Positions 1-64,000 of a DNA stretch of 64,000 nucleotides are shown here, one piece after another (position 1 is the stretch's first letter; every line of letters begins with the position of its first letter). The notes beneath the pieces are model-generated. The model had not been told where the DNA came from and did not search any database. It saw only the letters and a program-made list of their open reading frames with translations. The DNA is from Agrococcus pavilionensis RW1. Its GTDB lineage: Bacteria > Actinomycetota > Actinomycetes > Actinomycetales > Microbacteriaceae. The stretch lies in assembly GCF_000400485.1 (NCBI RefSeq), contig NZ_ASHR01000036.1:1-64000 (forward strand), given 5' to 3'. A program made the translations under genes and the position numbers.

Positions 1-260
1 GCACCGCGATCTTCACGAACGACGGCGGCGCCGCCCGCAAGTTCCAGAACGAGATCCAGGTCGGCATGGTCGGCATCAACGTGCCGATCCCCGTGCCCGT
101 CGCCTACCACTCGTTCGGCGGCTGGAAGCAGTCGCTCTTCGGCTCCGCGAAGGCCTACGGCGCCGCCGGCTTCGACTTCTTCACGCGCGAGAAGGCGATC
201 ACGCAGCGCTGGCTCGACCCGAGCCACGGCGGTCTCAACCTCGGCTTCCCCGAGAACTGA
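1..260 (+). CDS. mmsA: Methylmalonate-semialdehyde dehydrogenase, C-terminal part (5' end outside window)
   Basis: The reading frame is open from base 3 and covers the last 85 or so residues of a CoA-acylating aldehyde dehydrogenase. The stretch [17 protein letters not shown] followed by SLFG and [12 protein letters not shown] is the signature C-terminus of the MmsA/IolA family, which converts malonate or methylmalonate semialdehyde to acetyl- or propionyl-CoA with NAD and CoA, in valine, beta-alanine or inositol catabolism. The stop lies 8 bases before the next gene, so the two are probably cotranscribed. The catalytic cysteine lies outside the window. Family assignment is strong; the pathway cannot be decided from this fragment. 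Confidence 0.9.
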
Positions 261-268
261 GATAGCGC

Positions 269-1126
269 ATGCGTAGGGCAGACCTGCGCGGGCGGGGTGC
301 CGTCGTCACCGGTAGTGGCGGCGGCATCGGCCGTTCGATCGCGCTCGCGCTCGCCGGAGCCGAGATGGACGTCGTCGTCGCCGACATCGAGCTCGAGGCG
401 GCCGAGCGCGTGCGCGACGAGCTGCTCGCGCTCGGCCGCCGCTCGGTCGCCGTGCGGACGGATGTCTCTCAGGCCGCGGAGGTCGAGGCGCTCGCCGACG
501 TCGCCTACGCGGAACTCGGCGACATCGCCGTGCTCGCGAACAACGCCGGCGTTACGTGGCGGCCGTACCGGGCGAGCTGGGATGCGTCGATCGGCGACTT
601 CGAGTGGATCATGGGCGTGAACTTCTGGGGCGCCTTCCACGGCCATCGGGCGTTCGTGCCTCGCATGGCCGCATCGCCGCTGCCCGCGCACATCGTGAAC
701 ACCTCGTCGATCGCGACGCTGAAGCCGACGCCCGGCCACGCGGCGTACACGGCGTCGAAGGCGGCGATCGGCGGCTTCTCGCTCGCCACCCGAGCGGAGT
801 ATGCGGCGGCCGGGCTCGGCATCGGCGTCACGGTGCTCTACCCCGGCCCGGTGCAGACGGGCTTCGCGACGAGCGAGCGACTGCGCCCGGCGGCCGACCG
901 CGCTGACGCGCGCGGCGTCGTCCCGTGGCAGACGTACACCGACGGCGAGCCGATGCGCGCCGGCGCCGAGACGCCCGGTGCGATCGACCCGGCCGCCGTC
1001 GGCCCGATCGTGCTCGACGCGATCGAGCACGATCGCCCGTACGCCATGACGCATCCGCTGCCGCCGTACGTGCACGAGCGCGCCCGCCTGCTCACCGAGC
1101 TCTCACCCCATCCGCCGGTCGAGTAG
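269..1126 (+). CDS. Short-chain dehydrogenase/reductase (SDR)
   Basis: A 285-residue classical SDR, presumably a cytosolic NAD(P)-dependent oxidoreductase. The nucleotide-binding motif TGSGGGIG lies near residue 15. NNAG is near residue 91. The active-site serine is in NTSS and the catalytic Tyr/Lys pair in YTASK near residue 160. The aspartate after the second beta strand (VVADIE) favours NAD over NADP. It starts 8 bases after mmsA, so it probably belongs to that catabolic operon. The stop codon lies inside a 35-bp palindromic repeat (1117-1151). The substrate cannot be inferred. Confidence 0.88.
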   Translation: MRRADLRGRGAVVTGSGGGIGRSIALALAGAEMDVVVADIELEAAERVRDELLALGRRSVAVRTDVSQAAEVEALADVAYAELGDIAVLANNAGVTWRPYRASWDASIGDFEWIMGVNFWGAFHGHRAFVPRMAASPLPAHIVNTSSIATLKPTPGHAAYTASKAAIGGFSLATRAEYAAAGLGIGVTVLYPGPVQTGFATSERLRPAADRADARGVVPWQTYTDGEPMRAGAETPGAIDPAAVGPIVLDAIEHDRPYAMTHPLPPYVHERARLLTELSPHPPVE

Positions 1127-1151
1127 CCGACGAAGTCGGCGTATCGAGACC
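1117..1151. repeat. Dispersed 35-bp palindrome, copy 1 (terminator-like)
   Basis: The arms GGTCGAGTA and GTATCGAGACC, with inner arms GCCGAC and GTCGGC around a GAAG-type turn, form a near-perfect hairpin that overlaps the stop of the SDR gene. A second copy lies at 2329-2363. Palindromes of this shape are common between genes in Microbacteriaceae. By position it probably acts as a terminator or mRNA 3' stabiliser, but its function is not established. Confidence 0.7.
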
Positions 1152-1185
1152 ACTCCTTGTGGGCGGCCGCCCGCAGACTGAGCTC

Positions 1186-1698
1186 GTGGAGACGCACCGC
1201 GCAGCAGCCCCGGCCTTCGCCCGCGACCTCGACCGAGAGGTAGCGGAGGCACTCGGTCCCAGCCGAGAGACCGAGCTCGACCTCCGCTGGAACCCGCGCG
1301 GCCACCGCGAGCTCTCGACGCCGATCCTGACCGGCCAGCAGCTCGCCCTCTGGGTCGTGCTGCTGGAGCCCGGCGAGTGGGCGGTGCTCGAGCTGCCCGG
1401 CGGCGAGGAGAGCCGCTGGGCGCAGGTGATGCGCGTCGATGAGGACTGCATCGTCGAGGTGCACGACGGCTCCCCCGGCGACTGGGCGAGCCGCGTGCTG
1501 CGCGAGCGCGACGCTGGCGCCAACTCCGACGAGGCAGACGGCCTCTGGCACGGGTTCGACGCCGCCGAGATCCTCTGGGCATGGTTGCACGGTGCGCTCC
1601 CGAGCGGCTGCCGGCGCGCGCGCCTCATGCGGCGCCGCGCCGGCTCGGTCGGCGATGTCGTCTGGTGCACCGCCGACCTGCCGCACGGCTCTCGCTAG
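1186..1698 (+). CDS. Hypothetical protein
   Basis: About 170 residues with no recognised domain. Codon choice is strongly GC3-biased as in its neighbours, so it is likely coding. GTG at 1186 was chosen; an in-frame GTG at 1159 (just after the palindrome) is possible and neither has a clear ribosome-binding site. The sequence is acidic in the first half, has a Trp-rich middle (LALWVVLLEPGEWAVLEL), and ends in an Arg-rich stretch. No signal peptide or membrane segment is visible. It faces the convergent gene ending at 1703. Confidence 0.55.
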   Translation: METHRAAAPAFARDLDREVAEALGPSRETELDLRWNPRGHRELSTPILTGQQLALWVVLLEPGEWAVLELPGGEESRWAQVMRVDEDCIVEVHDGSPGDWASRVLRERDAGANSDEADGLWHGFDAAEILWAWLHGALPSGCRRARLMRRRAGSVGDVVWCTADLPHGSR

Positions 1699-1702
1699 CG
1701 CC

Positions 1703-2137
1703 TCACTCGCCGAGGTAGCTCGCCGGTGTCATGCCGAGCTCGCGCAGTGCCTGCAGCTCCCGGCCAAACACGCTCACCGCCCACGACGCATCCGCTCGCC
1801 GCACGCGCCGCGAGAGCTCGACGAGCGCGAGCACGCCCGGCATCGTCGGCGGCCGCCGGTGAAAGGCGACCGCCCAGGCGAGATCGTCGGATGCGTCGTG
1901 CAGGTCGACGTCGGGCAGCGGGCTGAGCGGCAGCACGAGCGCGCACAGCGCGCACACGTCGCGATCGGAGTAGGGGTCAGCGGGGCGGCGGACGCCGTCG
2001 TGCGGGCAGTCGCGCTGCGCCCGAGCGATCGCCTTGAGCATCGAGGTGCCGTAGCCGCGTGCCGGGTCGGGCCAGGCCGGCGGCCGCTGGCGCCGCTTGA
2101 AGTGCTCGTCTCCGGCGAGCGGTGGTTGCACGTGCAT
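1703..2137 (-). CDS. Hypothetical protein with a small Cys/His cluster
   Basis: A 144-residue protein. The cluster CPHDG...CALC (residues about 46-67) could bind zinc. The C-terminal part (ELSRRVRRADASWAVSVFGRELQAL) looks helical. The start chosen is ATG at 2137, the methionine before VQPPLAGDEHF; the frame stays open further upstream but that stretch is low-complexity Arg/Ala and probably not coding. Function unknown. Confidence 0.5.
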   Translation of the reverse strand: MHVQPPLAGDEHFKRRQRPPAWPDPARGYGTSMLKAIARAQRDCPHDGVRRPADPYSDRDVCALCALVLPLSPLPDVDLHDASDDLAWAVAFHRRPPTMPGVLALVELSRRVRRADASWAVSVFGRELQALRELGMTPASYLGE

Positions 2138-2328
2138 GGGAGCTCCGTTCCCTCGGCGGGTACGGCGCGCCGCTCCCGCTGACTTGCCCAACGCGATCGC
2201 GCCGGGCCGGCTCTTCCCCTGGGGCACCCCGCTCAGCGGAGGGGGTTGCCGTGCAGCCGGCCAGGTACCGATGGCTGCAGCTCTTGAGCCTGCCCCGACG
2301 ATAGCGCGCCCCGCCGACACCGGCCGTC

Positions 2329-2363
2329 GGTCGAGCAACCGACGAAGTCGGCGCATCGAGACC
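2329..2363. repeat. Dispersed 35-bp palindrome, copy 2
   Basis: Same length and arms as the element at 1117-1151 with three differences (GAGCAACC for GAGTAGCC, and GCGCATC for GCGTATC), so the stem is slightly weakened. It lies between the divergent genes starting at 2137 and 2386 rather than at a gene end, which argues against a pure terminator role for this copy. Confidence 0.7.
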
Positions 2364-2373
2364 ACCTCGCCGA

Positions 2374-2379
2374 TAGTCT
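2374..2379 (+). promoter_or_regulatory. Candidate -10 box for a leaderless NYN gene transcript
   Basis: TAGTCT ends six bases before the ATG at 2386, so transcription would start at or next to the A of the start codon. No Shine-Dalgarno sequence is present. Leaderless genes with a TANNNT hexamer at this spacing are common in actinobacteria. No convincing -35 is seen. Confidence 0.45.
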
Positions 2380-2385
2380 CGCCCC

Positions 2386-2937
2386 ATGCCCGAGCGCACC
2401 ACCTACCTGCTGATCGATGGCGAGAACATCGACGCCACGCTCGGCGTCTCGATCCTCGACCGCCGCCCCGAGCCGCAGGAGCGACCGCGCTGGAACAAGG
2501 TGCTCGACTTCGCCGAGCGCGCGTGGCAGCAACCGGTGAAGGGCCTGTTCTTCCTCGCGGTCTCGCACGAGCTGCCGGCATCGTTCGTGCAGGCGCTCAT
2601 CGCGATGGGCTACCGGCCGGTGCCGCTGAGCGGCGAGGGCAAGGTCGTCGACATCGCCATCCAGAAGACGGCGGATGCGCTGGCCGCGCGGGCAGACGAC
2701 GTCATGCTCGTGAGCCACGACCGCGACTTCGCGCTGCAGATGCAGCGGCTGGCCGAGGACGGCGCGCGCCGCGTCGGCATCGTGGGCTTCGGCGAGTTCA
2801 TGGCCGGCGACCTGCGCGACGTCGACGGCGTCGAGTTCTTCGACCTCGAGTACGACGTCGCGGCCTTCACGAGCCGACTGCCGCGCGTGCGGATCATCCC
2901 GATCGACGAGTTCGACCCGCTGGAGTTCCTAGATTGA
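2386..2937 (+). CDS. NYN domain protein (PIN-like RNase fold)
   Basis: A 183-residue protein of the NYN/LabA-like family, predicted metal-dependent ribonucleases. Acidic motifs of the fold are all visible: LLIDGENID at residues 8-16, VVDIAIQK near 87, VMLVSHDRDF near 106, and RVGIVGFGEFM near 128. The C-terminal tail (RLPRVRIIPIDEFDPLEFLD) recurs almost unchanged in a broken copy at 3797-3969. The start is supported by a -10 hexamer placed for a leaderless transcript. NYN proteins act in RNA processing and sometimes in defence loci; which applies here cannot be decided. Confidence 0.85.
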   Translation: MPERTTYLLIDGENIDATLGVSILDRRPEPQERPRWNKVLDFAERAWQQPVKGLFFLAVSHELPASFVQALIAMGYRPVPLSGEGKVVDIAIQKTADALAARADDVMLVSHDRDFALQMQRLAEDGARRVGIVGFGEFMAGDLRDVDGVEFFDLEYDVAAFTSRLPRVRIIPIDEFDPLEFLD

Positions 2938-3152
2938 TGCAGCACAGCTTCGCAGCCTGATCGCTGCCATGACTTCAGGCAAGGTTGCCTCGCCAGGAGT
3001 GTAACGCGAGGTCATGACTGCCGTGGCCTCAAGCAGCCGCGACCGTGCGACGAACCGTGACGGCACCTGCCTGAAAGTGTGTTCCCGATGGGTTTACCCC
3101 CATATGGTCGTCTTCAACGGGACGTTGTTGAGTTGCGCGAGGAAGGCTAACC

Positions 3153-3839
3153 GTGACGGGTTCTCCCATGGACTCATACGATGCGCAGTGGGTGCGCAAC
3201 ATAGAGGCGGCTCGAGAGTTTTATGAGCGCACCGGGAGGATGCCCCGTCTAGCGGGAGGGCAAGATACCGACCCGCATGAGCGACGGCTCGGGCGTTGGC
3301 TGCACAACGCACGCACAGCGTCCCGCAATCCAGCCGCTGCAATGCGATGGAGTGCGGAGCGCGAATCTCAGCTCGACGCTTTGCTACCTCGATGGCGGGA
3401 CTACGGGACAGAGCAAGCGTCTCGCCGCCGATGGACAGCACGTCTCGCCGAACTCGCAACGTTCCTCGCGACAGAAGGGCGTGTCCCGCATGAGACACAC
3501 GACTCGATCGGGCGGTGGCTGCGAGCACAGCGCCACGCCGAGCTCTCGCGGGTACAAAGCGAGGCGATCGAGTCAGTGCTCGCGGGCTGGGCGACGCCGC
3601 CGCCAGGTCGCTGGGCAGCGCGGTTGGACAGAGTTGCGCAATGGTCGGCTCAGCGGGGTCGGCTCCCAAGAGCTTCAGCGGCCGACCGCCAAGAGCGGCT
3701 CGACGGCCTGTGGTTGTCCCAGCAAAGGTCAAGATGGCGTAAGCAAGCGTTGTCGCCTATGCAAGTGGGCGCTCTCGACGAATCACTTCCAGGTTGGGAA
3801 CACCCCGACGGAAGGCAAAGGGCGTCTACGCGCGCTTGA
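3153..3839 (+). CDS. Protein made of three helicase-associated (HA) domains
   Basis: A 228-residue protein with three tandem repeats of the helicase-associated domain (PF03457 type), about residues 13-82, 90-147 and 152-217. Each has the pattern W...L..F....GR(M/V/L)P..........LG.WL...R, ending in LP.W or AGW. HA repeats normally follow a superfamily-2 helicase core and bind nucleic acid; no helicase core is present here. The GTG start has a GAGGAAGG ribosome-binding site. The last 14 codons overlap a remnant of a second NYN gene, so this gene probably inserted into or recombined with that copy. GC is lower than in the flanks. Confidence 0.75.
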   Translation: MTGSPMDSYDAQWVRNIEAAREFYERTGRMPRLAGGQDTDPHERRLGRWLHNARTASRNPAAAMRWSAERESQLDALLPRWRDYGTEQASRRRWTARLAELATFLATEGRVPHETHDSIGRWLRAQRHAELSRVQSEAIESVLAGWATPPPGRWAARLDRVAQWSAQRGRLPRASAADRQERLDGLWLSQQRSRWRKQALSPMQVGALDESLPGWEHPDGRQRASTRA

Positions 3840-3969
3840 TGACCAGCGACCTGCACAACGTGGACGGCATCGGCTACCTCGACCTCGGTACCATGTCGCG
3901 GCGTTCACGAGCCGCTTGCCGCGCGTCCGCATCATGCCAATCGACGAGTTCGACCCGCTCGATCTCTTG
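3797..3969 (+). pseudogene. 3' remnant of a second NYN gene
   Basis: Conceptual translation gives ...YARLMTSDLHNVDGIGYLDL, then after a one-base shift VAAFTSRLPRVRIMPIDEFDP. This matches residues about 125-180 of the intact NYN protein encoded at 2386-2937. The 5' part is missing, the frame is shifted near 3885, and the terminal stop is lost. It lies directly after, and partly under, the end of the HA-domain gene. Confidence 0.8.
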
Positions 3970-4074
3970 TCACTCTCTGGCGTCGGCGCATGCCGTCGCA
4001 CGCGTCCGCGCTGCCGTCGGACGCATTCGCTGTAGATTGCGGCTACTCGCACCTTCACGATGACAGGACCCTCA

Positions 4075-4458
4075 ATGGCACCACGAGCCGTCAACGGCGC
4101 CAAGATCGCACGCGTCGCGGTGGACGCGTGGCCGGTCATCCGAGGGCTGATCGAAGCCTTCGACACCCCTGAACGCAGGGTGCAATTGAGGCGCTGGCTG
4201 GCGAGGGCGGACGCGGCCATCAGGAAGCTGACGCCGGAAGGCCGCATCAGTGCGCGGATCGCTGTGCTGCGAGCGCACCTCGATCGTCTGGACGCCGATG
4301 CCGCCAACGGTCAGGTCTGGAACGAGCGGCTGTCGAAGCTAGAGGCGAAGCGGGCGCTTCTGAAGGGCCCGCTCGATGCTCGCACTCGCCGTGCGCACAA
4401 CAGGAAGCTGGCCGAGGACCTCGAGTCTCTCTGGGCAGAGGTGTTCGCCGCGATCTGA
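4075..4458 (+). CDS. Small hypothetical helical protein
   Basis: About 127 residues, Lys/Arg-rich and predicted mostly helical (APRAVNGAKIARVAVDAW, then RRWLARADAAIRKLTPEGR...). No known domain. The ATG at 4075 has a weak AGGA upstream; an ATG at 4060 is in frame and possible. It faces the convergent gene at 4487. Its coding bias fits a real gene, but the function is unknown. Confidence 0.5.
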   Translation: MAPRAVNGAKIARVAVDAWPVIRGLIEAFDTPERRVQLRRWLARADAAIRKLTPEGRISARIAVLRAHLDRLDADAANGQVWNERLSKLEAKRALLKGPLDARTRRAHNRKLAEDLESLWAEVFAAI

Positions 4459-4486
4459 GACCCGCGCGACCGATCGCGACTCGCTG

Positions 4487-5761
4487 CTACTCCTGTGAGT
4501 CGAGCGGCTCGATCTCTTCGAGGCCACCAGCCCGACGCCGCGCCTCCCGCCTCTCCTGCACTCGCCGAGCGAGTCGCAGAACGGCGTCGTCGCTCCGCTC
4601 TTGAACCCCCGCTCCGATGACTTTCGCGCGCGCTGCCACTTCGCCGCTGATGGAGCCAACTTGGTCCGCAGCGTCGCCGACCAGCGCCTGCGCGGCTCGA
4701 TGCCACGCAGTCTGTTCGAGCCTCTGCACATCGGCGAGCACGAGGTCCGCGTGCCGAGCGAACTCCGCAACGGTGTCGTTGACAGCGTTGGAGCGCTCGG
4801 TGACCCGGCGCGCGCTGAACGGATTCGCCACCCGGTCGCGATTGGTCAGCTGGGAGGAGGCGTGGACGGACGCGTTGATCGCGTCCAGGCTGTCAGCGAT
4901 GCGCTTGGCTCGTGCGGCCCGAGCAATCGTGATGCCCAACCGATGCTGCTCGAGCTGGTGAGACTCCGCCTCAGCCACGCGTGCGAGCTCTAGGACGTAC
5001 TGCCGATCCTGCAGCGCGATCGTCCGCGCGAGCACTCCGAGCCAGAACGATACGTCGCCCCTAACCTCCTCCAGCACCGCAGCAGACTTGTCCGTGTCGA
5101 CCCCACGCTCGTTCACCATCTCGGCCAGCGCACTGAGCTGAGCGACAGCCTCCGCCTGCATCGTCTGCAGGGCGAGAGAGTTTGCCTGCACCTTCGACCA
5201 CGTGACCGACGAGACAGCGCCGGTCGCTTCGAAGATGGCGTTCGCCTCGTCGATGGCGAACATGACGCCGCCGAGCTGGCCGAGTGCCTCGATCTTGCGC
5301 TGCTTGAGCAGCCTGTCGAGCTTGGCGTCGATGACCTCCAAGTACTTCTGGATGTCATCCAGCGCCGCTTCGAGCGACGCTTGAGTCATCACCGACGCTA
5401 GGGCGAGCGGTGCCGCCGGCGTCAACAGCGCCGCGTTCTCGAACTTCAGGTGCTTGACGATCCGCCCGCCCTTGGTACGAACGACCCCGGTCATGAGCTT
5501 GTCAGCCTTGCCGAGGGACTCGCCGTGCTTCTTGACCAGCTCAGCCGATTCCCTGGTGAGCTTGACCCATCTGCCGCTGCTCGCCTGAACTTCTCCGATC
5601 ACTCCGAGCGCTTTGCCCGCGGCTGAAAGTGATCGCTGCGCGACTCGACGCGTGTCGAGCCCAGCACGAGACTCGAAGTCTCGCAATGTCGTCTCGTCGC
5701 CCAGCAACAGGATCCCGTCGTCGCTCTCGATGATGGCGAGCGCGAGCTCTTCGTGACTCAT
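4487..5761 (-). CDS. Hypothetical alpha-helical protein
   Basis: About 424 residues. The middle (from KYLEVIDAKLDRLLKQRKIEALGQL) is rich in heptad-like helices, and the C-terminus is an Arg/Glu-rich helix (LRLARRVQERREARRRAGG). A hydrophobic stretch (LLTPAAPLALASVMTQASL, about 110-128) could be a membrane-active segment or a buried helix, a layout seen in some toxin-like and effector proteins, though I recognise no family. ATG at 5761 was chosen; TTG at 5800 is an in-frame alternative. It is the last gene of a possible minus-strand set coming from 9796. Confidence 0.6.
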   Translation of the reverse strand: MSHEELALAIIESDDGILLLGDETTLRDFESRAGLDTRRVAQRSLSAAGKALGVIGEVQASSGRWVKLTRESAELVKKHGESLGKADKLMTGVVRTKGGRIVKHLKFENAALLTPAAPLALASVMTQASLEAALDDIQKYLEVIDAKLDRLLKQRKIEALGQLGGVMFAIDEANAIFEATGAVSSVTWSKVQANSLALQTMQAEAVAQLSALAEMVNERGVDTDKSAAVLEEVRGDVSFWLGVLARTIALQDRQYVLELARVAEAESHQLEQHRLGITIARAARAKRIADSLDAINASVHASSQLTNRDRVANPFSARRVTERSNAVNDTVAEFARHADLVLADVQRLEQTAWHRAAQALVGDAADQVGSISGEVAARAKVIGAGVQERSDDAVLRLARRVQERREARRRAGGLEEIEPLDSQE

Positions 5762-5831
5762 GTGCTGATTCTGACGGATGCCGACCACATCGCGGCGCAA
5801 CTCTGTCGGATCTAAGCCCGACGCGAAGCAC

Positions 5832-6764
5832 TCAGCCGCTCCGAGCGACTTGAAGGGCAGCCTCCAACAGGCGCGCCTCGCTCATCGTCAGGCGGTGCGG
5901 GCCGGTCGGGCCATTGAAGGAGAACTCGGGCTCGCCAACGACCGGCGCGTCGGCCGTCGTCGGCATCTCCCCAGTCGCATCCTGAAACCGCACCGAGGAT
6001 CGAGGCGCTTGCCGCAAGGCTCGGGGCCGAGGAGCGTGGGTCGGGGCTGGCGGCGCGACGATGTAGCCGGAATCGATGTCGCCGAAGACGACGAGGCGCT
6101 GACCTCCGATCGACCACAAGTAGGCAAGCCACGCACACACGATGCCGTCGACCTCATCCTCGATGCGGTTGAGCGCGCCGTGACCAGTGGCCGCCACGGC
6201 GATCGAGCGCAGTTCGCTCCACCGCGGGAGCGCGCTCACTCTGAGCGTCGCCTCCGCCTCGAGCAGGTCTAGCAAGCGCTCGAACTCCCGCTTGCGGAAG
6301 GCGAACTCGTACTTCGCCTTGTGCTTGTACTTCAGGTTCAGGTCGAGCTCCCAGAGACCGACCATGGCGGGATGCGGATACACCTCGATGGCGACACGGT
6401 TGCGCAGGCTCGGATCCACAGGCAAGCCGAGCCGCTCGGCGATCACAGCTCCTCGAGGCGGATTCATCTCCGGCTTGCCGAGGTTCGTCGAGTGCGGACT
6501 CGCGTCGAAGCGGCCGAACGCGGCGTGGATGGCCGACTCGCAGGCTCGGCGCCCGGTTCGGTTCGTGACGATGAGCGGCGCATCGATCGCAACCACACCC
6601 CGTCGCAGTGCGTGCGCATCGATCCAGTCGATGATCTCGTCATCCGAGCCGGCGCTGCCCGACGCGAGCAGACGACCGTCGGCGCCGACCGCCGCGAGAC
6701 CGGTGCGGTTCTTCGGGCCCCACGCCAGATCGACTCCGACGTGCACGGTCGTGGCGAGCGTCAA
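5832..6764 (-). CDS. DUF429 family protein
   Basis: The N-terminus VGVDLAWGPKNRTGLAAV matches DUF429, a family with an RNase H-like fold and predicted nuclease activity. Further matches are VAIDAPLIV near residue 57, the NPPRG...SLRNRVAIEVYPHPAMV block, and ALNRIEDEVDGIVCAWLAYLW. The conserved acidic residues (D in GVDLAWG, D in AIDAP, E in IEVYPHP, D in EDEVDG) are all present. The TTG start at 6764 overlaps the stop of the upstream gene as TTGA, which implies translational coupling. The C-terminal 70 residues are Pro/Arg-rich. Substrate unknown. Confidence 0.8.
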   Translation of the reverse strand: MTLATTVHVGVDLAWGPKNRTGLAAVGADGRLLASGSAGSDDEIIDWIDAHALRRGVVAIDAPLIVTNRTGRRACESAIHAAFGRFDASPHSTNLGKPEMNPPRGAVIAERLGLPVDPSLRNRVAIEVYPHPAMVGLWELDLNLKYKHKAKYEFAFRKREFERLLDLLEAEATLRVSALPRWSELRSIAVAATGHGALNRIEDEVDGIVCAWLAYLWSIGGQRLVVFGDIDSGYIVAPPAPTHAPRPRALRQAPRSSVRFQDATGEMPTTADAPVVGEPEFSFNGPTGPHRLTMSEARLLEAALQVARSG

Positions 6765-7174
6765 GGCGCCCACCCGCACCAATCGCAGCCTGCGAGCGAC
6801 ATGACCTCGCCGCATCGGGGGCACGGCTCGTTGGCCACCTGGCGGGGGCTGCCGCTCCGCTCGCCACCTCCCGACTGCGCCGATACGGGATGACGCACGC
6901 CCCAGCAACCCGGCAGCCACTCACTCGGGAAGGGCTTGACGTCACCGACGAGCTCCTGCACCTCGTCCTCAGAGCGGAACCCGATGGTCGAACTGTGGTG
7001 CACCTGGAGTGCCGGCTCCCCCGAGCGCCGCTCGACGCGGAAGTGGTCGCTGTACCGCAACAACGCGGCGGCGTCGACCTTCGCCACGAAGTCGGCGATG
7101 AAGCGCTGGTTCTCGAAGGGTGTCCGGTACTCGCGGAACGCGTCCCCGAGCGTGTCGATCGTGCGATCAGTCAT
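6761..7174 (-). CDS. Small protein with C-terminal zinc ribbon
   Basis: A 137-residue protein. The C-terminus CPRCGEVMSLAGCDWCG is a four-cysteine zinc-ribbon-like knuckle. The first 90 residues have no recognised domain. ATG start at 7174. The stop overlaps the DUF429 start, so the two products are likely made together. Probably a nucleic-acid- or protein-binding partner, by inference only. Confidence 0.6.
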   Translation of the reverse strand: MTDRTIDTLGDAFREYRTPFENQRFIADFVAKVDAAALLRYSDHFRVERRSGEPALQVHHSSTIGFRSEDEVQELVGDVKPFPSEWLPGCWGVRHPVSAQSGGGERSGSPRQVANEPCPRCGEVMSLAGCDWCGWAP

Positions 7175-7195
7175 TCCGCCATCCTGCCCCGGAGT

Positions 7196-8152
7196 TCACG
7201 CGACGGTCAGCAGATAGTCGCCGAGCCGCTCACTTCTCGCGCCAGGAAGCTCCGTCGCTGCCGCCCTGGACGCATCCGCCCAGTCCGGCAGGTGCGTCTC
7301 GGCGAAGAAGTCGCGCTCGGGTCGACCGAGGTGATGCATCAGCACCAGCCGCTCCGATCGAGCATGCAACGAGCGGATGCGCTCCGGGCGCAGGTGGGAC
7401 GCGGCACCGAAGAGCGAAATCACCGTCTCGAAGCGGCGCTCGCACAGCGCCTGAAGGAACCGCTCGACCGGGAGCACGTGCACGTCGCGGACCCACTGGT
7501 GCTTGAACAGGAGCGAGTGCATGAGCCCGCGGCTGCGCTCCACGGCGGTGTACCCGTGCTGCTGGCCGGCGAGGCCGAGGTCGAGCGCGGCGCCCGCGCG
7601 CGAGCCGAGATCCGTCACGTGTCGGTCCGTGAGCCCGAGCTGGCGCAGCCGCTCCCCCAGCGCGAGCACTCCGCTCGCCTCGAACGCATCGTCGAAGTCG
7701 AGGGCGGCGAGATCCCAGGGCGAGACGAGATCGGTGGCGGTCACCGGCGCGTCCTGGCGGCCGTACTCGGCGGTGACGGGCGCGATGTTGAGCGCCTTGC
7801 TCACGCTCGTGCGATGCGACATGAGCCACAGCTTGACTCCGCGCTGCATCTCGCGCTGACCGAGCGGCTCTCGACCGTAGGGCACCCCGACGTCCGGCAG
7901 GTGCAGCTCGATGTTCAGGCGCCGGTAGAACTTCCGCGGCATGCCCGCGGCGTGGATGACGCGAGCGGCGCGTTCGTAGATCGCCTCGTCGAGGTGGCGC
8001 CCCTTGATGACGTAGGAGTGCTCCGCGCCGCCCTCGAACGTCGACGCCCACTTCCACTGCCATGTCGGCACTTGCGCGGCCAGCCACGCGATCTCGCGCT
8101 CCATCTCTGCGTCAGCGGTCGCCCGCGCTGACTCTCCATCGATCACCGTCAT
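7196..8152 (-). CDS. Methyltransferase-like protein (class I SAM fold)
   Basis: A 318-residue protein. Residues about 155-260 show a Rossmann-type SAM-binding layout: VTDLGSRAGAALDLGL (motif I position), GYTAVERSRGLMHSL (acidic residue for ribose), then FETVISLFGAASHL (motif IV position). The glycine-rich motif is degenerate compared with VLDLGCGTG, so activity is uncertain. The N-terminal 120 residues contain Trp and His motifs and no known domain. It lies 75 bases downstream of the macro-like/SIR2 gene on the same strand. The substrate cannot be predicted. Confidence 0.6.
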   Translation of the reverse strand: MTVIDGESARATADAEMEREIAWLAAQVPTWQWKWASTFEGGAEHSYVIKGRHLDEAIYERAARVIHAAGMPRKFYRRLNIELHLPDVGVPYGREPLGQREMQRGVKLWLMSHRTSVSKALNIAPVTAEYGRQDAPVTATDLVSPWDLAALDFDDAFEASGVLALGERLRQLGLTDRHVTDLGSRAGAALDLGLAGQQHGYTAVERSRGLMHSLLFKHQWVRDVHVLPVERFLQALCERRFETVISLFGAASHLRPERIRSLHARSERLVLMHHLGRPERDFFAETHLPDWADASRAAATELPGARSERLGDYLLTVA

Positions 8153-8227
8153 GTGGCAACTGTCATGGGAACCGCTGACAACGCTCGATCTGCCGGGGCT
8201 TGCCGGGTGTCTGTGGCCGTCGAGCCG

Positions 8228-9796
8228 CTATCCCGGTTGTCGTCGCCCCAGCGCCGCGAGCATGGCGGTCGCCTGCGCATGGCCGGCCGTCGAGGCAGGC
8301 ACTTGCTCGAGCTCGTCCTCAAGTCTGCGCAGCGCGTCGCGCAGGCGCCGCTCATCGTCGCTGAGCGACGAGGCGAAGTCGTCGGCGAGGAGGTAGGAGT
8401 GCGCGTCGGTCGCGTACGCGACCAGCACGTCGAGGAACACCTCGACGGCGCGTCCGTCAGGCTCTGGTCCTGAGCCGAGGGGACGCATCCGCACCTGGTC
8501 CTTCCACAGCTCGGCTGCGATCGGGTCGTCGGTCAGCGTGAGCGCGGTCGCCCGTTCCGCCATGGATGCGGGCTGCGGCAGCGCTCGACGCACGTCGTGG
8601 ACGATGCGGTGGAAGTGCTCGTCGGCGAGGCCGAAGCCCACGAACAGCAGGTGATGCGTGAGCAGGTTCGCCTTCACGATCGCCGACAGCGCCTCCCGCT
8701 GCGATGCATACCCGAGGTAGTCGTCGCGCGTGAGCACGATCGACGCGGGCCTGTCGACGCTCCCGTGCAGCTTGAGCAGCCACGCGTCGCCCGTCTCGGC
8801 CGTCTCGCCGTCAGGGATGCGGACGCGCGGCAGGCCTGCGTCGTCAGACGCCTTCTCGAACAGCCGGTCGTAGTTCAGGGTGATCGCTTGCGGCGTGCGG
8901 AGGCTCGCGAGCAGGGCGGGCGCGAGCCCGTACCGGGGAACGTCGACGAGCCGCACGACTGCGTCCGCGAAGGCCGCTTCCGCGTCCTGGCTCGTCCTGC
9001 CCTGCTCGACGTGCCGCTCGATGGTGCGCTGACGCAGGAACGCAGCGCGATCGAGCTCGCCCCACTTCTCCAGCGCCTTCCGTTGCTTCTCGTCGAGCCC
9101 GACGTCGTCAGCGAGCCGATCGAGCAGGTCGTGCCAGCTCGGCGCGCCAGCGCTCATGCTGGTTCCTGCGCCGAGGAAGGGCACCAGCCGGCCACTCTTG
9201 GCGAGGCGGGCGAGGCGCTCAGCATCGGCGACCTGCTCCTGCGAGAGGTCGCTCTGCCACCCCGCGCGGCGCTTCCGCAGCTCCTGCATGCGAGCGAAGC
9301 TGCGCTCGTCGCGTAGCACGATGGCGAGGTCGACATCGTGCGCGCTCGCCATCTCGGTGCAGACGTCGAGCAGCCGCTCGGCGAGCTGCCCCCTCAGGTG
9401 CGCGCCACCGCCCTTCCCGGTTCCGAAGCTCGGCAGTGCCAGCAGCCGCTTCGTCCGCTCGTGACGAGGAGCGGCGGCCATGTGCGCGGCGCACTCCACG
9501 AACTCACGCACCGACGCCTCGATGTGCTCGATGCCGGATGCGTCGAGCACGCCTTCGAGCGGTACGGTCGCGAGCACGGTGGCCGGGCCGTCTCCGCCCG
9601 GCGCGAGGGGAGCCGCCTGGGTGTCTCCGGTCCGCAGGACAGCGGTGTCCGTCCTGTCGAGTCGTTCCTGCAGCTCCGGGAGTGCTTCGAACCATCCGTC
9701 GGTTATGGCGAGCCGCTCGTCCGTCGGCAGCAGCCACGCATCGCACTCGAGATGCGTGATGTCGCCCATGGTGATGAAGACGTGACCGCGACTCAT
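8228..9796 (-). CDS. SIR2 family protein with N-terminal macro-like domain
   Basis: 522 residues in two parts. Residues about 5-170 resemble a macro domain: ITMGDITHLECDAWLLPTDE, then ALPSFGTGKGGGAHLRGQL, then VDLAIVLRDERSFARM. Residues about 190-450 form a SIR2-type NAD-binding fold: FLGAGTSMSAGAPSW, TLNYDRLFE, LKLHGSVDRP with the catalytic-type histidine, and FVGFGLAD. SIR2 domains in bacterial defence proteins (Thoeris ThsA, DSR, SIR2-HerA) destroy NAD on infection, and macro or SLOG domains can sense ADP-ribose derivatives. The fusion therefore suggests a sensor-plus-NADase effector. The role is inference; the SIR2 assignment is firm. Confidence 0.82.
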   Translation of the reverse strand: MSRGHVFITMGDITHLECDAWLLPTDERLAITDGWFEALPELQERLDRTDTAVLRTGDTQAAPLAPGGDGPATVLATVPLEGVLDASGIEHIEASVREFVECAAHMAAAPRHERTKRLLALPSFGTGKGGGAHLRGQLAERLLDVCTEMASAHDVDLAIVLRDERSFARMQELRKRRAGWQSDLSQEQVADAERLARLAKSGRLVPFLGAGTSMSAGAPSWHDLLDRLADDVGLDEKQRKALEKWGELDRAAFLRQRTIERHVEQGRTSQDAEAAFADAVVRLVDVPRYGLAPALLASLRTPQAITLNYDRLFEKASDDAGLPRVRIPDGETAETGDAWLLKLHGSVDRPASIVLTRDDYLGYASQREALSAIVKANLLTHHLLFVGFGLADEHFHRIVHDVRRALPQPASMAERATALTLTDDPIAAELWKDQVRMRPLGSGPEPDGRAVEVFLDVLVAYATDAHSYLLADDFASSLSDDERRLRDALRRLEDELEQVPASTAGHAQATAMLAALGRRQPG

Positions 9797-9805
9797 GGCC
9801 GCAAT

Positions 9806-10630
9806 CTATCCGGACGCGGTCGCGGCTCTCGCGAGCCGCGCGATCGCGTCCCCCAACGCATCCACCGCCCCGCCGTCGAGGTCGCCGGTGCGCTCATCCA
9901 TGTACTGATCTCGTCGCAGCTCGACCATCACCGATTGCACCCGGCCATCTCGGCCGAAGTGCTTGAGCGGCACGTACGCGCCGGCGAACGGCTCGTTGTC
10001 CGCCTGCTCAAGATGGCCGAACACTTCGCGCACGCAGCTGAGCAGCGACGCCGCCATGTGGCGTTCGTCGTAGCCGACGCACAGCGGCGGCCGACGGCCA
10101 TCGGCGTGCAGCTCGTACGGCAGAGCCTGGTTTGGGTACGAGTGCACGTCGATGATGAGGGCGCGTCCGTGTTGCTCGAGCGCCCGATCGACGAGCCGCT
10201 CGACCGCGCTCGAGTAGCGCTCGAAGTGCAGCAGCAGCTCGGCCCGCGCCGGCTCGGGCACCTCACGGATACGCTCTCGCCGCGCGCCGTGCGTGTACAG
10301 CACACCCATACCGACGGCGTTCATCTCCTCCTCGTCGCCGGGGAAGCGCTCGACATCGACGACGAGTCGCGAGACCTCGGCGATCACCGCGGATGCGTCG
10401 CACGACTCGAGCGCGCGGCGCACCATGCGGTCGACCGCGTGGTCGGTCAGCGCGAGCAGCTCTCGCCGGAGCCCCGCGTCGTCGATCGTGAAGTGGTCGC
10501 GGAACGGTGACGGGATGCGCGTCGATCCGTGCGGCGCGTGCAGGATGACCGGCGAGCGCTCCGCGGCGTCGACCACCGTCGGCTCCAAATCGCCAACGCC
10601 ATCCGGCTCCACCGCGTGCTCATCGCTCAT
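9806..10630 (-). CDS. N-formylglutamate amidohydrolase-like protein
   Basis: 274 residues. VILHAPHGSTRIP near residue 28 is the metal-binding motif of the N-formylglutamate amidohydrolase family, with further matches at DHAVDRMV, LVVDVERFPGD, RALIIDVHSYP and VMVELRRDQYMDE. The family hydrolyses an N-formyl amide in histidine breakdown, but no histidine genes are nearby. Here it is the third gene of an operon with an ADP-ribosylglycohydrolase; ATG and TGA overlap (ATGA, 10627-10630). Its true substrate may differ from formylglutamate. Confidence 0.8.
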   Translation of the reverse strand: MSDEHAVEPDGVGDLEPTVVDAAERSPVILHAPHGSTRIPSPFRDHFTIDDAGLRRELLALTDHAVDRMVRRALESCDASAVIAEVSRLVVDVERFPGDEEEMNAVGMGVLYTHGARRERIREVPEPARAELLLHFERYSSAVERLVDRALEQHGRALIIDVHSYPNQALPYELHADGRRPPLCVGYDERHMAASLLSCVREVFGHLEQADNEPFAGAYVPLKHFGRDGRVQSVMVELRRDQYMDERTGDLDGGAVDALGDAIARLARAATASG

Positions 10631-11346
10631 CCTCGGGTCACTCCCGCCAGCTCCAGCACCCGCACTGCGAGCCGGTCGATGTCGCGACCCAGCTCGTCGT
10701 ACATCGTGAGCAGCGGCCGCACCCCCACGTGTCGCGTGTGCACGAAGCCATCGGTGTCGAGCACGAACGCCGTCTCGACATCCCTCGTCATCGCCCACAG
10801 CCAGGGCCGCACCTGCACCGACCTCGGATCGCCGAAGCGCTTCGCCGCATCGTCGCGATGGTTGTGCACATCGTGGTGCACGGTCTCGAACCCCAGCATC
10901 AGCGGCTCGTCCTCCGGCTCGAGGAGGCCGTGGATCATCGGCTGCACCTCGATCGGCACCGGCACCCACGGTCGAGGTGCGTCGAGGTGCATCGCGAGCA
11001 GCCGCGCGATCAGCCGGTAGACGATCGAGCGGGCCGTCGTCGCCGGCGCACGGTGCGGGATGCCGAGCCCGCTCGTCACCTCGATGCGCTTGAGCGTGTC
11101 GTGCGCGCCGGGACAGTGCAGCACCGTCTCCCACGACCAATGCGACTCGCTCTCCCCGCGATACGCGCGCACGCCCGCCTGCAGGTCGAAGAAGACGCGC
11201 GCCTGAGCGTCGTCGCCCGCCTCGGCCGCGACGAGCACCGGCCCGGTGGAGTGCATGAAGCGCTCGATCCACACCCGCGGGTGTCGGCGGCCGAGCTCGC
11301 TCGCGAGCCACCAGGCCTGCTGGAGCTTGAACCGGTCCGCGGTCAT
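10627..11346 (-). CDS. Conserved hypothetical protein (operon middle gene)
   Basis: 239 residues with no recognised domain. Conserved-looking blocks are RHPRVWIERFMHSTGPVLVA, FFDLQAGVRAYRG, and a His-rich stretch MLGFETVHHDVHNHRDD near residue 150 that could bind metal. Both ends overlap the flanking genes by four bases (ATGA), so it is translationally coupled to the ADP-ribosylglycohydrolase fusion upstream and the amidohydrolase downstream. It probably serves the same process. Function unknown. Confidence 0.65.
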   Translation of the reverse strand: MTADRFKLQQAWWLASELGRRHPRVWIERFMHSTGPVLVAAEAGDDAQARVFFDLQAGVRAYRGESESHWSWETVLHCPGAHDTLKRIEVTSGLGIPHRAPATTARSIVYRLIARLLAMHLDAPRPWVPVPIEVQPMIHGLLEPEDEPLMLGFETVHHDVHNHRDDAAKRFGDPRSVQVRPWLWAMTRDVETAFVLDTDGFVHTRHVGVRPLLTMYDELGRDIDRLAVRVLELAGVTRG

Positions 11347-12770
11347 CGAGCCCCCTCCGAGGCGAGCCGGCGCACCGCGTCGACGAGGAACTGCTGCGGG
11401 TTGTAGCGGGGCATCGAGGCCCGCAGCGAAGCGAGCGCGTCCTCGGCATCGGCACCGTGGTGCCGCACGGCGTACAGTGCGGCGACAGCCGCGGTCCGCG
11501 AGCGCGACTCCGCGCAGTGGAGCAGCACCTCGTGACCCTCCGAGCGCAGCATCGCCACTGCATCCGCCGCATCGGTGAGCACGAGATCGAGGTGCGGGTT
11601 CTTCCCCGGCTGGTCGATGAGCCGCACCTCGATGTGGTTAACCGCCTCGACCCGCGCCTGCTCGCGGCCGACCCGGCACAGCGAGACGACGGCGGTGACG
11701 GATGCGGGGGCGACGTCGAGCGCGCCGAGGTCGCCGAGCCAGACGCCCGGGTCGGCGGGGTGCGGCACGAGCAGCGGCTCATTCAGCAGCGGCATGCGCG
11801 CTGCCATCGGCCAGCCGCAGGAGTCGACGCCGCGGATGGCGAGCGTAGCGAGTTCGATCAACGTGCGACGGTCGCCAGTCGCGCCCTCCCCTGCCCAGCC
11901 GTGCAGGTGCCGGGTGAGCGCGGCCGGCAGAGCGGACGCGCCGTAGACCGCTCCGGCGAGCGAGCCGGCGATCGCGGCGACCGTGTCGGTGTCCTTGCCG
12001 GAGCGCACGGCGAGCTCGAGCACCTCGGCGAGCGTCGCACCGTGGACGATCGCCGACCATGCGGCCTGGAACGCGCCGACTACCCAGCCGTTGTTCGCCG
12101 TCAGCTCCCACGGCATCCGCAGCTCGGCCTCGCCGGCGAGCTCGCGCCAGCGCTGCTGCCGCTCCTCCGGGAGCGACGCGATGGCACGCTCGAGATCGAG
12201 GCCGCCCGTAAGGATCGCGCGGCGGATGGCGAGCGTCCAGATCACGCAGGCGTCGCCGGCATCGACATCGAAGTGCGTGAGGTCGCTGATCGCGCGAGCG
12301 GCCCAGGCCGCGTCTCCCGCGCGGCCGCGCTCGAGGTAGCCGAGCGCGACGGGGCCCGTGCGCATGAGCGAGCCGTTGCCGCCGGAACGGCCGCGCCGCT
12401 GGTGCAGCTGGGCGGCCGCCGCGCGTGCAGCTGCGGCGGTGGGCTGCTGTGCATCACGGAGCACCGCACGGATCTGGATGCCGACGTCCTTCGCGGTGGC
12501 GCTCCAGCCGATCCACTGAGCGACGAGGCGGTCGAGCGTCGCCTCGTTGTCGAGCGAGCGGCCATCCGCGAGCGCGCGGAGGATCGGCAGCGCCATCGCG
12601 GTGTCGTCGGTCCACTCGCCGAGCTCCCACCCTCCCCCGGCGTGAGCCGTGATCGCGGTGGGCGGGAGCACGGCCGGGCCGAACTCGTAGGGCGCGCCGA
12701 GGGCATCGCCGGCGGCAGACGCGAGGATCGCGCCGAGCGCGCGGTCCGTCTGAGGTGAGGTGAGGGCCAT
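11343..12770 (-). CDS. ADP-ribosylglycohydrolase fused to a CX5R protein-phosphatase domain
   Basis: 475 residues. The N-terminal 300 or so are an ADP-ribosylglycohydrolase (DraG/ARH) fold: GAILASAAGDALGAPYE, ELGEWTDDTAMALP with the metal-binding WTDDT, GNGSLMRTGP, and SGKDTDTVAAIAGSLAGAVYGASALP. The C-terminal 130 residues contain LLHCAESRSRTAAVAALY, an HCX5R phosphatase loop of the dual-specificity type. The protein could remove ADP-ribose and phosphate from the same or linked targets. It is the first gene of a three-gene operon and is divergent from a Nudix/winged-helix regulator. Both catalytic motifs look intact. Confidence 0.88.
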   Translation of the reverse strand: MALTSPQTDRALGAILASAAGDALGAPYEFGPAVLPPTAITAHAGGGWELGEWTDDTAMALPILRALADGRSLDNEATLDRLVAQWIGWSATAKDVGIQIRAVLRDAQQPTAAAARAAAAQLHQRRGRSGGNGSLMRTGPVALGYLERGRAGDAAWAARAISDLTHFDVDAGDACVIWTLAIRRAILTGGLDLERAIASLPEERQQRWRELAGEAELRMPWELTANNGWVVGAFQAAWSAIVHGATLAEVLELAVRSGKDTDTVAAIAGSLAGAVYGASALPAALTRHLHGWAGEGATGDRRTLIELATLAIRGVDSCGWPMAARMPLLNEPLLVPHPADPGVWLGDLGALDVAPASVTAVVSLCRVGREQARVEAVNHIEVRLIDQPGKNPHLDLVLTDAADAVAMLRSEGHEVLLHCAESRSRTAAVAALYAVRHHGADAEDALASLRASMPRYNPQQFLVDAVRRLASEGAR

Positions 12771-12822
12771 GGTGGCTCCTTCCGGTCGAGTCGAGCGGGT
12801 TTGCTCACTCTTGATCTAACTC

Positions 12823-12830
12823 GTGGCCAC
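12823..12830. promoter_or_regulatory. Candidate operator palindrome between divergent ADPr-hydrolase and regulator genes
   Basis: GTGGCCAC is a perfect 8-bp palindrome near the middle of the 92-bp divergent intergenic region, flanked by TAACTC on the left and TGACATTA on the right. It is a possible site for the Nudix/winged-helix regulator. Short GC-rich palindromes are frequent in this DNA, so the call is weak. Confidence 0.25.
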
Positions 12831-12862
12831 TGACATTAGCGCAGGCCTGCTTGAATCGGTGC

Positions 12863-13504
12863 ATGAGTACGAGGGCGAAGAGAGATGCGAGCCTTACCGA
12901 CTACGCACGGCCGTCGGTCGCGGTCGACACCGCGGTACTGACGGTGCGTGATGGCGCGCTTTGCGTCGGGCTCTTGACAGACGAGCGGACGCGACGACGC
13001 CGACTGCCCGGCACCTTCCTCCACGAAGGCGAGGTGCTGGCCGACGCGGTGCGGCGCTCACTGCGCGAGAAGGCTGGCATCCGCGATGTCGAACCGGCGC
13101 AGCTCCACGTCTTCGACGCGGTCGACCGGGACTCACGCGGATGGGTCCTCTCCGTCGCGCACATGGCCGTCGTGCGCGCGAATGCGCTCGGCACGCTCGA
13201 CGCACTCCCCGTCCCGGACGCGGTCGGTCTCGACTTCGACCACGACGCGATCGTCGCCTTCGCCGTCGAGCGAGTGCGCGCTGACTACGCCGATCGGGCC
13301 GACCCCTCGGGCCTGCTCGACGAGCCGTTCACGATCAGATCCCTGCGCGAGGTCCACGAAGCGGTGCTGGGTCACCGGCTTCAGCCGGACACCTTCCGTC
13401 GGCGCGTGCTGCCACAGCTCGACGAGGTGGGAGCAGTGCGGCGCGGCGGAGTCGGCAAACCTGCATCTCTCTTCGCGCGAAGGCCGTCGACCCGGTCGAG
13501 TTGA
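12863..13504 (+). CDS. Nudix-related winged-helix regulator (NrtR-like)
   Basis: 213 residues. The N-terminal Nudix fold is recognised by PSVAVDTAVLTVRDGALCVGLL and a Nudix box at about 54-76 (GTFLHEGEVLADAVRRSLREK then AGI). In that box the last glutamate of the catalytic REXXEE pattern is a lysine, so hydrolysis is doubtful. The C-terminal part (TIRSLREVHEAVLGHRL...FRRRVLPQLDEVGAV) is a winged helix. NrtR-family proteins sense ADP-ribose or related nucleotides and repress NAD genes. It is divergent from the ADP-ribosylglycohydrolase fusion, a likely target. ATG at 12863; TTG at 12851 is less likely. Confidence 0.82.
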   Translation: MSTRAKRDASLTDYARPSVAVDTAVLTVRDGALCVGLLTDERTRRRRLPGTFLHEGEVLADAVRRSLREKAGIRDVEPAQLHVFDAVDRDSRGWVLSVAHMAVVRANALGTLDALPVPDAVGLDFDHDAIVAFAVERVRADYADRADPSGLLDEPFTIRSLREVHEAVLGHRLQPDTFRRRVLPQLDEVGAVRRGGVGKPASLFARRPSTRSS

Positions 13505-13538
13505 GCGAATGTCAGCGGTGCAGGCGACACTTGCAGCA

Positions 13539-13561
13539 CCGCCGGATCCCGACACCGGCGG
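13539..13561. terminator. Possible GC hairpin after the Nudix regulator
   Basis: CCGCCGG and CCGGCGG pair across a 9-base loop 35 bases after the regulator's stop. No T-run follows, so this is a weak terminator candidate. Confidence 0.3.
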
Positions 13562-13634
13562 AGCGTTCGGAGGGCGTCGCCAGACGCCCGGAGGCCGAGG
13601 CCGTCGTCGGATCCAACGGAGGAAGGAGACGGCC

Positions 13635-14282
13635 ATGGCCGACACCGACTACACCGCCCTGCTCATCGTGCTCGACCGCTCGGGCTCCATGAGCAGCATC
13701 CGCGACGACATGGTCGGCGGACTCGAGCGCATGCTCCGGGAGCAGGCCGCGCAGCCCGGGATGCTCACGGTCGACATCGTGACGTTCGATGATCAGATCG
13801 AGCACACGCACGTCTCGGCCGCACCGGAGGAGGTGCGCATCGAGCTGCAGCCCCGCGGCGGGACGGCGCTCTACGACGCCGTCGGCATCGCCGTCAACGG
13901 CTTCCATGAGCGCCTCTCCGCCCTGCCCGAGCACGCGCGTCCCGCCACGGTGCAGGTGATCGTCGTCACGGACGGCCACGAGAACCAGAGCCGGGAGTAC
14001 ACCGCCGCGACCATCAGGGCACTGGTCGAGCAGCGACGCAAGCAGTCGAGCTGGGACTTCGTGTTCCTCGGCGCCGACCAGGATGCCGTGCTCACCGCAC
14101 GCGGCCTGGGCATCGCCGCCGACCGCTCGATGACCTACGCTCGCGGCTCCCACAACGTCGACGCCATGGCGACGTCGGTCAGCCGGCACCTGACCCAGAC
14201 CCGACGCCGGGAGCAGCCGCTCGGCTTCACGGAGGCCGAGCGCGCCGCAGCGGTCGAGCGCGAACCCGACGACGAGTCCTGA
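13635..14282 (+). CDS. VWA domain protein
   Basis: 215 residues, almost all of it a von Willebrand A fold. The MIDAS motif DRSGSMS is at residues 14-20, the Thr ligand lies in RGGTALYDA near 77, and VVTDGHEN near 118 gives the third metal-ligand region. No signal peptide, so it is cytosolic. A GGAAGGAG ribosome-binding site precedes the ATG. It lies 36 bases upstream of the TM0106-type nuclease-helicase and is probably cotranscribed with it. VWA proteins act as metal-dependent adaptors, including in ternary defence modules; a partner role to the helicase is inferred. Confidence 0.82.
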   Translation: MADTDYTALLIVLDRSGSMSSIRDDMVGGLERMLREQAAQPGMLTVDIVTFDDQIEHTHVSAAPEEVRIELQPRGGTALYDAVGIAVNGFHERLSALPEHARPATVQVIVVTDGHENQSREYTAATIRALVEQRRKQSSWDFVFLGADQDAVLTARGLGIAADRSMTYARGSHNVDAMATSVSRHLTQTRRREQPLGFTEAERAAAVEREPDDES

Positions 14283-14318
14283 GGCGCGCACGCGCATCCC
14301 TGACGAATAGGAGCGATC

Positions 14319-17300
14319 GTGATCCTCGAAGACGAGACCCTGCTGCTCACTGCGAGCGACCTGACCCGAGCGAGCGGATGCGAGTGGCAGGTCTTGACCG
14401 CGCTCGACGCGAAGCTCGGGCGGCGAGCGCCGGTGCCCGAGGAGCAGGACGCGATGCTGGAGCGCACCGCCGTGCTCGGCGACCTGCATGAGGCCACGAT
14501 CCTGGATGCGCTGCGCGCCAAGGGTGAGGTGGTCGAGATCGAGAAGGGCCTCGATCGAGCCGGTCGCGAGGCCGCGGTCGCGGCGACTCGCGCCGCCCTC
14601 GATCGGCGCGCGCCCGTGGTCTTCCAGGCGGCGTTCGAGGGCGAGCGCTTCTTCGGCTACGCCGACTTCGTCGAGCTCGTCGACGGCGAGTACGTGGTGT
14701 CGGATGCGAAGCTCGCGCGGCGAGCGAAGGTCGCGGCGCTGCTGCAGCTCGCCGCTTACGCGCGAGCCCTCCGGTCCATAGGCGCTCCCGTGGCGGATGA
14801 GGTACGGCTGCTGCTCGGCGATGGGACCACCAGCGTCCACCGGCTCCGCGACATCGAGCCGGTGCTGCTCGAGCGGCGCTCGAGGCTCGAGCGGATCGTC
14901 GACAGGCGCCTGGCCGCCGAGGCCGCACTGCCCTGGGGAGCCGAGGGCGTTCTCGCCTGCGGCAAGTGCGCTGCCTGCGAGGAGCAGCTCGAGCCGCACG
15001 ACGACCTCTTCCAGCTCGCCGGCATTCGACGCGATCAGCGGCAGCGGCTCCGCGCCGCTGGGATCCCCACGGTCGCAGCACTCGCGACGGCAGCCGAGCC
15101 ACCGGCGGGGATGGCGGCGGCGACGTTCGCCGCGCTCCAGCGCCAGGCTCGCGCGCAGCTGCGGTCCCGCGATGAGGGCACGCTCGCGTTCGAGCTCGTC
15201 GACCCCACTCCGATCCGCGAGCTGCCGCAGCCGTCCCCCGGCGATCTCTTCTTCGACTTCGAGGGCGATCCGCTGTGGCAGGAGGGCCCGTTCTGGGGCC
15301 TCGACTACCTGTTCGGCGTGCGCGACGCGTCGGGCGCGTTCCGCGGATTCTGGGCGCACTCGCTCGCCGAGGAGAAGCAGGCGCTCATCGACTTCCTCGA
15401 CTTCGTCCGCGAGCGCCGGGCGCAGCATCCCGAACTGCACATCTACCACTACGCCTCCTACGAGCGCACGCACCTGTTGAGCATCGCCGCCCGGCACGGC
15501 GTCGGCGAGGAGGAGATCGATGACCTGCTGCGTACGGGCGTGCTCGTCGACCTCTATCCGGTCGTGAAGCGTTCGCTCGTGATCGGCAGCCCGAGCTACT
15601 CGCTGAAAAAGCTCGAGCCGCTTTACATGCCCGCAGAGCGCGCCGGCGAGGTGACCAACGCCGGCGATTCGATCGTCTGGTTCCAGCAGGCCACGGACCT
15701 GCGCGAGCAGGGCGAACACGAGCAGGCCGATCGCCTCTTCGCCCAGATCGAGGACTACAACGCCTACGACGTCGAGTCGACCCACGGGCTGCGCGATTGG
15801 CTGCGGGAACTGATCGCCGACCACATCGACGAGCGGATGCCGTCAGCACTACCGAAGGAGCTGGCACCGGAGAAGGCGGAGGCCATAGCGGCGCGCGAGC
15901 AACTCGTCGGGCGTCTGCTTGCGCGCGCCGGCGATGACCCGTCCCGGCGAGACGCCGACGAGACGGCGCTCTGGCTCGCTGCCGCCGCTGTTGGCTTCCA
16001 CAAGCGCGAGGAGAAGCAGTTCTGGTGGCAGCACTTCTCGCGCCTCGACGGTGCTCTCGAGGAGTGGCGCGAGCAGCGTGACGTCATCACCGTCGACGAG
16101 GTGCTGGAGGTCGGCGCGTGGCGCCCGGAGAAGCGGAGCGTTGTACGAAGGATTCGGTTCCGCGGCACCGTCGCCCCAGGTTCCCGTCTCAGCGAAGAGG
16201 CGAGGGAGATGTACGCCGTCTACGCGCCGCCGACGGTGATCGACCCGGGCGCGGTCACGGCGCTCCGCGCCCATCGCCGGACCGCGCTGACCTGGAACGG
16301 CGACATCTTCGAGCTCGCCGAACGCCAAGGTGTGGTGCCCGAGCCGTGGGACGACGTGCCCATCGCACTCACTCCGGGCTCGGGGCCCCCCACCGACTCG
16401 TTGCGCGACTCGATCCAAGCCTGGGCGAGCCGAGTCGCCGCCGCCTCAGAGCACGACCGGCCCCTCGCTACGGCCCTGCCTGACGACCCCGCGCTCGACG
16501 TTCTCCGGCGTCGAGCGCCTCGAACCCTCGCCCCGGTCGGCGGGGACGACCGGGGCACCATCGATGCGGTCACCGAATCGCTCGCGGAGCTCGATGCCCG
16601 ATTCGTCGCCGTGCAGGGTCCTCCCGGAACGGGCAAGACCTACGCCGGCGCACGCGTCATCGCGGCGCTCTTCGAGCGCGGCTGGCGCATCGGTGTGGTT
16701 GCGCAGTCACACGCCACGGTCGAGCACATGCTCGACGGCGTCATCCAGGCGGGCGTGCCCGCCCACCGGGTGCTGAAGAACCCGAAGGGCCGCGACTCGC
16801 CGACCCGCTCCTGGACGACGTCGACCGATCCGGAGCGCGACCTCGCCGATGAGCCGGGCGTTATCGGCGGAACGGTGTGGGACTTCGCCGGTCTTGCGAA
16901 CAACGGCCGCCGCGAGCTCGACCTTCTCGTCGTCGACGAGGCCGGTCAGTTCTCTCTCGCGAACACGATCGCCGCCGGCCGCGCGGCCGCGCGTCTGCTC
17001 CTGATCGGCGATCCGCAGCAGCTTCCGCAGGTCAGCCAAGGCATTCACCCGGCACCGGTCGACGACTCCGCGCTCGGGTGGCTGTGCGACGGCGCCGCGG
17101 TCGTCCCACCCGAGTTCGGCTACTTCCTCGGCACGTCGTGGCGCATGCATCCGGCCCTGTGCGAGGCGGTGTCCGATCTCGCGTACGACGGCAGGCTCGG
17201 CGCGCACGGTTCGGAGCGCGACATGCCCGGCGTCGAGCCGGGGCTCGTGCCGCTGCCCGTGGAGCACAACGGCTGCACGACCACCTCGACGGAGGAGGCG

Positions 17301-17768
17301 GACGAGGTCGTGCGCATCGTGCACGACCTCGTCGGTCGCGAGTGGATCGATAATCACGGCCGACGGCCTCTCACCGCGGCTGACGTCATCGTCGTCGCGC
17401 CGTACAACGCGCAGGTCGGTCTGCTCCAGGATCGCTTTCGAACAGCGGGACTCGGCGCGGCCTCCGTGGGAACGGTCGATCGGTTCCAGGGCCGAGAGGC
17501 CGCGGTAGTCATCGTCTCGCTTTCTGCGTCGAGCGCCGAGGAGGTGCCGCGCGGCGTCGACTTCCTCCTCTCGATCAACCGCCTCAACGTCGCGATCTCG
17601 CGCGGACAGTGGCTCGCCTACCTGGTGCACTCCCCAGGCCTGCGAGCTCACCTCCCCTCGACACCGGATGGGCTGGCGCGGCTCAGCGCATTCCTGCGGC
17701 TCGTCGGAATGTCAGAGGACGGACGACCGGTGCCTCCCGCGACCGCGTCTGGCCATCATCAGCGCTGA
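14319..17768 (+). CDS. TM0106-type RecB-like nuclease fused to Upf1-like helicase
   Basis: 1149 residues, GTG start with an AGGAG site. Residues 1-200 form a RecB-like nuclease (GYADF at 112, then VVSDAKLARR with D129 and K131), followed by CGKCAACE near 214-221. Residues about 305-500 are an RNase H-like domain (LFFDFEGD at 311-317). Residues about 750-1130 are a superfamily-1B helicase: GPPGTGKT at 767-774, DEAGQ at 872-876, GDPQQLP, and FQGREAAVVIVSLS with LNVAISR at the end. This is the TM0106 family layout, a DNA/RNA-processing enzyme of unknown role. Its 3' end overlaps the convergent UvrD-like gene by 57 bases. Confidence 0.88.
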   Translation: MILEDETLLLTASDLTRASGCEWQVLTALDAKLGRRAPVPEEQDAMLERTAVLGDLHEATILDALRAKGEVVEIEKGLDRAGREAAVAATRAALDRRAPVVFQAAFEGERFFGYADFVELVDGEYVVSDAKLARRAKVAALLQLAAYARALRSIGAPVADEVRLLLGDGTTSVHRLRDIEPVLLERRSRLERIVDRRLAAEAALPWGAEGVLACGKCAACEEQLEPHDDLFQLAGIRRDQRQRLRAAGIPTVAALATAAEPPAGMAAATFAALQRQARAQLRSRDEGTLAFELVDPTPIRELPQPSPGDLFFDFEGDPLWQEGPFWGLDYLFGVRDASGAFRGFWAHSLAEEKQALIDFLDFVRERRAQHPELHIYHYASYERTHLLSIAARHGVGEEEIDDLLRTGVLVDLYPVVKRSLVIGSPSYSLKKLEPLYMPAERAGEVTNAGDSIVWFQQATDLREQGEHEQADRLFAQIEDYNAYDVESTHGLRDWLRELIADHIDERMPSALPKELAPEKAEAIAAREQLVGRLLARAGDDPSRRDADETALWLAAAAVGFHKREEKQFWWQHFSRLDGALEEWREQRDVITVDEVLEVGAWRPEKRSVVRRIRFRGTVAPGSRLSEEAREMYAVYAPPTVIDPGAVTALRAHRRTALTWNGDIFELAERQGVVPEPWDDVPIALTPGSGPPTDSLRDSIQAWASRVAAASEHDRPLATALPDDPALDVLRRRAPRTLAPVGGDDRGTIDAVTESLAELDARFVAVQGPPGTGKTYAGARVIAALFERGWRIGVVAQSHATVEHMLDGVIQAGVPAHRVLKNPKGRDSPTRSWTTSTDPERDLADEPGVIGGTVWDFAGLANNGRRELDLLVVDEAGQFSLANTIAAGRAAARLLLIGDPQQLPQVSQGIHPAPVDDSALGWLCDGAAVVPPEFGYFLGTSWRMHPALCEAVSDLAYDGRLGAHGSERDMPGVEPGLVPLPVEHNGCTTTSTEEADEVVRIVHDLVGREWIDNHGRRPLTAADVIVVAPYNAQVGLLQDRFRTAGLGAASVGTVDRFQGREAAVVIVSLSASSAEEVPRGVDFLLSINRLNVAISRGQWLAYLVHSPGLRAHLPSTPDGLARLSAFLRLVGMSEDGRPVPPATASGHHQR

Positions 17769-20700
17769 AGCCCATCCGCCGAATCGATCGCGAATCGCCG
17801 CGCCGCTCGGGCGTCGCACGCCGCCAGCTGCCTCGCGCCGTACCCATTGCTCGTAGCCCGCGTAGCTCGGCCGCCCTCCGCGCTCCAGCGAGGACTCGGC
17901 GTAAGCCACGACCGCTTCGATGTACTCGTCGGCGGTGAAGTGCAGGAGACCCTTCGGCCGACCGGCGCGCCTGATCTCGAGCCCCATGGCCTCGAGCGCG
18001 TCCTTCCATGAACCGTCGCCCAGACGCCTGATGATCGTCTGCTTCGTCGGAGGCCATGGGGAGCGCCCCTTCGCGGTCGACAGTCCCCACCGATCGAGGA
18101 TGTGCGCGCGAACCGCGTCGTAGCGAGCTGACGCGATCGTCACACTCGGGTCCGCATCGGCGAGATCGCGGGCGGCTGCCACTGTCGCCGCGATCTCGTC
18201 GACAGGCAGGCCATCCTGTTCCTCCAAGAAGCCGACCACGTCGGCGCCAAGAGCAGCCCTCGCGACCGCGATGTCGTCGATCGGGCGCACGCGGTGGTCG
18301 ACGCCGATGGCGTACCAGACTGCGGCGCTGAGGGCATTCTCTGGGAACAGAGCGCGGACGCCCCCTGGCACGAACGCAACCGGAAGCCGCCGCAGCACCC
18401 GCTCGATGATCTCCTCAGGGAGTTCCTGGTGCCGGACGACCAACCGCTCGATCGTCGCGCGCTTGCTGAGCCCCTGCTCCGAGTAGCGGGCGACATCGTC
18501 GCTGATCGCCGCCTGTGCCGCGGCGACCGCGGCGGCGTCGATCTCGAGCGCACGCTGCTGGCGTTTCGCCCTCATCTCGGAGGCAGGTGGTGCTCCGAGC
18601 TGCTTCAGAAGCTGACGGATCCGCTCCCGCGTTAGACCGACCCGTGCGCCGATCTCATCCAGGGTCAGCAGCTCGTCGGTCCACAGAGCGAGGATCTCGG
18701 CATCTCGCTGCTGACGATTCCCGCCCGCCGCGGCAGTAGCGGGACGACCGGTCGGGCTTCCCTCCAACGGCCACGCTGACTCATCGAGCGCCCACTGCTG
18801 CGCGTCCGGCTCCTCGAGGGTCGGTTGGTGCCGCGGTGTTGCGAGCGCGTCGTCGAGCAACTGCGAGGGCGCCTCTACCCACGACACCGCAAGCTGGTCG
18901 CGGGCGCGGGATGCCGCAACGTACAGCAGCGATCGCTCTCGGAGCAGCGCGTCTTCGCGATCGCTCGTCGCTTCTCGGTCGATCCACCAGGAGTTGGGCA
19001 CCGCCGTTGCCGAGACGTCGAACAGGACGACACGCGAGAACTCGAGGCCCTTGGAAGCATGCATCGTGAGGACCTGGGGACGCGAGTGCTTCCCGGTGCG
19101 CGAGCCGAGATCGACGTCGAGCCCTCGCGTTTGCAGCTGCCGGACGACGTCCTCGGCCGTCTTGGTCGTGCGTACGAGCACCGCGACCGACTCTGGCTGC
19201 ACGCGATCGGTCTCGATCCACTCTTGGATGAGCGCTGCGACCCCGTCGAACTGCTCCTCCATGGTCTCGCTCGGCAGCGAGGCCGGCTCGGGACCGGTGA
19301 AGGCGCTCCGGTAGCCCGCGATCGAGTCAGGATCGTCGCTGGAGTCGAGGTAGCTGCCCCCGGTGAGCACAGCGAGCGCGTACCGCAGGTTCTGCGCGGT
19401 CGTTCGGTAGTTCAGCTTCAGTCGACGCGACCGGCCGACGATGCCGATGCCCAGCCGAGAGAGCGTGATGTGCTGACCGTAGATGCGCTGGTGCGAGTCT
19501 TCCGCGATGAAGAGGTCGTCATCGCCGGGCGCGACGAGGGCTCGCAGGAGGAGCCACTGCGCTGGCCGGAGATCCTGCCCCTCGTCAACCAGGACGTGAT
19601 CGGCGAGCGTCGTGTCGCTGGATTGCAGCCACCGTGCTGCGACGGCGGCGATCTCGCCGTACGTTACGCGATCGAACATGCGCGAGGCGCGTCGATACGA
19701 CTCAACCACGAGCCAGACAGCGTCTCGCCGCCGTCGATCGAGCGGCACTCGCCGGCCGGCGCGTGTGGCCTTCCGATAGTCGTCCCTGGTCACGATGAAC
19801 TGCGGCAGCACGACCTGCTCGTACTCGGCGATGAAGAACGAGACGGATGCGAGATCAGGACCGAGCGCGTCGATGTGGTCATCGATCGCCTCGCGCCAGG
19901 CGGTCTCATCCGCCTGACCCGCTGCGGGGCGAGCGGAGCCGATCGGCGAACCCAAAACCTGAAGTGCGGCGTCGTCGAAGGCAGACGGCCCCGCCTGCGC
20001 GCGCACCGCGGCCGCCAGTTGGTCGACGCCGAACACGCCGATACCGGGCTCGCCCGGGATAGTCGCGCGAGCGACGTCGGGATCGAGTCGGTCCAGGTCG
20101 CGCTGAAGGTTGTCCGCGAGCGTCCGGGTGAACGTCGTCAGCAAGGTGCGCGCATCCGGATTCTCCCGCGCAAGACGGCGCGCTCGGTGGAGCAGCACAA
20201 CGGTCTTGCCAGTGCCCGCGCCGCCGGAGACTCTGCCTGGGCCGTGGAACGTGCGCTCAACCAGCGACTGCTGCTCGGGGTGCAGGAAGACCCGCCATGC
20301 GGCGATATCGCCGCCCTCCACGATGCGTCGGAGCTCTTCGTCATCCTCGCCGTCGACGAACGCGAACTGCATGCGCGCAGCGGGTTGCTGCATTGCCTCC
20401 AGCAGGGCCTGGTCGCCAGCCTTGGCAGGCTCGGCAGGATGGGCATCGTCCGTCAGGGGCTCGAGCTCGAGGGACTGGACGATGTCCTCGACGGCTTCGC
20501 CCGCGGCGAGGGAGAGCAAGACTTCGGCGTGGTATGGCACCTCGGCGATCACAGCTAGGTCCAGCAGCTCGTCAGCAGTGCGGCATGCGAATGCCAGCTC
20601 GACGATGTCCTCAGGGAGGCCGAAAGTCTCGGTCAGGAGCTCCGGCTCGTATCCCGCACCTGCAAGATACGAGTCATCCGACGCATCGTCCTGGACGCTC

Positions 20701-21185
20701 GACGCCTCGGCCGGGGTGACCGCGGCGCTCGAAGGAGCCGCTGAGCTCGAAGCGTCCGCGCTCGCGACGCGCAGTTCGGACTCAGCCTGAGCTCGCGCCG
20801 CGTCGGCCGCGGCCATGGCCGCCTCGAGCGACTCGGGCATGACCGGGACACCGAAGCGCAGCTCGGCGACGCCAGTGATCGGATTGATCATCAGCTGCAC
20901 CTTGCGTGCGATGTCGATCGCCTCGTCATGCTCGTACGTGCCGAGGTAGCAGTAGGTCGGGTCGCCTTGCGCTCCCTCGAGCCGCACGAGCACCGCGCGG
21001 AGCGACTGACTGACGCGGCCGGTCCGAGCGCGCGGATCAGCAGCGTGCCGCATTGGCTCGATGTGCAGGCCCGGTGCTTTGTGGTCCGCACGCAACTTCA
21101 TGAGGAAATCGAGGACGAGCTTCGGGTGCTCCTGGTCCTTCTCGCGGTTCTTTCGAGCGGACTTAACCATCACGACGTTTGCCAT
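17712..21185 (-). CDS. UvrD-like helicase with N-terminal RelE-like and C-terminal HTH domains
   Basis: 1157 residues. The N-terminal 110 or so (GLHIEPMRHAADPRARTGRVSQ..., YCYLGTYEHDEAIDIA) resemble the RelE/ParE fold. A superfamily-1A helicase follows: GGAGTGKT at 321-328, VDEGQD at 533-538, NYRTT at 591, MHASKGLEF at 708, and YVAASRAR at 755. After residue 835, LDEIGARVGLTRERIRQLL is a sigma-region-4-like HTH, then about 290 residues of unknown helical domains. It is the last gene of the minus operon: ATG lies 3 bases after the preceding stop, with a GGAAGGAG site inside that gene. It probably handles DNA ends during defence. Confidence 0.85.
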   Translation of the reverse strand: MANVVMVKSARKNREKDQEHPKLVLDFLMKLRADHKAPGLHIEPMRHAADPRARTGRVSQSLRAVLVRLEGAQGDPTYCYLGTYEHDEAIDIARKVQLMINPITGVAELRFGVPVMPESLEAAMAAADAARAQAESELRVASADASSSAAPSSAAVTPAEASSVQDDASDDSYLAGAGYEPELLTETFGLPEDIVELAFACRTADELLDLAVIAEVPYHAEVLLSLAAGEAVEDIVQSLELEPLTDDAHPAEPAKAGDQALLEAMQQPAARMQFAFVDGEDDEELRRIVEGGDIAAWRVFLHPEQQSLVERTFHGPGRVSGGAGTGKTVVLLHRARRLARENPDARTLLTTFTRTLADNLQRDLDRLDPDVARATIPGEPGIGVFGVDQLAAAVRAQAGPSAFDDAALQVLGSPIGSARPAAGQADETAWREAIDDHIDALGPDLASVSFFIAEYEQVVLPQFIVTRDDYRKATRAGRRVPLDRRRRDAVWLVVESYRRASRMFDRVTYGEIAAVAARWLQSSDTTLADHVLVDEGQDLRPAQWLLLRALVAPGDDDLFIAEDSHQRIYGQHITLSRLGIGIVGRSRRLKLNYRTTAQNLRYALAVLTGGSYLDSSDDPDSIAGYRSAFTGPEPASLPSETMEEQFDGVAALIQEWIETDRVQPESVAVLVRTTKTAEDVVRQLQTRGLDVDLGSRTGKHSRPQVLTMHASKGLEFSRVVLFDVSATAVPNSWWIDREATSDREDALLRERSLLYVAASRARDQLAVSWVEAPSQLLDDALATPRHQPTLEEPDAQQWALDESAWPLEGSPTGRPATAAAGGNRQQRDAEILALWTDELLTLDEIGARVGLTRERIRQLLKQLGAPPASEMRAKRQQRALEIDAAAVAAAQAAISDDVARYSEQGLSKRATIERLVVRHQELPEEIIERVLRRLPVAFVPGGVRALFPENALSAAVWYAIGVDHRVRPIDDIAVARAALGADVVGFLEEQDGLPVDEIAATVAAARDLADADPSVTIASARYDAVRAHILDRWGLSTAKGRSPWPPTKQTIIRRLGDGSWKDALEAMGLEIRRAGRPKGLLHFTADEYIEAVVAYAESSLERGGRPSYAGYEQWVRREAAGGVRRPSGAAIRDRFGGWASALMMARRGRGRHRSSVL

Positions 21186-21188
21186 GAC

Positions 21189-24100
21189 TCAGCTCCTTCC
21201 AAGCGCGCGCAGCGCCGCTTCGACGTCGGGAGCCACCGTCCACCCGGCCGCTTCGAGCCGAGATCCAAGTTCCGCAGCATCGCGGTCCACGAGGACGAGC
21301 CGCTCCGATTGCCATGCGATCGGCACCAGCTCACCCTCGATCTCGGCGCCGATCTCGGGCTTGGGCGCTCCTCCGGCTGCGAGCGCGCGGAGGAGAGGCA
21401 ACTCGTCGGCTTCCGCTCCTTCGATCAGCTCGAGCCACTCAGGCGGGAGACCGGTCTCGTCCCGCGGCAGCGGTTCGTATTCGACGGAGATCGTGGGTTC
21501 GTGCATCGACCTCGCAAACAGGTCGGCGGGCGCGGCGGCGTGCGCAAGGAGGTTGCTCAGTCGCAACCAGATGCGCCAGCGGTCTGCGAAGCCGGAATCG
21601 CTGACGGCCGCCGGGCTGTCGTCGAGGGCGAGCGCGGCCCGTGATCCCGACTGCGCGATCACTGCCCCCAGCGCCAGCGCGCCGTCGCGTGAGACGAGGC
21701 GTGACTGGAACGACTTCGCGACCTCAAGGCTGCCATCGAGCGCGGCGATCGCCAACGAACGAGGGTCGGCATGCACGCTGCTGGCTTGCGTCGGCGACGG
21801 TGCCGCGAAGGGGACGAGATCGGCGATCCGCTGCCATTGCTCTCCAGCCAGCTTCGGCGCGCGGATCCAATCGATGAGCTGGCTGACCGGATCGGCAAGC
21901 GCGAGCTCCACCGTGGAGGCAGCCACCCCGGCCTTCTGGGCAAGCGCCCGCAGGCGGGACATATCGAGCCACTGCGCTTTCGCGAACCATTGGGGCTCTT
22001 CGAGGTCTCGGTGGGTCACTGCAACTACGTGCAGGCCGTGCTCCCGCAGGTTCGCCCGCTTGGCAGCGTCGTCGGCCAGCCGGTTGACCGCCGGGCTGGC
22101 GTGATAGGCGTAGCCGTCGGTGTAGATCGCCACCTCGGGAAGCGCGCCCCCGTGCCTGCGGAGAACGTAGTCGGGCACGGTCCCGTGAAGGTGCATCTGG
22201 GGCTTCAGGATCCACTGCGCCCCGTCGACTGTGATCGTGAGCTGCACCCCGCCGGCGACGGCGGTCTCCGTGATCGTCGCACCCAGCGTCTCCTTCAGCC
22301 GATCGGCGAAGTCGACCCTGAAGCGCTGTTCGAGCAACGACTCCGGAGACTCCGCTCCGGGGTCCGTGGTCGTGACGCTCCACTGCTCCTCACCCAACAG
22401 GGTCGCGAGACCCTGCAGAGCGCTCTCTCGCGAGATGAGCGGCACATCGCTCGACCGGCGCGCCATCGGGATGAGGCAACGATGGCATGCCGCCTTGCCC
22501 TCGCCCGCGCATTCGCACCGCTCGAGCACCTCCTTGGCGCGCTCCAGCATGCGGCGGACACGCACGTGATCCGTCAGATCGGCGAGGTAGCCCGTGCCGC
22601 CAGGCACGGTGTCATGCAGCAGGAGGGCGGGCAGCGGCACATCCGAGCCTCGGACCGGCTCGACGATGTGCTCGATGTCGAGGTGGTCGGGCTCGCCGCC
22701 GATCTCCTCTCGAAGCCCGAGCCGGATCGCCGCGATGAGCGAGGGCAGCCCGAGCGAGCTCATCGTGATCACGGCCGGCAGACGCAGCACGCATCCTTGC
22801 GTGCGGAGCGTGCGCTTGAGCGCCAGGCTCCGCGTGTGCTCATCCTTCGCGGTGCGGCGGGAGCACCAGGGGCGATGCTCTCGCACCGAGTTCGTGTCAC
22901 CATCCTCGTCGAGCTTGCCGCATTCGGCGCATACGCGGAACAACGGCGCCGCGCCGTCGAGACCGGCCACAGCGAGCGTGCTCGCGCTCTCGCCGCGGCC
23001 GAGGTTGAGCCATCGAATCGTGAGGTCGCGGTAGAGCTGCACGCCGAACCCGTTCTCCTCGACGAACCAGCCGTGCGAGCGACGCGAGGGATCGAGATCG
23101 GCCGCGACTCGCAAATGGAACTGCCGGTTGATGCGATCGTCGCTCGTGTCGGCGATCACCGACTCATCGCGCCTGACCTCCGCCGAGACGTTGCGGAGCT
23201 CCGCGACCTCGATCCGCTGCCCGACATCTGCGATCGCTGCGCTACCGCATCGCGGGCATTGCGTGGAGGGCGCGGATACGTGCTCGAGGTCCTCGGCATA
23301 GCCGCAGGCGGGGCAGAATGCCCAAGTCTCGACGCTGTCGCCATCGACACCGAGGTCGACAGCGTCGACATCGACCTGCATCCCTCGGGCGTAGAACGTG
23401 GCACCGGGCACCAGCTCACGGATGGCGTTGCTCGCCCCCCGATCCAGCTCGAAGCTGTCGTGCATGAACTCGCCGGTGTCGGGGTCGAGCCACGAGACCA
23501 CCACGCCCAATTTCACCGAATCATCGATCAGCGAGTAGTTCGGCAGCAGGCCGGCGCGCTCGAGCGCGCCGATCCAGTGGGTGTTGCGAAGATCCTTCAA
23601 CGCGCCTCGGTAGTAGCGCCACGCGGCCTTCGCCGCATTCAGCGCCGCCTTCTCCTCGACTCCGGCAGTCGGATGCGCCGCCTCCGCTTCGAGGTCGGGC
23701 AGCGCGGCTTCGACGTGCTGACGCCGGAACTTCAAGTGCTGTTCCTCGACGAGCCACCGTTGCACAGCTGCCACCGCTGCGTTCGCTAGGCCGCTGGTGC
23801 CGGGTCCGCCATGAGGCTTCACCCACTCGCGCAGGCGCTCTCGCGCAGCCGGGCGAAGCGCGGTGTCGTCGAAGGTGGACAGGAAGCGCTCGACGGCCGC
23901 ATCGTCGGCTTCCGCTGTTGCGACGATCTTTCCGAGAGGGGAATCCGGGTCGACCGACCGGAGGACGTCGGATGCGAGCCACGACTCCGACTGCCCCTGC
24001 GCGACGAGCGCATCGAAGAGGGAGGCGGTCAGCTGCCGCTGCAGTATCTCCTCCGCGTCGAGGTACGTGGCCGGTGGCCGCACGTCGCCGTCTATCGTCG

Positions 24101-27100
24101 CGAGTGGATCGGCCAGGCGCGCGAGCTGGCTGCCGCGACCTTCCACGAAGGCCAGCAGCAGCGCGTTGCCGCTCAGTCGGCCGGCGCGGCCGACGCGCTG
24201 CACGTACGAGGCGATCGTCTTCGGCAGCCCTGCGAGCATGACCGTCGAGAGGTCGCCGATGTCGATGCCCATCTCGAGGGTCGGCGTCGCGACGAGTACG
24301 TTCGGCGCATCGGGGCGATCCGACGATGCCTTGAACGCCTCTTCGTACTCCAGTCGCTGGGCGCTCTCCAGCAAACCGGTGTGCTCACGCGCGACAACAC
24401 GGCGCACGTCGCCGTCGGAGTACAGCTCGCGATAGAAGTTGGGCTCCGTCGGCATCGGGCGGAGGCGGCCCGGGCAACGAGCGGCGAAGCAAGGGCCGCT
24501 CTCCAGAGCCTGCGCCACCTTGGCGCCGAGCGGTGAAGGCGCGTTGCACACGTCGCATCGCAGCCCGAGCTGTTCGCCGAGCTGACGGGCGGCAACACGG
24601 ATGCGATGCGGCTGCAGCGCGTACGCGCGGGCGGCGCTGCCCACGGGCGTTCCGTCGAGCAGGTCCTCCGCTTCGAGTTCCTCGAGCAGTCGTGCCGTCA
24701 GGAGGGCTCCGTCGGCGCTGGTGACGCGCAGCGAATCTCTGGCCCAGAGGGCGAACCAGCTCTTCGTCGAGTTCACGGGATCGAGCTCGGACTTGCTGGC
24801 TTGCGTCGCCGTCGCCCCGACGCGCGGGAAGGAGGGGGCATCGCGACCAGGCGGGAAGGCGGGCATGCCGTCCTTGTGCTGCCGACCGCCCCAGATGCGC
24901 CAGCGCCTGCCGTCGTCCTCGATGTAGGGCTTGAGCCAACGGTGACTGATCGCACCGCGCGACCGCATGCGCTCGAGCACCCCGTGGGCCCAGCGCAGCA
25001 GGTCGGCGTCGAGATCAGCGGACGTCGGCGTGACCCCGATCTCGACAGCGCGCTCGGCTCCGCGAGTGACCCTCTTGGCGGCCGCCAGCAGGGTCGCATC
25101 ATCGATGTCCACGAAGGCACCGGCAGCCCCCGTGAGCTCGAGGGTTCGACCGATCGATGCTTGAAGGCCGAACTCGAGCGCGAGATCGAACTGGAGTCGA
25201 CGCAGCACGCGCTCGCGCAGCGCCGATGAGACCTTCTTGGCGTCCTTGGCCCAGAAGTCTTGGAACCGGTCGCGGCCGACGATGTCGGGCGGGAGCAGTC
25301 GGTATCGCTCGTGGGGCGTGACCGCGCCGTCGATCATGCGATCGGCGAGCTCGCGAAGCGACGCGGGCCCGGCATCGAGTGCCCGGCGAATCGCATTGCG
25401 AAATGCGAAGACGTGCGCGCGGGATTGGACGAAGCCGGCGCGGTGCGCGGCGTCCTGCACCGAGTCGGTGAACACGAGCGCCTTCTTCTCGCGCTCGTCG
25501 AGCGCCTGGTCGCCGAACACGGTCGTGATGGCGACCGAGAGCATCGTCGCCACGGCCGATCCGATGAAGCGGATGCCGTCCCGGCGTTCGCACGCCGGGC
25601 ACCACCCACGTCGGGAGCGGTCGTTCGCGCGCTGGTCGAGGAACGTCAGTACGGGGAGCGCCCAGGTCTCGCCGTTGGACCTATCGTGGGACGGCTGCGC
25701 GGAGAGCGCTCGATTGCGCACGTCGAACCAGGTGAGCCCCTCGACGGTCTCGCCCCTGGACGCAGCATCGGCTTCGGCCGGCGCGAACAGCAATGCCCGC
25801 TGCCGTGCACTGCCTTCGAGCACCTCGCGGCGGATCGTCGCGTCGTCCTGGCCGAGTGCGTTTCCCGTCGGCGCCAGATGTACCATCCAGCCGTTGCGAC
25901 CGCAGTGCCGGCAGTAGATCGCCGGGAAGGCCGGTCGACCGTCGTCGGCGAACGGGTCGTCGTTGTCGCCGGGCTCGATGCTACCGTCGTCGAACCAGCG
26001 AAAGCTCGGCGTCGGGCCGGCGATGCGGTCAAGGCGGCTGACGGATCGCATCCAGAGGTGAAGATCGACGGAAGGCTCAGACCTGCCCTCGGCTGCGCGG
26101 ACCTCGCTGAGCACAGCGAGGAGCGCGGAGACCGCGTCCTTGCGCAGCGCGGCGAGCTCCAGATCAGAGCGGGCCGTCGACGATCGGGATCCGAACAGCT
26201 CGACGGCGAGCTCGTCGACCGGCCGGGGCGATGAAGTCGCGCGGAGCAGATCCCGCATAATCGCTGAGCGTCGGGTCGCTTCTGCCGGAGTCGCGGCTCC
26301 GATGAGCGCCGCGAAGGCCTCGGGCCGTTCCCCCGCGGGCACGTCCAGCAGCGCAGCGTATGCGGCGAGCGCGTCCTCGCCCGGCGTGACCGCATCGCTC
26401 GGTGCAGCGCTCCACGCACCGACCTCGAGACGCGTCTCGCCGATGACCGCATCGGCGGAGAACGGAACACCGAAGACGGTCTGCGCAAACCGGATCATCG
26501 CAGCGGGGTCGCCATCGGTGCCGAGCGTCGCTGAGGTCGCAACGGGTGTGGGGCGGACCGCGGCCGCGCCTCCCGCTGCAGCGTACCGATCGAGCGTCAG
26601 CTGCAACCTTCGCAGCAGCATCGCCACGTCGGTGCCCTGAGCGCCGTCGTACGTGTGGAACTCGTCGAGCACGATGTACCGCAGGGTCTGCACGCTGCGC
26701 TGCCAGATCGGTCGGTCGAGCTCGCGCAGCAGCAGCTGGTCGAGCATCTTGTAGTTCGTCAGCAGGATGTCGGGCGGATCTTGCCGGATCGCCGAACGCT
26801 CGGTGATCAGGCCGTCCGGCGCCATCGCCGATCGCTGTGGTCCCCCCTCGCCCGTGTACAGCGCCGCGCGGATGCCGGTGAGTGCCTCCTCGTTATGGAT
26901 CAGCTGGGCGAGACGCGAAGCCTGATCGTTGGCGAGCGCGTTCATCGGATAGAGGATCAGCGCCTGCACGCCGCGAATGCCCCGTCGGCGAGCGCGCTGC
27001 ACGTGGTCGAGGATCGGGTAGAGGAACGACTCGGTCTTACCCGAGCCGGTGCCCGTGGTCACGAGCGTCGGGAGGGGTTCGGGACGCCGCTCGTCCAGGT

Positions 27101-27377
27101 TGGCAGTGCTGAGCCGCGCGAAGGATTGGGCCTGGTGACCGTACGGCGTGAACCCGCCGTTCCACTCGAGGTGTCGCTGCCAGCCATCGGCGGCCGGCGC
27201 GAACGGCATGCGGGTGCGGACGTAGGGTCCTAGGAAGATCCCGTGCTCAGGGTCCGCGAGGAACTCATCGAGGGCGCGCCGTGAGCCCGGATCGACGAGA
27301 GCGAAGGTCGTTCGGAGATAGTCGCGGATGCCATCCTGGACCTCCCCGACCTGGAGCGACGGGATCAACTCGCTCAC
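21189..27377 (-). CDS. Giant DEAD/DEAH helicase with DUF1998-type cysteine region and C-terminal nuclease-like domain
   Basis: 2062 residues. Superfamily-2 motifs: TGTGSGKTES at 108-117, LYPMNALANDQ near 143, VLDEFHTYDG near 237, SATLG, and LEMGIDIGDLSTV...YVQRVGRAGR. A CPACG...CPRC zinc pair and the CEC...CHRCL cluster mark the MZB/DUF1998 region of DISARM DrmA/DrmB, DruE and MrfA relatives. Near residue 1747, PEVAIYTDGYAYHA...KRANLREHGLHVVAVT resembles a Vsr/PD-(D/E)XK nuclease. The GTG start overlaps the methylase stop as GTGA. It may combine in one chain the functions that DISARM splits between DrmA and DrmB. Confidence 0.87.
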   Translation of the reverse strand: MSELIPSLQVGEVQDGIRDYLRTTFALVDPGSRRALDEFLADPEHGIFLGPYVRTRMPFAPAADGWQRHLEWNGGFTPYGHQAQSFARLSTANLDERRPEPLPTLVTTGTGSGKTESFLYPILDHVQRARRRGIRGVQALILYPMNALANDQASRLAQLIHNEEALTGIRAALYTGEGGPQRSAMAPDGLITERSAIRQDPPDILLTNYKMLDQLLLRELDRPIWQRSVQTLRYIVLDEFHTYDGAQGTDVAMLLRRLQLTLDRYAAAGGAAAVRPTPVATSATLGTDGDPAAMIRFAQTVFGVPFSADAVIGETRLEVGAWSAAPSDAVTPGEDALAAYAALLDVPAGERPEAFAALIGAATPAEATRRSAIMRDLLRATSSPRPVDELAVELFGSRSSTARSDLELAALRKDAVSALLAVLSEVRAAEGRSEPSVDLHLWMRSVSRLDRIAGPTPSFRWFDDGSIEPGDNDDPFADDGRPAFPAIYCRHCGRNGWMVHLAPTGNALGQDDATIRREVLEGSARQRALLFAPAEADAASRGETVEGLTWFDVRNRALSAQPSHDRSNGETWALPVLTFLDQRANDRSRRGWCPACERRDGIRFIGSAVATMLSVAITTVFGDQALDEREKKALVFTDSVQDAAHRAGFVQSRAHVFAFRNAIRRALDAGPASLRELADRMIDGAVTPHERYRLLPPDIVGRDRFQDFWAKDAKKVSSALRERVLRRLQFDLALEFGLQASIGRTLELTGAAGAFVDIDDATLLAAAKRVTRGAERAVEIGVTPTSADLDADLLRWAHGVLERMRSRGAISHRWLKPYIEDDGRRWRIWGGRQHKDGMPAFPPGRDAPSFPRVGATATQASKSELDPVNSTKSWFALWARDSLRVTSADGALLTARLLEELEAEDLLDGTPVGSAARAYALQPHRIRVAARQLGEQLGLRCDVCNAPSPLGAKVAQALESGPCFAARCPGRLRPMPTEPNFYRELYSDGDVRRVVAREHTGLLESAQRLEYEEAFKASSDRPDAPNVLVATPTLEMGIDIGDLSTVMLAGLPKTIASYVQRVGRAGRLSGNALLLAFVEGRGSQLARLADPLATIDGDVRPPATYLDAEEILQRQLTASLFDALVAQGQSESWLASDVLRSVDPDSPLGKIVATAEADDAAVERFLSTFDDTALRPAARERLREWVKPHGGPGTSGLANAAVAAVQRWLVEEQHLKFRRQHVEAALPDLEAEAAHPTAGVEEKAALNAAKAAWRYYRGALKDLRNTHWIGALERAGLLPNYSLIDDSVKLGVVVSWLDPDTGEFMHDSFELDRGASNAIRELVPGATFYARGMQVDVDAVDLGVDGDSVETWAFCPACGYAEDLEHVSAPSTQCPRCGSAAIADVGQRIEVAELRNVSAEVRRDESVIADTSDDRINRQFHLRVAADLDPSRRSHGWFVEENGFGVQLYRDLTIRWLNLGRGESASTLAVAGLDGAAPLFRVCAECGKLDEDGDTNSVREHRPWCSRRTAKDEHTRSLALKRTLRTQGCVLRLPAVITMSSLGLPSLIAAIRLGLREEIGGEPDHLDIEHIVEPVRGSDVPLPALLLHDTVPGGTGYLADLTDHVRVRRMLERAKEVLERCECAGEGKAACHRCLIPMARRSSDVPLISRESALQGLATLLGEEQWSVTTTDPGAESPESLLEQRFRVDFADRLKETLGATITETAVAGGVQLTITVDGAQWILKPQMHLHGTVPDYVLRRHGGALPEVAIYTDGYAYHASPAVNRLADDAAKRANLREHGLHVVAVTHRDLEEPQWFAKAQWLDMSRLRALAQKAGVAASTVELALADPVSQLIDWIRAPKLAGEQWQRIADLVPFAAPSPTQASSVHADPRSLAIAALDGSLEVAKSFQSRLVSRDGALALGAVIAQSGSRAALALDDSPAAVSDSGFADRWRIWLRLSNLLAHAAAPADLFARSMHEPTISVEYEPLPRDETGLPPEWLELIEGAEADELPLLRALAAGGAPKPEIGAEIEGELVPIAWQSERLVLVDRDAAELGSRLEAAGWTVAPDVEAALRALGRS

Positions 27378-30300
27378 GAGCGATCCTCCAGCAGCCGCGT
27401 GAAGTGCGCATGCGCCTTCCGCATGTCGGCTTCCCGATTGAGCGTAACGAACGGCAGCTCATTCGTGTAGGCGATCCCCGACCCCGGGTGAACTGCAGTC
27501 CGGTCTTCTTCGCTGATCGAGTCCCCCAACTTGCGCCAGCGCTGAAGAACTTCGTTGCTCACCAGCCGCCCAGCGCTATCGAAATAACTCGACCGCCGAT
27601 CCTGATCAAACAGGACTGAGAACTGGGAGCGATACAAAGAGCAAATCTCGTCGGCCGTCAGCCCGAGAGACACAGCCACAATCGCGTCGATCTCGAGAAG
27701 CGCCTGACGACGGTCCGATGCCCTCCTGAAGGGAGTAGCGCGCCGCCAATTGGGTCCTGCAGCCATCAGCGGTCGATTCGCATACTCTAAGCCACCTGAC
27801 CAGACCGAAGCGAGCCACTCTTCTGTCCATCGCATTCTCCACAAATCCGAGAATGCTTCTGTCAAAGCATTCAAACGAAGCAGCCGCAATTCAAGTTCTG
27901 GCAGCAACTCATTGTCAATGAGTGGAAGGCGGTTAATGGTGGACGAGGAAATTGTTGCGCGGGGAACCGACCGAACGAGATAGTCGCCCACTAGAGAAGT
28001 CGCAATTGACGCGGCCTGCATCAAGCTGCGGGCATCCGCAGGCGATCCAACCGCGGAGATCCCATGAATATGGGCGGCGCCTGGTGGAATAATCGCGGGG
28101 ATCAGTGTGCGCGCACCCGTATTCGCAGCCATGTATCTCCAGGCAAGCCGGTAATGATCACGCGCGGAAGATCTGCCTCCAGACCACCGGGCGTAAGTGG
28201 AGTCGTATACGGTTCGATCCCCGGCCGGGCGGTACGAGGTGACGGGCACCGCGTCAACCTCAAGCGCTTCGAGGTCGACCGAAACCCAGTCTTGGTTATG
28301 AAGCATCGTCGGATTTGGCACCTTATAGAACGGGCTCGCCACATGGATGTGAGGGCCCTGTAGAATCACGTCCGGCCAGTCCTCAACCCGGCCCCACGTC
28401 ACGTCGAAGCGACCTTTCGAACGATCGTCCTTCTCCTGCCACCCACCCGAGGTCTCCAGCCGCAGGGCCGCGACGCGACGAGAGTCCGCAAGACGCTCGA
28501 GAACCTTCGCGGAGGTGGAATTCAGAGCGTAAACCATTCGAGTGAACTCGATGGGCGTATCCTCGTCTTCGAGCATTCCATGCCAAACAGCTAGGGACTC
28601 ATGGGTAACTCGTGCAATACGACTGTGATGTGGTCGTAAATCCCATCCGCCCTCAGGCGTCTTCAGACCCGGCTCCGGCCCCTCCCCATCATGAAGCAAT
28701 GACCTCTTGACGGTGTCTGGGTGATACATGTTGACGGCGTTTCGGAAAGCGATTAGCTCCCTCCGGGATCCAAACACGCTGACCGCATAATGCACGAGGT
28801 GATGAATATCGAACAGCTGCAACTCGTTGATGAACTCCCAGTGGCGACGAAGGCGATGGTAGTTCTCGGCTCGGAACATTCCAGCTCGTTCGTCCGTGAA
28901 GTGCGTATCGGAGTGGATCAGTGCTGACACGCCGGTCGCCGCTGCATTTCGCCAAACCAGCTCGATGAAGCACCTGTACAAGTCGGGCTGGACTCCTCTC
29001 AGCGTCGGGAACTGTGTGGCCGCACCTACGAAGCTGGCGAGTGCGAACGTCTCACCTACCGCCTCACCCACGGACTGTCTTGCTCTCGGGGACGCCAGGA
29101 CTTCCCGGCGTTTCTGGTCGAGGTCCGCTTGCGAAACCTTGGCCTTGAGCTGCCACCATGGGTCTTCCTCAGCGAACAGCGACTCAAGATCGATCCTTGG
29201 ACGCACCCAAGGCGGGTTGCCCACTTGCAGGTGAAATCCTCCGCTGGCAAAGACACCAGCAAAGTCGAGTTCCCAGTGGAAGTAGCCCTGCCGCTGCGCG
29301 ATGTCCTCAGCGACCCGCAGCCACGGGTGCGCATCGAGCGCGTCGTCGATGCCCTCAGCGCTGGCGTACCCCAGGTCGATCGCCTCGGCATCATCCAGCT
29401 GTGACCAAGACGTCGGCGGCGCGATGCTCGTCTGTCCTTGCGCTCGCTGTCTTGCGCTGGATTCCGCGTGGATGCCAAGGAGCGACTCGAGTCCGTTGAT
29501 CCACTGGTCGAGGGTCGGCGGCGTGAACGTCGTCTGCGTTGCGGGCCAAAACCAGAGCGCGCACCATGCATCCATGACGCGGCGAAGTCGCCGATACGGG
29601 CTTGCCGGGTCACCGAAGAGGGACCGTTCGATCTGCTCGCGTGTCACCGCTCCCGCGCCCGCGCTTTCGCGACCCCAGACCCCAATGTCGCGCCGGATCT
29701 CGCGCTCAGCGATCTCGATGCGGCGGAGGGCGAACTGCCACAGCGTCTCAACGCGCAAGGCGAGGCGCTGGAGGCGGTCTAGCTGCGACTTCGATGGTTT
29801 GCCGGTGACTCCGCGCCGCCAGGCTTTCACTGCCTTCGCGGCATCGGGGGCAAGCTGCGCCGCCTCCTTGGCATCGGCGGTCGAGCCCCAGCCGGCCGCG
29901 GGCAGCAGGAAGTGGTGGACGGCGCCGGCCATGCCGCTCGCGAGAGCACCGCTTTCGAGATCGCCGCGCAACGATGACATCGGAACGTCCCGCGGCGCCT
30001 CTGTCAGCCATGATTTTGAGGTGATGGCCTCCTTGGAGTACACCGCTCGACGGGCACCAACGAGGGAATTGCCTCGTCGAAGGTGCAGCCCGAACCAAGG
30101 TGCTTGCAAGCCCTCGACCATAGTGTCGAGCCAGAGCGAGACCTCCGCGAGCTCGACTGCGGTCGCATTGAGATCGACGCCGTAGACCTGGTGCAGGGCG
30201 ATGTGCGCTTTCACACGCTGGAGCTCCCGCGGATAGTCCTCGGGATCGATGCGTTCGTCGAGTTCCTCCTGGCGCCGCGATAGATACTCCTCCGCCAGCT

Positions 30301-32032
30301 GGCGTACCGCCTCGATCGCGAACGCGCCAGACCCGAGCGCGGGCTCGCACACTGTGAGCTGGAGGATCTCCTCGGCGGTCGTGCGGGTGCCGTCCTGGTC
30401 GAGCAGTTCTTCCAGTGCCTGGGACACCGTGAATCGCGTCAGCACCTCGGGGGTATAGAACGACGCGGACTGCTGCCGCTCACGCCCGGCCAGGCGGAAC
30501 ACGAAGCTGCCGGGCTCATGCACTACCGGCTCCATCGTGCCCGTCTTCGGGTTCTCGGCCTTGACGAAGTCCTTGCCAGCGATCGACGACGACCGCTCGA
30601 CAGGCACCACCCAGGATCCCTTCGAGGCATCGCCGTCCTTGGCGACCTCGTGCAGGCGCTCGATGGCGAAGAAGCCCGTGTAGGACATCAGCCCCTCGTA
30701 GACGGCGCCCAGCTGGTTGATCCCGAGCTCCGCGTAGGAGATGAAGCCGCGATCCTTGCCTCGCTGCTCGCGCGAGAGAAGCAGCAGGCTCAGTACGCGG
30801 TGCAACTGCCCGTCGCCAAGACCGACCTCGTCGATGTAGGCAGTGGCCGAGGGCCGGAAAAGATCTGCTTGCAGGCTCTCGAAGCGAAGGCCGTCGGGGA
30901 TCTCGTCGTCATCCCGTTCCGCGGCGCCCGAGTCGACGAGGCGGAAGAGCACGCCGAGGGAGGCGTGGAGGTGGGTGCCGTCGTCATCGTCGTCGACGCT
31001 GGCGAGGATGAGCTCGCGGAGCCGGTCGAGGCTGTAGCCCGCCTCGTAGTCGCCCGTCCCGAGCGGCAGCACCCCCATCTCGGGGCTGGCCTCCGCGTAG
31101 AGGAGGAAGAGGACGCGGTAGATGTATCGCAGCGCCTGACGCGCGAGCGGCTGCGCCTGGTCGGCGGGCAGCGGCGCGAGGCCGCGTCGAGCGCGCCGCC
31201 GGACGACCTCGTTCGCGATGATCTCGATCGAGTGGCGCACGCCCTCGCGCAGATCCTTCGACACGGACACCGTGTGCTTCGCCGATTCGTCGAGGGTCTC
31301 CCGCCACCATGTCGTGCCCTCGGGGGAGGGCAGCAGGGAGCCTGCGTCGATCGAGGCGATGAGGCGATCGATCTCGCCAGTCCGGCGCGTGTCGTTGCGA
31401 GCCAGCACTGCCTGGACGTCGACGGCGAGGTAGCGGCCCTCGGCCCACCGCTCCTGCTCAGCGACGAGCACCCAGGCGCCAGCAAGGACGAGCGCGAACG
31501 GCGGCGCCTCGTGGCCGAGGAAGATGCTCGAGAGGAGCCTCGCGACCGACTCGAACGTCTGCTCGTCGTCATCGACGTATCGCTCGAGCAGGGAGCGTGC
31601 GTCCTTCTGCAGCAGCGCATCCGGAGCGTCGACCGGGCGCGCTTCGACCAGCACCAGGGACGCTCGCTCGTCTCCTGCGACTCGCACCTCCGTCACCGGC
31701 CCCCGCCGAAGGTGATGCTGCGCGAGACCGTCGGAGTATCCGAGCGCACGGAGGAGCGGATGCGTCACCTCGGCGCGCAGGAGCGTCGGGTCGATTCCGT
31801 CCACGAAACCGTCATCGTCGGCATCTGGGATCCGGGCGAGCGCCGCCTCGAGGGCGCTTCGCGCAGTCGACAATCGCGAACGGGACGTCTCCTCACCGTC
31901 GGCACTCAGCGCATCCCACGACTTCCGGAGCGACGTCAGACGAGCTTGGAACGACTGCGACTTGGCGTCGGACGAGAAGTAGTGCTCCCCGATCCAATCC
32001 TCACCGACGATGAATGCATCCGAGACGCTCAT
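27374..32032 (-). CDS. N6-adenine DNA methyltransferase, large Eco57I/DrmMI-like
   Basis: 1552 residues. The N-terminal 500 are helical, as in type IIG and DrmMI-like enzymes. RQQSASFYTPEVLTRF at about 519-534 and CEPALGSGAF at 562-571 (SAM motif I) begin the catalytic domain. GVDLNATAVELAEVSLWL follows, and the catalytic NPPW lies at 939-942. The stretch after NPPW, encoded by low-GC DNA, should be the target recognition region. No nuclease motif is visible in the N-terminus. ATG at 32032 overlaps the upstream stop (ATGA) and the stop overlaps the next start (GTGA). It probably marks self DNA for the operon. Confidence 0.88.
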   Translation of the reverse strand: MSVSDAFIVGEDWIGEHYFSSDAKSQSFQARLTSLRKSWDALSADGEETSRSRLSTARSALEAALARIPDADDDGFVDGIDPTLLRAEVTHPLLRALGYSDGLAQHHLRRGPVTEVRVAGDERASLVLVEARPVDAPDALLQKDARSLLERYVDDDEQTFESVARLLSSIFLGHEAPPFALVLAGAWVLVAEQERWAEGRYLAVDVQAVLARNDTRRTGEIDRLIASIDAGSLLPSPEGTTWWRETLDESAKHTVSVSKDLREGVRHSIEIIANEVVRRRARRGLAPLPADQAQPLARQALRYIYRVLFLLYAEASPEMGVLPLGTGDYEAGYSLDRLRELILASVDDDDDGTHLHASLGVLFRLVDSGAAERDDDEIPDGLRFESLQADLFRPSATAYIDEVGLGDGQLHRVLSLLLLSREQRGKDRGFISYAELGINQLGAVYEGLMSYTGFFAIERLHEVAKDGDASKGSWVVPVERSSSIAGKDFVKAENPKTGTMEPVVHEPGSFVFRLAGRERQQSASFYTPEVLTRFTVSQALEELLDQDGTRTTAEEILQLTVCEPALGSGAFAIEAVRQLAEEYLSRRQEELDERIDPEDYPRELQRVKAHIALHQVYGVDLNATAVELAEVSLWLDTMVEGLQAPWFGLHLRRGNSLVGARRAVYSKEAITSKSWLTEAPRDVPMSSLRGDLESGALASGMAGAVHHFLLPAAGWGSTADAKEAAQLAPDAAKAVKAWRRGVTGKPSKSQLDRLQRLALRVETLWQFALRRIEIAEREIRRDIGVWGRESAGAGAVTREQIERSLFGDPASPYRRLRRVMDAWCALWFWPATQTTFTPPTLDQWINGLESLLGIHAESSARQRAQGQTSIAPPTSWSQLDDAEAIDLGYASAEGIDDALDAHPWLRVAEDIAQRQGYFHWELDFAGVFASGGFHLQVGNPPWVRPRIDLESLFAEEDPWWQLKAKVSQADLDQKRREVLASPRARQSVGEAVGETFALASFVGAATQFPTLRGVQPDLYRCFIELVWRNAAATGVSALIHSDTHFTDERAGMFRAENYHRLRRHWEFINELQLFDIHHLVHYAVSVFGSRRELIAFRNAVNMYHPDTVKRSLLHDGEGPEPGLKTPEGGWDLRPHHSRIARVTHESLAVWHGMLEDEDTPIEFTRMVYALNSTSAKVLERLADSRRVAALRLETSGGWQEKDDRSKGRFDVTWGRVEDWPDVILQGPHIHVASPFYKVPNPTMLHNQDWVSVDLEALEVDAVPVTSYRPAGDRTVYDSTYARWSGGRSSARDHYRLAWRYMAANTGARTLIPAIIPPGAAHIHGISAVGSPADARSLMQAASIATSLVGDYLVRSVPRATISSSTINRLPLIDNELLPELELRLLRLNALTEAFSDLWRMRWTEEWLASVWSGGLEYANRPLMAAGPNWRRATPFRRASDRRQALLEIDAIVAVSLGLTADEICSLYRSQFSVLFDQDRRSSYFDSAGRLVSNEVLQRWRKLGDSISEEDRTAVHPGSGIAYTNELPFVTLNREADMRKAHAHFTRLLEDRS
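27480..29000. other. Low-GC tract inside the methyltransferase gene (specificity region)
   Basis: GC falls to near 43 percent in some lines (about 27841-27900) and stays mostly in the 50s, against about 70 percent for the catalytic half and neighbouring genes. The tract begins just after the codons for NPPW. That position fits a recently acquired or often exchanged target recognition domain. The reading frame stays open, so the gene is intact. Confidence 0.7.
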
Positions 32033-34899
32033 GCGGCCTCCTCCTCGACACTCGCGTAGTCCAGCGGCACGACGACCAGCAACGGGCGCACGAGGTGCCT
32101 GCTCGGCTTCATCGAGTCGGCGATCGCGGCTTCCTGCTCGACCGACACGCGCCGCTCCCGAAGGTCCTGGCGCTGGATGAGCGCGTCTGCTTCGGTCTCC
32201 CACCGTTGCACGCGACGTGCCCACTGGTCGACCTTCGCGTCGACCCAGCTGCGCAGCGACGCGATCTGCGCGTCCACGGCAACGCGCGTCTCCGCGACGG
32301 CAGGCGCGATCAGGGGCTGCAAGAAGCCGGCGTCGACCGCCCCAGGGTTGATGGCCTCGCGGCCGAGCCCCAGCTCTTCCATCGCCTCCGCCAGATCCAC
32401 GGCCCGCGCGAGCGCGAATTCCGGCGACCCGTTGGGGAAGGTGACGGTCGAGTAGCTGGCGCCGATCGTCTGGCCCCGCCGGTTGGTCAGCGTCGCGAGG
32501 AGCAGCACCGTCGGTGCTCCGACATCGCCGCGGATCGCGAACACCTCGTTGCGGCCGAGCTTGCCGAGCACGCGATCGCTCGCCCAGTCGAGCACGGGGT
32601 GCAGCGGGGCGAGGTAGTGCGCCTCTGGCCAGTTGGACGTGCTGTCCGCCGACTGGCGAGCGTGCGCGAGCGAAGCCGCGGCGCGGCTCGTCGTGGTCGC
32701 GAGCACGAGGCGATCATCGACGCCCCGCTCAGCGCGATAGGTCTGCGGCAAGACCTGCAGACGCCGAGCGAGCGCCTTGTCGGGCTCCAGCTGCAGCGTG
32801 CCGTGCTTGCGGTCGCGGGTGAAGCCGACGCCGCCTCGGCTCGGTGGAGCGGCGGGGTCGACGAAGACAGCGCGCAGCGCCTGCTCGAGGAAGTCGGCGT
32901 CGCTCTCGTACAGCGAAGCCGTCGCTGGCGTCTTGTCCTCCGCTAGTTCGGAGGTGCTCGCCGCGTCGCCCCCGAACAGCAGCTGGGCGATGAAGTCGTT
33001 GGACAGTGCCTGCTCGATGGGCTGCACCACGTCATCGATCGCCTTGCCGCTGGCGAGCGCTTGGCGGATGGCGTCCTCCTCCGCCTCGACGGAGTGCTTG
33101 CCCATCAGCGATGCGACGTCGCCAAGGGCGCCGTGCGCTTCGTGCTCGCGGCCGATCAGCTTCTCGAGCACCCGCACGTCACCCGCGAAGCGCTCGTGCT
33201 CCGGGTCGAGGAGCAGCGTCGTGATCTGCGGGCGATGCCGCTGGCCGTATCGGTCGATGCGGCCGTTGCGCTGCTCGATGCGGATCAGGCTCCAGGGGAT
33301 GTCGAAGTGGATGAGGTGGTTGCACTGTGCGTGCAGGTTGACGCCCTCGCTCGCCACATCACCCGTGACCAAGATTCTGAGCGGCGCGCTCGCCTGCTTG
33401 AAGCGGTCGACGATCTCGAGCATCGAGGTGTCGGCCAGTTGGCCGTGCATGACCGCGACCTGGTCGGGCTTCATCTTGAGATCGCGCTCGAGGCGCGTCG
33501 CAAGCCACTCGAGCGTCGGCACGCGCTCCGAGAAGATCACCACTCGCTTGTCGCTCGTGCGACTGATGCCGATCGTGCGCAGCTCGTGGAGCAGCGCCGC
33601 GTACTTCGCGCTGGCGTCGACGCTCCCGGCGTTGAGCGCCTGCAGCCGCCGAAGCGCCTCCCGCTCCCTGCGCGCCGCTTCCGAGGCGTCACCGACGCGA
33701 CGGATGCGCTCCTTGAGGGTCTCGGCGAGCGCTGCCGGCGATGACAGGAAGGCCTTCGCGAGGGTCCACGGGAAGAGTCCCTTGTTCTCACCCGAGTACG
33801 GGGACGCGCCGCTGGCGGGATGCAGCCAGACTTCGGCCAGTTCCGTCGCGACCGCCTGCTCGGCGTGCGACGGCTGCACCACGCGATGCTGCGGGTCGAG
33901 CCGCTCCGCCCAGGCATCCCCGACCTCGCGGGCAACCTCCTCGCTGTGGCGGTGGCGGCGCACGATGAGGCGATCGAGCTCGTCGCCCACCAAGTCGCCG
34001 TCAGGCGTGACCGCGGTCGGCTCGAGCAGTCGGATCAGCTCGGCGAACGACTCCTTGCGGCCGTTGTGCGGCGTGGCGCTCGCGAGGATGAGCGCCTCCG
34101 CGTTCGGGGCCAGAATGCGCGCGAGGCTGTTGTTGAGTGTGCGGCCGGTGATGTTGTGCGACTCGTCGATGACCACCGCATCCCAGCGATGCTTGCGCAG
34201 GTGCTGCAGGTAGCGCGGCTGCTTGAGAGTGTCGATCGAGATGATCGCGCGGCGGTACATGCTGAACGGGTTGCGCGTGGCGGGCAGCTGCTGGCGGACC
34301 TTCTGGATCCCGACCGAGTCGAGCCGCACGAACGGCAGCGCGAACCGCGTCCACATCTCGTGCTGCATCTGCTCGAGCACATGGCGAGGCGTCACGATCA
34401 GGATGCGCTCGCCCCGGCCGCGACGGACGAGCTCTGAGAGGATCATCCCGATCTCAATCGTCTTGCCAAGCCCGACTGCGTCGGCGATGAGGATGCGCGG
34501 GCGCAGGTTGTCGGTGTCCAGTGCCTTCGCGACCGCGGAGCGCTGGTAGCCGAGAGCATCCGCAAGCCCTCCGGTGGCCACCGTCAGGCGAGGCTCGTAC
34601 AGGGGCACAGGAGACTTCCTGATCGTCGCCTCGAGCCAGAGTCGAGCGTCGCGGTTATGGCTCGATGCGTCGCCGCGCACTCGCGCCTTCGCGGGGTCAA
34701 GAACGACGATCCCGTCCTCACCCTCGAGGTCCTCGAAGAACACCGCGGTCTGGTCCTGCACGATGCCTCGCAGACCCTGGCATTCGATGCGAAGGCCGCT
34801 CTTCGACGGCTCGGCCTTGGTGACCAACCACTCTGCGTCGCGCACGACGATCGTCGATCCGGGCGAGACGTCGAGAGTCGAGACAGCTGGGGACGACAC
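32029..34899 (-). CDS. SNF2-type helicase (DrmD-like)
   Basis: 956 residues. After an N-terminal beta-rich region, LIADAVGLGKTIE at 137-149 is the SNF2 Walker A, VVIDESHNI at 242-250 the DEXX box, and LASATPHNG motif III. The C-terminal helicase half contains GDVASEGVNLHAQCNHLIHFDIPWS and the arginine-finger motif QRNGRIDRYGQ. This is the domain type and position of DrmD in class 1 DISARM, where it accompanies an adenine methylase. It is the first gene of the minus operon, with a GTG start and a strong GAGGAG site. It is divergent from the DUF4011 giant across about 130 bp. Confidence 0.87.
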   Translation of the reverse strand: MSSPAVSTLDVSPGSTIVVRDAEWLVTKAEPSKSGLRIECQGLRGIVQDQTAVFFEDLEGEDGIVVLDPAKARVRGDASSHNRDARLWLEATIRKSPVPLYEPRLTVATGGLADALGYQRSAVAKALDTDNLRPRILIADAVGLGKTIEIGMILSELVRRGRGERILIVTPRHVLEQMQHEMWTRFALPFVRLDSVGIQKVRQQLPATRNPFSMYRRAIISIDTLKQPRYLQHLRKHRWDAVVIDESHNITGRTLNNSLARILAPNAEALILASATPHNGRKESFAELIRLLEPTAVTPDGDLVGDELDRLIVRRHRHSEEVAREVGDAWAERLDPQHRVVQPSHAEQAVATELAEVWLHPASGASPYSGENKGLFPWTLAKAFLSSPAALAETLKERIRRVGDASEAARREREALRRLQALNAGSVDASAKYAALLHELRTIGISRTSDKRVVIFSERVPTLEWLATRLERDLKMKPDQVAVMHGQLADTSMLEIVDRFKQASAPLRILVTGDVASEGVNLHAQCNHLIHFDIPWSLIRIEQRNGRIDRYGQRHRPQITTLLLDPEHERFAGDVRVLEKLIGREHEAHGALGDVASLMGKHSVEAEEDAIRQALASGKAIDDVVQPIEQALSNDFIAQLLFGGDAASTSELAEDKTPATASLYESDADFLEQALRAVFVDPAAPPSRGGVGFTRDRKHGTLQLEPDKALARRLQVLPQTYRAERGVDDRLVLATTTSRAAASLAHARQSADSTSNWPEAHYLAPLHPVLDWASDRVLGKLGRNEVFAIRGDVGAPTVLLLATLTNRRGQTIGASYSTVTFPNGSPEFALARAVDLAEAMEELGLGREAINPGAVDAGFLQPLIAPAVAETRVAVDAQIASLRSWVDAKVDQWARRVQRWETEADALIQRQDLRERRVSVEQEAAIADSMKPSRHLVRPLLVVVPLDYASVEEEAA

Positions 34900-34987
34900 G
34901 TAACTCCTCTGTAAAAGCGTGACTTCTCCTCAGCGTAGGCGACGGAGGCGACATTCGACGCGCGCGCACGGAGTCAGTCGTCGCACA

Positions 34988-34993
34988 TAAAAT
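34988..34993 (+). promoter_or_regulatory. Candidate -10 box for the plus-strand defence operon
   Basis: TAAAAT is the best -10 hexamer in the divergent intergenic region, an AT-rich island in GC-rich DNA. A start near 35000 would give a leader of about 30 bases to the ATG at 35030 and would exclude the in-frame TTG at 34997. No clear -35 is seen at 16-18 bases, so an activator or alternative sigma factor is possible. Confidence 0.35.
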
Positions 34994-35029
34994 CCGTTGA
35001 GGACCTCTCATCGAAAGCGTGGCACGCGA

Positions 35030-38000
35030 ATGACCAGTGGAGCAGAGCGGCTCGACGCACGCCTCGAATCACTTCTCTTCTCACTCGATGAATTGCTCGC
35101 GGAGCACTTCGCCGACGAAGCAGGGGATCGCCCATGGCCGACCGCGCTGCTCCGAGGCCTCACCGACGCGGAAGCGGTGGCGTGGAAGCGGCAACCCACA
35201 CACCTACTGCGCGCCGCGATGCTTGCCCGTCCGCTGCCTGGCGCCATGATGGCCGACGCGAACCTCATCATCGACGCCATCGAATCCCGGGTCGAGCTCA
35301 ACGATCAGCAGACCGAGCGGTTCGAGGCGACGATCGAAGCATTGAGGCGGGCGTGGGGTCTCGAGGACGCCACGGAGTTCACGACCTTGAGCTCCAGCAC
35401 GCTCGGAGGGGCGTCGATCCGAGTATTCGCACCGCAGACCGTGTCGCTCAATCTCGCCGCCACCGCAAGCCCGATCCGTGCGCACATCGAAGTTGCCGCC
35501 GGCTCAGTCGACGCGCGCCAGGCTCAACTGGACGTCGCGCTCATCGCCGACGGGATCCGACTCACGATGCCGATGCGCGACGACGTCTCGCTGTCACCAG
35601 GGGAGAAGACGCGCCTCAACACTCACGAACTCGCGTTCGACAGCAGCAGCATATGGGCGCTCGACCGGGTGACGCGCGGCGTGCTGCAGGCCCGTCTCCT
35701 CGACGGCGAGGGAGGCGTCATCGCCGAAGCGAGCGCCGGCCTCGATGTGTTGCCGCCGCGCGCGTGGCACGAGTTCGATCGCACACTCGAACCTTGGGAG
35801 ACTCTCGCCGCGCACGTGCAACCGCATTCGCCCGCAGTGCAGCAGCTCATCCCCGCTGTGCAGGCGAAGCTGCGTGCGCACACCGGCAACGGATCCATCG
35901 ACAACTACCAGTCCGGCGACGCGACTCGTGTCGACGCGATCGCCCGCGCCGCGTTCGAGGCGCTTCGCGATTGGCAGTTGGGGTATGCCGAAGCACCGGC
36001 AAGCTGGGATGTGCGGGGACAGCTCGTCCGCACTCCGGACGAGGTGTCGGCAACCCGTCTGGCGACGTGCATGGACTCGACGGTGCTGTTGGCTTCCCTG
36101 CTCGAGGCGCTGGGCGTCATGCCGTTGCTGGTCGGCTTCCCCGACCACATCCTGGTCGCCTACTGGCGGGTCAAGGGGAACGCCCCCTCGTCGGCCGTCC
36201 GCGCGCACGACCTACCGGCCCTGCTGACATCAGAGGTCGGTCTCGTGGAGACCACCATGGTGTGCTCATCCGCGGGGGCAGTGAGCTTCACCACAGCCAC
36301 GGAGGCGGCCCGTGCCAAGGTCGAGTCCTCGTTGCCAGCGGGGATCGACGCGATCGTCGACGTGCACGTCGCCCGACGCCTGGGCGTTCGCGCCATGCCA
36401 GCACGGGTGCTCCTGCCTGACGGCAGCGTCACCGTCATCGAATACACAGCCGAGGTCTCGAGTCAGCGCATCGAGTTCCAGGGCGCGAGTCAGGCGCGAA
36501 GGACCAGCGCTCCTTCCCGCGTCGAGCGCTGGAAGTCGTCGCTCCTCGATCTGTCGCTGCGGAACCGCCTGATCAACTTCTCTCCCCGATCGCAGACGAG
36601 ACTCGTGGTGCCAGCGGACGGGCTCAGCCGCTTGGAGGACGGCCTCAATGCCAACGCCGTCGTCCCGATCACGCACGACCGCGACTTCGATCCAGTCCTT
36701 CAGGACCGCATTGGACGGCTGCAGCGGCAACAGGACTTCGAAGGCAGCGCTGCCGAGATCCGCAAGGCGATCGCACGACGCTTCGACGAGCGCATGACCG
36801 TCTTTGTCAAGCTGCCGCGAACCCCGGATGAGGGTCCGAATCCGGTGACGACCTTCACGACCAAGATGCGCCGCCTCACCTCCGAGGCGCAGCGCGTCGA
36901 ACGCGAGCAGGGCACCAACAACCTGTACGTGTGCTTCGGGATGCTGCGATGGAACCTAGGCGGCAAGCCGCTCGAATCGCCTCTCATCCTCGTGCCGGTG
37001 CATCTCACCTCAACGCACCGGGGAACGAAGTTCCGACTGCAGCTCGACGAGTCGGGCGCGTCCACGCCGAACTTCGCGCTGCTCGAGAAGCTCAAGACCG
37101 AGTTCGATCTCGACCTACCGGGGCTGGCGGACCCCAAGGCCGACGAATCAGGGATCGACCTCGAGGCACTGTTCGCGTCCGTACGTGAATCGATCGCTCA
37201 GCGGGGCCTAGGCTTCGCGGTGGACGAGGTCGCCGTACTCGGCCTACTCGCGTTCGGCACGTACCGCCTCTGGAAGGACGTCGCCGACCACTGGGAGCAG
37301 TTCGCGGCGACACCCCTCGTGCGGCATCTGATCCACACGCCGACCGAGGCTTTCGAGGACCCTGTGCCCGCTCGCGCGGGCACTGATCTCGACGACCTGG
37401 GACTGCGTACCCCGATCCCCGCGGATGGATCGCAGCTCGAAGCAATCGCCGATGCGGTGCACGGCACGACGTTCGTGCTGGAAGGACCTCCTGGAACGGG
37501 CAAGTCCCAGACCATCGTCAATCTGGTCGCGCATGCGATGATGGAGGGCAAGCGAGTGCTCTTCGTCGCTGAGAAGGCGGACGCGCTCGAGGTCGTCGAC
37601 CAGCGACTCCGCGCGTCGGGCCTCGACGCGTTGACCCTGAACCTCCACCACGATGACGCGAAGCCGAAGCAGGTGAAGGAGGCGTTGCTCGCCGCCCTCG
37701 ACCTGGCGCCGGAGTTTGATGCCGATGGACTCGCCACGCGAGGGGAATCGGCGCGAGCGAGTCAGCGGGTGCTGCAGCGCTACGCCCGCGCGCTCCACGA
37801 GCAGAACGCTGCGGGCCACTCCATGTACTCGGCTCACAATCGCGTGCTCGCGTCGCGTGAAGTCGGCGATGCGGCGGTGCCGTTCGCTGATGCGGTGGCC
37901 GCGGTGCCCGCGGAGCGCATCCAGCAAGTCCGCCAAGTCCTCGCTTCTGCTGGCGAAGCGATGGTGGCGGCCCGCCCTCGGCCCGACCACCCGTGGTCGT

Positions 38001-41000
38001 TCATCAACCATCCTGTCGCGGACATCGCGTCGGTCGGGCGAGCGTCCGTCGCTCTGGACAGTGCTCTGCTGGCGAGCCGCGCAGCGCCGGAACTCCACTC
38101 CTACCTGCTGACCTCGGCTTCGCTTGCGGACCGACAGCTGTGGCTCGGTGTGCAGCACGCGCCCCCCTGGCACCCCGAGACGTTGAGCGCGTGGGCGAGC
38201 TCCGATGCGCTCCAGATGGTCGAGCAATTGCGCTCCGACGTCGCGCAGTTCGTCGGGCGGGAGCGCCGCTGGTTCCGCGAGCTTCGCCCGGAGACCCTCG
38301 ACCAAGACCTGCTGGGCTGGCACGCCGCAGCCGAAGCCGCCGGTCGGGGGAACCCGTTCACGCGGAAGCGTCGTCAGCGCGAGGCCGCCGAGGCGCTCAG
38401 CCCGTGGCTGCGCCCCGGCGAATCGATGAACGAGGCGACGTTCGGCTCGAAGCTGCAGGAGCTCATGCTCGACCGCAGCCAACTCGAGCATCTCCGAGAT
38501 CGCCTGCGGCAGCTGCCGCTCAGCGCTGGCGCGGCAACGGCCAACCCGCTCATGGCGGCACATGGGGAGCATCTCGCCGTCGAGCTGAAGCTGTTGGCAG
38601 AGCGGCTTCGCATCCTGCTCGAGGCCGGAAGGAGCGCGGGTGCTGCAGCAGTCATTGCGGCAGCCCGCCGTGGTCGGCTCCACGAGGAAGCGCGACTGGC
38701 ATCCGCCGTTCTGGAAGCTTGGAACGAGGTACAGCGCACGCTCGCGCCCGCAACGGACGGAGTCACCACCCTCCAAGCATGGGAGTCATTGCGCCTCGGC
38801 GGGTCCGCGCCGATCTCCGCCGGCGCTATCGAGTGGAACGACCTGCTGCTCGCGATCGATCCACTTGCGTCGCCTCCATTCGACGACCTGCGCGCACGCA
38901 TCCTCTCGGGCAAGGAAGATCCGGATGCGATCGTGCTCGCCTTCGACCACGGAGTCGCGGCCGCGTCCGCACGGGAACGCTTCGAAGCGATGCGCATGGA
39001 CTCGTTCGACCGCGCAACCCACCACGCGGCGATCGATCGGTTCGTTGCGAGCACGGAGGCCATCCGTGGCATGCTCCCCCAGCGCATTCCCGCTGCAGTG
39101 GTCGAGCACCGGACCTTCCACGGCGGCGCGCGGAGCGGCCGCATCGGCGAGTTGCGGCGCAAGCTCGGCAAGCAGCGCGGCGGTGACACGATCCGCGAGA
39201 TCTTCGCGTCCCACGGGGACTTGATCACGCAGATCGCGCCCTGTGTGCTCACCAGCCCGGACGGGGCAGCTCGCTTCCTCCCACCGAACGCAGAGCTCTT
39301 CGACATCGTCGTGTTCGACGAGGCCTCGCAGATCAAGGTTGCCAACGCCATCGGCGCCCTCGGGCGCGCGCAGGTGGCCGTGGTCGTGGGCGATAGCAAG
39401 CAGATGCCGCCATCTTCCGTGTTCGACTCAGCCCTCTCCGAGGACGAGGCCGACGAGACAGCAGTCGTTGATGAGGAGTCGATCCTGCGCGAGTGCGTCC
39501 TCGCCAACGTCCCGCGACGTTGGCTGAGCTGGCACTACCGAAGCAAGGACGAGACCCTCATTGCCTTCTCGAACGAGAAGTACTACGAGTCACGCCTCGC
39601 GTCCTTCCCTTCCCCCATCGGCGCCTCCGGCAGCGGTCTCAGCCTGCGCCGCGTCGACGGGACGTTCGATCGCACGAGCCGTGGCGCGAGTGCTCGCACC
39701 AATGCGGTGGAAGCCGACGCTATCGTCGCCGAGATCGAGCGCCGGTACGCCGAATCGCCGGATGCGCTGCCTTCGATCGGTGTGATCACGCTGAACATCC
39801 AGCAACGAGACCTCATCAGAGAGCGGCTCCTCGCTACTGCCGATCCCAGGATCAGTGCCACGCTCGAAGACCCCGACAATCAGGCACTGTGGGTGCTGAA
39901 CCTCGAGAGCGTGCAAGGCAAGGAGGCTGACCTCGTGCTGTTCTCGATCGCGTTCTCGAAAGACGCAAGTGGGAAGCTTCCGCTGCACTTCGGTCCAATG
40001 AACCTTCCTGGCGCGGAACGACGGCTCAACGTGGCCGTCACCCGCGCGCGGGCGGAATCGATCGTGTTCTGCTCGTTCGAGCCCATGGAGCTGCAGGCTC
40101 GGCAGCCCGCCAGCCTGGCTCTGCAGCACCTGGCGGACTTCCTCATCCGGGCGCAGGGTGGAGCGACCGCGGCCCTGCAGAGCGGGCTCCGGCGGACAAC
40201 TGTCGATCGCCACCGCGACGAGCTTGCAGCGGCGCTGAACGCCGCCGGCTTCACTGCGACGACTGACGTGGGTCTGTCCGACTTCCGAGTCGACATAGCG
40301 CTCTCAGACCCGGCGGACCCCGACCGTCAACTCGTGGCTGTGTTGCTCGATGGACCGGGCTGGCGCGATCGGAAGACGGTGCACGACCGCGATGGGCTGC
40401 CGATCTCAGTCCTGTCCGATTCGATGGGCTGGCCAGCGGTCGAGCGCGTCTGGCTTGCGGACTGGATGCGTGACCGCGACGGCGTGCTCGAGCGGCTTCG
40501 GGCGGCCGTCGATCGAGCGATGACTGGCCAGCCCCTCTCCGCCTCCCCTGCGGCGACCGTGCCTGTTGCGCCATCTCGCGCAACCGCGGCCGTCGCGTCG
40601 AACGATCCCGGCGGAAGGGGGTTCGCTGTCTCGCCAACGAGGGCGCGGGCGCGCACAGCAGCCGACTCCATGCTGGCCCGCCATGCGAGCGAGTATCGAC
40701 CGTGGGATCCAGAGGCGGCACGCAGCCCCCGCTACGAGGTCGATGATCTGCCCGGCTCGCGCGAACACCAAGAGGTGTCTGCCTACGCGGACCAGATCGT
40801 CGCGGCGGAAGGGCCGATCGCGTTCACGCGGCTCGCTCGGCTGATCGGCGACGTCTACGGTTTGGGGCGCGTGACCGCTGGCCGACAGGCCAAGATCCTG
40901 CGGTGCGTCTCCGATGCCTACCGCCGCTCGGGTGACCCCGATTTTGCCTGGCCTCGCGCCATCGAGCCGGCGAACTATGCCGGCTTCCGCGTACCTGCGC

Positions 41001-41278
41001 CCGACGAGGTCCGGTCGGTGCAAGAGATCGCGCCGGAGGAGATCGCCAACGCGATGGCGGTCATCGCGAAGCAGAGCGGTGGCGCGACTGCCGCTGACCT
41101 CATCAGTGAGGCGTTGTCAATCTTCGGCGGTCGGCGACTCACCGCGCAGGCTCGCACCGCGCTGGAAGCAGGGCTCGACCGCGGACTGCGCTCGGGACGA
41201 CTGCGCAGCGACGGCGACCTCATCCATCCGACGTGGCATGGCGGTTCCGGGGATGTCGGCGCGGCCGCCGAGGACTGA
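35030..41278 (+). CDS. Giant DUF4011 / Upf1-like helicase / nuclease / DUF3320 protein
   Basis: 2082 residues from ATG 35030. A transglutaminase-like fold covers about 290-460 (Cys in RLATCMD, His in FPDHILVAYW, Asp in AIVDVHVARRLG). DUF4011 begins with VERWKSSLLDLSLRNRLINF near 497. A superfamily-1 helicase follows: GPPGTGKS near 820, VFDEASQIK, GDSKQMPP, VQGKEADLVLFS and RRLNVAVTRARAE. Near 1740, LSDFRVDIALSDP...VAVLLDGPGW is a PD-(D/E)XK-like domain (REase_MTES_1575/Vsr type), and DUF3320 ends the chain (about 1910-1990). Families with this layout are tied to phage defence. First gene of the plus arm. Confidence 0.87.
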   Translation: MTSGAERLDARLESLLFSLDELLAEHFADEAGDRPWPTALLRGLTDAEAVAWKRQPTHLLRAAMLARPLPGAMMADANLIIDAIESRVELNDQQTERFEATIEALRRAWGLEDATEFTTLSSSTLGGASIRVFAPQTVSLNLAATASPIRAHIEVAAGSVDARQAQLDVALIADGIRLTMPMRDDVSLSPGEKTRLNTHELAFDSSSIWALDRVTRGVLQARLLDGEGGVIAEASAGLDVLPPRAWHEFDRTLEPWETLAAHVQPHSPAVQQLIPAVQAKLRAHTGNGSIDNYQSGDATRVDAIARAAFEALRDWQLGYAEAPASWDVRGQLVRTPDEVSATRLATCMDSTVLLASLLEALGVMPLLVGFPDHILVAYWRVKGNAPSSAVRAHDLPALLTSEVGLVETTMVCSSAGAVSFTTATEAARAKVESSLPAGIDAIVDVHVARRLGVRAMPARVLLPDGSVTVIEYTAEVSSQRIEFQGASQARRTSAPSRVERWKSSLLDLSLRNRLINFSPRSQTRLVVPADGLSRLEDGLNANAVVPITHDRDFDPVLQDRIGRLQRQQDFEGSAAEIRKAIARRFDERMTVFVKLPRTPDEGPNPVTTFTTKMRRLTSEAQRVEREQGTNNLYVCFGMLRWNLGGKPLESPLILVPVHLTSTHRGTKFRLQLDESGASTPNFALLEKLKTEFDLDLPGLADPKADESGIDLEALFASVRESIAQRGLGFAVDEVAVLGLLAFGTYRLWKDVADHWEQFAATPLVRHLIHTPTEAFEDPVPARAGTDLDDLGLRTPIPADGSQLEAIADAVHGTTFVLEGPPGTGKSQTIVNLVAHAMMEGKRVLFVAEKADALEVVDQRLRASGLDALTLNLHHDDAKPKQVKEALLAALDLAPEFDADGLATRGESARASQRVLQRYARALHEQNAAGHSMYSAHNRVLASREVGDAAVPFADAVAAVPAERIQQVRQVLASAGEAMVAARPRPDHPWSFINHPVADIASVGRASVALDSALLASRAAPELHSYLLTSASLADRQLWLGVQHAPPWHPETLSAWASSDALQMVEQLRSDVAQFVGRERRWFRELRPETLDQDLLGWHAAAEAAGRGNPFTRKRRQREAAEALSPWLRPGESMNEATFGSKLQELMLDRSQLEHLRDRLRQLPLSAGAATANPLMAAHGEHLAVELKLLAERLRILLEAGRSAGAAAVIAAARRGRLHEEARLASAVLEAWNEVQRTLAPATDGVTTLQAWESLRLGGSAPISAGAIEWNDLLLAIDPLASPPFDDLRARILSGKEDPDAIVLAFDHGVAAASARERFEAMRMDSFDRATHHAAIDRFVASTEAIRGMLPQRIPAAVVEHRTFHGGARSGRIGELRRKLGKQRGGDTIREIFASHGDLITQIAPCVLTSPDGAARFLPPNAELFDIVVFDEASQIKVANAIGALGRAQVAVVVGDSKQMPPSSVFDSALSEDEADETAVVDEESILRECVLANVPRRWLSWHYRSKDETLIAFSNEKYYESRLASFPSPIGASGSGLSLRRVDGTFDRTSRGASARTNAVEADAIVAEIERRYAESPDALPSIGVITLNIQQRDLIRERLLATADPRISATLEDPDNQALWVLNLESVQGKEADLVLFSIAFSKDASGKLPLHFGPMNLPGAERRLNVAVTRARAESIVFCSFEPMELQARQPASLALQHLADFLIRAQGGATAALQSGLRRTTVDRHRDELAAALNAAGFTATTDVGLSDFRVDIALSDPADPDRQLVAVLLDGPGWRDRKTVHDRDGLPISVLSDSMGWPAVERVWLADWMRDRDGVLERLRAAVDRAMTGQPLSASPAATVPVAPSRATAAVASNDPGGRGFAVSPTRARARTAADSMLARHASEYRPWDPEAARSPRYEVDDLPGSREHQEVSAYADQIVAAEGPIAFTRLARLIGDVYGLGRVTAGRQAKILRCVSDAYRRSGDPDFAWPRAIEPANYAGFRVPAPDEVRSVQEIAPEEIANAMAVIAKQSGGATAADLISEALSIFGGRRLTAQARTALEAGLDRGLRSGRLRSDGDLIHPTWHGGSGDVGAAAED

Positions 41279-41394
41279 CATCGAAATGGGCCTGAACCGC
41301 CTCAGCGTCGACGTCGTCGGCGGATTCTTCAGATCAAGGAGCCTGGCGCCTAGGGATCCGAAGGAAGTGTGCGCTCGCCCGTAAGGTCATGAGG

Positions 41395-41421
41395 AAGAGC
41401 TCCGGAACGCGGAGGGCTCTT
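41395..41421 (+). promoter_or_regulatory. Leader hairpin before the DUF6361 gene
   Basis: AAGAGCTCCG pairs with CGGAG-GG-CTCTT (two-base bulge, 5-base loop), ending six bases before the AAGGAGG ribosome-binding site. In the 161-bp gap after the DUF4011 gene it could be a terminator for that gene or a control element for the three-gene unit that follows. Confidence 0.35.
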
Positions 41422-41439
41422 GCGCAAGGAGGAGCTGTG

Positions 41440-42639
41440 GTGTCACTCGTGTCGTGGTTGGACGTCTCGGCTGAGGAACACCGACGCATGCGTGAGCTTG
41501 CCGCGCTCTTCGAGCTCGGTGAGGCGCGGGAGGAGCTCGGGCTGGCTTCGCTCCGTGACGACATCGCTGACGCACTGTTCCCTGGGACGTCGACACTGCA
41601 CACACGCGCGCGCTACACGTTGATCGTGCCCTGGTGTTTCCAGGCCGCGGCAAAGGCGGGCGGGTCGATGGAAGACCTCGCCCGTGTCGAGCGCCAGGCG
41701 ATCGAGACACTGCGCAATTCGAAGCTGGAGATCCCCGGCCTGCTGGGCCGGACCGCCGGGGCTGGGCTCAAGACGCTTCCTTCGAGCCTCTATTGGTCTG
41801 CGCTGCAGCGGTGGGGCATCGTCGCCGAGCGGATGTCGCGACCTGATGCGCTCGCGAACTCTCGGGATCGCCGCCATGACGCTGAGGACGAATCGAACGA
41901 CCAAACGGAGTCGATCTGGGATGTCTTGCCAGCGCCAGACGGGTTCCCCAAGCGGATAGACGGCGGGCTCGATCTCACGCCTGCAGAGCAGGTGTGGCTT
42001 AGGGAGAGGTTGCTGACCAGCGCACCTGACTCGCTGCTGGCCCACTTCGCGAAGCACGCGCCCTCCGCCGAGTCCTCCGCGCCGTGGGACGACCCTGCCG
42101 CTCTAGACGCCCCTTCGCGGGTTCGCGAGCTGCTCGAGCTGGCCCGAGGCTTCTCGGCCCTGATGCACGGCGCGCAGCTCCTGTACAACCTGCTGCTAGC
42201 GGAAGCGAGGCTCGCAGCACGCCCCAACGACGCGTCGTTCCAGGAATCGGTTCCCCTATTCCGGGCGGCATTGACTTCATGGGCTCAGCACGAGGACCTC
42301 GCAACGACCCTGGAAGGGTGGCGGCTCGAGGCGCTGGAGGGTGCCCTGCGGGGTGTCCTCGCGCGACCGCGTAAGACCGACGACGACACTGCTGACTTCG
42401 TGCGGCAGTGGCAGCGCCTCATGAACGGCAGAGACCTCAACGGAGTCGCCGACGATGACTTGGCGCGCGAGCTCGTCGCACGGCGCGAACTTCACGTGAA
42501 GGGCACCAAGGCCCGGCTTCGCAGCGAGCGGCGCCTCCTGTCTTGGGGCGGCTCGTCGGGCGCCGGTGCCCTCACCTACCGGTGGGGGACCGTGCGCGGC
42601 TTGATGCTCGACATCCACGCGGGAGCAGCGAGTGTTTGA
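41440..42639 (+). CDS. DUF6361 family protein
   Basis: 399 residues, starting SLVSWLDVSAEEHRRMRELAALF. This N-terminus, with LRDDIADALFPGTSTLHTRARYTLIVPWC near 45-72, is typical of the DUF6361 family, usually found beside a phospholipase-D protein and a helicase, as here. The middle is helical with conserved Trp (YWSALQRWGI). No catalytic motif is apparent. The start is one of two adjacent GTG codons behind AAGGAGG. The stop overlaps the PLD gene by 8 bases. Probably a structural or sensing partner of the helicase module, by inference. Confidence 0.75.
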   Translation: MSLVSWLDVSAEEHRRMRELAALFELGEAREELGLASLRDDIADALFPGTSTLHTRARYTLIVPWCFQAAAKAGGSMEDLARVERQAIETLRNSKLEIPGLLGRTAGAGLKTLPSSLYWSALQRWGIVAERMSRPDALANSRDRRHDAEDESNDQTESIWDVLPAPDGFPKRIDGGLDLTPAEQVWLRERLLTSAPDSLLAHFAKHAPSAESSAPWDDPAALDAPSRVRELLELARGFSALMHGAQLLYNLLLAEARLAARPNDASFQESVPLFRAALTSWAQHEDLATTLEGWRLEALEGALRGVLARPRKTDDDTADFVRQWQRLMNGRDLNGVADDDLARELVARRELHVKGTKARLRSERRLLSWGGSSGAGALTYRWGTVRGLMLDIHAGAASV

Positions 42640-44410
42640 GCCCAGTCACCGCAGTCTCCTCTCAGAACTGATGAGGCCTCCGACCGGCTTCCGTCTCGAG
42701 CATGCCGTCGGAACCACATTCACCCTGCACCTGCCGAGCGTGCTTCCGATCCCACTGGCCTTCGCATACACGCAGACGCCAGACGACGATCCGATCGGCG
42801 TGCTCAATGCGCTCCGTCAGTCGACCGACCGCATCGACATCTTCTGCCAGGCCGGATCGATCTCGATGCCGCGCTTGAATGACCTCGTCGCGCTCCTTGA
42901 GCCGTGCATCCATCCGGTCGTTCCAGACCGCGGACTCTTCCATCCTAAGGTGTGGTTGCTCGAGTTCGGGAACCAAGACGAGCGCCGATACAGGCTCATA
43001 ATCGGCAGCCGCAACCTGACGCAAGACTCGACCTGGGATGCGGTGGCGTCGTTCGACGGGGTGGTCGTCGGCGATCTCGATGAATCCGAGCGCGCGAGCA
43101 ATGAAGCAATCGCCGCCTTCGTCGCGTGGCTGACATCCCGCTCGCAGCCGTCGTTGTCAACCGAGCGCGCTCAGCGGCTGGCGGCGTTGGCTGAGCGTTG
43201 CCATGCCATCAGATGGGACAAGCCGGACGCCGTTGAGGCGCTCACCATCCACGTACTGGGCATCGAACGCGCCGGTCCCGTAGTCGACGCGAGCAACCGG
43301 GCGCTCATCATCTCCCCGTTCGTGAGCGACGATGGCATCCGCCGGCTCGCGTCTGCCGACGGTGAGACCGTGCTCGTGTCACGGCCGGAGCAGATCGATC
43401 TCCTGTCACCTGAGACGCTTCGTCGCCTGAGCCTCCGCATGCTGGACGACGGAGCGGACCTCCCGGTCGTCACAGCCCGCGCGTCCCCCGATTCCGACGA
43501 GCAGACGACCGTGCGTCCCGCATCCGACTCGCTGCTCACCGGCTTGCACGCGAAAGTCGTGGTGCATGACGTCGCGCGCGGACGCTCGCGGATTCTGATC
43601 GGTTCGGCGAACGCAACCGGCAGCGCCTGGGCGGGGAACGTAGAAGTGGTCGCGGAGTTGCTCGGCAGGACGAAGGCGATTGGGGTCGATGCCACGCTCA
43701 ACGCGATGGGGGACCTCGTCGAGGAGTATGCCAGCGACGGCGGTCGAGAAGCCGACCCTGAGCAGGTGGCGACGCGGAAACTGGAGAGAGAGCTGCGGCG
43801 GATTGCTGGCCTCAGCCTCGCCGTCGCGTTCGATGGTGCAGGCCCGTTCACCTTGACGATGCGGGCCGAGAGCGACTGGCAGAGCTCCACCCACCACCAC
43901 GACCTCACCTACACCTGGCGGCTCGTCACGCGAGACGCACCAATCGCCGCCGGTCCTCTCAGTCCAGGTGCGCCCGTCGTCGTGAGCGACCTCGCGCTGC
44001 GCGAACTCACGCCGTTCGTCGTGCTCGAACTCGATGACACTGACGGGCACCGCGCTTCGGCGATCCTGGTCGCGCGGATCGACCAGGACGTGGAAGGTCG
44101 GCGAGATCGCATCATCGCGCAACACCTCGACACCCCCGAAGCCTTCGCGCGGTTCCTCCGCCTGATGCTCCAGTTGCCTGCAGCGGAAACACTCGGTGGC
44201 GCAGGCGGGTGGGGGATGCTCAAGGGCGTCGGATCGTCTGGGGGCGGCATGCTCGAGCTCCTCATGCGGGCGGTCGGCGGCACGGGCCAGCCCCTCGCCG
44301 AACTGGACCGCATCCTGCAGCAGATGACGGACGAAGAACGCCAGACCGTGCTGCCTCAGGGCTTCGACGAACTGTGGGCGAACTTGAGGGCAGCGACGGA
44401 GGATCGATGA
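42632..44410 (+). CDS. Phospholipase D-like nuclease (DrmC-like)
   Basis: 592 residues, with two HKD-type half-sites as in PLD nucleases: FHPKVWLL at 103-110 followed by IIGSRNLT at 123-130, and GLHAKVVVHD at 304-313 followed by LIGSANATGSA at 322-332. Both His/Lys pairs and both GSXN motifs are intact, so one composite active site is expected. The C-terminal 230 residues look beta-rich. A PLD protein (DrmC) is one of the three DISARM core genes. GTG start overlaps the DUF6361 stop by 8 bases, and its own stop overlaps the helicase start (ATGA). Confidence 0.83.
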   Translation: MFEPSHRSLLSELMRPPTGFRLEHAVGTTFTLHLPSVLPIPLAFAYTQTPDDDPIGVLNALRQSTDRIDIFCQAGSISMPRLNDLVALLEPCIHPVVPDRGLFHPKVWLLEFGNQDERRYRLIIGSRNLTQDSTWDAVASFDGVVVGDLDESERASNEAIAAFVAWLTSRSQPSLSTERAQRLAALAERCHAIRWDKPDAVEALTIHVLGIERAGPVVDASNRALIISPFVSDDGIRRLASADGETVLVSRPEQIDLLSPETLRRLSLRMLDDGADLPVVTARASPDSDEQTTVRPASDSLLTGLHAKVVVHDVARGRSRILIGSANATGSAWAGNVEVVAELLGRTKAIGVDATLNAMGDLVEEYASDGGREADPEQVATRKLERELRRIAGLSLAVAFDGAGPFTLTMRAESDWQSSTHHHDLTYTWRLVTRDAPIAAGPLSPGAPVVVSDLALRELTPFVVLELDDTDGHRASAILVARIDQDVEGRRDRIIAQHLDTPEAFARFLRLMLQLPAAETLGGAGGWGMLKGVGSSGGGMLELLMRAVGGTGQPLAELDRILQQMTDEERQTVLPQGFDELWANLRAATEDR

Positions 44411-47400
44411 CCGACTTCTCGGCGGACGACATCGTCGAACGGCTCAAGCCGTTCCAGCGGGATGCCGTGGAGCACGTCATCGAGCGCTTCTACGGCTCGA
44501 GCGGGGGATCGCGCAGCGGGCGGTTCCTCGTTGCGGACGAAACCGGGTTGGGCAAGAGCATCGTCGCTCGCGGCGTCGTTGCGCGGACCATCGAGCGGTT
44601 GCAGGATGACCCCGAGGTCGAACGCATCGATGTGATCTACATATGCAGCAATCAAGATCTCGCTCGTCAGAACCTGCAGCGGCTGAACGTCACCGGCGAC
44701 CCTCACGTCAGCATGGCCACGCGGCTCACGCTGCTGGCGAGGGAGTCCAAGCAGCTGAACGGGCCGAGTCGCGACGGGCGCAAGCGGGTCAACCTCGTCT
44801 CGTTCACACCCGACACGTCATTCAGGACCGGAGGGTGGCGCATGGGCGCGGCGCCGGAGCGGGCGCTGCTCACCGTCGTCCTCGACCGCCACCACCGTCA
44901 CGATGAGGCACAGAAGCACGGCACCCGGGTGCTGTTCCGAGGTGCCGCCCGAGAGCTGAAGAACTTCGTGCGGCACGTCGACAACCTGAACTTTGATCTC
45001 GACCATGGGCTGGAACTGGACGACTCGATCGTCCAAGGCTTCCTCGAAGCGTCGGAGGAGAGCGGCACCGCAGCGGCCTTTCAGAATCTGCGGGATCAGC
45101 TGACGGAGGTCGACAGCGTGCCTGGCGAGCTCTGGCATAGCGCTCAGGATCTGATCGCGCGGCTGCGGCAGGAGCTTGCAAAGGCGGGCATCGCTGCGCT
45201 CGAACCGGACCTCGTCATCCTCGACGAGTTCCAACGTTTCCGACACCTCATGGACCCCGACGCCAGCGACGCCGCTGATCTCGCCAACAGCCTCTTCACG
45301 CATGGGGATGCGAAGGTGCTCCTCCTGTCGGCCACGCCGTACAAGCCGTACACGGCCAATGGCGAGGCGGAGGACGACCATGCGCGCGACTTCTTGGCGA
45401 CGCTCAAGTTCTTGGCGGGCGGAGATGAAGCGTTCGTCAGCGATGTCCGCGAGGCGTTCGCGGCCAACCGAGCCGCCTTGACCCTGGGACAAGGGCAGGC
45501 GCAGGCAGCGGATCGGATCCGCGAATTGCTGCAGTCGGTGATGTCCCGTTCGGAGCGACCGCCGCTTCAGGACAAAAAGGACATGGTCATGGAGCGACCG
45601 CTCCACGGCAGCGTGCCGTCAAGCGAAGACATCCAAGACTGGCGGGCACTCCAGCGTCTCGGCCGCGCCATCGAGTCGCGCTTCGAGCTCGACCACTGGA
45701 AGTCGATTCCGTACTTCGCGAGCTTCATGGAGACCTACCGCTCGGGAACGCGCACACGGGCCCTCCTCGAGACGGGGGCGAAAGAGGTCGCGGACGCACT
45801 CGACGCCACCCGAGGGATCACGAACAGCGCTGTCGACGCTCGGGAAGAGGTCGACCTGGGCAACGGCATGTTGAGAGCGCTAGCAGAGGAGACGATTGGT
45901 AAGGGCTGGTGGAGGCTGCTGTGGATGCCGGCCTCGATGCCTTACCTGGAGCCCGGACCGACGTACCGAGATCTCAGCGCCGACACGACGAAGCATCTGG
46001 TGTTCTCGGCCTGGAACGGCGTACCGACCGCCATCTCCGCACTGCTGAGCCACGAGGCGCATCGCCGAGCATCGACGCAGCCGGGTTCCTCTGAGGCGCC
46101 TTCATCAAACACGCGACGACTCGCGTGGAGCATGAGCGATGCTGGCAACCCCGAGCTTCGCACGCTGATGCTGTTCTGGCCTCACCCCGGCGTCGCGGCA
46201 CTCGCTGATCCGCTGCAGCTCGCCCGACGTGCAGGGAGGTTGATCACCGCCAAGGAAGCCCGCCAGATGGTCAGGCCGGGCACGGCGGAGCTCACCGAGT
46301 CCCCCTGGTCGGCGTTCTTCTCTACGGCGAACGCGATCCCCGAGGACGTCGAAGACCCGGTCAAGCTCGCGACCGCAGCCCAAGGGTCTGACGACCTCGA
46401 CTCCAACTTCGCGGCGCACCTCCGGGCGGGCGAGGAGTCGTCACGCGAGGATCCGCGGAGCCATGCAGCGCTTGGGGACCTCGCGCTCAGCGCGCCAGGT
46501 TCCATCGCATGGCGGAGTGTCTCGACGATCGGCGGTGACGATGTCAGCCCGGCCGCCAAGTGGCGTGCCGCGTGGCGCATCTCCCTCGCGCTTCGCGCGC
46601 TCTTCAACCGCACCGCGACCGCTCGCCTGCTCGATGGGCTCTTCCCGGGCGATCTCGACTACTGGCAGAAGGTGCTCACTTACAACACTGACGGCAACCT
46701 CCAGGCCGTGATGGACGAGTACCTCTTCCAACTGCGGAGCGAACTCGGAGGTGGGCCGCTCGACGACGCGAAGCTCCTGCAGATCGCCGATTCGGTCGCA
46801 GCAGCCCTCGGGTTGCGCACCGTCAACCTGGAAGGGCACGAGACAACTCCTGAGCGCGACGTCATCCGTTTCCCAACGCGCTTCGCCGTGCGCTATGGCG
46901 GTGTCAGCCACAGCGTCGACGGCAAGACTGAGCAGCGCCAAGCCGATGTGCGCGCGGCGTTCAACAGCCCATTCGCGCCGTTCATCCTCACCTCGACGAG
47001 CGTCGGTCAGGAGGGAATCGACTTCCACTGGTGGAGCCACGCAGTGGTGCACTGGAACCTGCCGTCGAACCCTGTGGATTTCGAGCAGCGGGAGGGCCGA
47101 GTGCATCGTTTCCTTGGGCATGCCATCCGCAAGAACTTGGCGCAACGGCACCGCGACGATGTACTGGCTTCCACCCTGCCGCCCTGGGACGCCGCCCTGC
47201 AGGCAGCCGAGCAGGCGTCGGAACAAGAAGGGAACGCGTTCGCGCCCTGGTGGGTCTACGAGGGCGACGCCCGGATCCTGCGACGAGTCGCAAGTCTTCC
47301 GCTCAGTCGCGAGCCGGCACGTTACGAGCGTCTACGGCGAGACCTCACGCGTTACCGACTGACACTCGGTCAGCCGCGCCAGCAAGACCTGCTTCGCGTC

Positions 47401-47481
47401 CTCGAAGAACAAGGCGACTCCCAAGGGAAGCTCAAGACCATCGATCTCAGTCCTCCGCGGTGGAATGAGGCCCAGCGATAG
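44407..47481 (+). CDS. SNF2/superfamily-2 helicase, last gene of the plus operon
   Basis: 1024 residues. ADETGLGKSIVARG at 43-56 is the Walker A, LVILDEFQRF near 269-278 the DEXX box (DEFQ), and LLSATPYKPYT near 306-316 motif III. The C-terminal half has FILTSTSVGQEGIDF and VVHWNLPSNPVDFEQREGRVHRFLGH, the helicase motifs V and VI. The long insertion between motifs Ia and II is unusual. ATG overlaps the PLD gene's stop. With DUF6361 and PLD it forms a tightly coupled three-gene cassette and may play the DrmA-like motor role. Confidence 0.84.
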   Translation: MTDFSADDIVERLKPFQRDAVEHVIERFYGSSGGSRSGRFLVADETGLGKSIVARGVVARTIERLQDDPEVERIDVIYICSNQDLARQNLQRLNVTGDPHVSMATRLTLLARESKQLNGPSRDGRKRVNLVSFTPDTSFRTGGWRMGAAPERALLTVVLDRHHRHDEAQKHGTRVLFRGAARELKNFVRHVDNLNFDLDHGLELDDSIVQGFLEASEESGTAAAFQNLRDQLTEVDSVPGELWHSAQDLIARLRQELAKAGIAALEPDLVILDEFQRFRHLMDPDASDAADLANSLFTHGDAKVLLLSATPYKPYTANGEAEDDHARDFLATLKFLAGGDEAFVSDVREAFAANRAALTLGQGQAQAADRIRELLQSVMSRSERPPLQDKKDMVMERPLHGSVPSSEDIQDWRALQRLGRAIESRFELDHWKSIPYFASFMETYRSGTRTRALLETGAKEVADALDATRGITNSAVDAREEVDLGNGMLRALAEETIGKGWWRLLWMPASMPYLEPGPTYRDLSADTTKHLVFSAWNGVPTAISALLSHEAHRRASTQPGSSEAPSSNTRRLAWSMSDAGNPELRTLMLFWPHPGVAALADPLQLARRAGRLITAKEARQMVRPGTAELTESPWSAFFSTANAIPEDVEDPVKLATAAQGSDDLDSNFAAHLRAGEESSREDPRSHAALGDLALSAPGSIAWRSVSTIGGDDVSPAAKWRAAWRISLALRALFNRTATARLLDGLFPGDLDYWQKVLTYNTDGNLQAVMDEYLFQLRSELGGGPLDDAKLLQIADSVAAALGLRTVNLEGHETTPERDVIRFPTRFAVRYGGVSHSVDGKTEQRQADVRAAFNSPFAPFILTSTSVGQEGIDFHWWSHAVVHWNLPSNPVDFEQREGRVHRFLGHAIRKNLAQRHRDDVLASTLPPWDAALQAAEQASEQEGNAFAPWWVYEGDARILRRVASLPLSREPARYERLRRDLTRYRLTLGQPRQQDLLRVLEEQGDSQGKLKTIDLSPPRWNEAQR

Positions 47482-47620
47482 CGGTGTCCGCTGTGCTGAC
47501 CCGAGCACAGCGGCGCACCTCACTCGTGCGGATCAGCCAGCCTCGGATGGCTGCGGGCCTGCTCCCTTCCGACAGCAACATGCACCGCCGGGTGCGGCCG
47601 TCCAACACGACGCCCAGTCC

Positions 47621-47925
47621 AGCGACCCGCCGGAGTCTTCAACAACCTCCCGGTTCTCGAGCATCGCAATGATCTGCATCTTGCCGATCGAGGCGAAGCA
47701 GGTGCTCTCGCGATGCGCCGCTAACGCCTCCGCATCGTTCCAGACCTCGACGATCGTGAAAGGCGTTTGGGCGCTAGAGGTTCAGCGCGATCGGCTAACA
47801 AAGTTGCCGGGCCCTTGCCGGTTCTCTTCCGCGAGCGCTGGCAGGAGCTTCGCTACGCGGTCGGCCGCCTAGCGCTTCGGCGGCGTAGGCGCCGATCGCA
47901 ACGAAATGCTCAGCGTTCCAAGTTT
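47621..47925 (-). pseudogene. Degenerate copy of the antibiotic biosynthesis monooxygenase (ABM) gene
   Basis: The 478-bp gap 47482-47959 holds no intact gene. Within it the plus strand is collinear with 59781-60078, the 3'-to-5' text of the intact monooxygenase gene: for example TCTCGAGCATCG, GATCTGCATCTTGCCGATCG and CCTCGACGATCGTGAA recur. Single-base losses (for example near 47800) shift the frame and create stops, and the start codon region no longer reads ATG. It marks the right edge of the accessory block. Confidence 0.8.
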
Positions 47926-47959
47926 GCGCAATCGCGGTTGGCAAACCGGCACGCGACGC

Positions 47960-49036
47960 TCAGCGCGAAGGCGGCGCCACCGACTCCCGCTCGATGAGGT
48001 GCTGCTTCAGCACGCGCGTCACTGGTGGACGGCCGTCGCCCCTCACGCGGCGGATGAGCAGCTCCGCCGCCTCCGCGCCGATCTCGTGGATCGGCTGCGC
48101 CATCACCGTGATGCCCGGCGTCGCGACGCCCGTCCAGTCGGCGTCGTCGAACGCGACGAGCGAGAGGTCGCGCGGGATCTGCAGGCCGAGCTCACGCGCG
48201 GCCCGGAAGACGCCGAGGGCGATAAGGCTGTCGGAAGCGACGATCGCGGTCACAGGGTCGGCACCCGTGAGCAGGCGAGTCGCCATCCGCTCCACGCCCT
48301 CGCGGCGCGCATTGAGGTGCACGTGCCGCTCGGGGTGCTCGATGCCCCCGGCTGTCATCGCGTCGAGGAAGCCCTCGACGCGCTCGGCGACCGACGACGT
48401 CGGCAGCACATCGGTCCGCGCGAAGGCATCGGCCGGATGGGTCGTGGTCGAGATGAAGGCGATCTGGCGGTGCCCGGCGTCGACGAGCAGCGAGGTCAGC
48501 TCGCGCGCCCCGCTGCGGTTCGCGGCGATGACGCTGTCCGCCTCAACGCCTTGCGCGGTGCGGTCGAAGAGCACGAGCGGACGCCCTGCGTCGATGACGG
48601 TGCGCAGGTTCTGCGTCTCGACCGAGGACGCCGCGGCGACGAGCAGCCCGTCGACACGCTTCGCAAGCTGCACGCCGATCGCCTTCGCCTCCGTCTCGAG
48701 GTCCTCGTCGGAGTTCGAGAGGATCAAGTCGAAGCCCGCGGCAGCTGCGACGTCGGCGGCGCCTCGCGTCGCCTGCGCGAAGAACGGGTTCTCGATGTCG
48801 CCGACGACGATGCCGAGCGTGTTCGAACGGCCGGTGCTCATCGTCTTCGCGAGCGCGTTCGGGCGATAGCCGAGCCGATCCGCGGCCCCGAGCACCCGGT
48901 CGCGCACGGCATCGCTCACGGCGCCGTAGTCGCCGAGCGCGCGGGCGGCGGTCGCCTTCGACACGCCGGCCGCGGCCGCGACGTCGCTCACCGTGACTTC
49001 GCGCCGCCCGCTGCCCGTGGCTGCCGGTTCGCTCAC
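47960..49036 (-). CDS. LacI family transcriptional regulator
   Basis: 358 residues. The HTH VTVSDVAAAAGVSKATAARALGDYGAVSD with hinge helix LGYRPNALAKTMSTGR is a canonical LacI N-terminus; the periplasmic-binding-like sensor follows (TLGIVVGDIENPFFAQ, VDGLLVAAASS, ASDSLIALGVFRAARELGLQIP). GTG at 49036 was chosen for its GGAGG ribosome-binding site; upstream codons run into the operators. It is divergent from the ABC transporter operon and probably represses it and itself through the two palindromes at 49099-49114 and 49125-49138. The effector is unknown. Confidence 0.9.
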   Translation of the reverse strand: MSEPAATGSGRREVTVSDVAAAAGVSKATAARALGDYGAVSDAVRDRVLGAADRLGYRPNALAKTMSTGRSNTLGIVVGDIENPFFAQATRGAADVAAAAGFDLILSNSDEDLETEAKAIGVQLAKRVDGLLVAAASSVETQNLRTVIDAGRPLVLFDRTAQGVEADSVIAANRSGARELTSLLVDAGHRQIAFISTTTHPADAFARTDVLPTSSVAERVEGFLDAMTAGGIEHPERHVHLNARREGVERMATRLLTGADPVTAIVASDSLIALGVFRAARELGLQIPRDLSLVAFDDADWTGVATPGITVMAQPIHEIGAEAAELLIRRVRGDGRPPVTRVLKQHLIERESVAPPSR

Positions 49037-49098
49037 CGTTCCTCCGATTCGAGTGTTGACGTCTCGCCGCGTCGTGCCGTACTGTCCCAGCAAACGGG

Positions 49099-49114
49099 TT
49101 GAGACCGGTCTCAA
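49099..49114. promoter_or_regulatory. LacI-family operator, site 1
   Basis: TTGAGACCGGTCTCAA is a perfect 16-bp palindrome with the central CG step typical of LacI/GalR operators. It lies between the divergent regulator and transporter genes. Confidence 0.8.
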
Positions 49115-49124
49115 CATAACCGAG

Positions 49125-49138
49125 TGAGACCGGTCTCA
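49125..49138. promoter_or_regulatory. LacI-family operator, site 2
   Basis: TGAGACCGGTCTCA repeats the 14-bp core of site 1, centre-to-centre spacing 25 bp. Two identical cores this close suggest cooperative binding or one site per divergent promoter. Confidence 0.78.
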
Positions 49139-49199
49139 GCAACGGGACCAACAGCATCCGATGCAGCACCACCGGCGTTGCACCATCGAGAGGACCACC

Positions 49200-50051
49200 A
49201 TGAAGCTCCGCCCCAACCACCGCCGCTCGGCGCTCACCGCCGTCGTGGCGGCCGCAGCCGTCGGGCTCGCGGCCTGCTCGGGAGGCGCACCGAGCGCTTC
49301 CGACAGCGCGACCGAGGACAACCCCTACGGCCTCATCACGCCCGGCCAGATCCGCGTCGCGAGCCTGGGCGACGCCCGCCCCTACACGTTCACCGACGAG
49401 TCGGGAGAGTTCACCGGCTTCGACGTCGAGCTCTTCACCGACGTCGCCGAGCGCATCGGCATCGAGGACGTCGTCTTCACCGGCCAGGACTTCTCGGGCC
49501 TGCTCGCCGCAGTCGCGAACGGGCAGTTCGACGTCGGCGTCGCCGCGATCGGCATCACCGAGGAGCGCCAGCAGACGGTCGACTTCAGCGACGGCTACCT
49601 CGCCGGCTACCTGACCGTCATGGCGAACCCCGACGCGGGCATCGCCGACGAGGCCGACCTCGCGGGCACGCGCCTCGGCGTCGTGCAGGGCACGCTGCAG
49701 GAGGCGTACGCGGTCAAGAACTTCACCGACACCGAGCTCGTGCGGTTCCCCGACAACAACGCGGCGATCTCTGCCGTCAACAGTGGCTCGATTGACGCGC
49801 ACTTCCTCGACTACGAGGCGGCGAAGGAGTACGCCGAGCAGTACGGGCTCGAGAACGCGATCGACATCCCGTCGTTCGACGCCCCCGCCGGCTTCGCGAT
49901 CGCGAAGAACAAGCCCGAGTTCCAGGCCGCGCTCAACGAGGCGCTCGCCGCCGCGATGGAGGACGGCACCTGGAAGGAGCTCTACGAGAAGTGGTTCCCG
50001 GGCTCCCCGATGCCCGAGCAGTACCTCCCGTCGAGCGAGCAGTCGGAGTAA
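49200..50051 (+). CDS. ABC transporter substrate-binding lipoprotein (polar amino acid type)
   Basis: 283 residues. [26 protein letters not shown] is a signal peptide ending in an LAAC lipobox (Cys 26), so it is a membrane-anchored lipoprotein. The mature part is a family-3 solute-binding protein ([82 protein letters not shown]). The family binds amino acids or related polar solutes. First gene of the LacI-controlled operon; an intercistronic hairpin follows it. Confidence 0.9.
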
Positions 50052-50062
50052 TCGAAGAGTCG

Positions 50063-50100
50063 GTGCCTGGCGCGGCCTGACAGCGCCGCGCCAGGCACCA
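50063..50100 (+). promoter_or_regulatory. Intercistronic stem-loop after the binding-protein gene
   Basis: GGTGCCTGGCGCGGC pairs perfectly with GCCGCGCCAGGCACC (15 bp) around an 8-base loop. With no T-run and a same-strand operon continuing 20 bases later, it most likely stabilises or partly terminates the mRNA, so that binding protein exceeds permease, a common arrangement in ABC operons. Confidence 0.7.
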
Positions 50101-50119
50101 CCAAGCAACGGAGCACACC

Positions 50120-50908
50120 ATGGACTGGCTCGACAACCTCATCAAGACCTTCCTCGACTTCGAGGCCATGTGGCTGGTCCTCCCCCAGCTGCTGGGCGTC
50201 GGACTCGTCAACACGCTCGTCATCTCGCTCGCGGCGACCGCCATCGGTGTCGTGCTCGGGATGGTGGTGGCGATCATGGGCATCTCGCCGTCGAAGTGGC
50301 TGCGGGTCCCCGCCCGCGTCTACACCGACATCTTCCGCGGGCTGCCCGCGATCCTGACGATCCTGCTGATCGGTCAGGGCTTCGCGCGGATCAGCCAGCA
50401 GATCTTCGGCCCCTCCCCCTATCCGCTGGGCATCCTCGCCCTGAGCCTCATCGCGAGCGCCTACATCGGCGAGATCTTCCGCGCCGGCATCCAGAGCGTC
50501 GACCGCGGGCAGCTCGAGGCCTGCCGCGCGCTCGGCATGAGCTACGGACGCGCGATGCGCCTCGTGGTGGTGCCCCAGGGCATCCGCCGTGTCCTGCCGG
50601 CGCTCGTGAACCAGTTCATCGCGATCGTGAAGGACTCGAGCCTCGTCTACTTCCTCGGCCTGCTCGTCAGCGAGCGCGAGCTGTTCCGCGTCGGCCAGGA
50701 CGCCGCGGTGCTGACGGGCAACCTCTCGCCGCTCGTGCTCGCGGGCGTCTTCTACCTCGTGATCACGGTGCCGCTGACGCACCTCGTGAACTACTTCGAC
50801 GACCGCTTCCGCACGGGCCGCCGCAAGCCCGCACCGCCGAAGAGCGGACTCGACGAGCTCGAGGAGCTCACGCCCACGCCGGCCCTCACCTACGGGAGCA
50901 ACACGTGA
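50120..50908 (+). CDS. ABC transporter permease (polar amino acid type)
   Basis: 262 residues with several membrane helices. Residues about 22-45 ([27 protein letters not shown]) and the loop [26 protein letters not shown] (the EAA motif that contacts the ATPase) place it in the His/Glu/Gln/Arg/opine permease family. A single permease gene suggests a homodimer. The stop overlaps the ATPase GTG start (GTGA). Confidence 0.9.
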
Positions 50909-51675
50909 CCTACACCACCCCCGTCCCCATCACCGACGGACACTTCTACGCCGGCTCGAGCCTCGAGCTGCGCGACCTGACCATGGCCTACGGCGAGATC
51001 GAGGTGCTCCGCGAGGTGAGCCTCGAGGTCGAGCCCGGCACGACGACGTGCATCATCGGCCCCTCCGGCTCGGGCAAGTCGACGCTGCTGCGCGGCGTCA
51101 ACCGGCTGCACGAGCCGAAGTCGGGGGACGTGCTGCTCGCGGGCGAGAGCGTGCTGACGCAGAAGCCGGATGCGGTGCGCAAGCGCATCGGCCTCGTCTT
51201 CCAGCACTTCAACCTCTTCCCCGACCACACGGCGCTCGAGAACGTCGCGCTCGCGGTGCGGCACGTCAAGGGCCTCTCGAAGGCCGAGTCGCGGCGCATC
51301 GCGGAGGCGCGGCTCGAGGAGGTCGGCCTCGCCGAGCGCGCCGACCACCGCCCGCGCGACCTCTCCGGCGGCCAACAGCAGCGCGTCGCGATCGCCCGGG
51401 CGCTCGCGATGGAGCCCGAGGTCATGCTCTTCGACGAGGCGACGAGCGCGCTCGACCCCGAGCTCGTCAAGGGCGTGCTCAACCTCATGGCGCAGCTCGC
51501 GCAGCGCGGCATGACCATGCTCGTCGTCACCCACGAGATGGGCTTCGCCCGCAAGGTCGCCGACCAGGTCGTCTTCATGGACGAGGGCCGCGTCGTCGAA
51601 GCGGGCGCGCCCGCCGACCTCTTCGAGCACCCCAAGAGCCCGCGCCTGCAGCGCTTCCTCTCGGAGGTGCTGTGA
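50905..51675 (+). CDS. ABC transporter ATP-binding protein (polar amino acid type)
   Basis: 256 residues. Walker [10 protein letters not shown] near 52, Q-loop [10 protein letters not shown], signature LSGGQQQR near 155, Walker [15 protein letters not shown] near 175, and switch VTHEM. Closest in layout to GlnQ/HisP-type ATPases. GTG start coupled to the permease stop. The next gene begins within its stop (TGATG). Confidence 0.93.
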
Positions 51676-52727
51676 TGGCGGCGAGCGCTCAGGCGCCGAT
51701 CCGCACGGCGATCATCGGCTACGGCACCTCCGGCCGCATCTTCCACGCGCCGTTCCTCGCGGCCGATCCCGACTACTCGCTCGACGTCATCGTGACGGCG
51801 GATGATTCTCGGCGGGCTGCGGCGGAGGCGCAGCACCCGGGTGCGCGCGTCGTGCCGACTCCGGATGCGCTGTGGGCGCGGGCGGGCGAGCTCGACCTCG
51901 TGGTGATCGGCTCCCCGAGCGGCACGCACGCCTCACTCGCGTCGGCGGCGCTCGAGGCGGGTCTCGACGTCGTCGTCGACAAGCCGTTCGCGGCGACCGC
52001 GGAGGAGGGCGAGGCGCTCATCGCGCGGGCCGAGCGCCTCGGCCGGCGCATCACCGTCTACCAGAACCGCCGCTGGGACGGCGACTTCCAGACGCTCCGG
52101 CAGCTCATCGGGCAGGGCGCGCTCGGCGAGGTGCGGCGCTTCGAGTCGCGGTTCGAGTGGTGGCAGCCCGAGCCGCGCGCCGGCTGGAAGTCGGAGGCGA
52201 CCGTCGGCGAAGCGGGCGGCATCCTGTACGACCTCGGCACCCACCTCATCGACCAGGCGATGCAGCTCTTCGGCGCCGTCGGCGGGCTGCACGCGGAGGT
52301 GTTCCGCCGCCGCGCGGGCGCGGCCGCCGACGACGACGTGTTCCTCGCGCTGCAGCACGAGTCGGGCGTCGTGTCGCACCTGTCGATGAACGCGGTCGCG
52401 CCGACCTTCGGGCCGCGCTTCCACGTGCTCGGCGCTCGCGCCGCCTACACCTCGTGGGGACTCGACGGCCAGGAGCCCGCGCTGCTCGCCGGCGCGCGCC
52501 CCGGCGACGCCGGCTTCGGCGAGACGCCCGAGGAGCGCTGGGGCGTCGTCGGCACCGGCGACGACACCCGCCGCGTGCCGACGCTGCGCGGCGACTACGG
52601 CGCCTTCTACCGCGGCCTCGCCGAGGCGCTCCGCACCGGCGGGCCGCTGCCCGTCGACCCGGCCGACGCCGTCGCCGCCCTCCGCGTCATCGAGCGGGCG
52701 CACGCCGCCTCGGCAGCCCTGCTCTGA
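51675..52727 (+). CDS. Gfo/Idh/MocA family oxidoreductase
   Basis: 350 residues. An N-terminal Rossmann domain (TAIIGYGTSGRIFHAPFL; SPSGTHASLASAALEAGLDVVVDKPFA with the catalytic-type lysine) and a C-terminal beta domain (GEAGGILYDLGTHLIDQAMQLFG with GTH). NAD(P)-dependent oxidation of a sugar, polyol or related compound is expected. The start overlaps the ABC ATPase stop by one base, so transport and oxidation are coupled. Confidence 0.88.
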   Translation: MAASAQAPIRTAIIGYGTSGRIFHAPFLAADPDYSLDVIVTADDSRRAAAEAQHPGARVVPTPDALWARAGELDLVVIGSPSGTHASLASAALEAGLDVVVDKPFAATAEEGEALIARAERLGRRITVYQNRRWDGDFQTLRQLIGQGALGEVRRFESRFEWWQPEPRAGWKSEATVGEAGGILYDLGTHLIDQAMQLFGAVGGLHAEVFRRRAGAAADDDVFLALQHESGVVSHLSMNAVAPTFGPRFHVLGARAAYTSWGLDGQEPALLAGARPGDAGFGETPEERWGVVGTGDDTRRVPTLRGDYGAFYRGLAEALRTGGPLPVDPADAVAALRVIERAHAASAALL

Positions 52728-52758
52728 CCTCCCTCTCACCAGAAAGCGAAGCATCCGC

Positions 52759-53925
52759 ATGACCACCTCCCCCTCCCACGTCGTCGTCCTCGGCGGCGGC
52801 ATCCTCGGCGTCTCGACCGCCGCGCACCTCGCGCGTGCCGGCGCATCCGTCACGCTCGTGACGTCCGGCGCCCTGGCCGACGGCGCATCCGGCCGCTCGA
52901 TCGCGTGGCTCAACTCCTCCGGCGACCGCTCGGCCGCCTACCACTACCTGCGCCTCATCGCCCTCGACCGCTACCGCACGTGGAGCGCGCGCCACCCCGA
53001 GAGCAGCTCGTACCTGCGCTTCGACGGCGCGCTGAAGTGGGGCAGCGCTGACGAGAGCTTCGCGCAGACGTTCGCCTTCGAGCGGGCGGGCGGCTACGAC
53101 GCCGTCTGGGTCGACCGCGACGACGTCGCGGCGATCGCGCCCGACGTGAACCCGGATGCGGTGGCCGACGAGGGCGCGATCTTCAACCCGGGCGAGGGCT
53201 GGGTGAACCTGCCTGACCTCATCGCGGCGCTCGTGAGCGAGGCCGTCGCGAACGGCGCGCAGGTCATCGAGCAGGCCGGCGACGCGCGGGTCGACGTGCA
53301 GGACGGCGCGGCCGTCGGCGTCGTGCTCGGCGACGGCACCCGCATCGCCGCAGACCGCGTCGTGCTCGCGACCGGCGGCTCGGTGCCCGCGCACCTCGCG
53401 GCGCTCGACGTCGTCGTGCCGGATGCGACGCCCACGGCCTTCGTGCTCGTCACCGAGCCGGTCGACGTCGAGGTGCGGACGGTGCTCAACACGCCGCGCG
53501 TCGCGGTGCGGCCCATGCCCGACGGCCGCCTCGTGCTCGACGCGGACTGGGCCGAGAAGTCGATCGTCGTCGGCGACGACGGCTCGATCACCGTGCCCGA
53601 AGCATCCGTCGAAGGACTGCTCGAGGAGGCGTCGAAGGTGCTCGCGGGCAACCCGACGCTCACCGCGCAGCGGGTCGCCGCCGGGCTCAAGCCCATCCCG
53701 GGCGACGGCGAGCCGGTCGCGGGCCGCGTGCCGTCGATCGACGGGCTCTACACGCTCTTCACGCACTCGGGCGCGACGCTCGGCCTCATCCTCGGCGAGC
53801 TGCTCGCGGAGGAGATCGTCACGGGCACGCCGTCGCCGGTGCTCGCGCCGTTCACGCTCGACCGGTTCAGCGGCGAGCAGGAGCGCGACGAGGTCGGCAC
53901 CGGAGCGTGGGCGCCGGTGCGCTGA
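52759..53925 (+). CDS. FAD-dependent oxidoreductase (D-amino-acid oxidase/glycine oxidase fold)
   Basis: 388 residues. VVVLGGGILGVSTAAHLARAGASVTLV is the FAD-binding GXGXXG motif, followed by ASGRSIAWLNSSGDRS. The C-terminus has LKPIPGDGEPVAGRVPSIDGLYTLFTHSGATLGLILGELLAEEI, the usual DAO closing motif. Family members oxidise amino or imino acids (glycine, sarcosine, D-amino acids). Beside an amino-acid-type transporter, an amino or imino acid substrate is plausible. Last gene before a strong terminator. Confidence 0.86.
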   Translation: MTTSPSHVVVLGGGILGVSTAAHLARAGASVTLVTSGALADGASGRSIAWLNSSGDRSAAYHYLRLIALDRYRTWSARHPESSSYLRFDGALKWGSADESFAQTFAFERAGGYDAVWVDRDDVAAIAPDVNPDAVADEGAIFNPGEGWVNLPDLIAALVSEAVANGAQVIEQAGDARVDVQDGAAVGVVLGDGTRIAADRVVLATGGSVPAHLAALDVVVPDATPTAFVLVTEPVDVEVRTVLNTPRVAVRPMPDGRLVLDADWAEKSIVVGDDGSITVPEASVEGLLEEASKVLAGNPTLTAQRVAAGLKPIPGDGEPVAGRVPSIDGLYTLFTHSGATLGLILGELLAEEIVTGTPSPVLAPFTLDRFSGEQERDEVGTGAWAPVR

Positions 53926-53944
53926 CCACTGCGACTTCGTGCTG

Positions 53945-53977
53945 GAGCCCGGGTCGGACATCGTCCGACCCGGGCTC
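53945..53977. terminator. Bidirectional terminator
   Basis: GAGCCCGGGTCGGAC and GTCCGACCCGGGCTC form a perfect 15-bp stem with a 3-base loop, between the convergent genes ending at 53925 and 54004. It lacks a long T-run in either direction but is the strongest hairpin in the window. Confidence 0.8.
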
Positions 53978-54003
53978 CTCGCTTCGCGCAGACCCTCGGC
54001 GCG

Positions 54004-55464
54004 TCAGCCGTCGACGCGCTGCGAGATCCCCAGCGGGTTCTCGTCGCGCAGCGCCTCGGGCAGCAGCGCCGCCGGGAAGTTCTGGAACGCGACTGGGCGC
54101 AGGAAGCGAGTGACGGATGCGGTGCCGACCGCGGTCGTCGTCGGCGCGGTGGTCGCGGGGTACGGCCCGCCGTGCTGCTGCGCGAACGTCACCGAGACGC
54201 CCGTGGGCCACTGGTTCCACAGCACGCGGCCGGCCCGGTCGACGAGCGCCGGCACGAGGCGACGCGCGACTTCGAGGTCGGCCGCGTCGCCCTCGTCGGC
54301 GACGATCGTCGCCGTGAGCTGGCCCTCGAGCCCGCGCGCGACGCGCTCGAGCTCGGCAGCGTCCGTGTAGGTGACCACGAGGCCCGCGGGGCCGAAGACC
54401 TCGCGCACGAGCGCCTCCGGGTCCTCCAGCACCGCGTCGATGGTCGTCAGCAGCAGCGTCGCCTCGGGCGGCGACTGGCGGCTCGCCTCGCCCTCGCGCA
54501 GCACGGAGACGTCGGAGCGGCCCGTCATCTCCTCGAGCCCCGCGACGAAGCCCTCCTGGATGCGGTCGTTGAGCAGGGGCGCGGGAGCCGGCACGGCCGC
54601 GCCGCGCAGCGCATCCACGATCTCCGACTCGGCGGGCACGAACAGCACGCCGGGCTTGGTGCAGAGCTGGCCCTGGCTGCCCGTGACCGACGCGAGGTAC
54701 TCCTCGGCGATCTGCTGGGCACGGCGCGACGCGGCGGCGGGCGCGACGAACGCGGGGTTCACGCTGCCGAGCTCGCCGTAGAACGGGATCGGCTCGGGGC
54801 GCGCGTTGGCGATGTCGAACAGCGCGCGGCCGCCGCCGATCGAACCGGTGAACGACGCGGCCTTGATCGCCGGGTGCTTCAGCGCCTCGACGCCGTTCTG
54901 CGTGCCGTGGATGACCGACACGAGGTCGGCCGGCGCCCCGGCCTCGATCGCAGCCTTGCGGATGACCGCGACCGTCGCGTCCGAGAGGCGCGGGTGGCCC
55001 GAGTGCGCCTTCACGAGCACGGCGTTGCCGGCCGCAAGCGCCGCCGCCGTGTCACCGCCGGCGACCGAGAAGGCGAACGGGAAGTTGCTGGCAGCGAAGT
55101 TGAGCACCGGGCCGATCGGCACGAGCATGCGGCGAAGATCCGGCCGCGGGGCACCCATCGGCCACTCGGCGTCGGGCCGGTCGATGCGCACGTCGAGGAA
55201 GTCGCCGCGCTCCACCTCGTCGGCGAACAGGCGCAGCTGGAACGTCGTGCGCTTGAGCTCGCCCTTCAGGCGCGCCTCGGCGAGCGCCGTCTCCTCCTGC
55301 GCGATCGCGATGAGCTCGGCGCCGGCCGCGTCGAGCGCGTCGGCGATCGTGCGCATCACGCGAGCGCGCTCCGCGTAGGGCGTCGCGGCCCAGACGGCGG
55401 ATGCGTCGGCGACCGTGAGGACGGCCTCGTCGGTCGTGCGCGCGATCGTCGTGGTCTCAGTCAT
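54004..55464 (-). CDS. Aldehyde dehydrogenase, 2,5-dioxovalerate (alpha-ketoglutarate semialdehyde) type
   Basis: 486 residues. The layout matches the KGSADH-type aldehyde dehydrogenases: VGPVLNFAASNFPFAFSVAGGD style block (PIGPVLNFAASNFPFAFS), FTGSIGGGRAL, YGELGSVNPAFV with the general-base glutamate, and GSQGQLCTKPGVLFV with the catalytic cysteine. This group oxidises 2,5-dioxopentanoate to 2-oxoglutarate with NADP at the end of pentose, uronate or hydroxyproline breakdown. ATG has a GGAGG site. It is divergent from the IclR regulator, its likely controller. Confidence 0.87.
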   Translation of the reverse strand: MTETTTIARTTDEAVLTVADASAVWAATPYAERARVMRTIADALDAAGAELIAIAQEETALAEARLKGELKRTTFQLRLFADEVERGDFLDVRIDRPDAEWPMGAPRPDLRRMLVPIGPVLNFAASNFPFAFSVAGGDTAAALAAGNAVLVKAHSGHPRLSDATVAVIRKAAIEAGAPADLVSVIHGTQNGVEALKHPAIKAASFTGSIGGGRALFDIANARPEPIPFYGELGSVNPAFVAPAAASRRAQQIAEEYLASVTGSQGQLCTKPGVLFVPAESEIVDALRGAAVPAPAPLLNDRIQEGFVAGLEEMTGRSDVSVLREGEASRQSPPEATLLLTTIDAVLEDPEALVREVFGPAGLVVTYTDAAELERVARGLEGQLTATIVADEGDAADLEVARRLVPALVDRAGRVLWNQWPTGVSVTFAQQHGGPYPATTAPTTTAVGTASVTRFLRPVAFQNFPAALLPEALRDENPLGISQRVDG

Positions 55465-55533
55465 CGGGTCCTCCAGTCGTCGGCAGGCACGGGGACTGCA
55501 CCGTGCCGTCCCCCATTGAAACCGCCGCGCGGC

Positions 55534-55539
55534 TAGAGT
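55534..55539 (+). promoter_or_regulatory. -10 box for a leaderless iclR-type transcript
   Basis: TAGAGT ends six bases before the ATG at 55546, so the transcript would start at the start codon; no ribosome-binding site is present. A TTGAAA lies only 12 bases upstream of it, too close to be a normal -35. Confidence 0.5.
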
Positions 55540-55545
55540 GATGCC

Positions 55546-56322
55546 ATGAGTTCCGATGAACGGAACGCTCCGCGCTCGATGATCGGCCGTGTCGCCGCCG
55601 TGCTCGGCGCGTTCAGCGGCGAGCGCCCGGTGCTCGGGGTCAACGACATCGCGCGCTCCGCGGGGCTCGCGAAGTCGGTCACGTCGCGCATCGTCAGCGA
55701 GCTCGTCGCCGTCGACTTCCTCGAGCGCGCCGACAACGGCGTGCGCGTCGGCATCCGGATGTTCGAGCTCGGCGAGCTCGCGCAGCGCTCGAAGGAGCTG
55801 CGGCAGCTCGCGCTCGCGGCGATGGCCGACCTGCGGCAGGCGACGGGCATGACCGTGCAGCTGAGCGTGCTGAAGAGCCCCGATCAGGTGTACGTCGAGA
55901 TCCTGCGCGGCCGCGACGCCGACATGCCCATCCGCTCGCGGATCGGCGGGCGAGTGCCCGCCTACGCGACCGCCGGCGGCAAGGCCGTGCTCGCGCACTC
56001 GACGGACGAGGTCGTCGCCGGCGCGACGCCCCAGCTGTTCGAGCAGCTCGGCCCCGGCACCGTCACCGACGAGGCGGCGCTGCGCCGCCAGCTCGACGCC
56101 GTGCGGGCCAACGGCTTCTCGCACGAGGTCGAGGAGTCGAACCCCGGCGTCGAGTGCGTCGCGTGCCCGCTGCTGCGAGCCGACGGGACGCCGATCGCGG
56201 CGATCTCGATCTCCGGCCCCGCGCACCGCGCGAACATGCTCCAGTACGCACCCGCCGTCCGCATCACGGCCCTCGGCCTCAACCGACGCATCCGCGCCAA
56301 CTCCGCCTTCAGCTCGCTGTAA
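55546..56322 (+). CDS. IclR family transcriptional regulator
   Basis: 258 residues. The winged HTH (VLGVNDIARSAGLAKSVTSRIVSELVAVDFLER) is followed by the IclR effector domain (MTVQLSVLKSPDQVYVEILRG, GRVPAYATAGGKAVLAHS, GVECVACPLLRADGTPIAAISISGP). It probably controls the divergent dioxovalerate-type dehydrogenase and the downstream dehydrogenase-transporter-aldolase set, binding a small carboxylate. No obvious perfect operator palindrome was found in either flanking gap. Confidence 0.9.
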   Translation: MSSDERNAPRSMIGRVAAVLGAFSGERPVLGVNDIARSAGLAKSVTSRIVSELVAVDFLERADNGVRVGIRMFELGELAQRSKELRQLALAAMADLRQATGMTVQLSVLKSPDQVYVEILRGRDADMPIRSRIGGRVPAYATAGGKAVLAHSTDEVVAGATPQLFEQLGPGTVTDEAALRRQLDAVRANGFSHEVEESNPGVECVACPLLRADGTPIAAISISGPAHRANMLQYAPAVRITALGLNRRIRANSAFSSL

Positions 56323-56474
56323 CCCGATCCGCTGACCGGAACGCGGTTTGCGCCGCACCGGCACCGCGGCCCTACGTTGAGCGACGTCGTCAGACATCGA
56401 CTGCTGCGCACGGCTGCGCACAGGGCCATCCATCGGCATCGATGCACAGCGACCGATCAACGAGGAGGCGCCGC

Positions 56475-57569
56475 GTGAAGGCGATGGTGATGCACGAGAC
56501 AGGTGCTCCGCTCGTGCTCGAGGAGCTCGAGCTCGACCAGCCCGGTCCCGGCGAGGTGCGCGTGCGCATCGAGGCGGCCGGGGTCTGCCACAGCGACGTC
56601 CACTACATCTCCGGCGGCCTCGCCGCCCGCACGCCGATCGTGCTCGGCCACGAGGGCGCCGGCATCGTCGAGGAGGTCGGCGACGGCGTGAGCGGCTTCC
56701 GGCCGGGCGACAAGGTCGTGCTGATGTGGCGACCGCGCTGCGGAGAGTGCGAGTTCTGCCTCACCGGCCAGCCGGCGCAGTGCGCCCTCGGCAAGGTGCA
56801 CGGCCAGACGAACGGCCTGCTGCGCGGCGGCACGCGCCTCAGCAAGGACGGCGTGCGCTACCACCACCTCATGGGCGACGCGTGCTTCGCCGAGCACGCG
56901 GTCGTCTCGCAGGAGTCGCTCATCGCGATCGACAGCGACATCCCGTCGGAGATCGCCGCGATCGTCGGCTGCGCCGTCATCACCGGCATGGGCACCGTGC
57001 TCAATAAGATGCCCGACCTGACGGGCAAGTCGGTCGCAATCATCGGCGCGGGCGGCGTCGGCCTCTCCGCCGTGATCGCCGCGCAGCTCGTCGGCGCCGC
57101 GCAGATCATCGTCTCCGACGTGGTCGCCTCGCGCCTCGAGAAGGCGCGCGAGCTCGGGGCGACGCACACGATCGACTCGTCGACCGAGGACTTCACCGAC
57201 CGGGTGCTCGAGCTCACCGGCACGGGCGTGCACTACGTGCTCGAGGCCATCGGCCGTCCCGCGACCATCCGCGCAGGCTTCGAGGCGCTGCGCCCCGGCG
57301 GCACCGAGGTCGTCGTCGGGCTCGGCGCCGTCGGCGAGGAGCTCTCGATCCCCATCAACCTGCTCGTGCAGGGCGACCGCAAGGTCGTCGGCGCGCTCTA
57401 CGGCTCGTCGAACACGCCCGTGCAGCTGCCCGAGATCCTGCGCCTCTACCGCGCCGGCCGGCTCCCGCTCGAGAAGCTGCTCGACCAGTCCTTCGCGCTC
57501 GAGGACGCCAACGAGGCGATCGAGCACCTGCGCACCGGCGCGGTCGGTCGCCCGATCCTCGTCCCCTGA
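56475..57569 (+). CDS. Zinc-dependent alcohol dehydrogenase (MDR family)
   Basis: 364 residues. Catalytic zinc ligands lie in GVCHSDVHY and GHEGAGIVEEVGDG; the structural zinc uses RCGECEFCLTGQPAQC. The Rossmann motif VAIIGAGGVGLSAV and the acidic residue in VSDVVASRLEKA indicate NAD. The layout is of the AdhC/formaldehyde-dehydrogenase branch, so glutathione, mycothiol or plain alcohol substrates are possible. GTG at 56475 follows a GAGGAGG site; upstream codons are not coding-like. First of three closely spaced plus-strand genes. Confidence 0.88.
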   Translation: MKAMVMHETGAPLVLEELELDQPGPGEVRVRIEAAGVCHSDVHYISGGLAARTPIVLGHEGAGIVEEVGDGVSGFRPGDKVVLMWRPRCGECEFCLTGQPAQCALGKVHGQTNGLLRGGTRLSKDGVRYHHLMGDACFAEHAVVSQESLIAIDSDIPSEIAAIVGCAVITGMGTVLNKMPDLTGKSVAIIGAGGVGLSAVIAAQLVGAAQIIVSDVVASRLEKARELGATHTIDSSTEDFTDRVLELTGTGVHYVLEAIGRPATIRAGFEALRPGGTEVVVGLGAVGEELSIPINLLVQGDRKVVGALYGSSNTPVQLPEILRLYRAGRLPLEKLLDQSFALEDANEAIEHLRTGAVGRPILVP

Positions 57570-57622
57570 ACTCCCCCTTCAACCGCACCAACGCATCCGC
57601 TTTGCTTATCAAAGGAGAGAGC

Positions 57623-58945
57623 ATGACCGCCATCGACGACAAGCCGCCGACGACGCCTGACATCGTCGTCTCGGCCAAGGACCGCCGCCGCGCCCTGTGG
57701 GGCAGCGCCGTCGGCTCGACCATCGAGTGGTACGACTACTTCCTGTACGGGACGATGGCCACGGCCGTCTTCAACCTCCACTTCTTCCCGAGCGAGGATC
57801 CGGTCGTGAGCTCGATGCTCGCGTTCGCCTCGTTCGCGCTCGCGTTCCTCGTGCGCCCGCTCGGCGGCGTGATCTTCAGCCACGTCGGCGACCGCATCGG
57901 CCGGAAGAAGACGCTCGTCATCACGCTGACCCTCATGGGCGTCGCGACGATGCTCATGGGCGTGCTGCCCGACTACGCCGCGATCGGCGTCGCCGCGCCC
58001 ATCCTGCTCACGCTCCTGCGCCTCGTGCAGGGCCTCGCCCTCGGCGGCGAGTGGGGCGGCGGCCTGCTGCTCGCCGTCGAGTACGCGCCGAAGAACCGCC
58101 GCGGCTTCTACGGCGCCGTGCCGCAGATCGGCGCGCTCGCCGGCCTCGCGCTCGGCAACATCGTGACGATCGGCGCTCGCGCGATCTTCCCGGAGGAGGC
58201 GTTCGAGTCGTTCGGCTGGCGCATCCCGTTCCTGCTCTCGGGCGTGCTGCTCGTCGTGGGCCTCTGGATCCGCTCGAAGATCGACGAGACGCCCTCGTTC
58301 CGCAAGGTGAAGGCTGAGGGCACGACCCAGCGCCTGCCGATCGCCACGGTGCTCAAGAAGTACTGGCGCGAGGTCGTCATCTCGACCGGTGCGAAGTTCG
58401 TCGAGACCGCCACCTTCTTCATCTTCGCGACGTTCTCGATCTCCTACGCCACGAGCTTCGGCTACGACTTCGGCGCGGTGCTCGCGTTCCTGCTCGTCGG
58501 CGCGATCCTCGGCATCGGCGGCATGCTGTTCTACGGCGGGCTCTCCGACCGCATCGGGCGCAAGAAGGTCTTCCTCGGCGGCTCCGTCGCGGTGGCGATC
58601 TTCATCTTCCCGTACCTCGCGATGCTCTCGAGCGGCAACCTGTGGCTCGCAGGCCTCGCGATCATCCTGTCGTTCGCGGTCATCTGGCCGACCTACGGCT
58701 CGCTCATCGGCACGGTGCTCGCCGAGAACTTCGCGCCCGAGATCCGCTACACCGGCGCATCGCTCGGCTACCAGCTCGGCGCCGCGATCGTCGGCGGCCC
58801 GGCGCCCCTCATCGCGACGGCGCTGCTCGCGGCGTTCATGGGCAGCTGGATCCCGGTGGCGATCTTCGTGGTCGTCTGCGCGCTCGTCGGGTTCGTGTCG
58901 GTGTCGTTCGTGAAGGTGCGGCACAACGAAGAGCTCGATGTCTGA
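57623..58945 (+). CDS. MFS transporter, metabolite:H+ symporter (MHS) type
   Basis: 440 residues with 12 predicted membrane helices. GSTIEWYDYFLYGTMA near residue 29 is the MHS-family signature (ProP, ShiA, KgtP relatives), and RPLGGVIFSHVGDRIGRKKTL is the loop 2-3 MFS motif. The substrate is probably a small carboxylate or osmolyte. AAAGGAGAG ribosome-binding site. The next gene starts inside its last codons. Confidence 0.9.
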   Translation: MTAIDDKPPTTPDIVVSAKDRRRALWGSAVGSTIEWYDYFLYGTMATAVFNLHFFPSEDPVVSSMLAFASFALAFLVRPLGGVIFSHVGDRIGRKKTLVITLTLMGVATMLMGVLPDYAAIGVAAPILLTLLRLVQGLALGGEWGGGLLLAVEYAPKNRRGFYGAVPQIGALAGLALGNIVTIGARAIFPEEAFESFGWRIPFLLSGVLLVVGLWIRSKIDETPSFRKVKAEGTTQRLPIATVLKKYWREVVISTGAKFVETATFFIFATFSISYATSFGYDFGAVLAFLLVGAILGIGGMLFYGGLSDRIGRKKVFLGGSVAVAIFIFPYLAMLSSGNLWLAGLAIILSFAVIWPTYGSLIGTVLAENFAPEIRYTGASLGYQLGAAIVGGPAPLIATALLAAFMGSWIPVAIFVVVCALVGFVSVSFVKVRHNEELDV

Positions 58946-59720
58946 GCAGCGCTCAGCTGAGCTGGCCCGGGCGCCCCGCGTGGGCGCCTGGGCCACGCTC
59001 GACTCCCCCGTCGCGACGGAGCAGGTCGCGCGCACCGGCTTCGACTACGTGTGCGTCGACGGGCAGCACGGCCTGCTCGGCTACGACGCGCAGGTGCGGG
59101 CGCTGCTCGCGGTCGCGGCGGGCGGCGCGACGCCGTGGGCGCGCGTGTCGACGAACAGCGCGGCCGAGATCGGGCGCGTGCTCGACGCCGGCGCGCGCGG
59201 CGTGATCGTGCCGCTCATCGACACCGCCGACGAGGCGCGCGCGGCTGCGGAGGCGGCGCGCTACCCGACCTCCGGCGGCCGTCGCTCCTACGGGCCGATG
59301 CGACTGGGTCCGCACTTCGGCGCGACGCCCGGAGAGACGGATGCGTCGGTCACCGTGCTCGCGATGATCGAGACGGCATCGGGGCTGGCGGAGCTCGAGG
59401 CGATCCTCGACGTCGACGGCATCGACGGCGTGTACGTCGGTCCGTACGACCTCTCGCTCGCGCTCGGCGCGCGAGTGCCGTTCGAGGACGAGATCCTGCC
59501 GCGACTCGACGCCGAGCTCGATCGGGTGGCTGCCGCGTGCCGCGAGCGCGGCAAGATCGCCGGCGTGCACTGCGCCGACGGCGAGCAGGCAGCGCGACGC
59601 ATCGAGCAGGGCTTCACGATGGTGACCGCCGCCACGGATGTGGCGTCGCTCCGAGCCGACATGCAGCGGCAGCTCGGCGCGGCGACCGGCGCGCGCCTCG
59701 AAGCGTCGCGGGCGTACTGA
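58938..59720 (+). CDS. HpcH/HpaI family aldolase
   Basis: 260 residues, cytosolic class II pyruvate aldolase. The conserved blocks are FDYVCVDGQHGLLGYD (active-site His), ARVSTNSAAEIGRVLDAGARGVIVPLI (substrate Arg region), MIETASGLAELEAI (metal-binding Glu) and GVYVGPYDLSLALG (metal-binding Asp). It should cleave a 2-keto-3-deoxy or 4-hydroxy-2-oxo acid to pyruvate and an aldehyde. The aldehyde could feed the dehydrogenases nearby. It overlaps the transporter gene by 8 bases. Confidence 0.9.
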   Translation: MSEQRSAELARAPRVGAWATLDSPVATEQVARTGFDYVCVDGQHGLLGYDAQVRALLAVAAGGATPWARVSTNSAAEIGRVLDAGARGVIVPLIDTADEARAAAEAARYPTSGGRRSYGPMRLGPHFGATPGETDASVTVLAMIETASGLAELEAILDVDGIDGVYVGPYDLSLALGARVPFEDEILPRLDAELDRVAAACRERGKIAGVHCADGEQAARRIEQGFTMVTAATDVASLRADMQRQLGAATGARLEASRAY

Positions 59721-59739
59721 CGCGAAGTCGGCGGCGAAA

Positions 59740-59763
59740 GGGCGGGCTCGGAAGAGCTCGCCC
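59740..59763. terminator. Bidirectional terminator between aldolase and monooxygenase genes
   Basis: GGGCGGGCTC and GAGCTCGCCC form a 10-bp stem (one G-U pair) around GGAA, followed on the plus strand by CCTTCTTC. It separates the convergent genes ending at 59720 and 59773. Confidence 0.7.
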
Positions 59764-59772
59764 CTTCTTCGC

Positions 59773-60078
59773 TCAGTTCAGCGACCCATCCCCGGAGTAG
59801 CCGACGACCTCCCGGCTCTCGAGCATCGGGATGATCTGCATCTTGCCGATCGACGCGAAGTGGGCGCTCTCACGGTGCGCCGTGAACGCATCCGCATCCT
59901 CGTAGACCTCGACGATCGTGAAGACGTTCGGCCGCTCGAGATCGCGCGCGATCGAGTAGGAGATGTTGCCCGGCTCCTGCCGACTTTCAGCGGCGAGCGT
60001 CGGCAGCAGCTGCGCGACGCGATCGGCGGCCTCGGGCTTGGCGGTGTAGGTGGCGATGACGATGTAGTGCTGGCTCAT
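59773..60078 (-). CDS. Antibiotic biosynthesis monooxygenase (ABM) domain protein
   Basis: 101 residues, a single ABM ferredoxin-like fold (YIVIATYTAKPEAADRVAQLLPTLAAESRQEPGNISYSI, VFTIVEVYEDADAFTAHRES, FASIGKMQIIP). Such proteins are often small quinol or flavin-linked monooxygenases or detoxifying proteins. The start (ATG 60078) overlaps the GlpP-like gene's stop (ATGA), making it the last gene of the glycerol-3-phosphate operon. A degenerate second copy lies at 47621-47925. Confidence 0.85.
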   Translation of the reverse strand: MSQHYIVIATYTAKPEAADRVAQLLPTLAAESRQEPGNISYSIARDLERPNVFTIVEVYEDADAFTAHRESAHFASIGKMQIIPMLESREVVGYSGDGSLN

Positions 60079-60671
60079 GATTGGTTCTTCCTGTAGGTCC
60101 AGAGTGTGCGCTCGCTCGTCGAGACGCCGGCCGCTCCACATGCGATCGCGGCCTCGAGCGAGCGCTCGTTCGCGACGAATCCGCCGGCGATGACGGGCGA
60201 GATGCGCATCACCGGTTCGTCGAGGATGTAGGGCAATACGGGGGCCGGCATGATCTGCACGAAGCTCGGCTGAGATCCCTCGAGCCCATGGGTCGATCGC
60301 GGCAGGTTCAAGCGGTCGGTGATGAAGAGCTTCTGCATCGCGAGCATGCCGTGCTGCTCGATCCGGGCGATCATCGCGGCCCGGGTGGTCACGACCCCGG
60401 CGGCACCGATCTTCGCGAGGAAGTCGATGCCGCCGCGATCTGGCGCGAGTCCCGAGACGGTGTCGGCGTTGATGAAGGCGAAGCGGTCAGCCCCCGCCAT
60501 GCGCGCGACCACCGATTCGAGCCGGAGCAGCTCGCCGTTCGCGACAATGCAGACGGGCGCGTCGGTGTCGAGGAACTCGTCGACATCGTCGGGCGAGAAG
60601 AGCGACGCGATCGCCGGCCGGGCGCGGAGCTGGGTCGACACCAGCAGCCGGCGACGCGTCAATGCACTCAT
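60075..60671 (-). CDS. Glycerol-3-phosphate responsive antiterminator family protein (GlpP-like)
   Basis: 198 residues with a TIM-barrel-like fold typical of GlpP: APVCIVANGELLRLESVVARMAGADRFAFINADTVSGLAPDRGGIDFL, GVVTTRAAMIARIEQHGMLAMQKLF, then PVIAGGFVANERSLEAAIACGAAGVSTSERTLW. In Bacillus, GlpP with glycerol 3-phosphate prevents termination in glp leaders. Here it sits inside a glp operon rather than beside it, so it may act as a regulator or as an enzyme in G3P metabolism. Ends within the monooxygenase start. Confidence 0.82.
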   Translation of the reverse strand: MSALTRRRLLVSTQLRARPAIASLFSPDDVDEFLDTDAPVCIVANGELLRLESVVARMAGADRFAFINADTVSGLAPDRGGIDFLAKIGAAGVVTTRAAMIARIEQHGMLAMQKLFITDRLNLPRSTHGLEGSQPSFVQIMPAPVLPYILDEPVMRISPVIAGGFVANERSLEAAIACGAAGVSTSERTLWTYRKNQS

Positions 60672-60681
60672 GCTCGCGATG

Positions 60682-62214
60682 CTAGCGAGCGAGCCCCAGC
60701 TTGCCCGGGTTCAGGATGCCCTGCGGGTCGAGCGCGCGCTTGACCGTCTGCAGCACCTCGAATCCGCCCTGGAGCGACGGCTCCATGAAGCGCGCCCGCA
60801 GCAGCCCGACGCCGTGGTGGTGGCTGAGCGTCGCGCCGTGGCGGATGATCACCGCGTTCGCCGCATCCCACGCCGCCTGGTACCAGTCGGCACGGTCCTC
60901 GACCGCGACCTCGCCGCGCAGGCTGAAGTAGAGGCAGGCGGAGTCGACGTAGGCGTGCGACTGGTGCGCCGAGCCGGCGAGCGTGCCGGGCACCTGCTGC
61001 AGCGCCTCTACGACCTCGTCGTAGATGGCTGGCAGGTCGCGCCAGCGCCCGATCATCTCGAGCGTGTCGGCGACGAAGCCGGGGCTCTTCTTGAAGCCCT
61101 CAGCGCTCTTGCCGGTCAGGTATCGGGTGTCGAGCCAGCGCTCGAAGATCGCGTCGCTATCGAGCTCCGCGCCGCCGATGCGACGGCACACGTCCTCGGC
61201 GATCGCCATCCCGGCGTCGACGAGCCCCTGCGGGCCCTCGTCGGCGATGAGCAGCACGTGCCGCTCTGGCTCGTCGAACTGCAGGCCGCTCTCGAGGGCG
61301 TCGTAGAGGCGCAGCGCGCCCGGCGTCGCGCCCTCCTGCATGATGAGCCGGCACGCCTCGAGTCCATCGGAGAAGGAGTCGAAGCCGTAGGCGATCGCGC
61401 GGCCATAGTCAGGCAGCCGCTCGAGCTTGAAGCGGATGCGGGTGATGACCCCGAGCACGCCCTCCGAGCCGATGAACAGCTGCATGAGGTCGGGCCCGAC
61501 GGCGGCGCGGGCCGTGCCGCCAAGCGTGACCTTCTCGCCGCTCGCGAGCACGACGTCGAGCCCGACGACCATGTCCTCGATCTTCCCGTAGCGGGTCGAG
61601 AGCTGCCCGGCGCCCCGGCACGCGACCCATCCGCCGACCGTGGAGATCGCGTAGGAGGAGGGCCAGTGGCCCATCGTCATGCCGAAGTCGCGCTGGATCA
61701 TCTCCTCGAAGAGGTCACCGAACATGCCAGCCTCGACCTCGACGATCTGGCTCTGCTCGTCCCACGAGACGAGCTTGTCGAGCCCGCACACGTCGAGCAC
61801 GATGCCGCCCGCGAGCGGGAGCGCCGCGCCGGTGACGTTCGAGCGCCCTGCCGAGACCGTGACGGGGATACCGTGCTCGGAGGCGATGCGCATGACGCCC
61901 TGCACCTGCTCCTCGGTCGAGACCTTCACGATCACCGCGTCGATGACGGCCGGCTCGCCGCTCGTCTCGGCGACCATCGTGCGCGCCCACCAGTCGCGCG
62001 TGCCGTGGATGACGCCGGCTTGGTCGGTGATCACCTCATCGGATGCGTCCCGCAGCTGCGCGAGCACGGCCTCCGGCACCGGGGTGGCGGCGAAAGCGAG
62101 CGACGCGCGCTCTGCCGGGGCCGGCGTCTCGGGCGCCCACGCCGGCTGCGTGGGCGCGCCGACGGTGTAGTTGCCGCGGTTGTACCCGCGCTTGACGGCT
62201 TCCTTGCTGATCAT
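60682..62214 (-). CDS. FAD-linked oxidase, alkyl-dihydroxyacetonephosphate-synthase-like
   Basis: 510 residues. The FAD-binding type 4 domain covers about 95-250 (VTVSAGRSNVTGAALPLAGGIVLDVCGLDK, GHWPSSYAISTVGGWVACRGAGQLSTRYGKIEDMV). The C-terminus has SHHHGVGLLR and LDPQGILNPGKLG, as in alkyl-DHAP synthases and related oxidases. In this glp setting it may act on a glycerol-phosphate-derived substrate or ether lipid precursor. The start overlaps the glpD stop by four bases (ATGA). Confidence 0.85.
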   Translation of the reverse strand: MISKEAVKRGYNRGNYTVGAPTQPAWAPETPAPAERASLAFAATPVPEAVLAQLRDASDEVITDQAGVIHGTRDWWARTMVAETSGEPAVIDAVIVKVSTEEQVQGVMRIASEHGIPVTVSAGRSNVTGAALPLAGGIVLDVCGLDKLVSWDEQSQIVEVEAGMFGDLFEEMIQRDFGMTMGHWPSSYAISTVGGWVACRGAGQLSTRYGKIEDMVVGLDVVLASGEKVTLGGTARAAVGPDLMQLFIGSEGVLGVITRIRFKLERLPDYGRAIAYGFDSFSDGLEACRLIMQEGATPGALRLYDALESGLQFDEPERHVLLIADEGPQGLVDAGMAIAEDVCRRIGGAELDSDAIFERWLDTRYLTGKSAEGFKKSPGFVADTLEMIGRWRDLPAIYDEVVEALQQVPGTLAGSAHQSHAYVDSACLYFSLRGEVAVEDRADWYQAAWDAANAVIIRHGATLSHHHGVGLLRARFMEPSLQGGFEVLQTVKRALDPQGILNPGKLGLAR

Positions 62215-63929
62215 GCTGCTTCTCCGATCGTTGGGGTCTGCATGGCTGGCTCCGACCCGAGGAGGATGGCCTTCTCCTTCGCGGTCGCCGCCTGGTAGTC
62301 GCGCACCTGCCGGTCGCGCTCGGCGTCACTGAAGCCCAGCTCGCGCTGCAGCAGCTCGGCGACGCGGGGCGCCGCGGCGGCGGATGCGTCGCGCGCCTGG
62401 ATGCGGCTGCGGGTGCGGCGGCTCAGCACGTCGTCGACGTTGCGAGCGAGCTCGTGCCGGGCCGAGTAGACGATCTCGGCCTCGAGGTAGGGCAGGCCCT
62501 CGACGACCGGCGCGCCGAGCGACGGGTCGGCGGCGAGGATCTGGCTGACGAACGCCGACTCGGTGCCGTAGCGCTCGCCGAGGTGCGCGCGCAGGCCGCC
62601 GGAGGCGACCACGGCCTCCGGATCGTAGCCCGCGGCGCCCAGCACGTATGCGTCCTTCGTGCGTACGCGGCGTCGCTCGCCGAGCACCCGCTGAGCCGCG
62701 TCGATCGTCTGCTCCGCCATGTGGCGGGCGGTGGTGAGCTTGCCGCCGACGACCGTCACGAGCCCGTCGGGGTCGGTGCGGATCTCGTGGTTGCGCTTGA
62801 CCTCGATCGTCTTGCCGCCGGGCGGGGCGACGAGGGGTCGGGTGCCGGCGATCGAGCCGAGCGCATCCTCGGGCTCGATGTCGACGTTGAGCGCACTGCG
62901 GGCGCCGTCGAGCAGGAAGTCGAGCTCCTCGCGCGTGCAGTGCACGTCGTCGAGGTCGCCCTGGTAGTCCTCGTCGGTCGTGCCGAGGTAGGCGGTGTCG
63001 CCCCAGCGTGTGATCGTCGCGCGGCGGTTGCGGCCCGGCACCGGGATGGTGACGGTGCAGTCGTTCTGGATCTTCAACCACGGCACGGCGACGTGCACGC
63101 CCTTCGCCGGGCGGATGTTGGGCGCGTCGACGTCCTTGCCTGCGCCGTTCCAGTCGCGCAGCCACGAGCCGACCGCGATGACGACGGAGCGCCCGCTCAC
63201 CGCGATCTCCTCGCCGTCGACCTCGGCGGTGACGCCGGTGACCTTGCCGCCGCCGCGCCGCACATCCGTCACCTTGGCTCCGTTGAGCACGACCGCGCCG
63301 TGCAGCGCCGCGGTGCGGGCGATCGCGAGCGTGAGCCGCGCGTCGTCGGCGCGCGCATCGAAGTACAGGAAGCCGCCGTCGAGGTTCTCGGCCTTGAACG
63401 TCGGGCAGTGCGCGAGCACCTCGCTCTTCGAGAGCTTCTGGTGCAGGATGCCCTCGCGCCAGCCGCCGGCGAGGTCGTACGTCCACAGGAGGGACTCGAA
63501 GCCGGCCGCGAGGCGGCGGTCGAAGACGCCGTCGACGCTCAGCACGGGGAACAGGAACGGTAGCCGCTGCACGAGGTGGCGCGCGTTCTTCCGCAGCCGC
63601 TGGCGCTCGAGCAGCGAGTGTCGTACGAGCGGCAGGTTGCCCTGCTCGATGTAGCGCAGGCCGCCGTGGATCATCTTCGACGACTTCGACGACGTGCCGG
63701 AAGCGAAGTCGTCCTTCTCGAGCAGCGCCACGCTGTAGCCGCGCAGCGCCGCATCCATGGCGGCGTAGGCCCCGGTGATGCCGCCGCCGACGATGATGAT
63801 GTCGAAGCGCTCGCTGCGCAGCCGCTCGGCCTGGTCGGCACGCCGCAGCTGGAGCGGCTCGGTGATCGTCATGCGCTCGCGCGCGCGGTCGGTCTTACGG
63901 GCCGGCAGGCCCACCGTCTTCATCTTCAT
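62211..63929 (-). CDS. glpD: Glycerol-3-phosphate dehydrogenase, FAD-dependent
   Basis: 572 residues. The FAD motif DIIIVGGGITGAYAAMDAALRGYSVALLEKDDFASGTSS is followed by KMIHGGLRYIEQGNLPLVRHSLLER and WGDTAYLGTTDEDY, all hallmarks of GlpD. It oxidises glycerol 3-phosphate to dihydroxyacetone phosphate at the membrane, passing electrons to the quinone pool. ATG at 63929 follows the stop of a partial upstream gene by one base. It is upstream of the FAD-linked oxidase, GlpP-like and monooxygenase genes, all overlapping, so the four form an operon. Confidence 0.92.
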   Translation of the reverse strand: MKMKTVGLPARKTDRARERMTITEPLQLRRADQAERLRSERFDIIIVGGGITGAYAAMDAALRGYSVALLEKDDFASGTSSKSSKMIHGGLRYIEQGNLPLVRHSLLERQRLRKNARHLVQRLPFLFPVLSVDGVFDRRLAAGFESLLWTYDLAGGWREGILHQKLSKSEVLAHCPTFKAENLDGGFLYFDARADDARLTLAIARTAALHGAVVLNGAKVTDVRRGGGKVTGVTAEVDGEEIAVSGRSVVIAVGSWLRDWNGAGKDVDAPNIRPAKGVHVAVPWLKIQNDCTVTIPVPGRNRRATITRWGDTAYLGTTDEDYQGDLDDVHCTREELDFLLDGARSALNVDIEPEDALGSIAGTRPLVAPPGGKTIEVKRNHEIRTDPDGLVTVVGGKLTTARHMAEQTIDAAQRVLGERRRVRTKDAYVLGAAGYDPEAVVASGGLRAHLGERYGTESAFVSQILAADPSLGAPVVEGLPYLEAEIVYSARHELARNVDDVLSRRTRSRIQARDASAAAAPRVAELLQRELGFSDAERDRQVRDYQAATAKEKAILLGSEPAMQTPTIGEAA

Positions 63930-63930
63930 C

Positions 63931-64000
63931 TCAGTCCCTCAGTTCCTGACCGGCGCGGGCGAGCCGCACCTCGAGTTCGACTCGGGCACGCCAGGCGTGC
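63931..64000 (-). CDS. 3' end of an upstream gene (partial)
   Basis: The minus-strand frame reads HAWRARVELEVRLARAGQELRD and stops at 63931, one base before the glpD start. The spacing implies the same operon. A kinase of glycerol or a related carbohydrate gene would fit the position, but 22 residues do not prove it. Confidence 0.5.
   Translation of the reverse strand, partial: HAWRARVELEVRLARAGQELRD

Follow-up and report, generated by a model that had tools for sequence, protein, structure and literature searches.

Do the eight large genes at positions 17712..47481 of an Agrococcus pavilionensis RW1 contig form one defence machine? An earlier note had read them, in a window of 64,000 nucleotides (the whole stretch of DNA analysed), as a single DISARM-related array, and its main question was whether this is the published ARMADA system or a new one. 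Our results indicate, with a probability of about 0.88, that the locus is a defence island in which three separable modules lie together: the operon of the minus arm is ARMADA Type II, and the plus arm holds a one-gene system of the ProA type followed by the three genes of a Zac system. The 30-kb stretch is a row of known anti-phage types side by side, not one new giant machine and not DISARM. This settles the earlier question: the system already published accounts for the minus arm, and two further defence types, both known, make up the plus arm. All eight open reading frames lie where they had been placed before, in two divergent arms about 130 bp apart:

17712..21185, minus strand: ArmD, GajB/UvrD-like helicase, 1157 aa (Pfam UvrD-helicase, UvrD_C)
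17712..18854, minus strand: ArmD C-terminal extension, residues 778-1157, with a sigma-70 region 4-like HTH (Pfam Sigma70_r4, 3.1e-7)
21189..27377, minus strand: ArmC, YprA/DruE-like SF2 helicase with MZB (DUF1998) zinc domain and C-terminal nuclease-like tail, 2062 aa (Pfam DEAD, Helicase_C, MZB)
27374..32032, minus strand: ArmB, PglX-like adenine methylase, about 1552 aa from the likely ATG (PADLOC PDLC03611, 1438.9 bits from residue 65; Pfam Eco57I/MmeI methylase)
32029..34899, minus strand: ArmA, BrxHII/RapA-like SNF2 helicase, 956 aa (Pfam SNF2-rel_dom, Helicase_C)
34900..35029, no strand: intergenic region between the divergent arms, 130 bp with the ATG start for the DUF4011 protein
35030..41278, plus strand: ProA-type / PDC-S37 protein with DUF4011, SF1 helicase (AAA_11/AAA_12), MTES_1575 nuclease-type domain and weak DUF3320 (NF058533, PDC-S37, Pfam)
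41389..42639, plus strand: ZacA, DUF6361 protein; homologue alignment favours a start nearer 41437 (PADLOC ZacA, 371.1 bits; Pfam DUF6361)
42632..44410, plus strand: ZacB, PLD-type, with two HxK motifs, HPKxxxxE and HAKxxxxD (PADLOC ZacB, 502.8 bits; Pfam PLDc_2)
44407..47481, plus strand: ZacC, SNF2/DEAD-type helicase, about 1024 aa from an ATG overlapping the ZacB stop (PADLOC ZacC, 1034 bits; Pfam DEAD/Helicase_C)

Pfam agrees with the domains assigned earlier to all eight proteins, and the picture of two back-to-back operons stands. The gap between the arms shrinks to 97 bp if the longest ORF of the DUF4011 protein is taken, and a simple sigma-70 scan, which says little for an actinomycete, found no sigma-70-like promoter site in 34900..35029. 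The minus-arm genes are as tightly packed as had been described, with two 4-base overlaps and a 3-base gap counted from the SNF2 end. Overlap along the plus arm was only partly borne out: the DUF6361, PLD and helicase genes overlap, but the DUF4011 and DUF6361 genes are at least 110 bp apart. For the methylase and the final helicase, the longest ORF begins upstream of the likely start, which is an ATG at codon 64 and codon 66, respectively (counted from 0). GC3 is 0.76-0.89 in the eight genes compared with 0.89-0.97 in five genes measured rightward, a lower value that fits the character of an island.

Three features identify the minus arm as ARMADA Type II: the order of its genes, homology that runs nearly from end to end, and the conservation of eight functional residues. 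In the part of the text of Bell et al. (2025 preprint, PMC12458937) available to us, this type is defined by a BrxHII/RapA-like helicase, PglX-like methylase, YprA helicase and GajB-like helicase in strict order, and its features include an active Vsr-type nuclease C-terminal on the YprA helicase and a RelE-like ArmD N-terminus. The same set in the same order is present here, on one strand and overlapping or nearly so as in E. coli. Of 27 other ArmB-positive genomes, 25 have the four genes in this order on one strand, and contig ends cut the locus in the remaining two. The homology is near-full-length, although the window proteins are only 29-37% identical to those of E. coli: ArmA 37% over 806 columns (46% over 879 columns to Tsukamurella), ArmB 34% over 1471 columns, ArmC 29% over 2195 columns and ArmD (residues 22-777) 29% over 767 columns. 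The residues mutated by Bell et al. (ArmA K136, D236; ArmB G605, N971; ArmC K110, D234; ArmD K266, D454) are all conserved; the E. coli proteins we compared are a plasmid copy, not the tested strain, but carry the same letters at those numbers. In window numbering they include the ArmA Walker residues K146 and D245, ArmB G631 (GxG) and N1003 (NPPW), numbered on the longest ORF, 27374-32224, and ArmD K327 and D534. They are also invariant across the aligned homologues, window included (ArmA 26/26, ArmB 22/22, ArmC 27/27, ArmD 27/27). According to the available part of the preprint, six of the eight mutations abolish protection by E. coli ARMADA, ArmD D454N and ArmB G605A only reduce it, and protection is direct and not suicidal (PMC12458937).

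The ends of ArmC and ArmD were compared separately. The tails of window and E. coli ArmC are homologous, and 11 sequences share invariant PD, DG, H, N, D and KR positions there; a profile search against solved structures returned just two weak matches (E 0.17 and 0.33), neither of them to a structure named Vsr. Window and E. coli ArmD likewise have homologous N-terminal domains, for which the available text of Bell et al. (2025, PMC12458937) uses the term RelE-like, and the same kind of search gave no match for the window domain at E 1. At the other end, window ArmD differs from that of E. coli by an extra tail of 380 residues. The open frame is 1158 aa here compared with 734-888 aa in homologues; the tail is in none of the 26 other ArmD open frames extracted, and had no match at E 0.05 in 143 loci or at E 0.01 in plasmids.

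In this operon, ArmB would methylate adenines at host sites, marking self, and ArmA, an SNF2-type DNA translocase, may join ArmB in acting on invading DNA that lacks the mark. ArmC, a YprA-family 3'-5' helicase, would open the invader DNA, its C-terminal PD-(D/E)xK-type tail would cut it, and ArmD, a UvrD/GajB-like helicase, would process the products. We infer both the order of these steps and the functioning of the window copy from sequence. Two relatives also carry an inverted partial copy of ArmB; at a related ARMADA locus, a recombinase lies next to such a copy. Perhaps this copy makes the methylase switchable, so that ARMADA self-recognition could be switched.

The kinship with DISARM noted earlier is genuine at the level of homology. 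A Class 1 DISARM variant, in which DrmA and DrmB are fused and DrmC is recruited from the plus arm, would fit a SNF2 helicase homologous to DrmD (313.7 bits), a methylase homologous to DrmMI (186.4 bits in PADLOC), a YprA-type helicase and the presence of MZB and PLD domains. However, the NCBIfam models that matched score far too low for their curated thresholds (DrmD 313.7 of 610 and 104.3 of 950; DrmA 31.4 of 999 and 21.3 of 950), the methylase scores 1439 bits with a different PADLOC model, and neither a separate DrmB nor a separate MZB gene was found among the window proteins scanned with Pfam. The PLD protein, previously compared with the PLD component of Class 1 DISARM, scores 20.9 bits with DrmC in PADLOC and 24.9 of 133 in NCBIfam, compared with 502.8 bits for ZacB; the locus has no DrmC, and the PLD gene belongs to Zac. 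We consider such a variant extremely improbable, and the curated cut-offs rule out Class 1 DISARM membership. Druantia III was rejected as well. Window ArmC resembles DruE (300 bits in PADLOC), but of two proteins from one E. coli plasmid it is closer to ArmC, at 629 bits, with DruE at 132 + 82 bits. No DruH-type match is among the PADLOC matches listed for 16 window proteins (the best 25 families for each of three helicases). For BREX, PglX models reach at most 28.5 bits of 400, far under the cut-off, and PglZ and BrxC are not among the PADLOC matches listed for the same 16 proteins. ARMADA, raised as a lead together with these systems, fits the minus arm but not the plus arm.

The DUF4011 giant, judged by its model matches, is a separate family, ProA / PDC-S37. 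It matches NF058533 (NCBIfam ProA) over nearly the full model, with an identical domain set, at 1443.5 bits, 4% below the curated cut-off of 1500, so ProA-type is the fitting name rather than equivalog; the PADLOC candidate PDC-S37 gives 822.8 bits. Its MTES_1575 motif is altered (VLLDG..W, compared with ECDG..YH in a rhizobial homologue), as in 19 of 19 readable actinobacterial rows out of 22 rows in total. Judged by its domains, the protein may be its own nucleic-acid-targeting unit, combining an SF1 helicase with a nuclease domain that has degenerated. In a different neighbourhood, another Agrococcus ProA at 64% identity sits beside a Type III R-M-like set, with no Arm or Zac match within 10 kb.

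The last three genes are a complete PADLOC Zac set, overlapping and in unchanged order. ZacA is 32% identical to Cronobacter ZacA, and ZacC 37% over 1081 columns to Cronobacter ZacC. Helicase, PLD nuclease and DUF6361 protein would, from their domains, also make up an own nucleic-acid-targeting unit. A literature search on the name Zac found no paper. Whereas the window trio lies behind ProA and beside ARMADA, that of a Cronobacter plasmid without ARMADA lies behind a tyrosine recombinase gene, and that of a Bradyrhizobium plasmid behind a PD-(D/E)xK nuclease and UvrD helicase pair. The trio is contiguous in all six ARMADA-negative genomes fetched (out of 14 with ZacC); an ARMADA-negative genome of the window's own genus (G261) carries it with ZacC at 55% identity. 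Because Zac and ProA occur without ARMADA, the three modules are separable, and the claim that the eight genes are one array is not supported.

Do the modules nevertheless meet elsewhere? Among 297 sampled genomes of the order, 28 are ARMADA-positive including the window's own, and 269 are not. The check proposed earlier, whether the two arms occur together elsewhere, gives a mixed picture. In this order they share both genomes and neighbourhoods more often than expected by chance, a clear effect with ProA and a weak one with Zac, but this concerns a minority of ARMADA loci, in varying layouts. Near-full-length ProA (limit 950 bits) is present in 9/28 ARMADA genomes and 14/269 others, ZacC in 5/28 and 14/269; without the window genome, p = 2e-4 for ProA and a borderline 0.069 for Zac. 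At the curated ProA cut-off, which excludes the window protein itself, the counts are 4/28 and 10/269 (p = 0.033). Genome-level counts ignore relatedness; a genus-level count, in which genera with more sampled genomes weigh more, gives p = 0.0012 for ProA and p = 0.002 for Zac. ProA lies within 30 kb of the ARMADA cassette in four of the 27 other ARMADA-positive genomes, and so does Zac, one a remnant (in G089, a partial ZacC with a stop).

One integrated eight-gene system, with a bidirectional promoter and ProA or Zac giving ARMADA helicase or nuclease steps, would explain the 130-bp gap common to both arms and the higher frequency of both partners in ARMADA genomes. The altered ProA motif might call for a partner nuclease, and in one genome (G059) all three modules are neighbours: ProA follows ArmD closely in the same orientation, and ZacABC runs towards ProA from the opposite side. 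However, the window layout is seen at none of the 24 of 27 other loci viewable upstream of ArmA, and within 30 kb of most ARMADA loci neither partner is seen, though contig ends cut short some of these stretches. Both partners exist without ARMADA, the ProA-ZacA spacing contrasts with the overlaps or 3-base gap inside modules, and the linked copies are polyphyletic. We find one integrated system quite improbable; that both arms share one divergent region probably reflects the way in which the island was assembled.

Defence genes generally cluster, and this could be the source of the co-localisation. A pure chance neighbourhood, three unrelated systems in one hotspot without functional preference, is a possibility we take seriously but lean against. 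Other recurrent neighbours exist, and several linked cases are 17-28 kb apart. The Zac link becomes weak once the window is left out, the curated cut-off weakens that of ProA, and none of the 33 plasmid records with ArmB is among the 40 records listed, out of 43, that carry ZacC. Against chance stand the ARMADA-ProA p-value without the window and the other genomes with ArmB and ZacC, all four of which have both on one contig within about 30 kb. Moreover, ARMADA-linked copies are scattered on the ProA tree (at least four label changes) and a small ZacC tree (at least three), pointing to several independent assemblies. Recurrent co-localisation in such an island of separable modules suggests that the combination is favoured. 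ARMADA meets the same partners repeatedly outside E. coli, now with counts, which makes defence synergy testable. The E. coli neighbours are Druantia III and Zorya II in the available account (PMC12458937), and genes of these types adjoin the E. coli operon compared here; the window operon has ProA and Zac instead. We regard as unlikely a repeatedly selected synergistic triad in actinomycetes like E. coli ARMADA-Druantia-Zorya, here co-regulated from one bidirectional region, with the altered ProA relying on ARMADA or Zac nucleases and the ArmD HTH tail adding DNA binding or autoregulation.

The island may also extend to the left of ArmD:

14319..17768, plus strand: RNase_H_2 and AAA_11/12 helicase gene, left neighbour, convergent with ArmD, 3' ends overlapping by 57 bp; may be an island member
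4487..12770, minus strand: possible left part of the island, GC3 0.71-0.90, with the five genes below
4487-5800, minus strand: unknown gene, 437 aa
5832-6920, minus strand: DUF429/PDC-S44
8228-9796, minus strand: SIR2_2
9806-11782, minus strand: FGase (ORF)
11343-12770, minus strand: ADP-ribosylglycohydrolase

The 437-aa gene and the ADP-ribosylglycohydrolase gene recur near other ARMADA loci, the latter near 6 of 28, as frequent as Zac (5) or ProA (4).

The eight open reading frames lie exactly where the earlier note placed them, and the two arms stand back to back with start points 130 bp apart. Pfam, PADLOC and NCBIfam name the minus arm as an SNF2 helicase (ArmA), a PglX/Type IIG-like adenine methylase (ArmB), a YprA-type helicase with an MZB domain (ArmC) and a UvrD/GajB-like helicase (ArmD), and the plus arm as ProA/PDC-S37, ZacA, ZacB and ZacC. 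The tight packing described previously holds for the minus arm (two 4-base overlaps, then genes 3 bases apart) and for ZacA-ZacB and ZacB-ZacC, which overlap, but not for ProA and ZacA, which are at least 110 bp apart. A promoter scan of the gap between the arms found nothing. The locus had been read as a single DISARM-related array, either ARMADA or a new system. We find that it is ARMADA Type II, a ProA-type protein and Zac in one island, each of a known kind. Class 1 DISARM, Druantia III and BREX were ruled out by membership tests.

ARMADA Type II, as set out in Bell et al. (PMC12458937), consists in strict order of a BrxHII-like helicase, a PglX-like methylase, a YprA-like helicase and a GajB-like helicase with a RelE-like head. 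The minus arm matches it in gene order, homology and eight of eight residues, so the identification with ARMADA stands for this arm but not for the plus arm, which is ProA-type plus Zac. Compared with an E. coli plasmid copy of the operon, which adjoins Zorya II and Druantia III-type genes, identity is 37% for ArmA, 34% for ArmB, 29% for ArmC and 29% for ArmD, with most of each protein aligned except the tail of ArmD. The eight residues mutated by Bell et al. fall at their stated numbers in the plasmid copy, and the window keeps every one of them; six of the eight E. coli mutants abolish protection, while ArmD D454N and ArmB G605A only reduce it (PMC12458937). The residue alignments covered 22 of the 28 ArmB rows, six being excluded because their extracted frame was short, and 26 of the 27 ArmA rows. 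The operon is common in E. coli, an ArmC gene with at least 95% DNA identity to the query being present in 518 of 5426 genomes.

The ArmC tails of the window and E. coli share invariant PD, DG, H, N, D and KR positions (alignment of 11 sequences), as expected of a putative PD-(D/E)xK-type nuclease. A profile search of the ArmC tail and ArmD head against solved structures gave no tie to Vsr or RelE. ArmD of the window extends into a tail of 380 residues, in which Pfam detects a sigma-70 region 4-like HTH. This tail is absent from 26 other ArmD frames (734-888 aa), has no match among 143 loci searched or in plasmids, and is an unusual feature of this locus.

In E. coli, ARMADA is described as acting directly, with all four genes required (Bell et al., PMC12458937). 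For DruE, the related helicase-nuclease of Druantia III, it is reported that this YprA-type enzyme loads on 3' single-stranded DNA and cuts long DNA (PMC13192584). In a 2026 review, ARMADA is still listed with the systems whose mode of restriction is unknown (PMC12904381). We infer a scheme in which ArmB would mark self and ArmA and ArmC would act on unmarked DNA; ArmC would cut the DNA, and ArmD would process the products of that cutting.

The first plus-arm gene encodes the DUF4011 giant, which reaches 1443.5 bits with the NCBIfam model antiphage_ProA, whose cut-off is 1500, and 822.8 bits with PADLOC PDC-S37. PADLOC scores for ZacA, ZacB and ZacC are 371, 503 and 1034 bits, and ZacB keeps two HxK motifs. 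The ECDG..YH motif of a rhizobial ProA homologue is replaced by forms such as VLLDG..W in all 19 readable actinobacterial rows (22 aligned), and because of this replacement the nuclease domain may be inactive. All 7 rows compared share one Cys and one His near the N-terminus, which we take, by resemblance, to suggest a transglutaminase-like domain. What ProA and Zac do is predicted from their domains only. A literature search on the names Zac and ProA returned nothing usable, and DUF6361 appeared in none of the papers searched, which date from 2016 on. At a guess, ProA might be a label for Prometheus, a system mentioned in PMC12629846.

We measured co-occurrence in 297 genomes of the order at a threshold of E 1e-50, where ArmB is found in 28 genomes, ZacC in 19 and ProA in 110. 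For ProA, we used the 23 near-full-length matches of at least 950 bits, a limit chosen after the list was inspected. ArmB and ProA occur together in nine genomes against 2.2 expected (Fisher p 5e-5), and ArmB and ZacC in five against 1.8 (p 0.024). Excluding the window's genome gives p 2e-4 and 0.069, respectively, and a genus-level count 0.0012 and 0.002. With the curated ProA cut-off, ArmB-ProA falls to 4/28 vs 10/269 (p = 0.033). ProA lies on a different contig from ArmB in G031, G115, G133 and G201 (G numbers denote genomes of the sample). Rare co-occurrence of the arms had been proposed as the mark of a chance cluster. Both pairs exceed expectation, but the divergent layout of the window appears in none of the 24 other loci, of 27, in which the upstream side of ArmA is covered, which rules out one conserved eight-gene unit.

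We inspected the loci of each of the 27 other genomes with ArmB, several of these loci ending early at contig ends. In 25 the genes keep the order ArmA-B-C-D on one strand, and contig ends truncate the other two. ProA lies no more than 30 kb from the cassette in G059 (0.8 kb), G102 (2.9), G036 (17.6) and G089 (28.3), and Zac in G244 (6.8 kb), G059 (7.9), G089 (17.2; part of ZacC only, with a stop) and G115 (18.1). In G059, ArmD and ProA lie in that order on one strand, with ZacABC convergent on ProA. Neighbour families ranked within 25 kb of 28 cassettes are led by a LacI regulator and an ADP-ribosylglycohydrolase (six loci each) and ZacC (five), followed by ProA, a 437-aa family and one other small family (four each); further families, some multi-gene, recur in three. 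By this ranking, which covers ARMADA cassettes only, Zac and ProA are the most frequent nameable defence modules near ARMADA, although not uniquely so.

The modules are also found apart. The Zac trio occurs without ARMADA on a Cronobacter plasmid and is contiguous in all six ARMADA-negative genomes inspected (14 carry ZacC). G261, an ARMADA-negative genome of the window's own genus, has a contiguous trio with ZacC at 55% identity; among 19 close relatives there is one other ZacA, a fragment. The closest ProA found, from Agrococcus jejuensis (64% identical), adjoins Type III R-M-like genes, and Arm and Zac matches are absent within 10 kb of it. Among plasmids, the 33 ArmB records and the ZacC records, of which 40 of 43 were listed, have none in common. 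In a ProA tree built by a quick method from 22 rows (G201 dropped for a wrong frame, G071 and G133 partial, ProA of G115 and G051 left out), the five copies linked to ARMADA call for four label changes, each forced by a branch with good support. A nine-row ZacC tree, which left out G256, G225, G089 (partial) and eight ARMADA-negative ZacC genomes, needs at least three. The combination has therefore been assembled several times. The co-localisation of ARMADA, ProA and Zac is real and recurrent, and may be cooperative.

GC3 is 0.76-0.89 in the eight genes vs 0.89-0.97 in five genes on the right-hand side with metabolic or regulatory roles. Among the genes at 4487-12770 are those for a SIR2 domain protein, PDC-S44 and two families recurring near other ARMADA loci, and because of this content the island probably extends left of the 17712 boundary given in the earlier note. 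No tRNA was found, nor any integrase among the flank proteins scanned. Flanking features are as follows.

2175-2289, minus strand: SAM-IV riboswitch (Rfam, 83.1 bits), the sole Rfam match, outside the eight-gene locus
4487-5800, minus strand: 437-aa protein with no Pfam, PADLOC or PHROG match
11343-12770, minus strand: ADP-ribosylglycohydrolase with a dual-specificity-phosphatase-like end; homologues within 25 kb of five other ARMADA cassettes
47611-47896 and 59770-60057: 290-bp direct repeat, 78% identical

The left repeat copy lies just right of ZacC, at the island border, and the right copy overlaps a short ORF (59773-60141). Copies of the 437-aa family at ~34% identity lie near three other ARMADA loci, in G059 (just before ZacA), G244 (ArmD 3' end) and G201.

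Extra DNA of ~2.5-13 kb separates ArmB and ArmC in 8 of 27 loci (L numbers denote extracted loci): L023 (G059), L045 (G031), L061 (G163), L063 (G177), L067 (G191), L069 (G198), L071 (G224) and L077 (G295). Defence-like genes in these inserts are Schlafen AlbA_2 (G031), AAA_11-MTES_1575-Lsr2 and GmrSD (G198), and AAA_11-DUF2726 (G295). In G224 (contig C2, ~833200-837700; L070/L071), an inverted partial ArmB copy with a 583-aa open frame lies just behind ArmB and is followed by a tyrosine recombinase gene. Near-identical blocks (335 bp at 100%, 935 bp at 89%) alternate with diverged blocks, and the arrangement resembles a cassette for switching the specificity of the ARMADA methylase. The words 'phase', 'inversion' and 'inverted' are absent from the main text of Bell et al. 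(PMC12458937). A second ARMADA locus, L077, also has an inverted partial ArmB copy (14839-15804 vs 17555-18521, 87-92% identical). In all three Streptomyces plasmid ARMADA loci inspected (L141, L142 and L143), the gene immediately upstream of ArmA, on the same strand, encodes a Ser/Thr protein kinase of ~400-415 aa. In the ARMADA II locus of a Tsukamurella plasmid (L013), ArmC is annotated as two genes, UvrD-type helicase genes lie on both sides, and a separate helicase and DUF1998 gene pair lies upstream.
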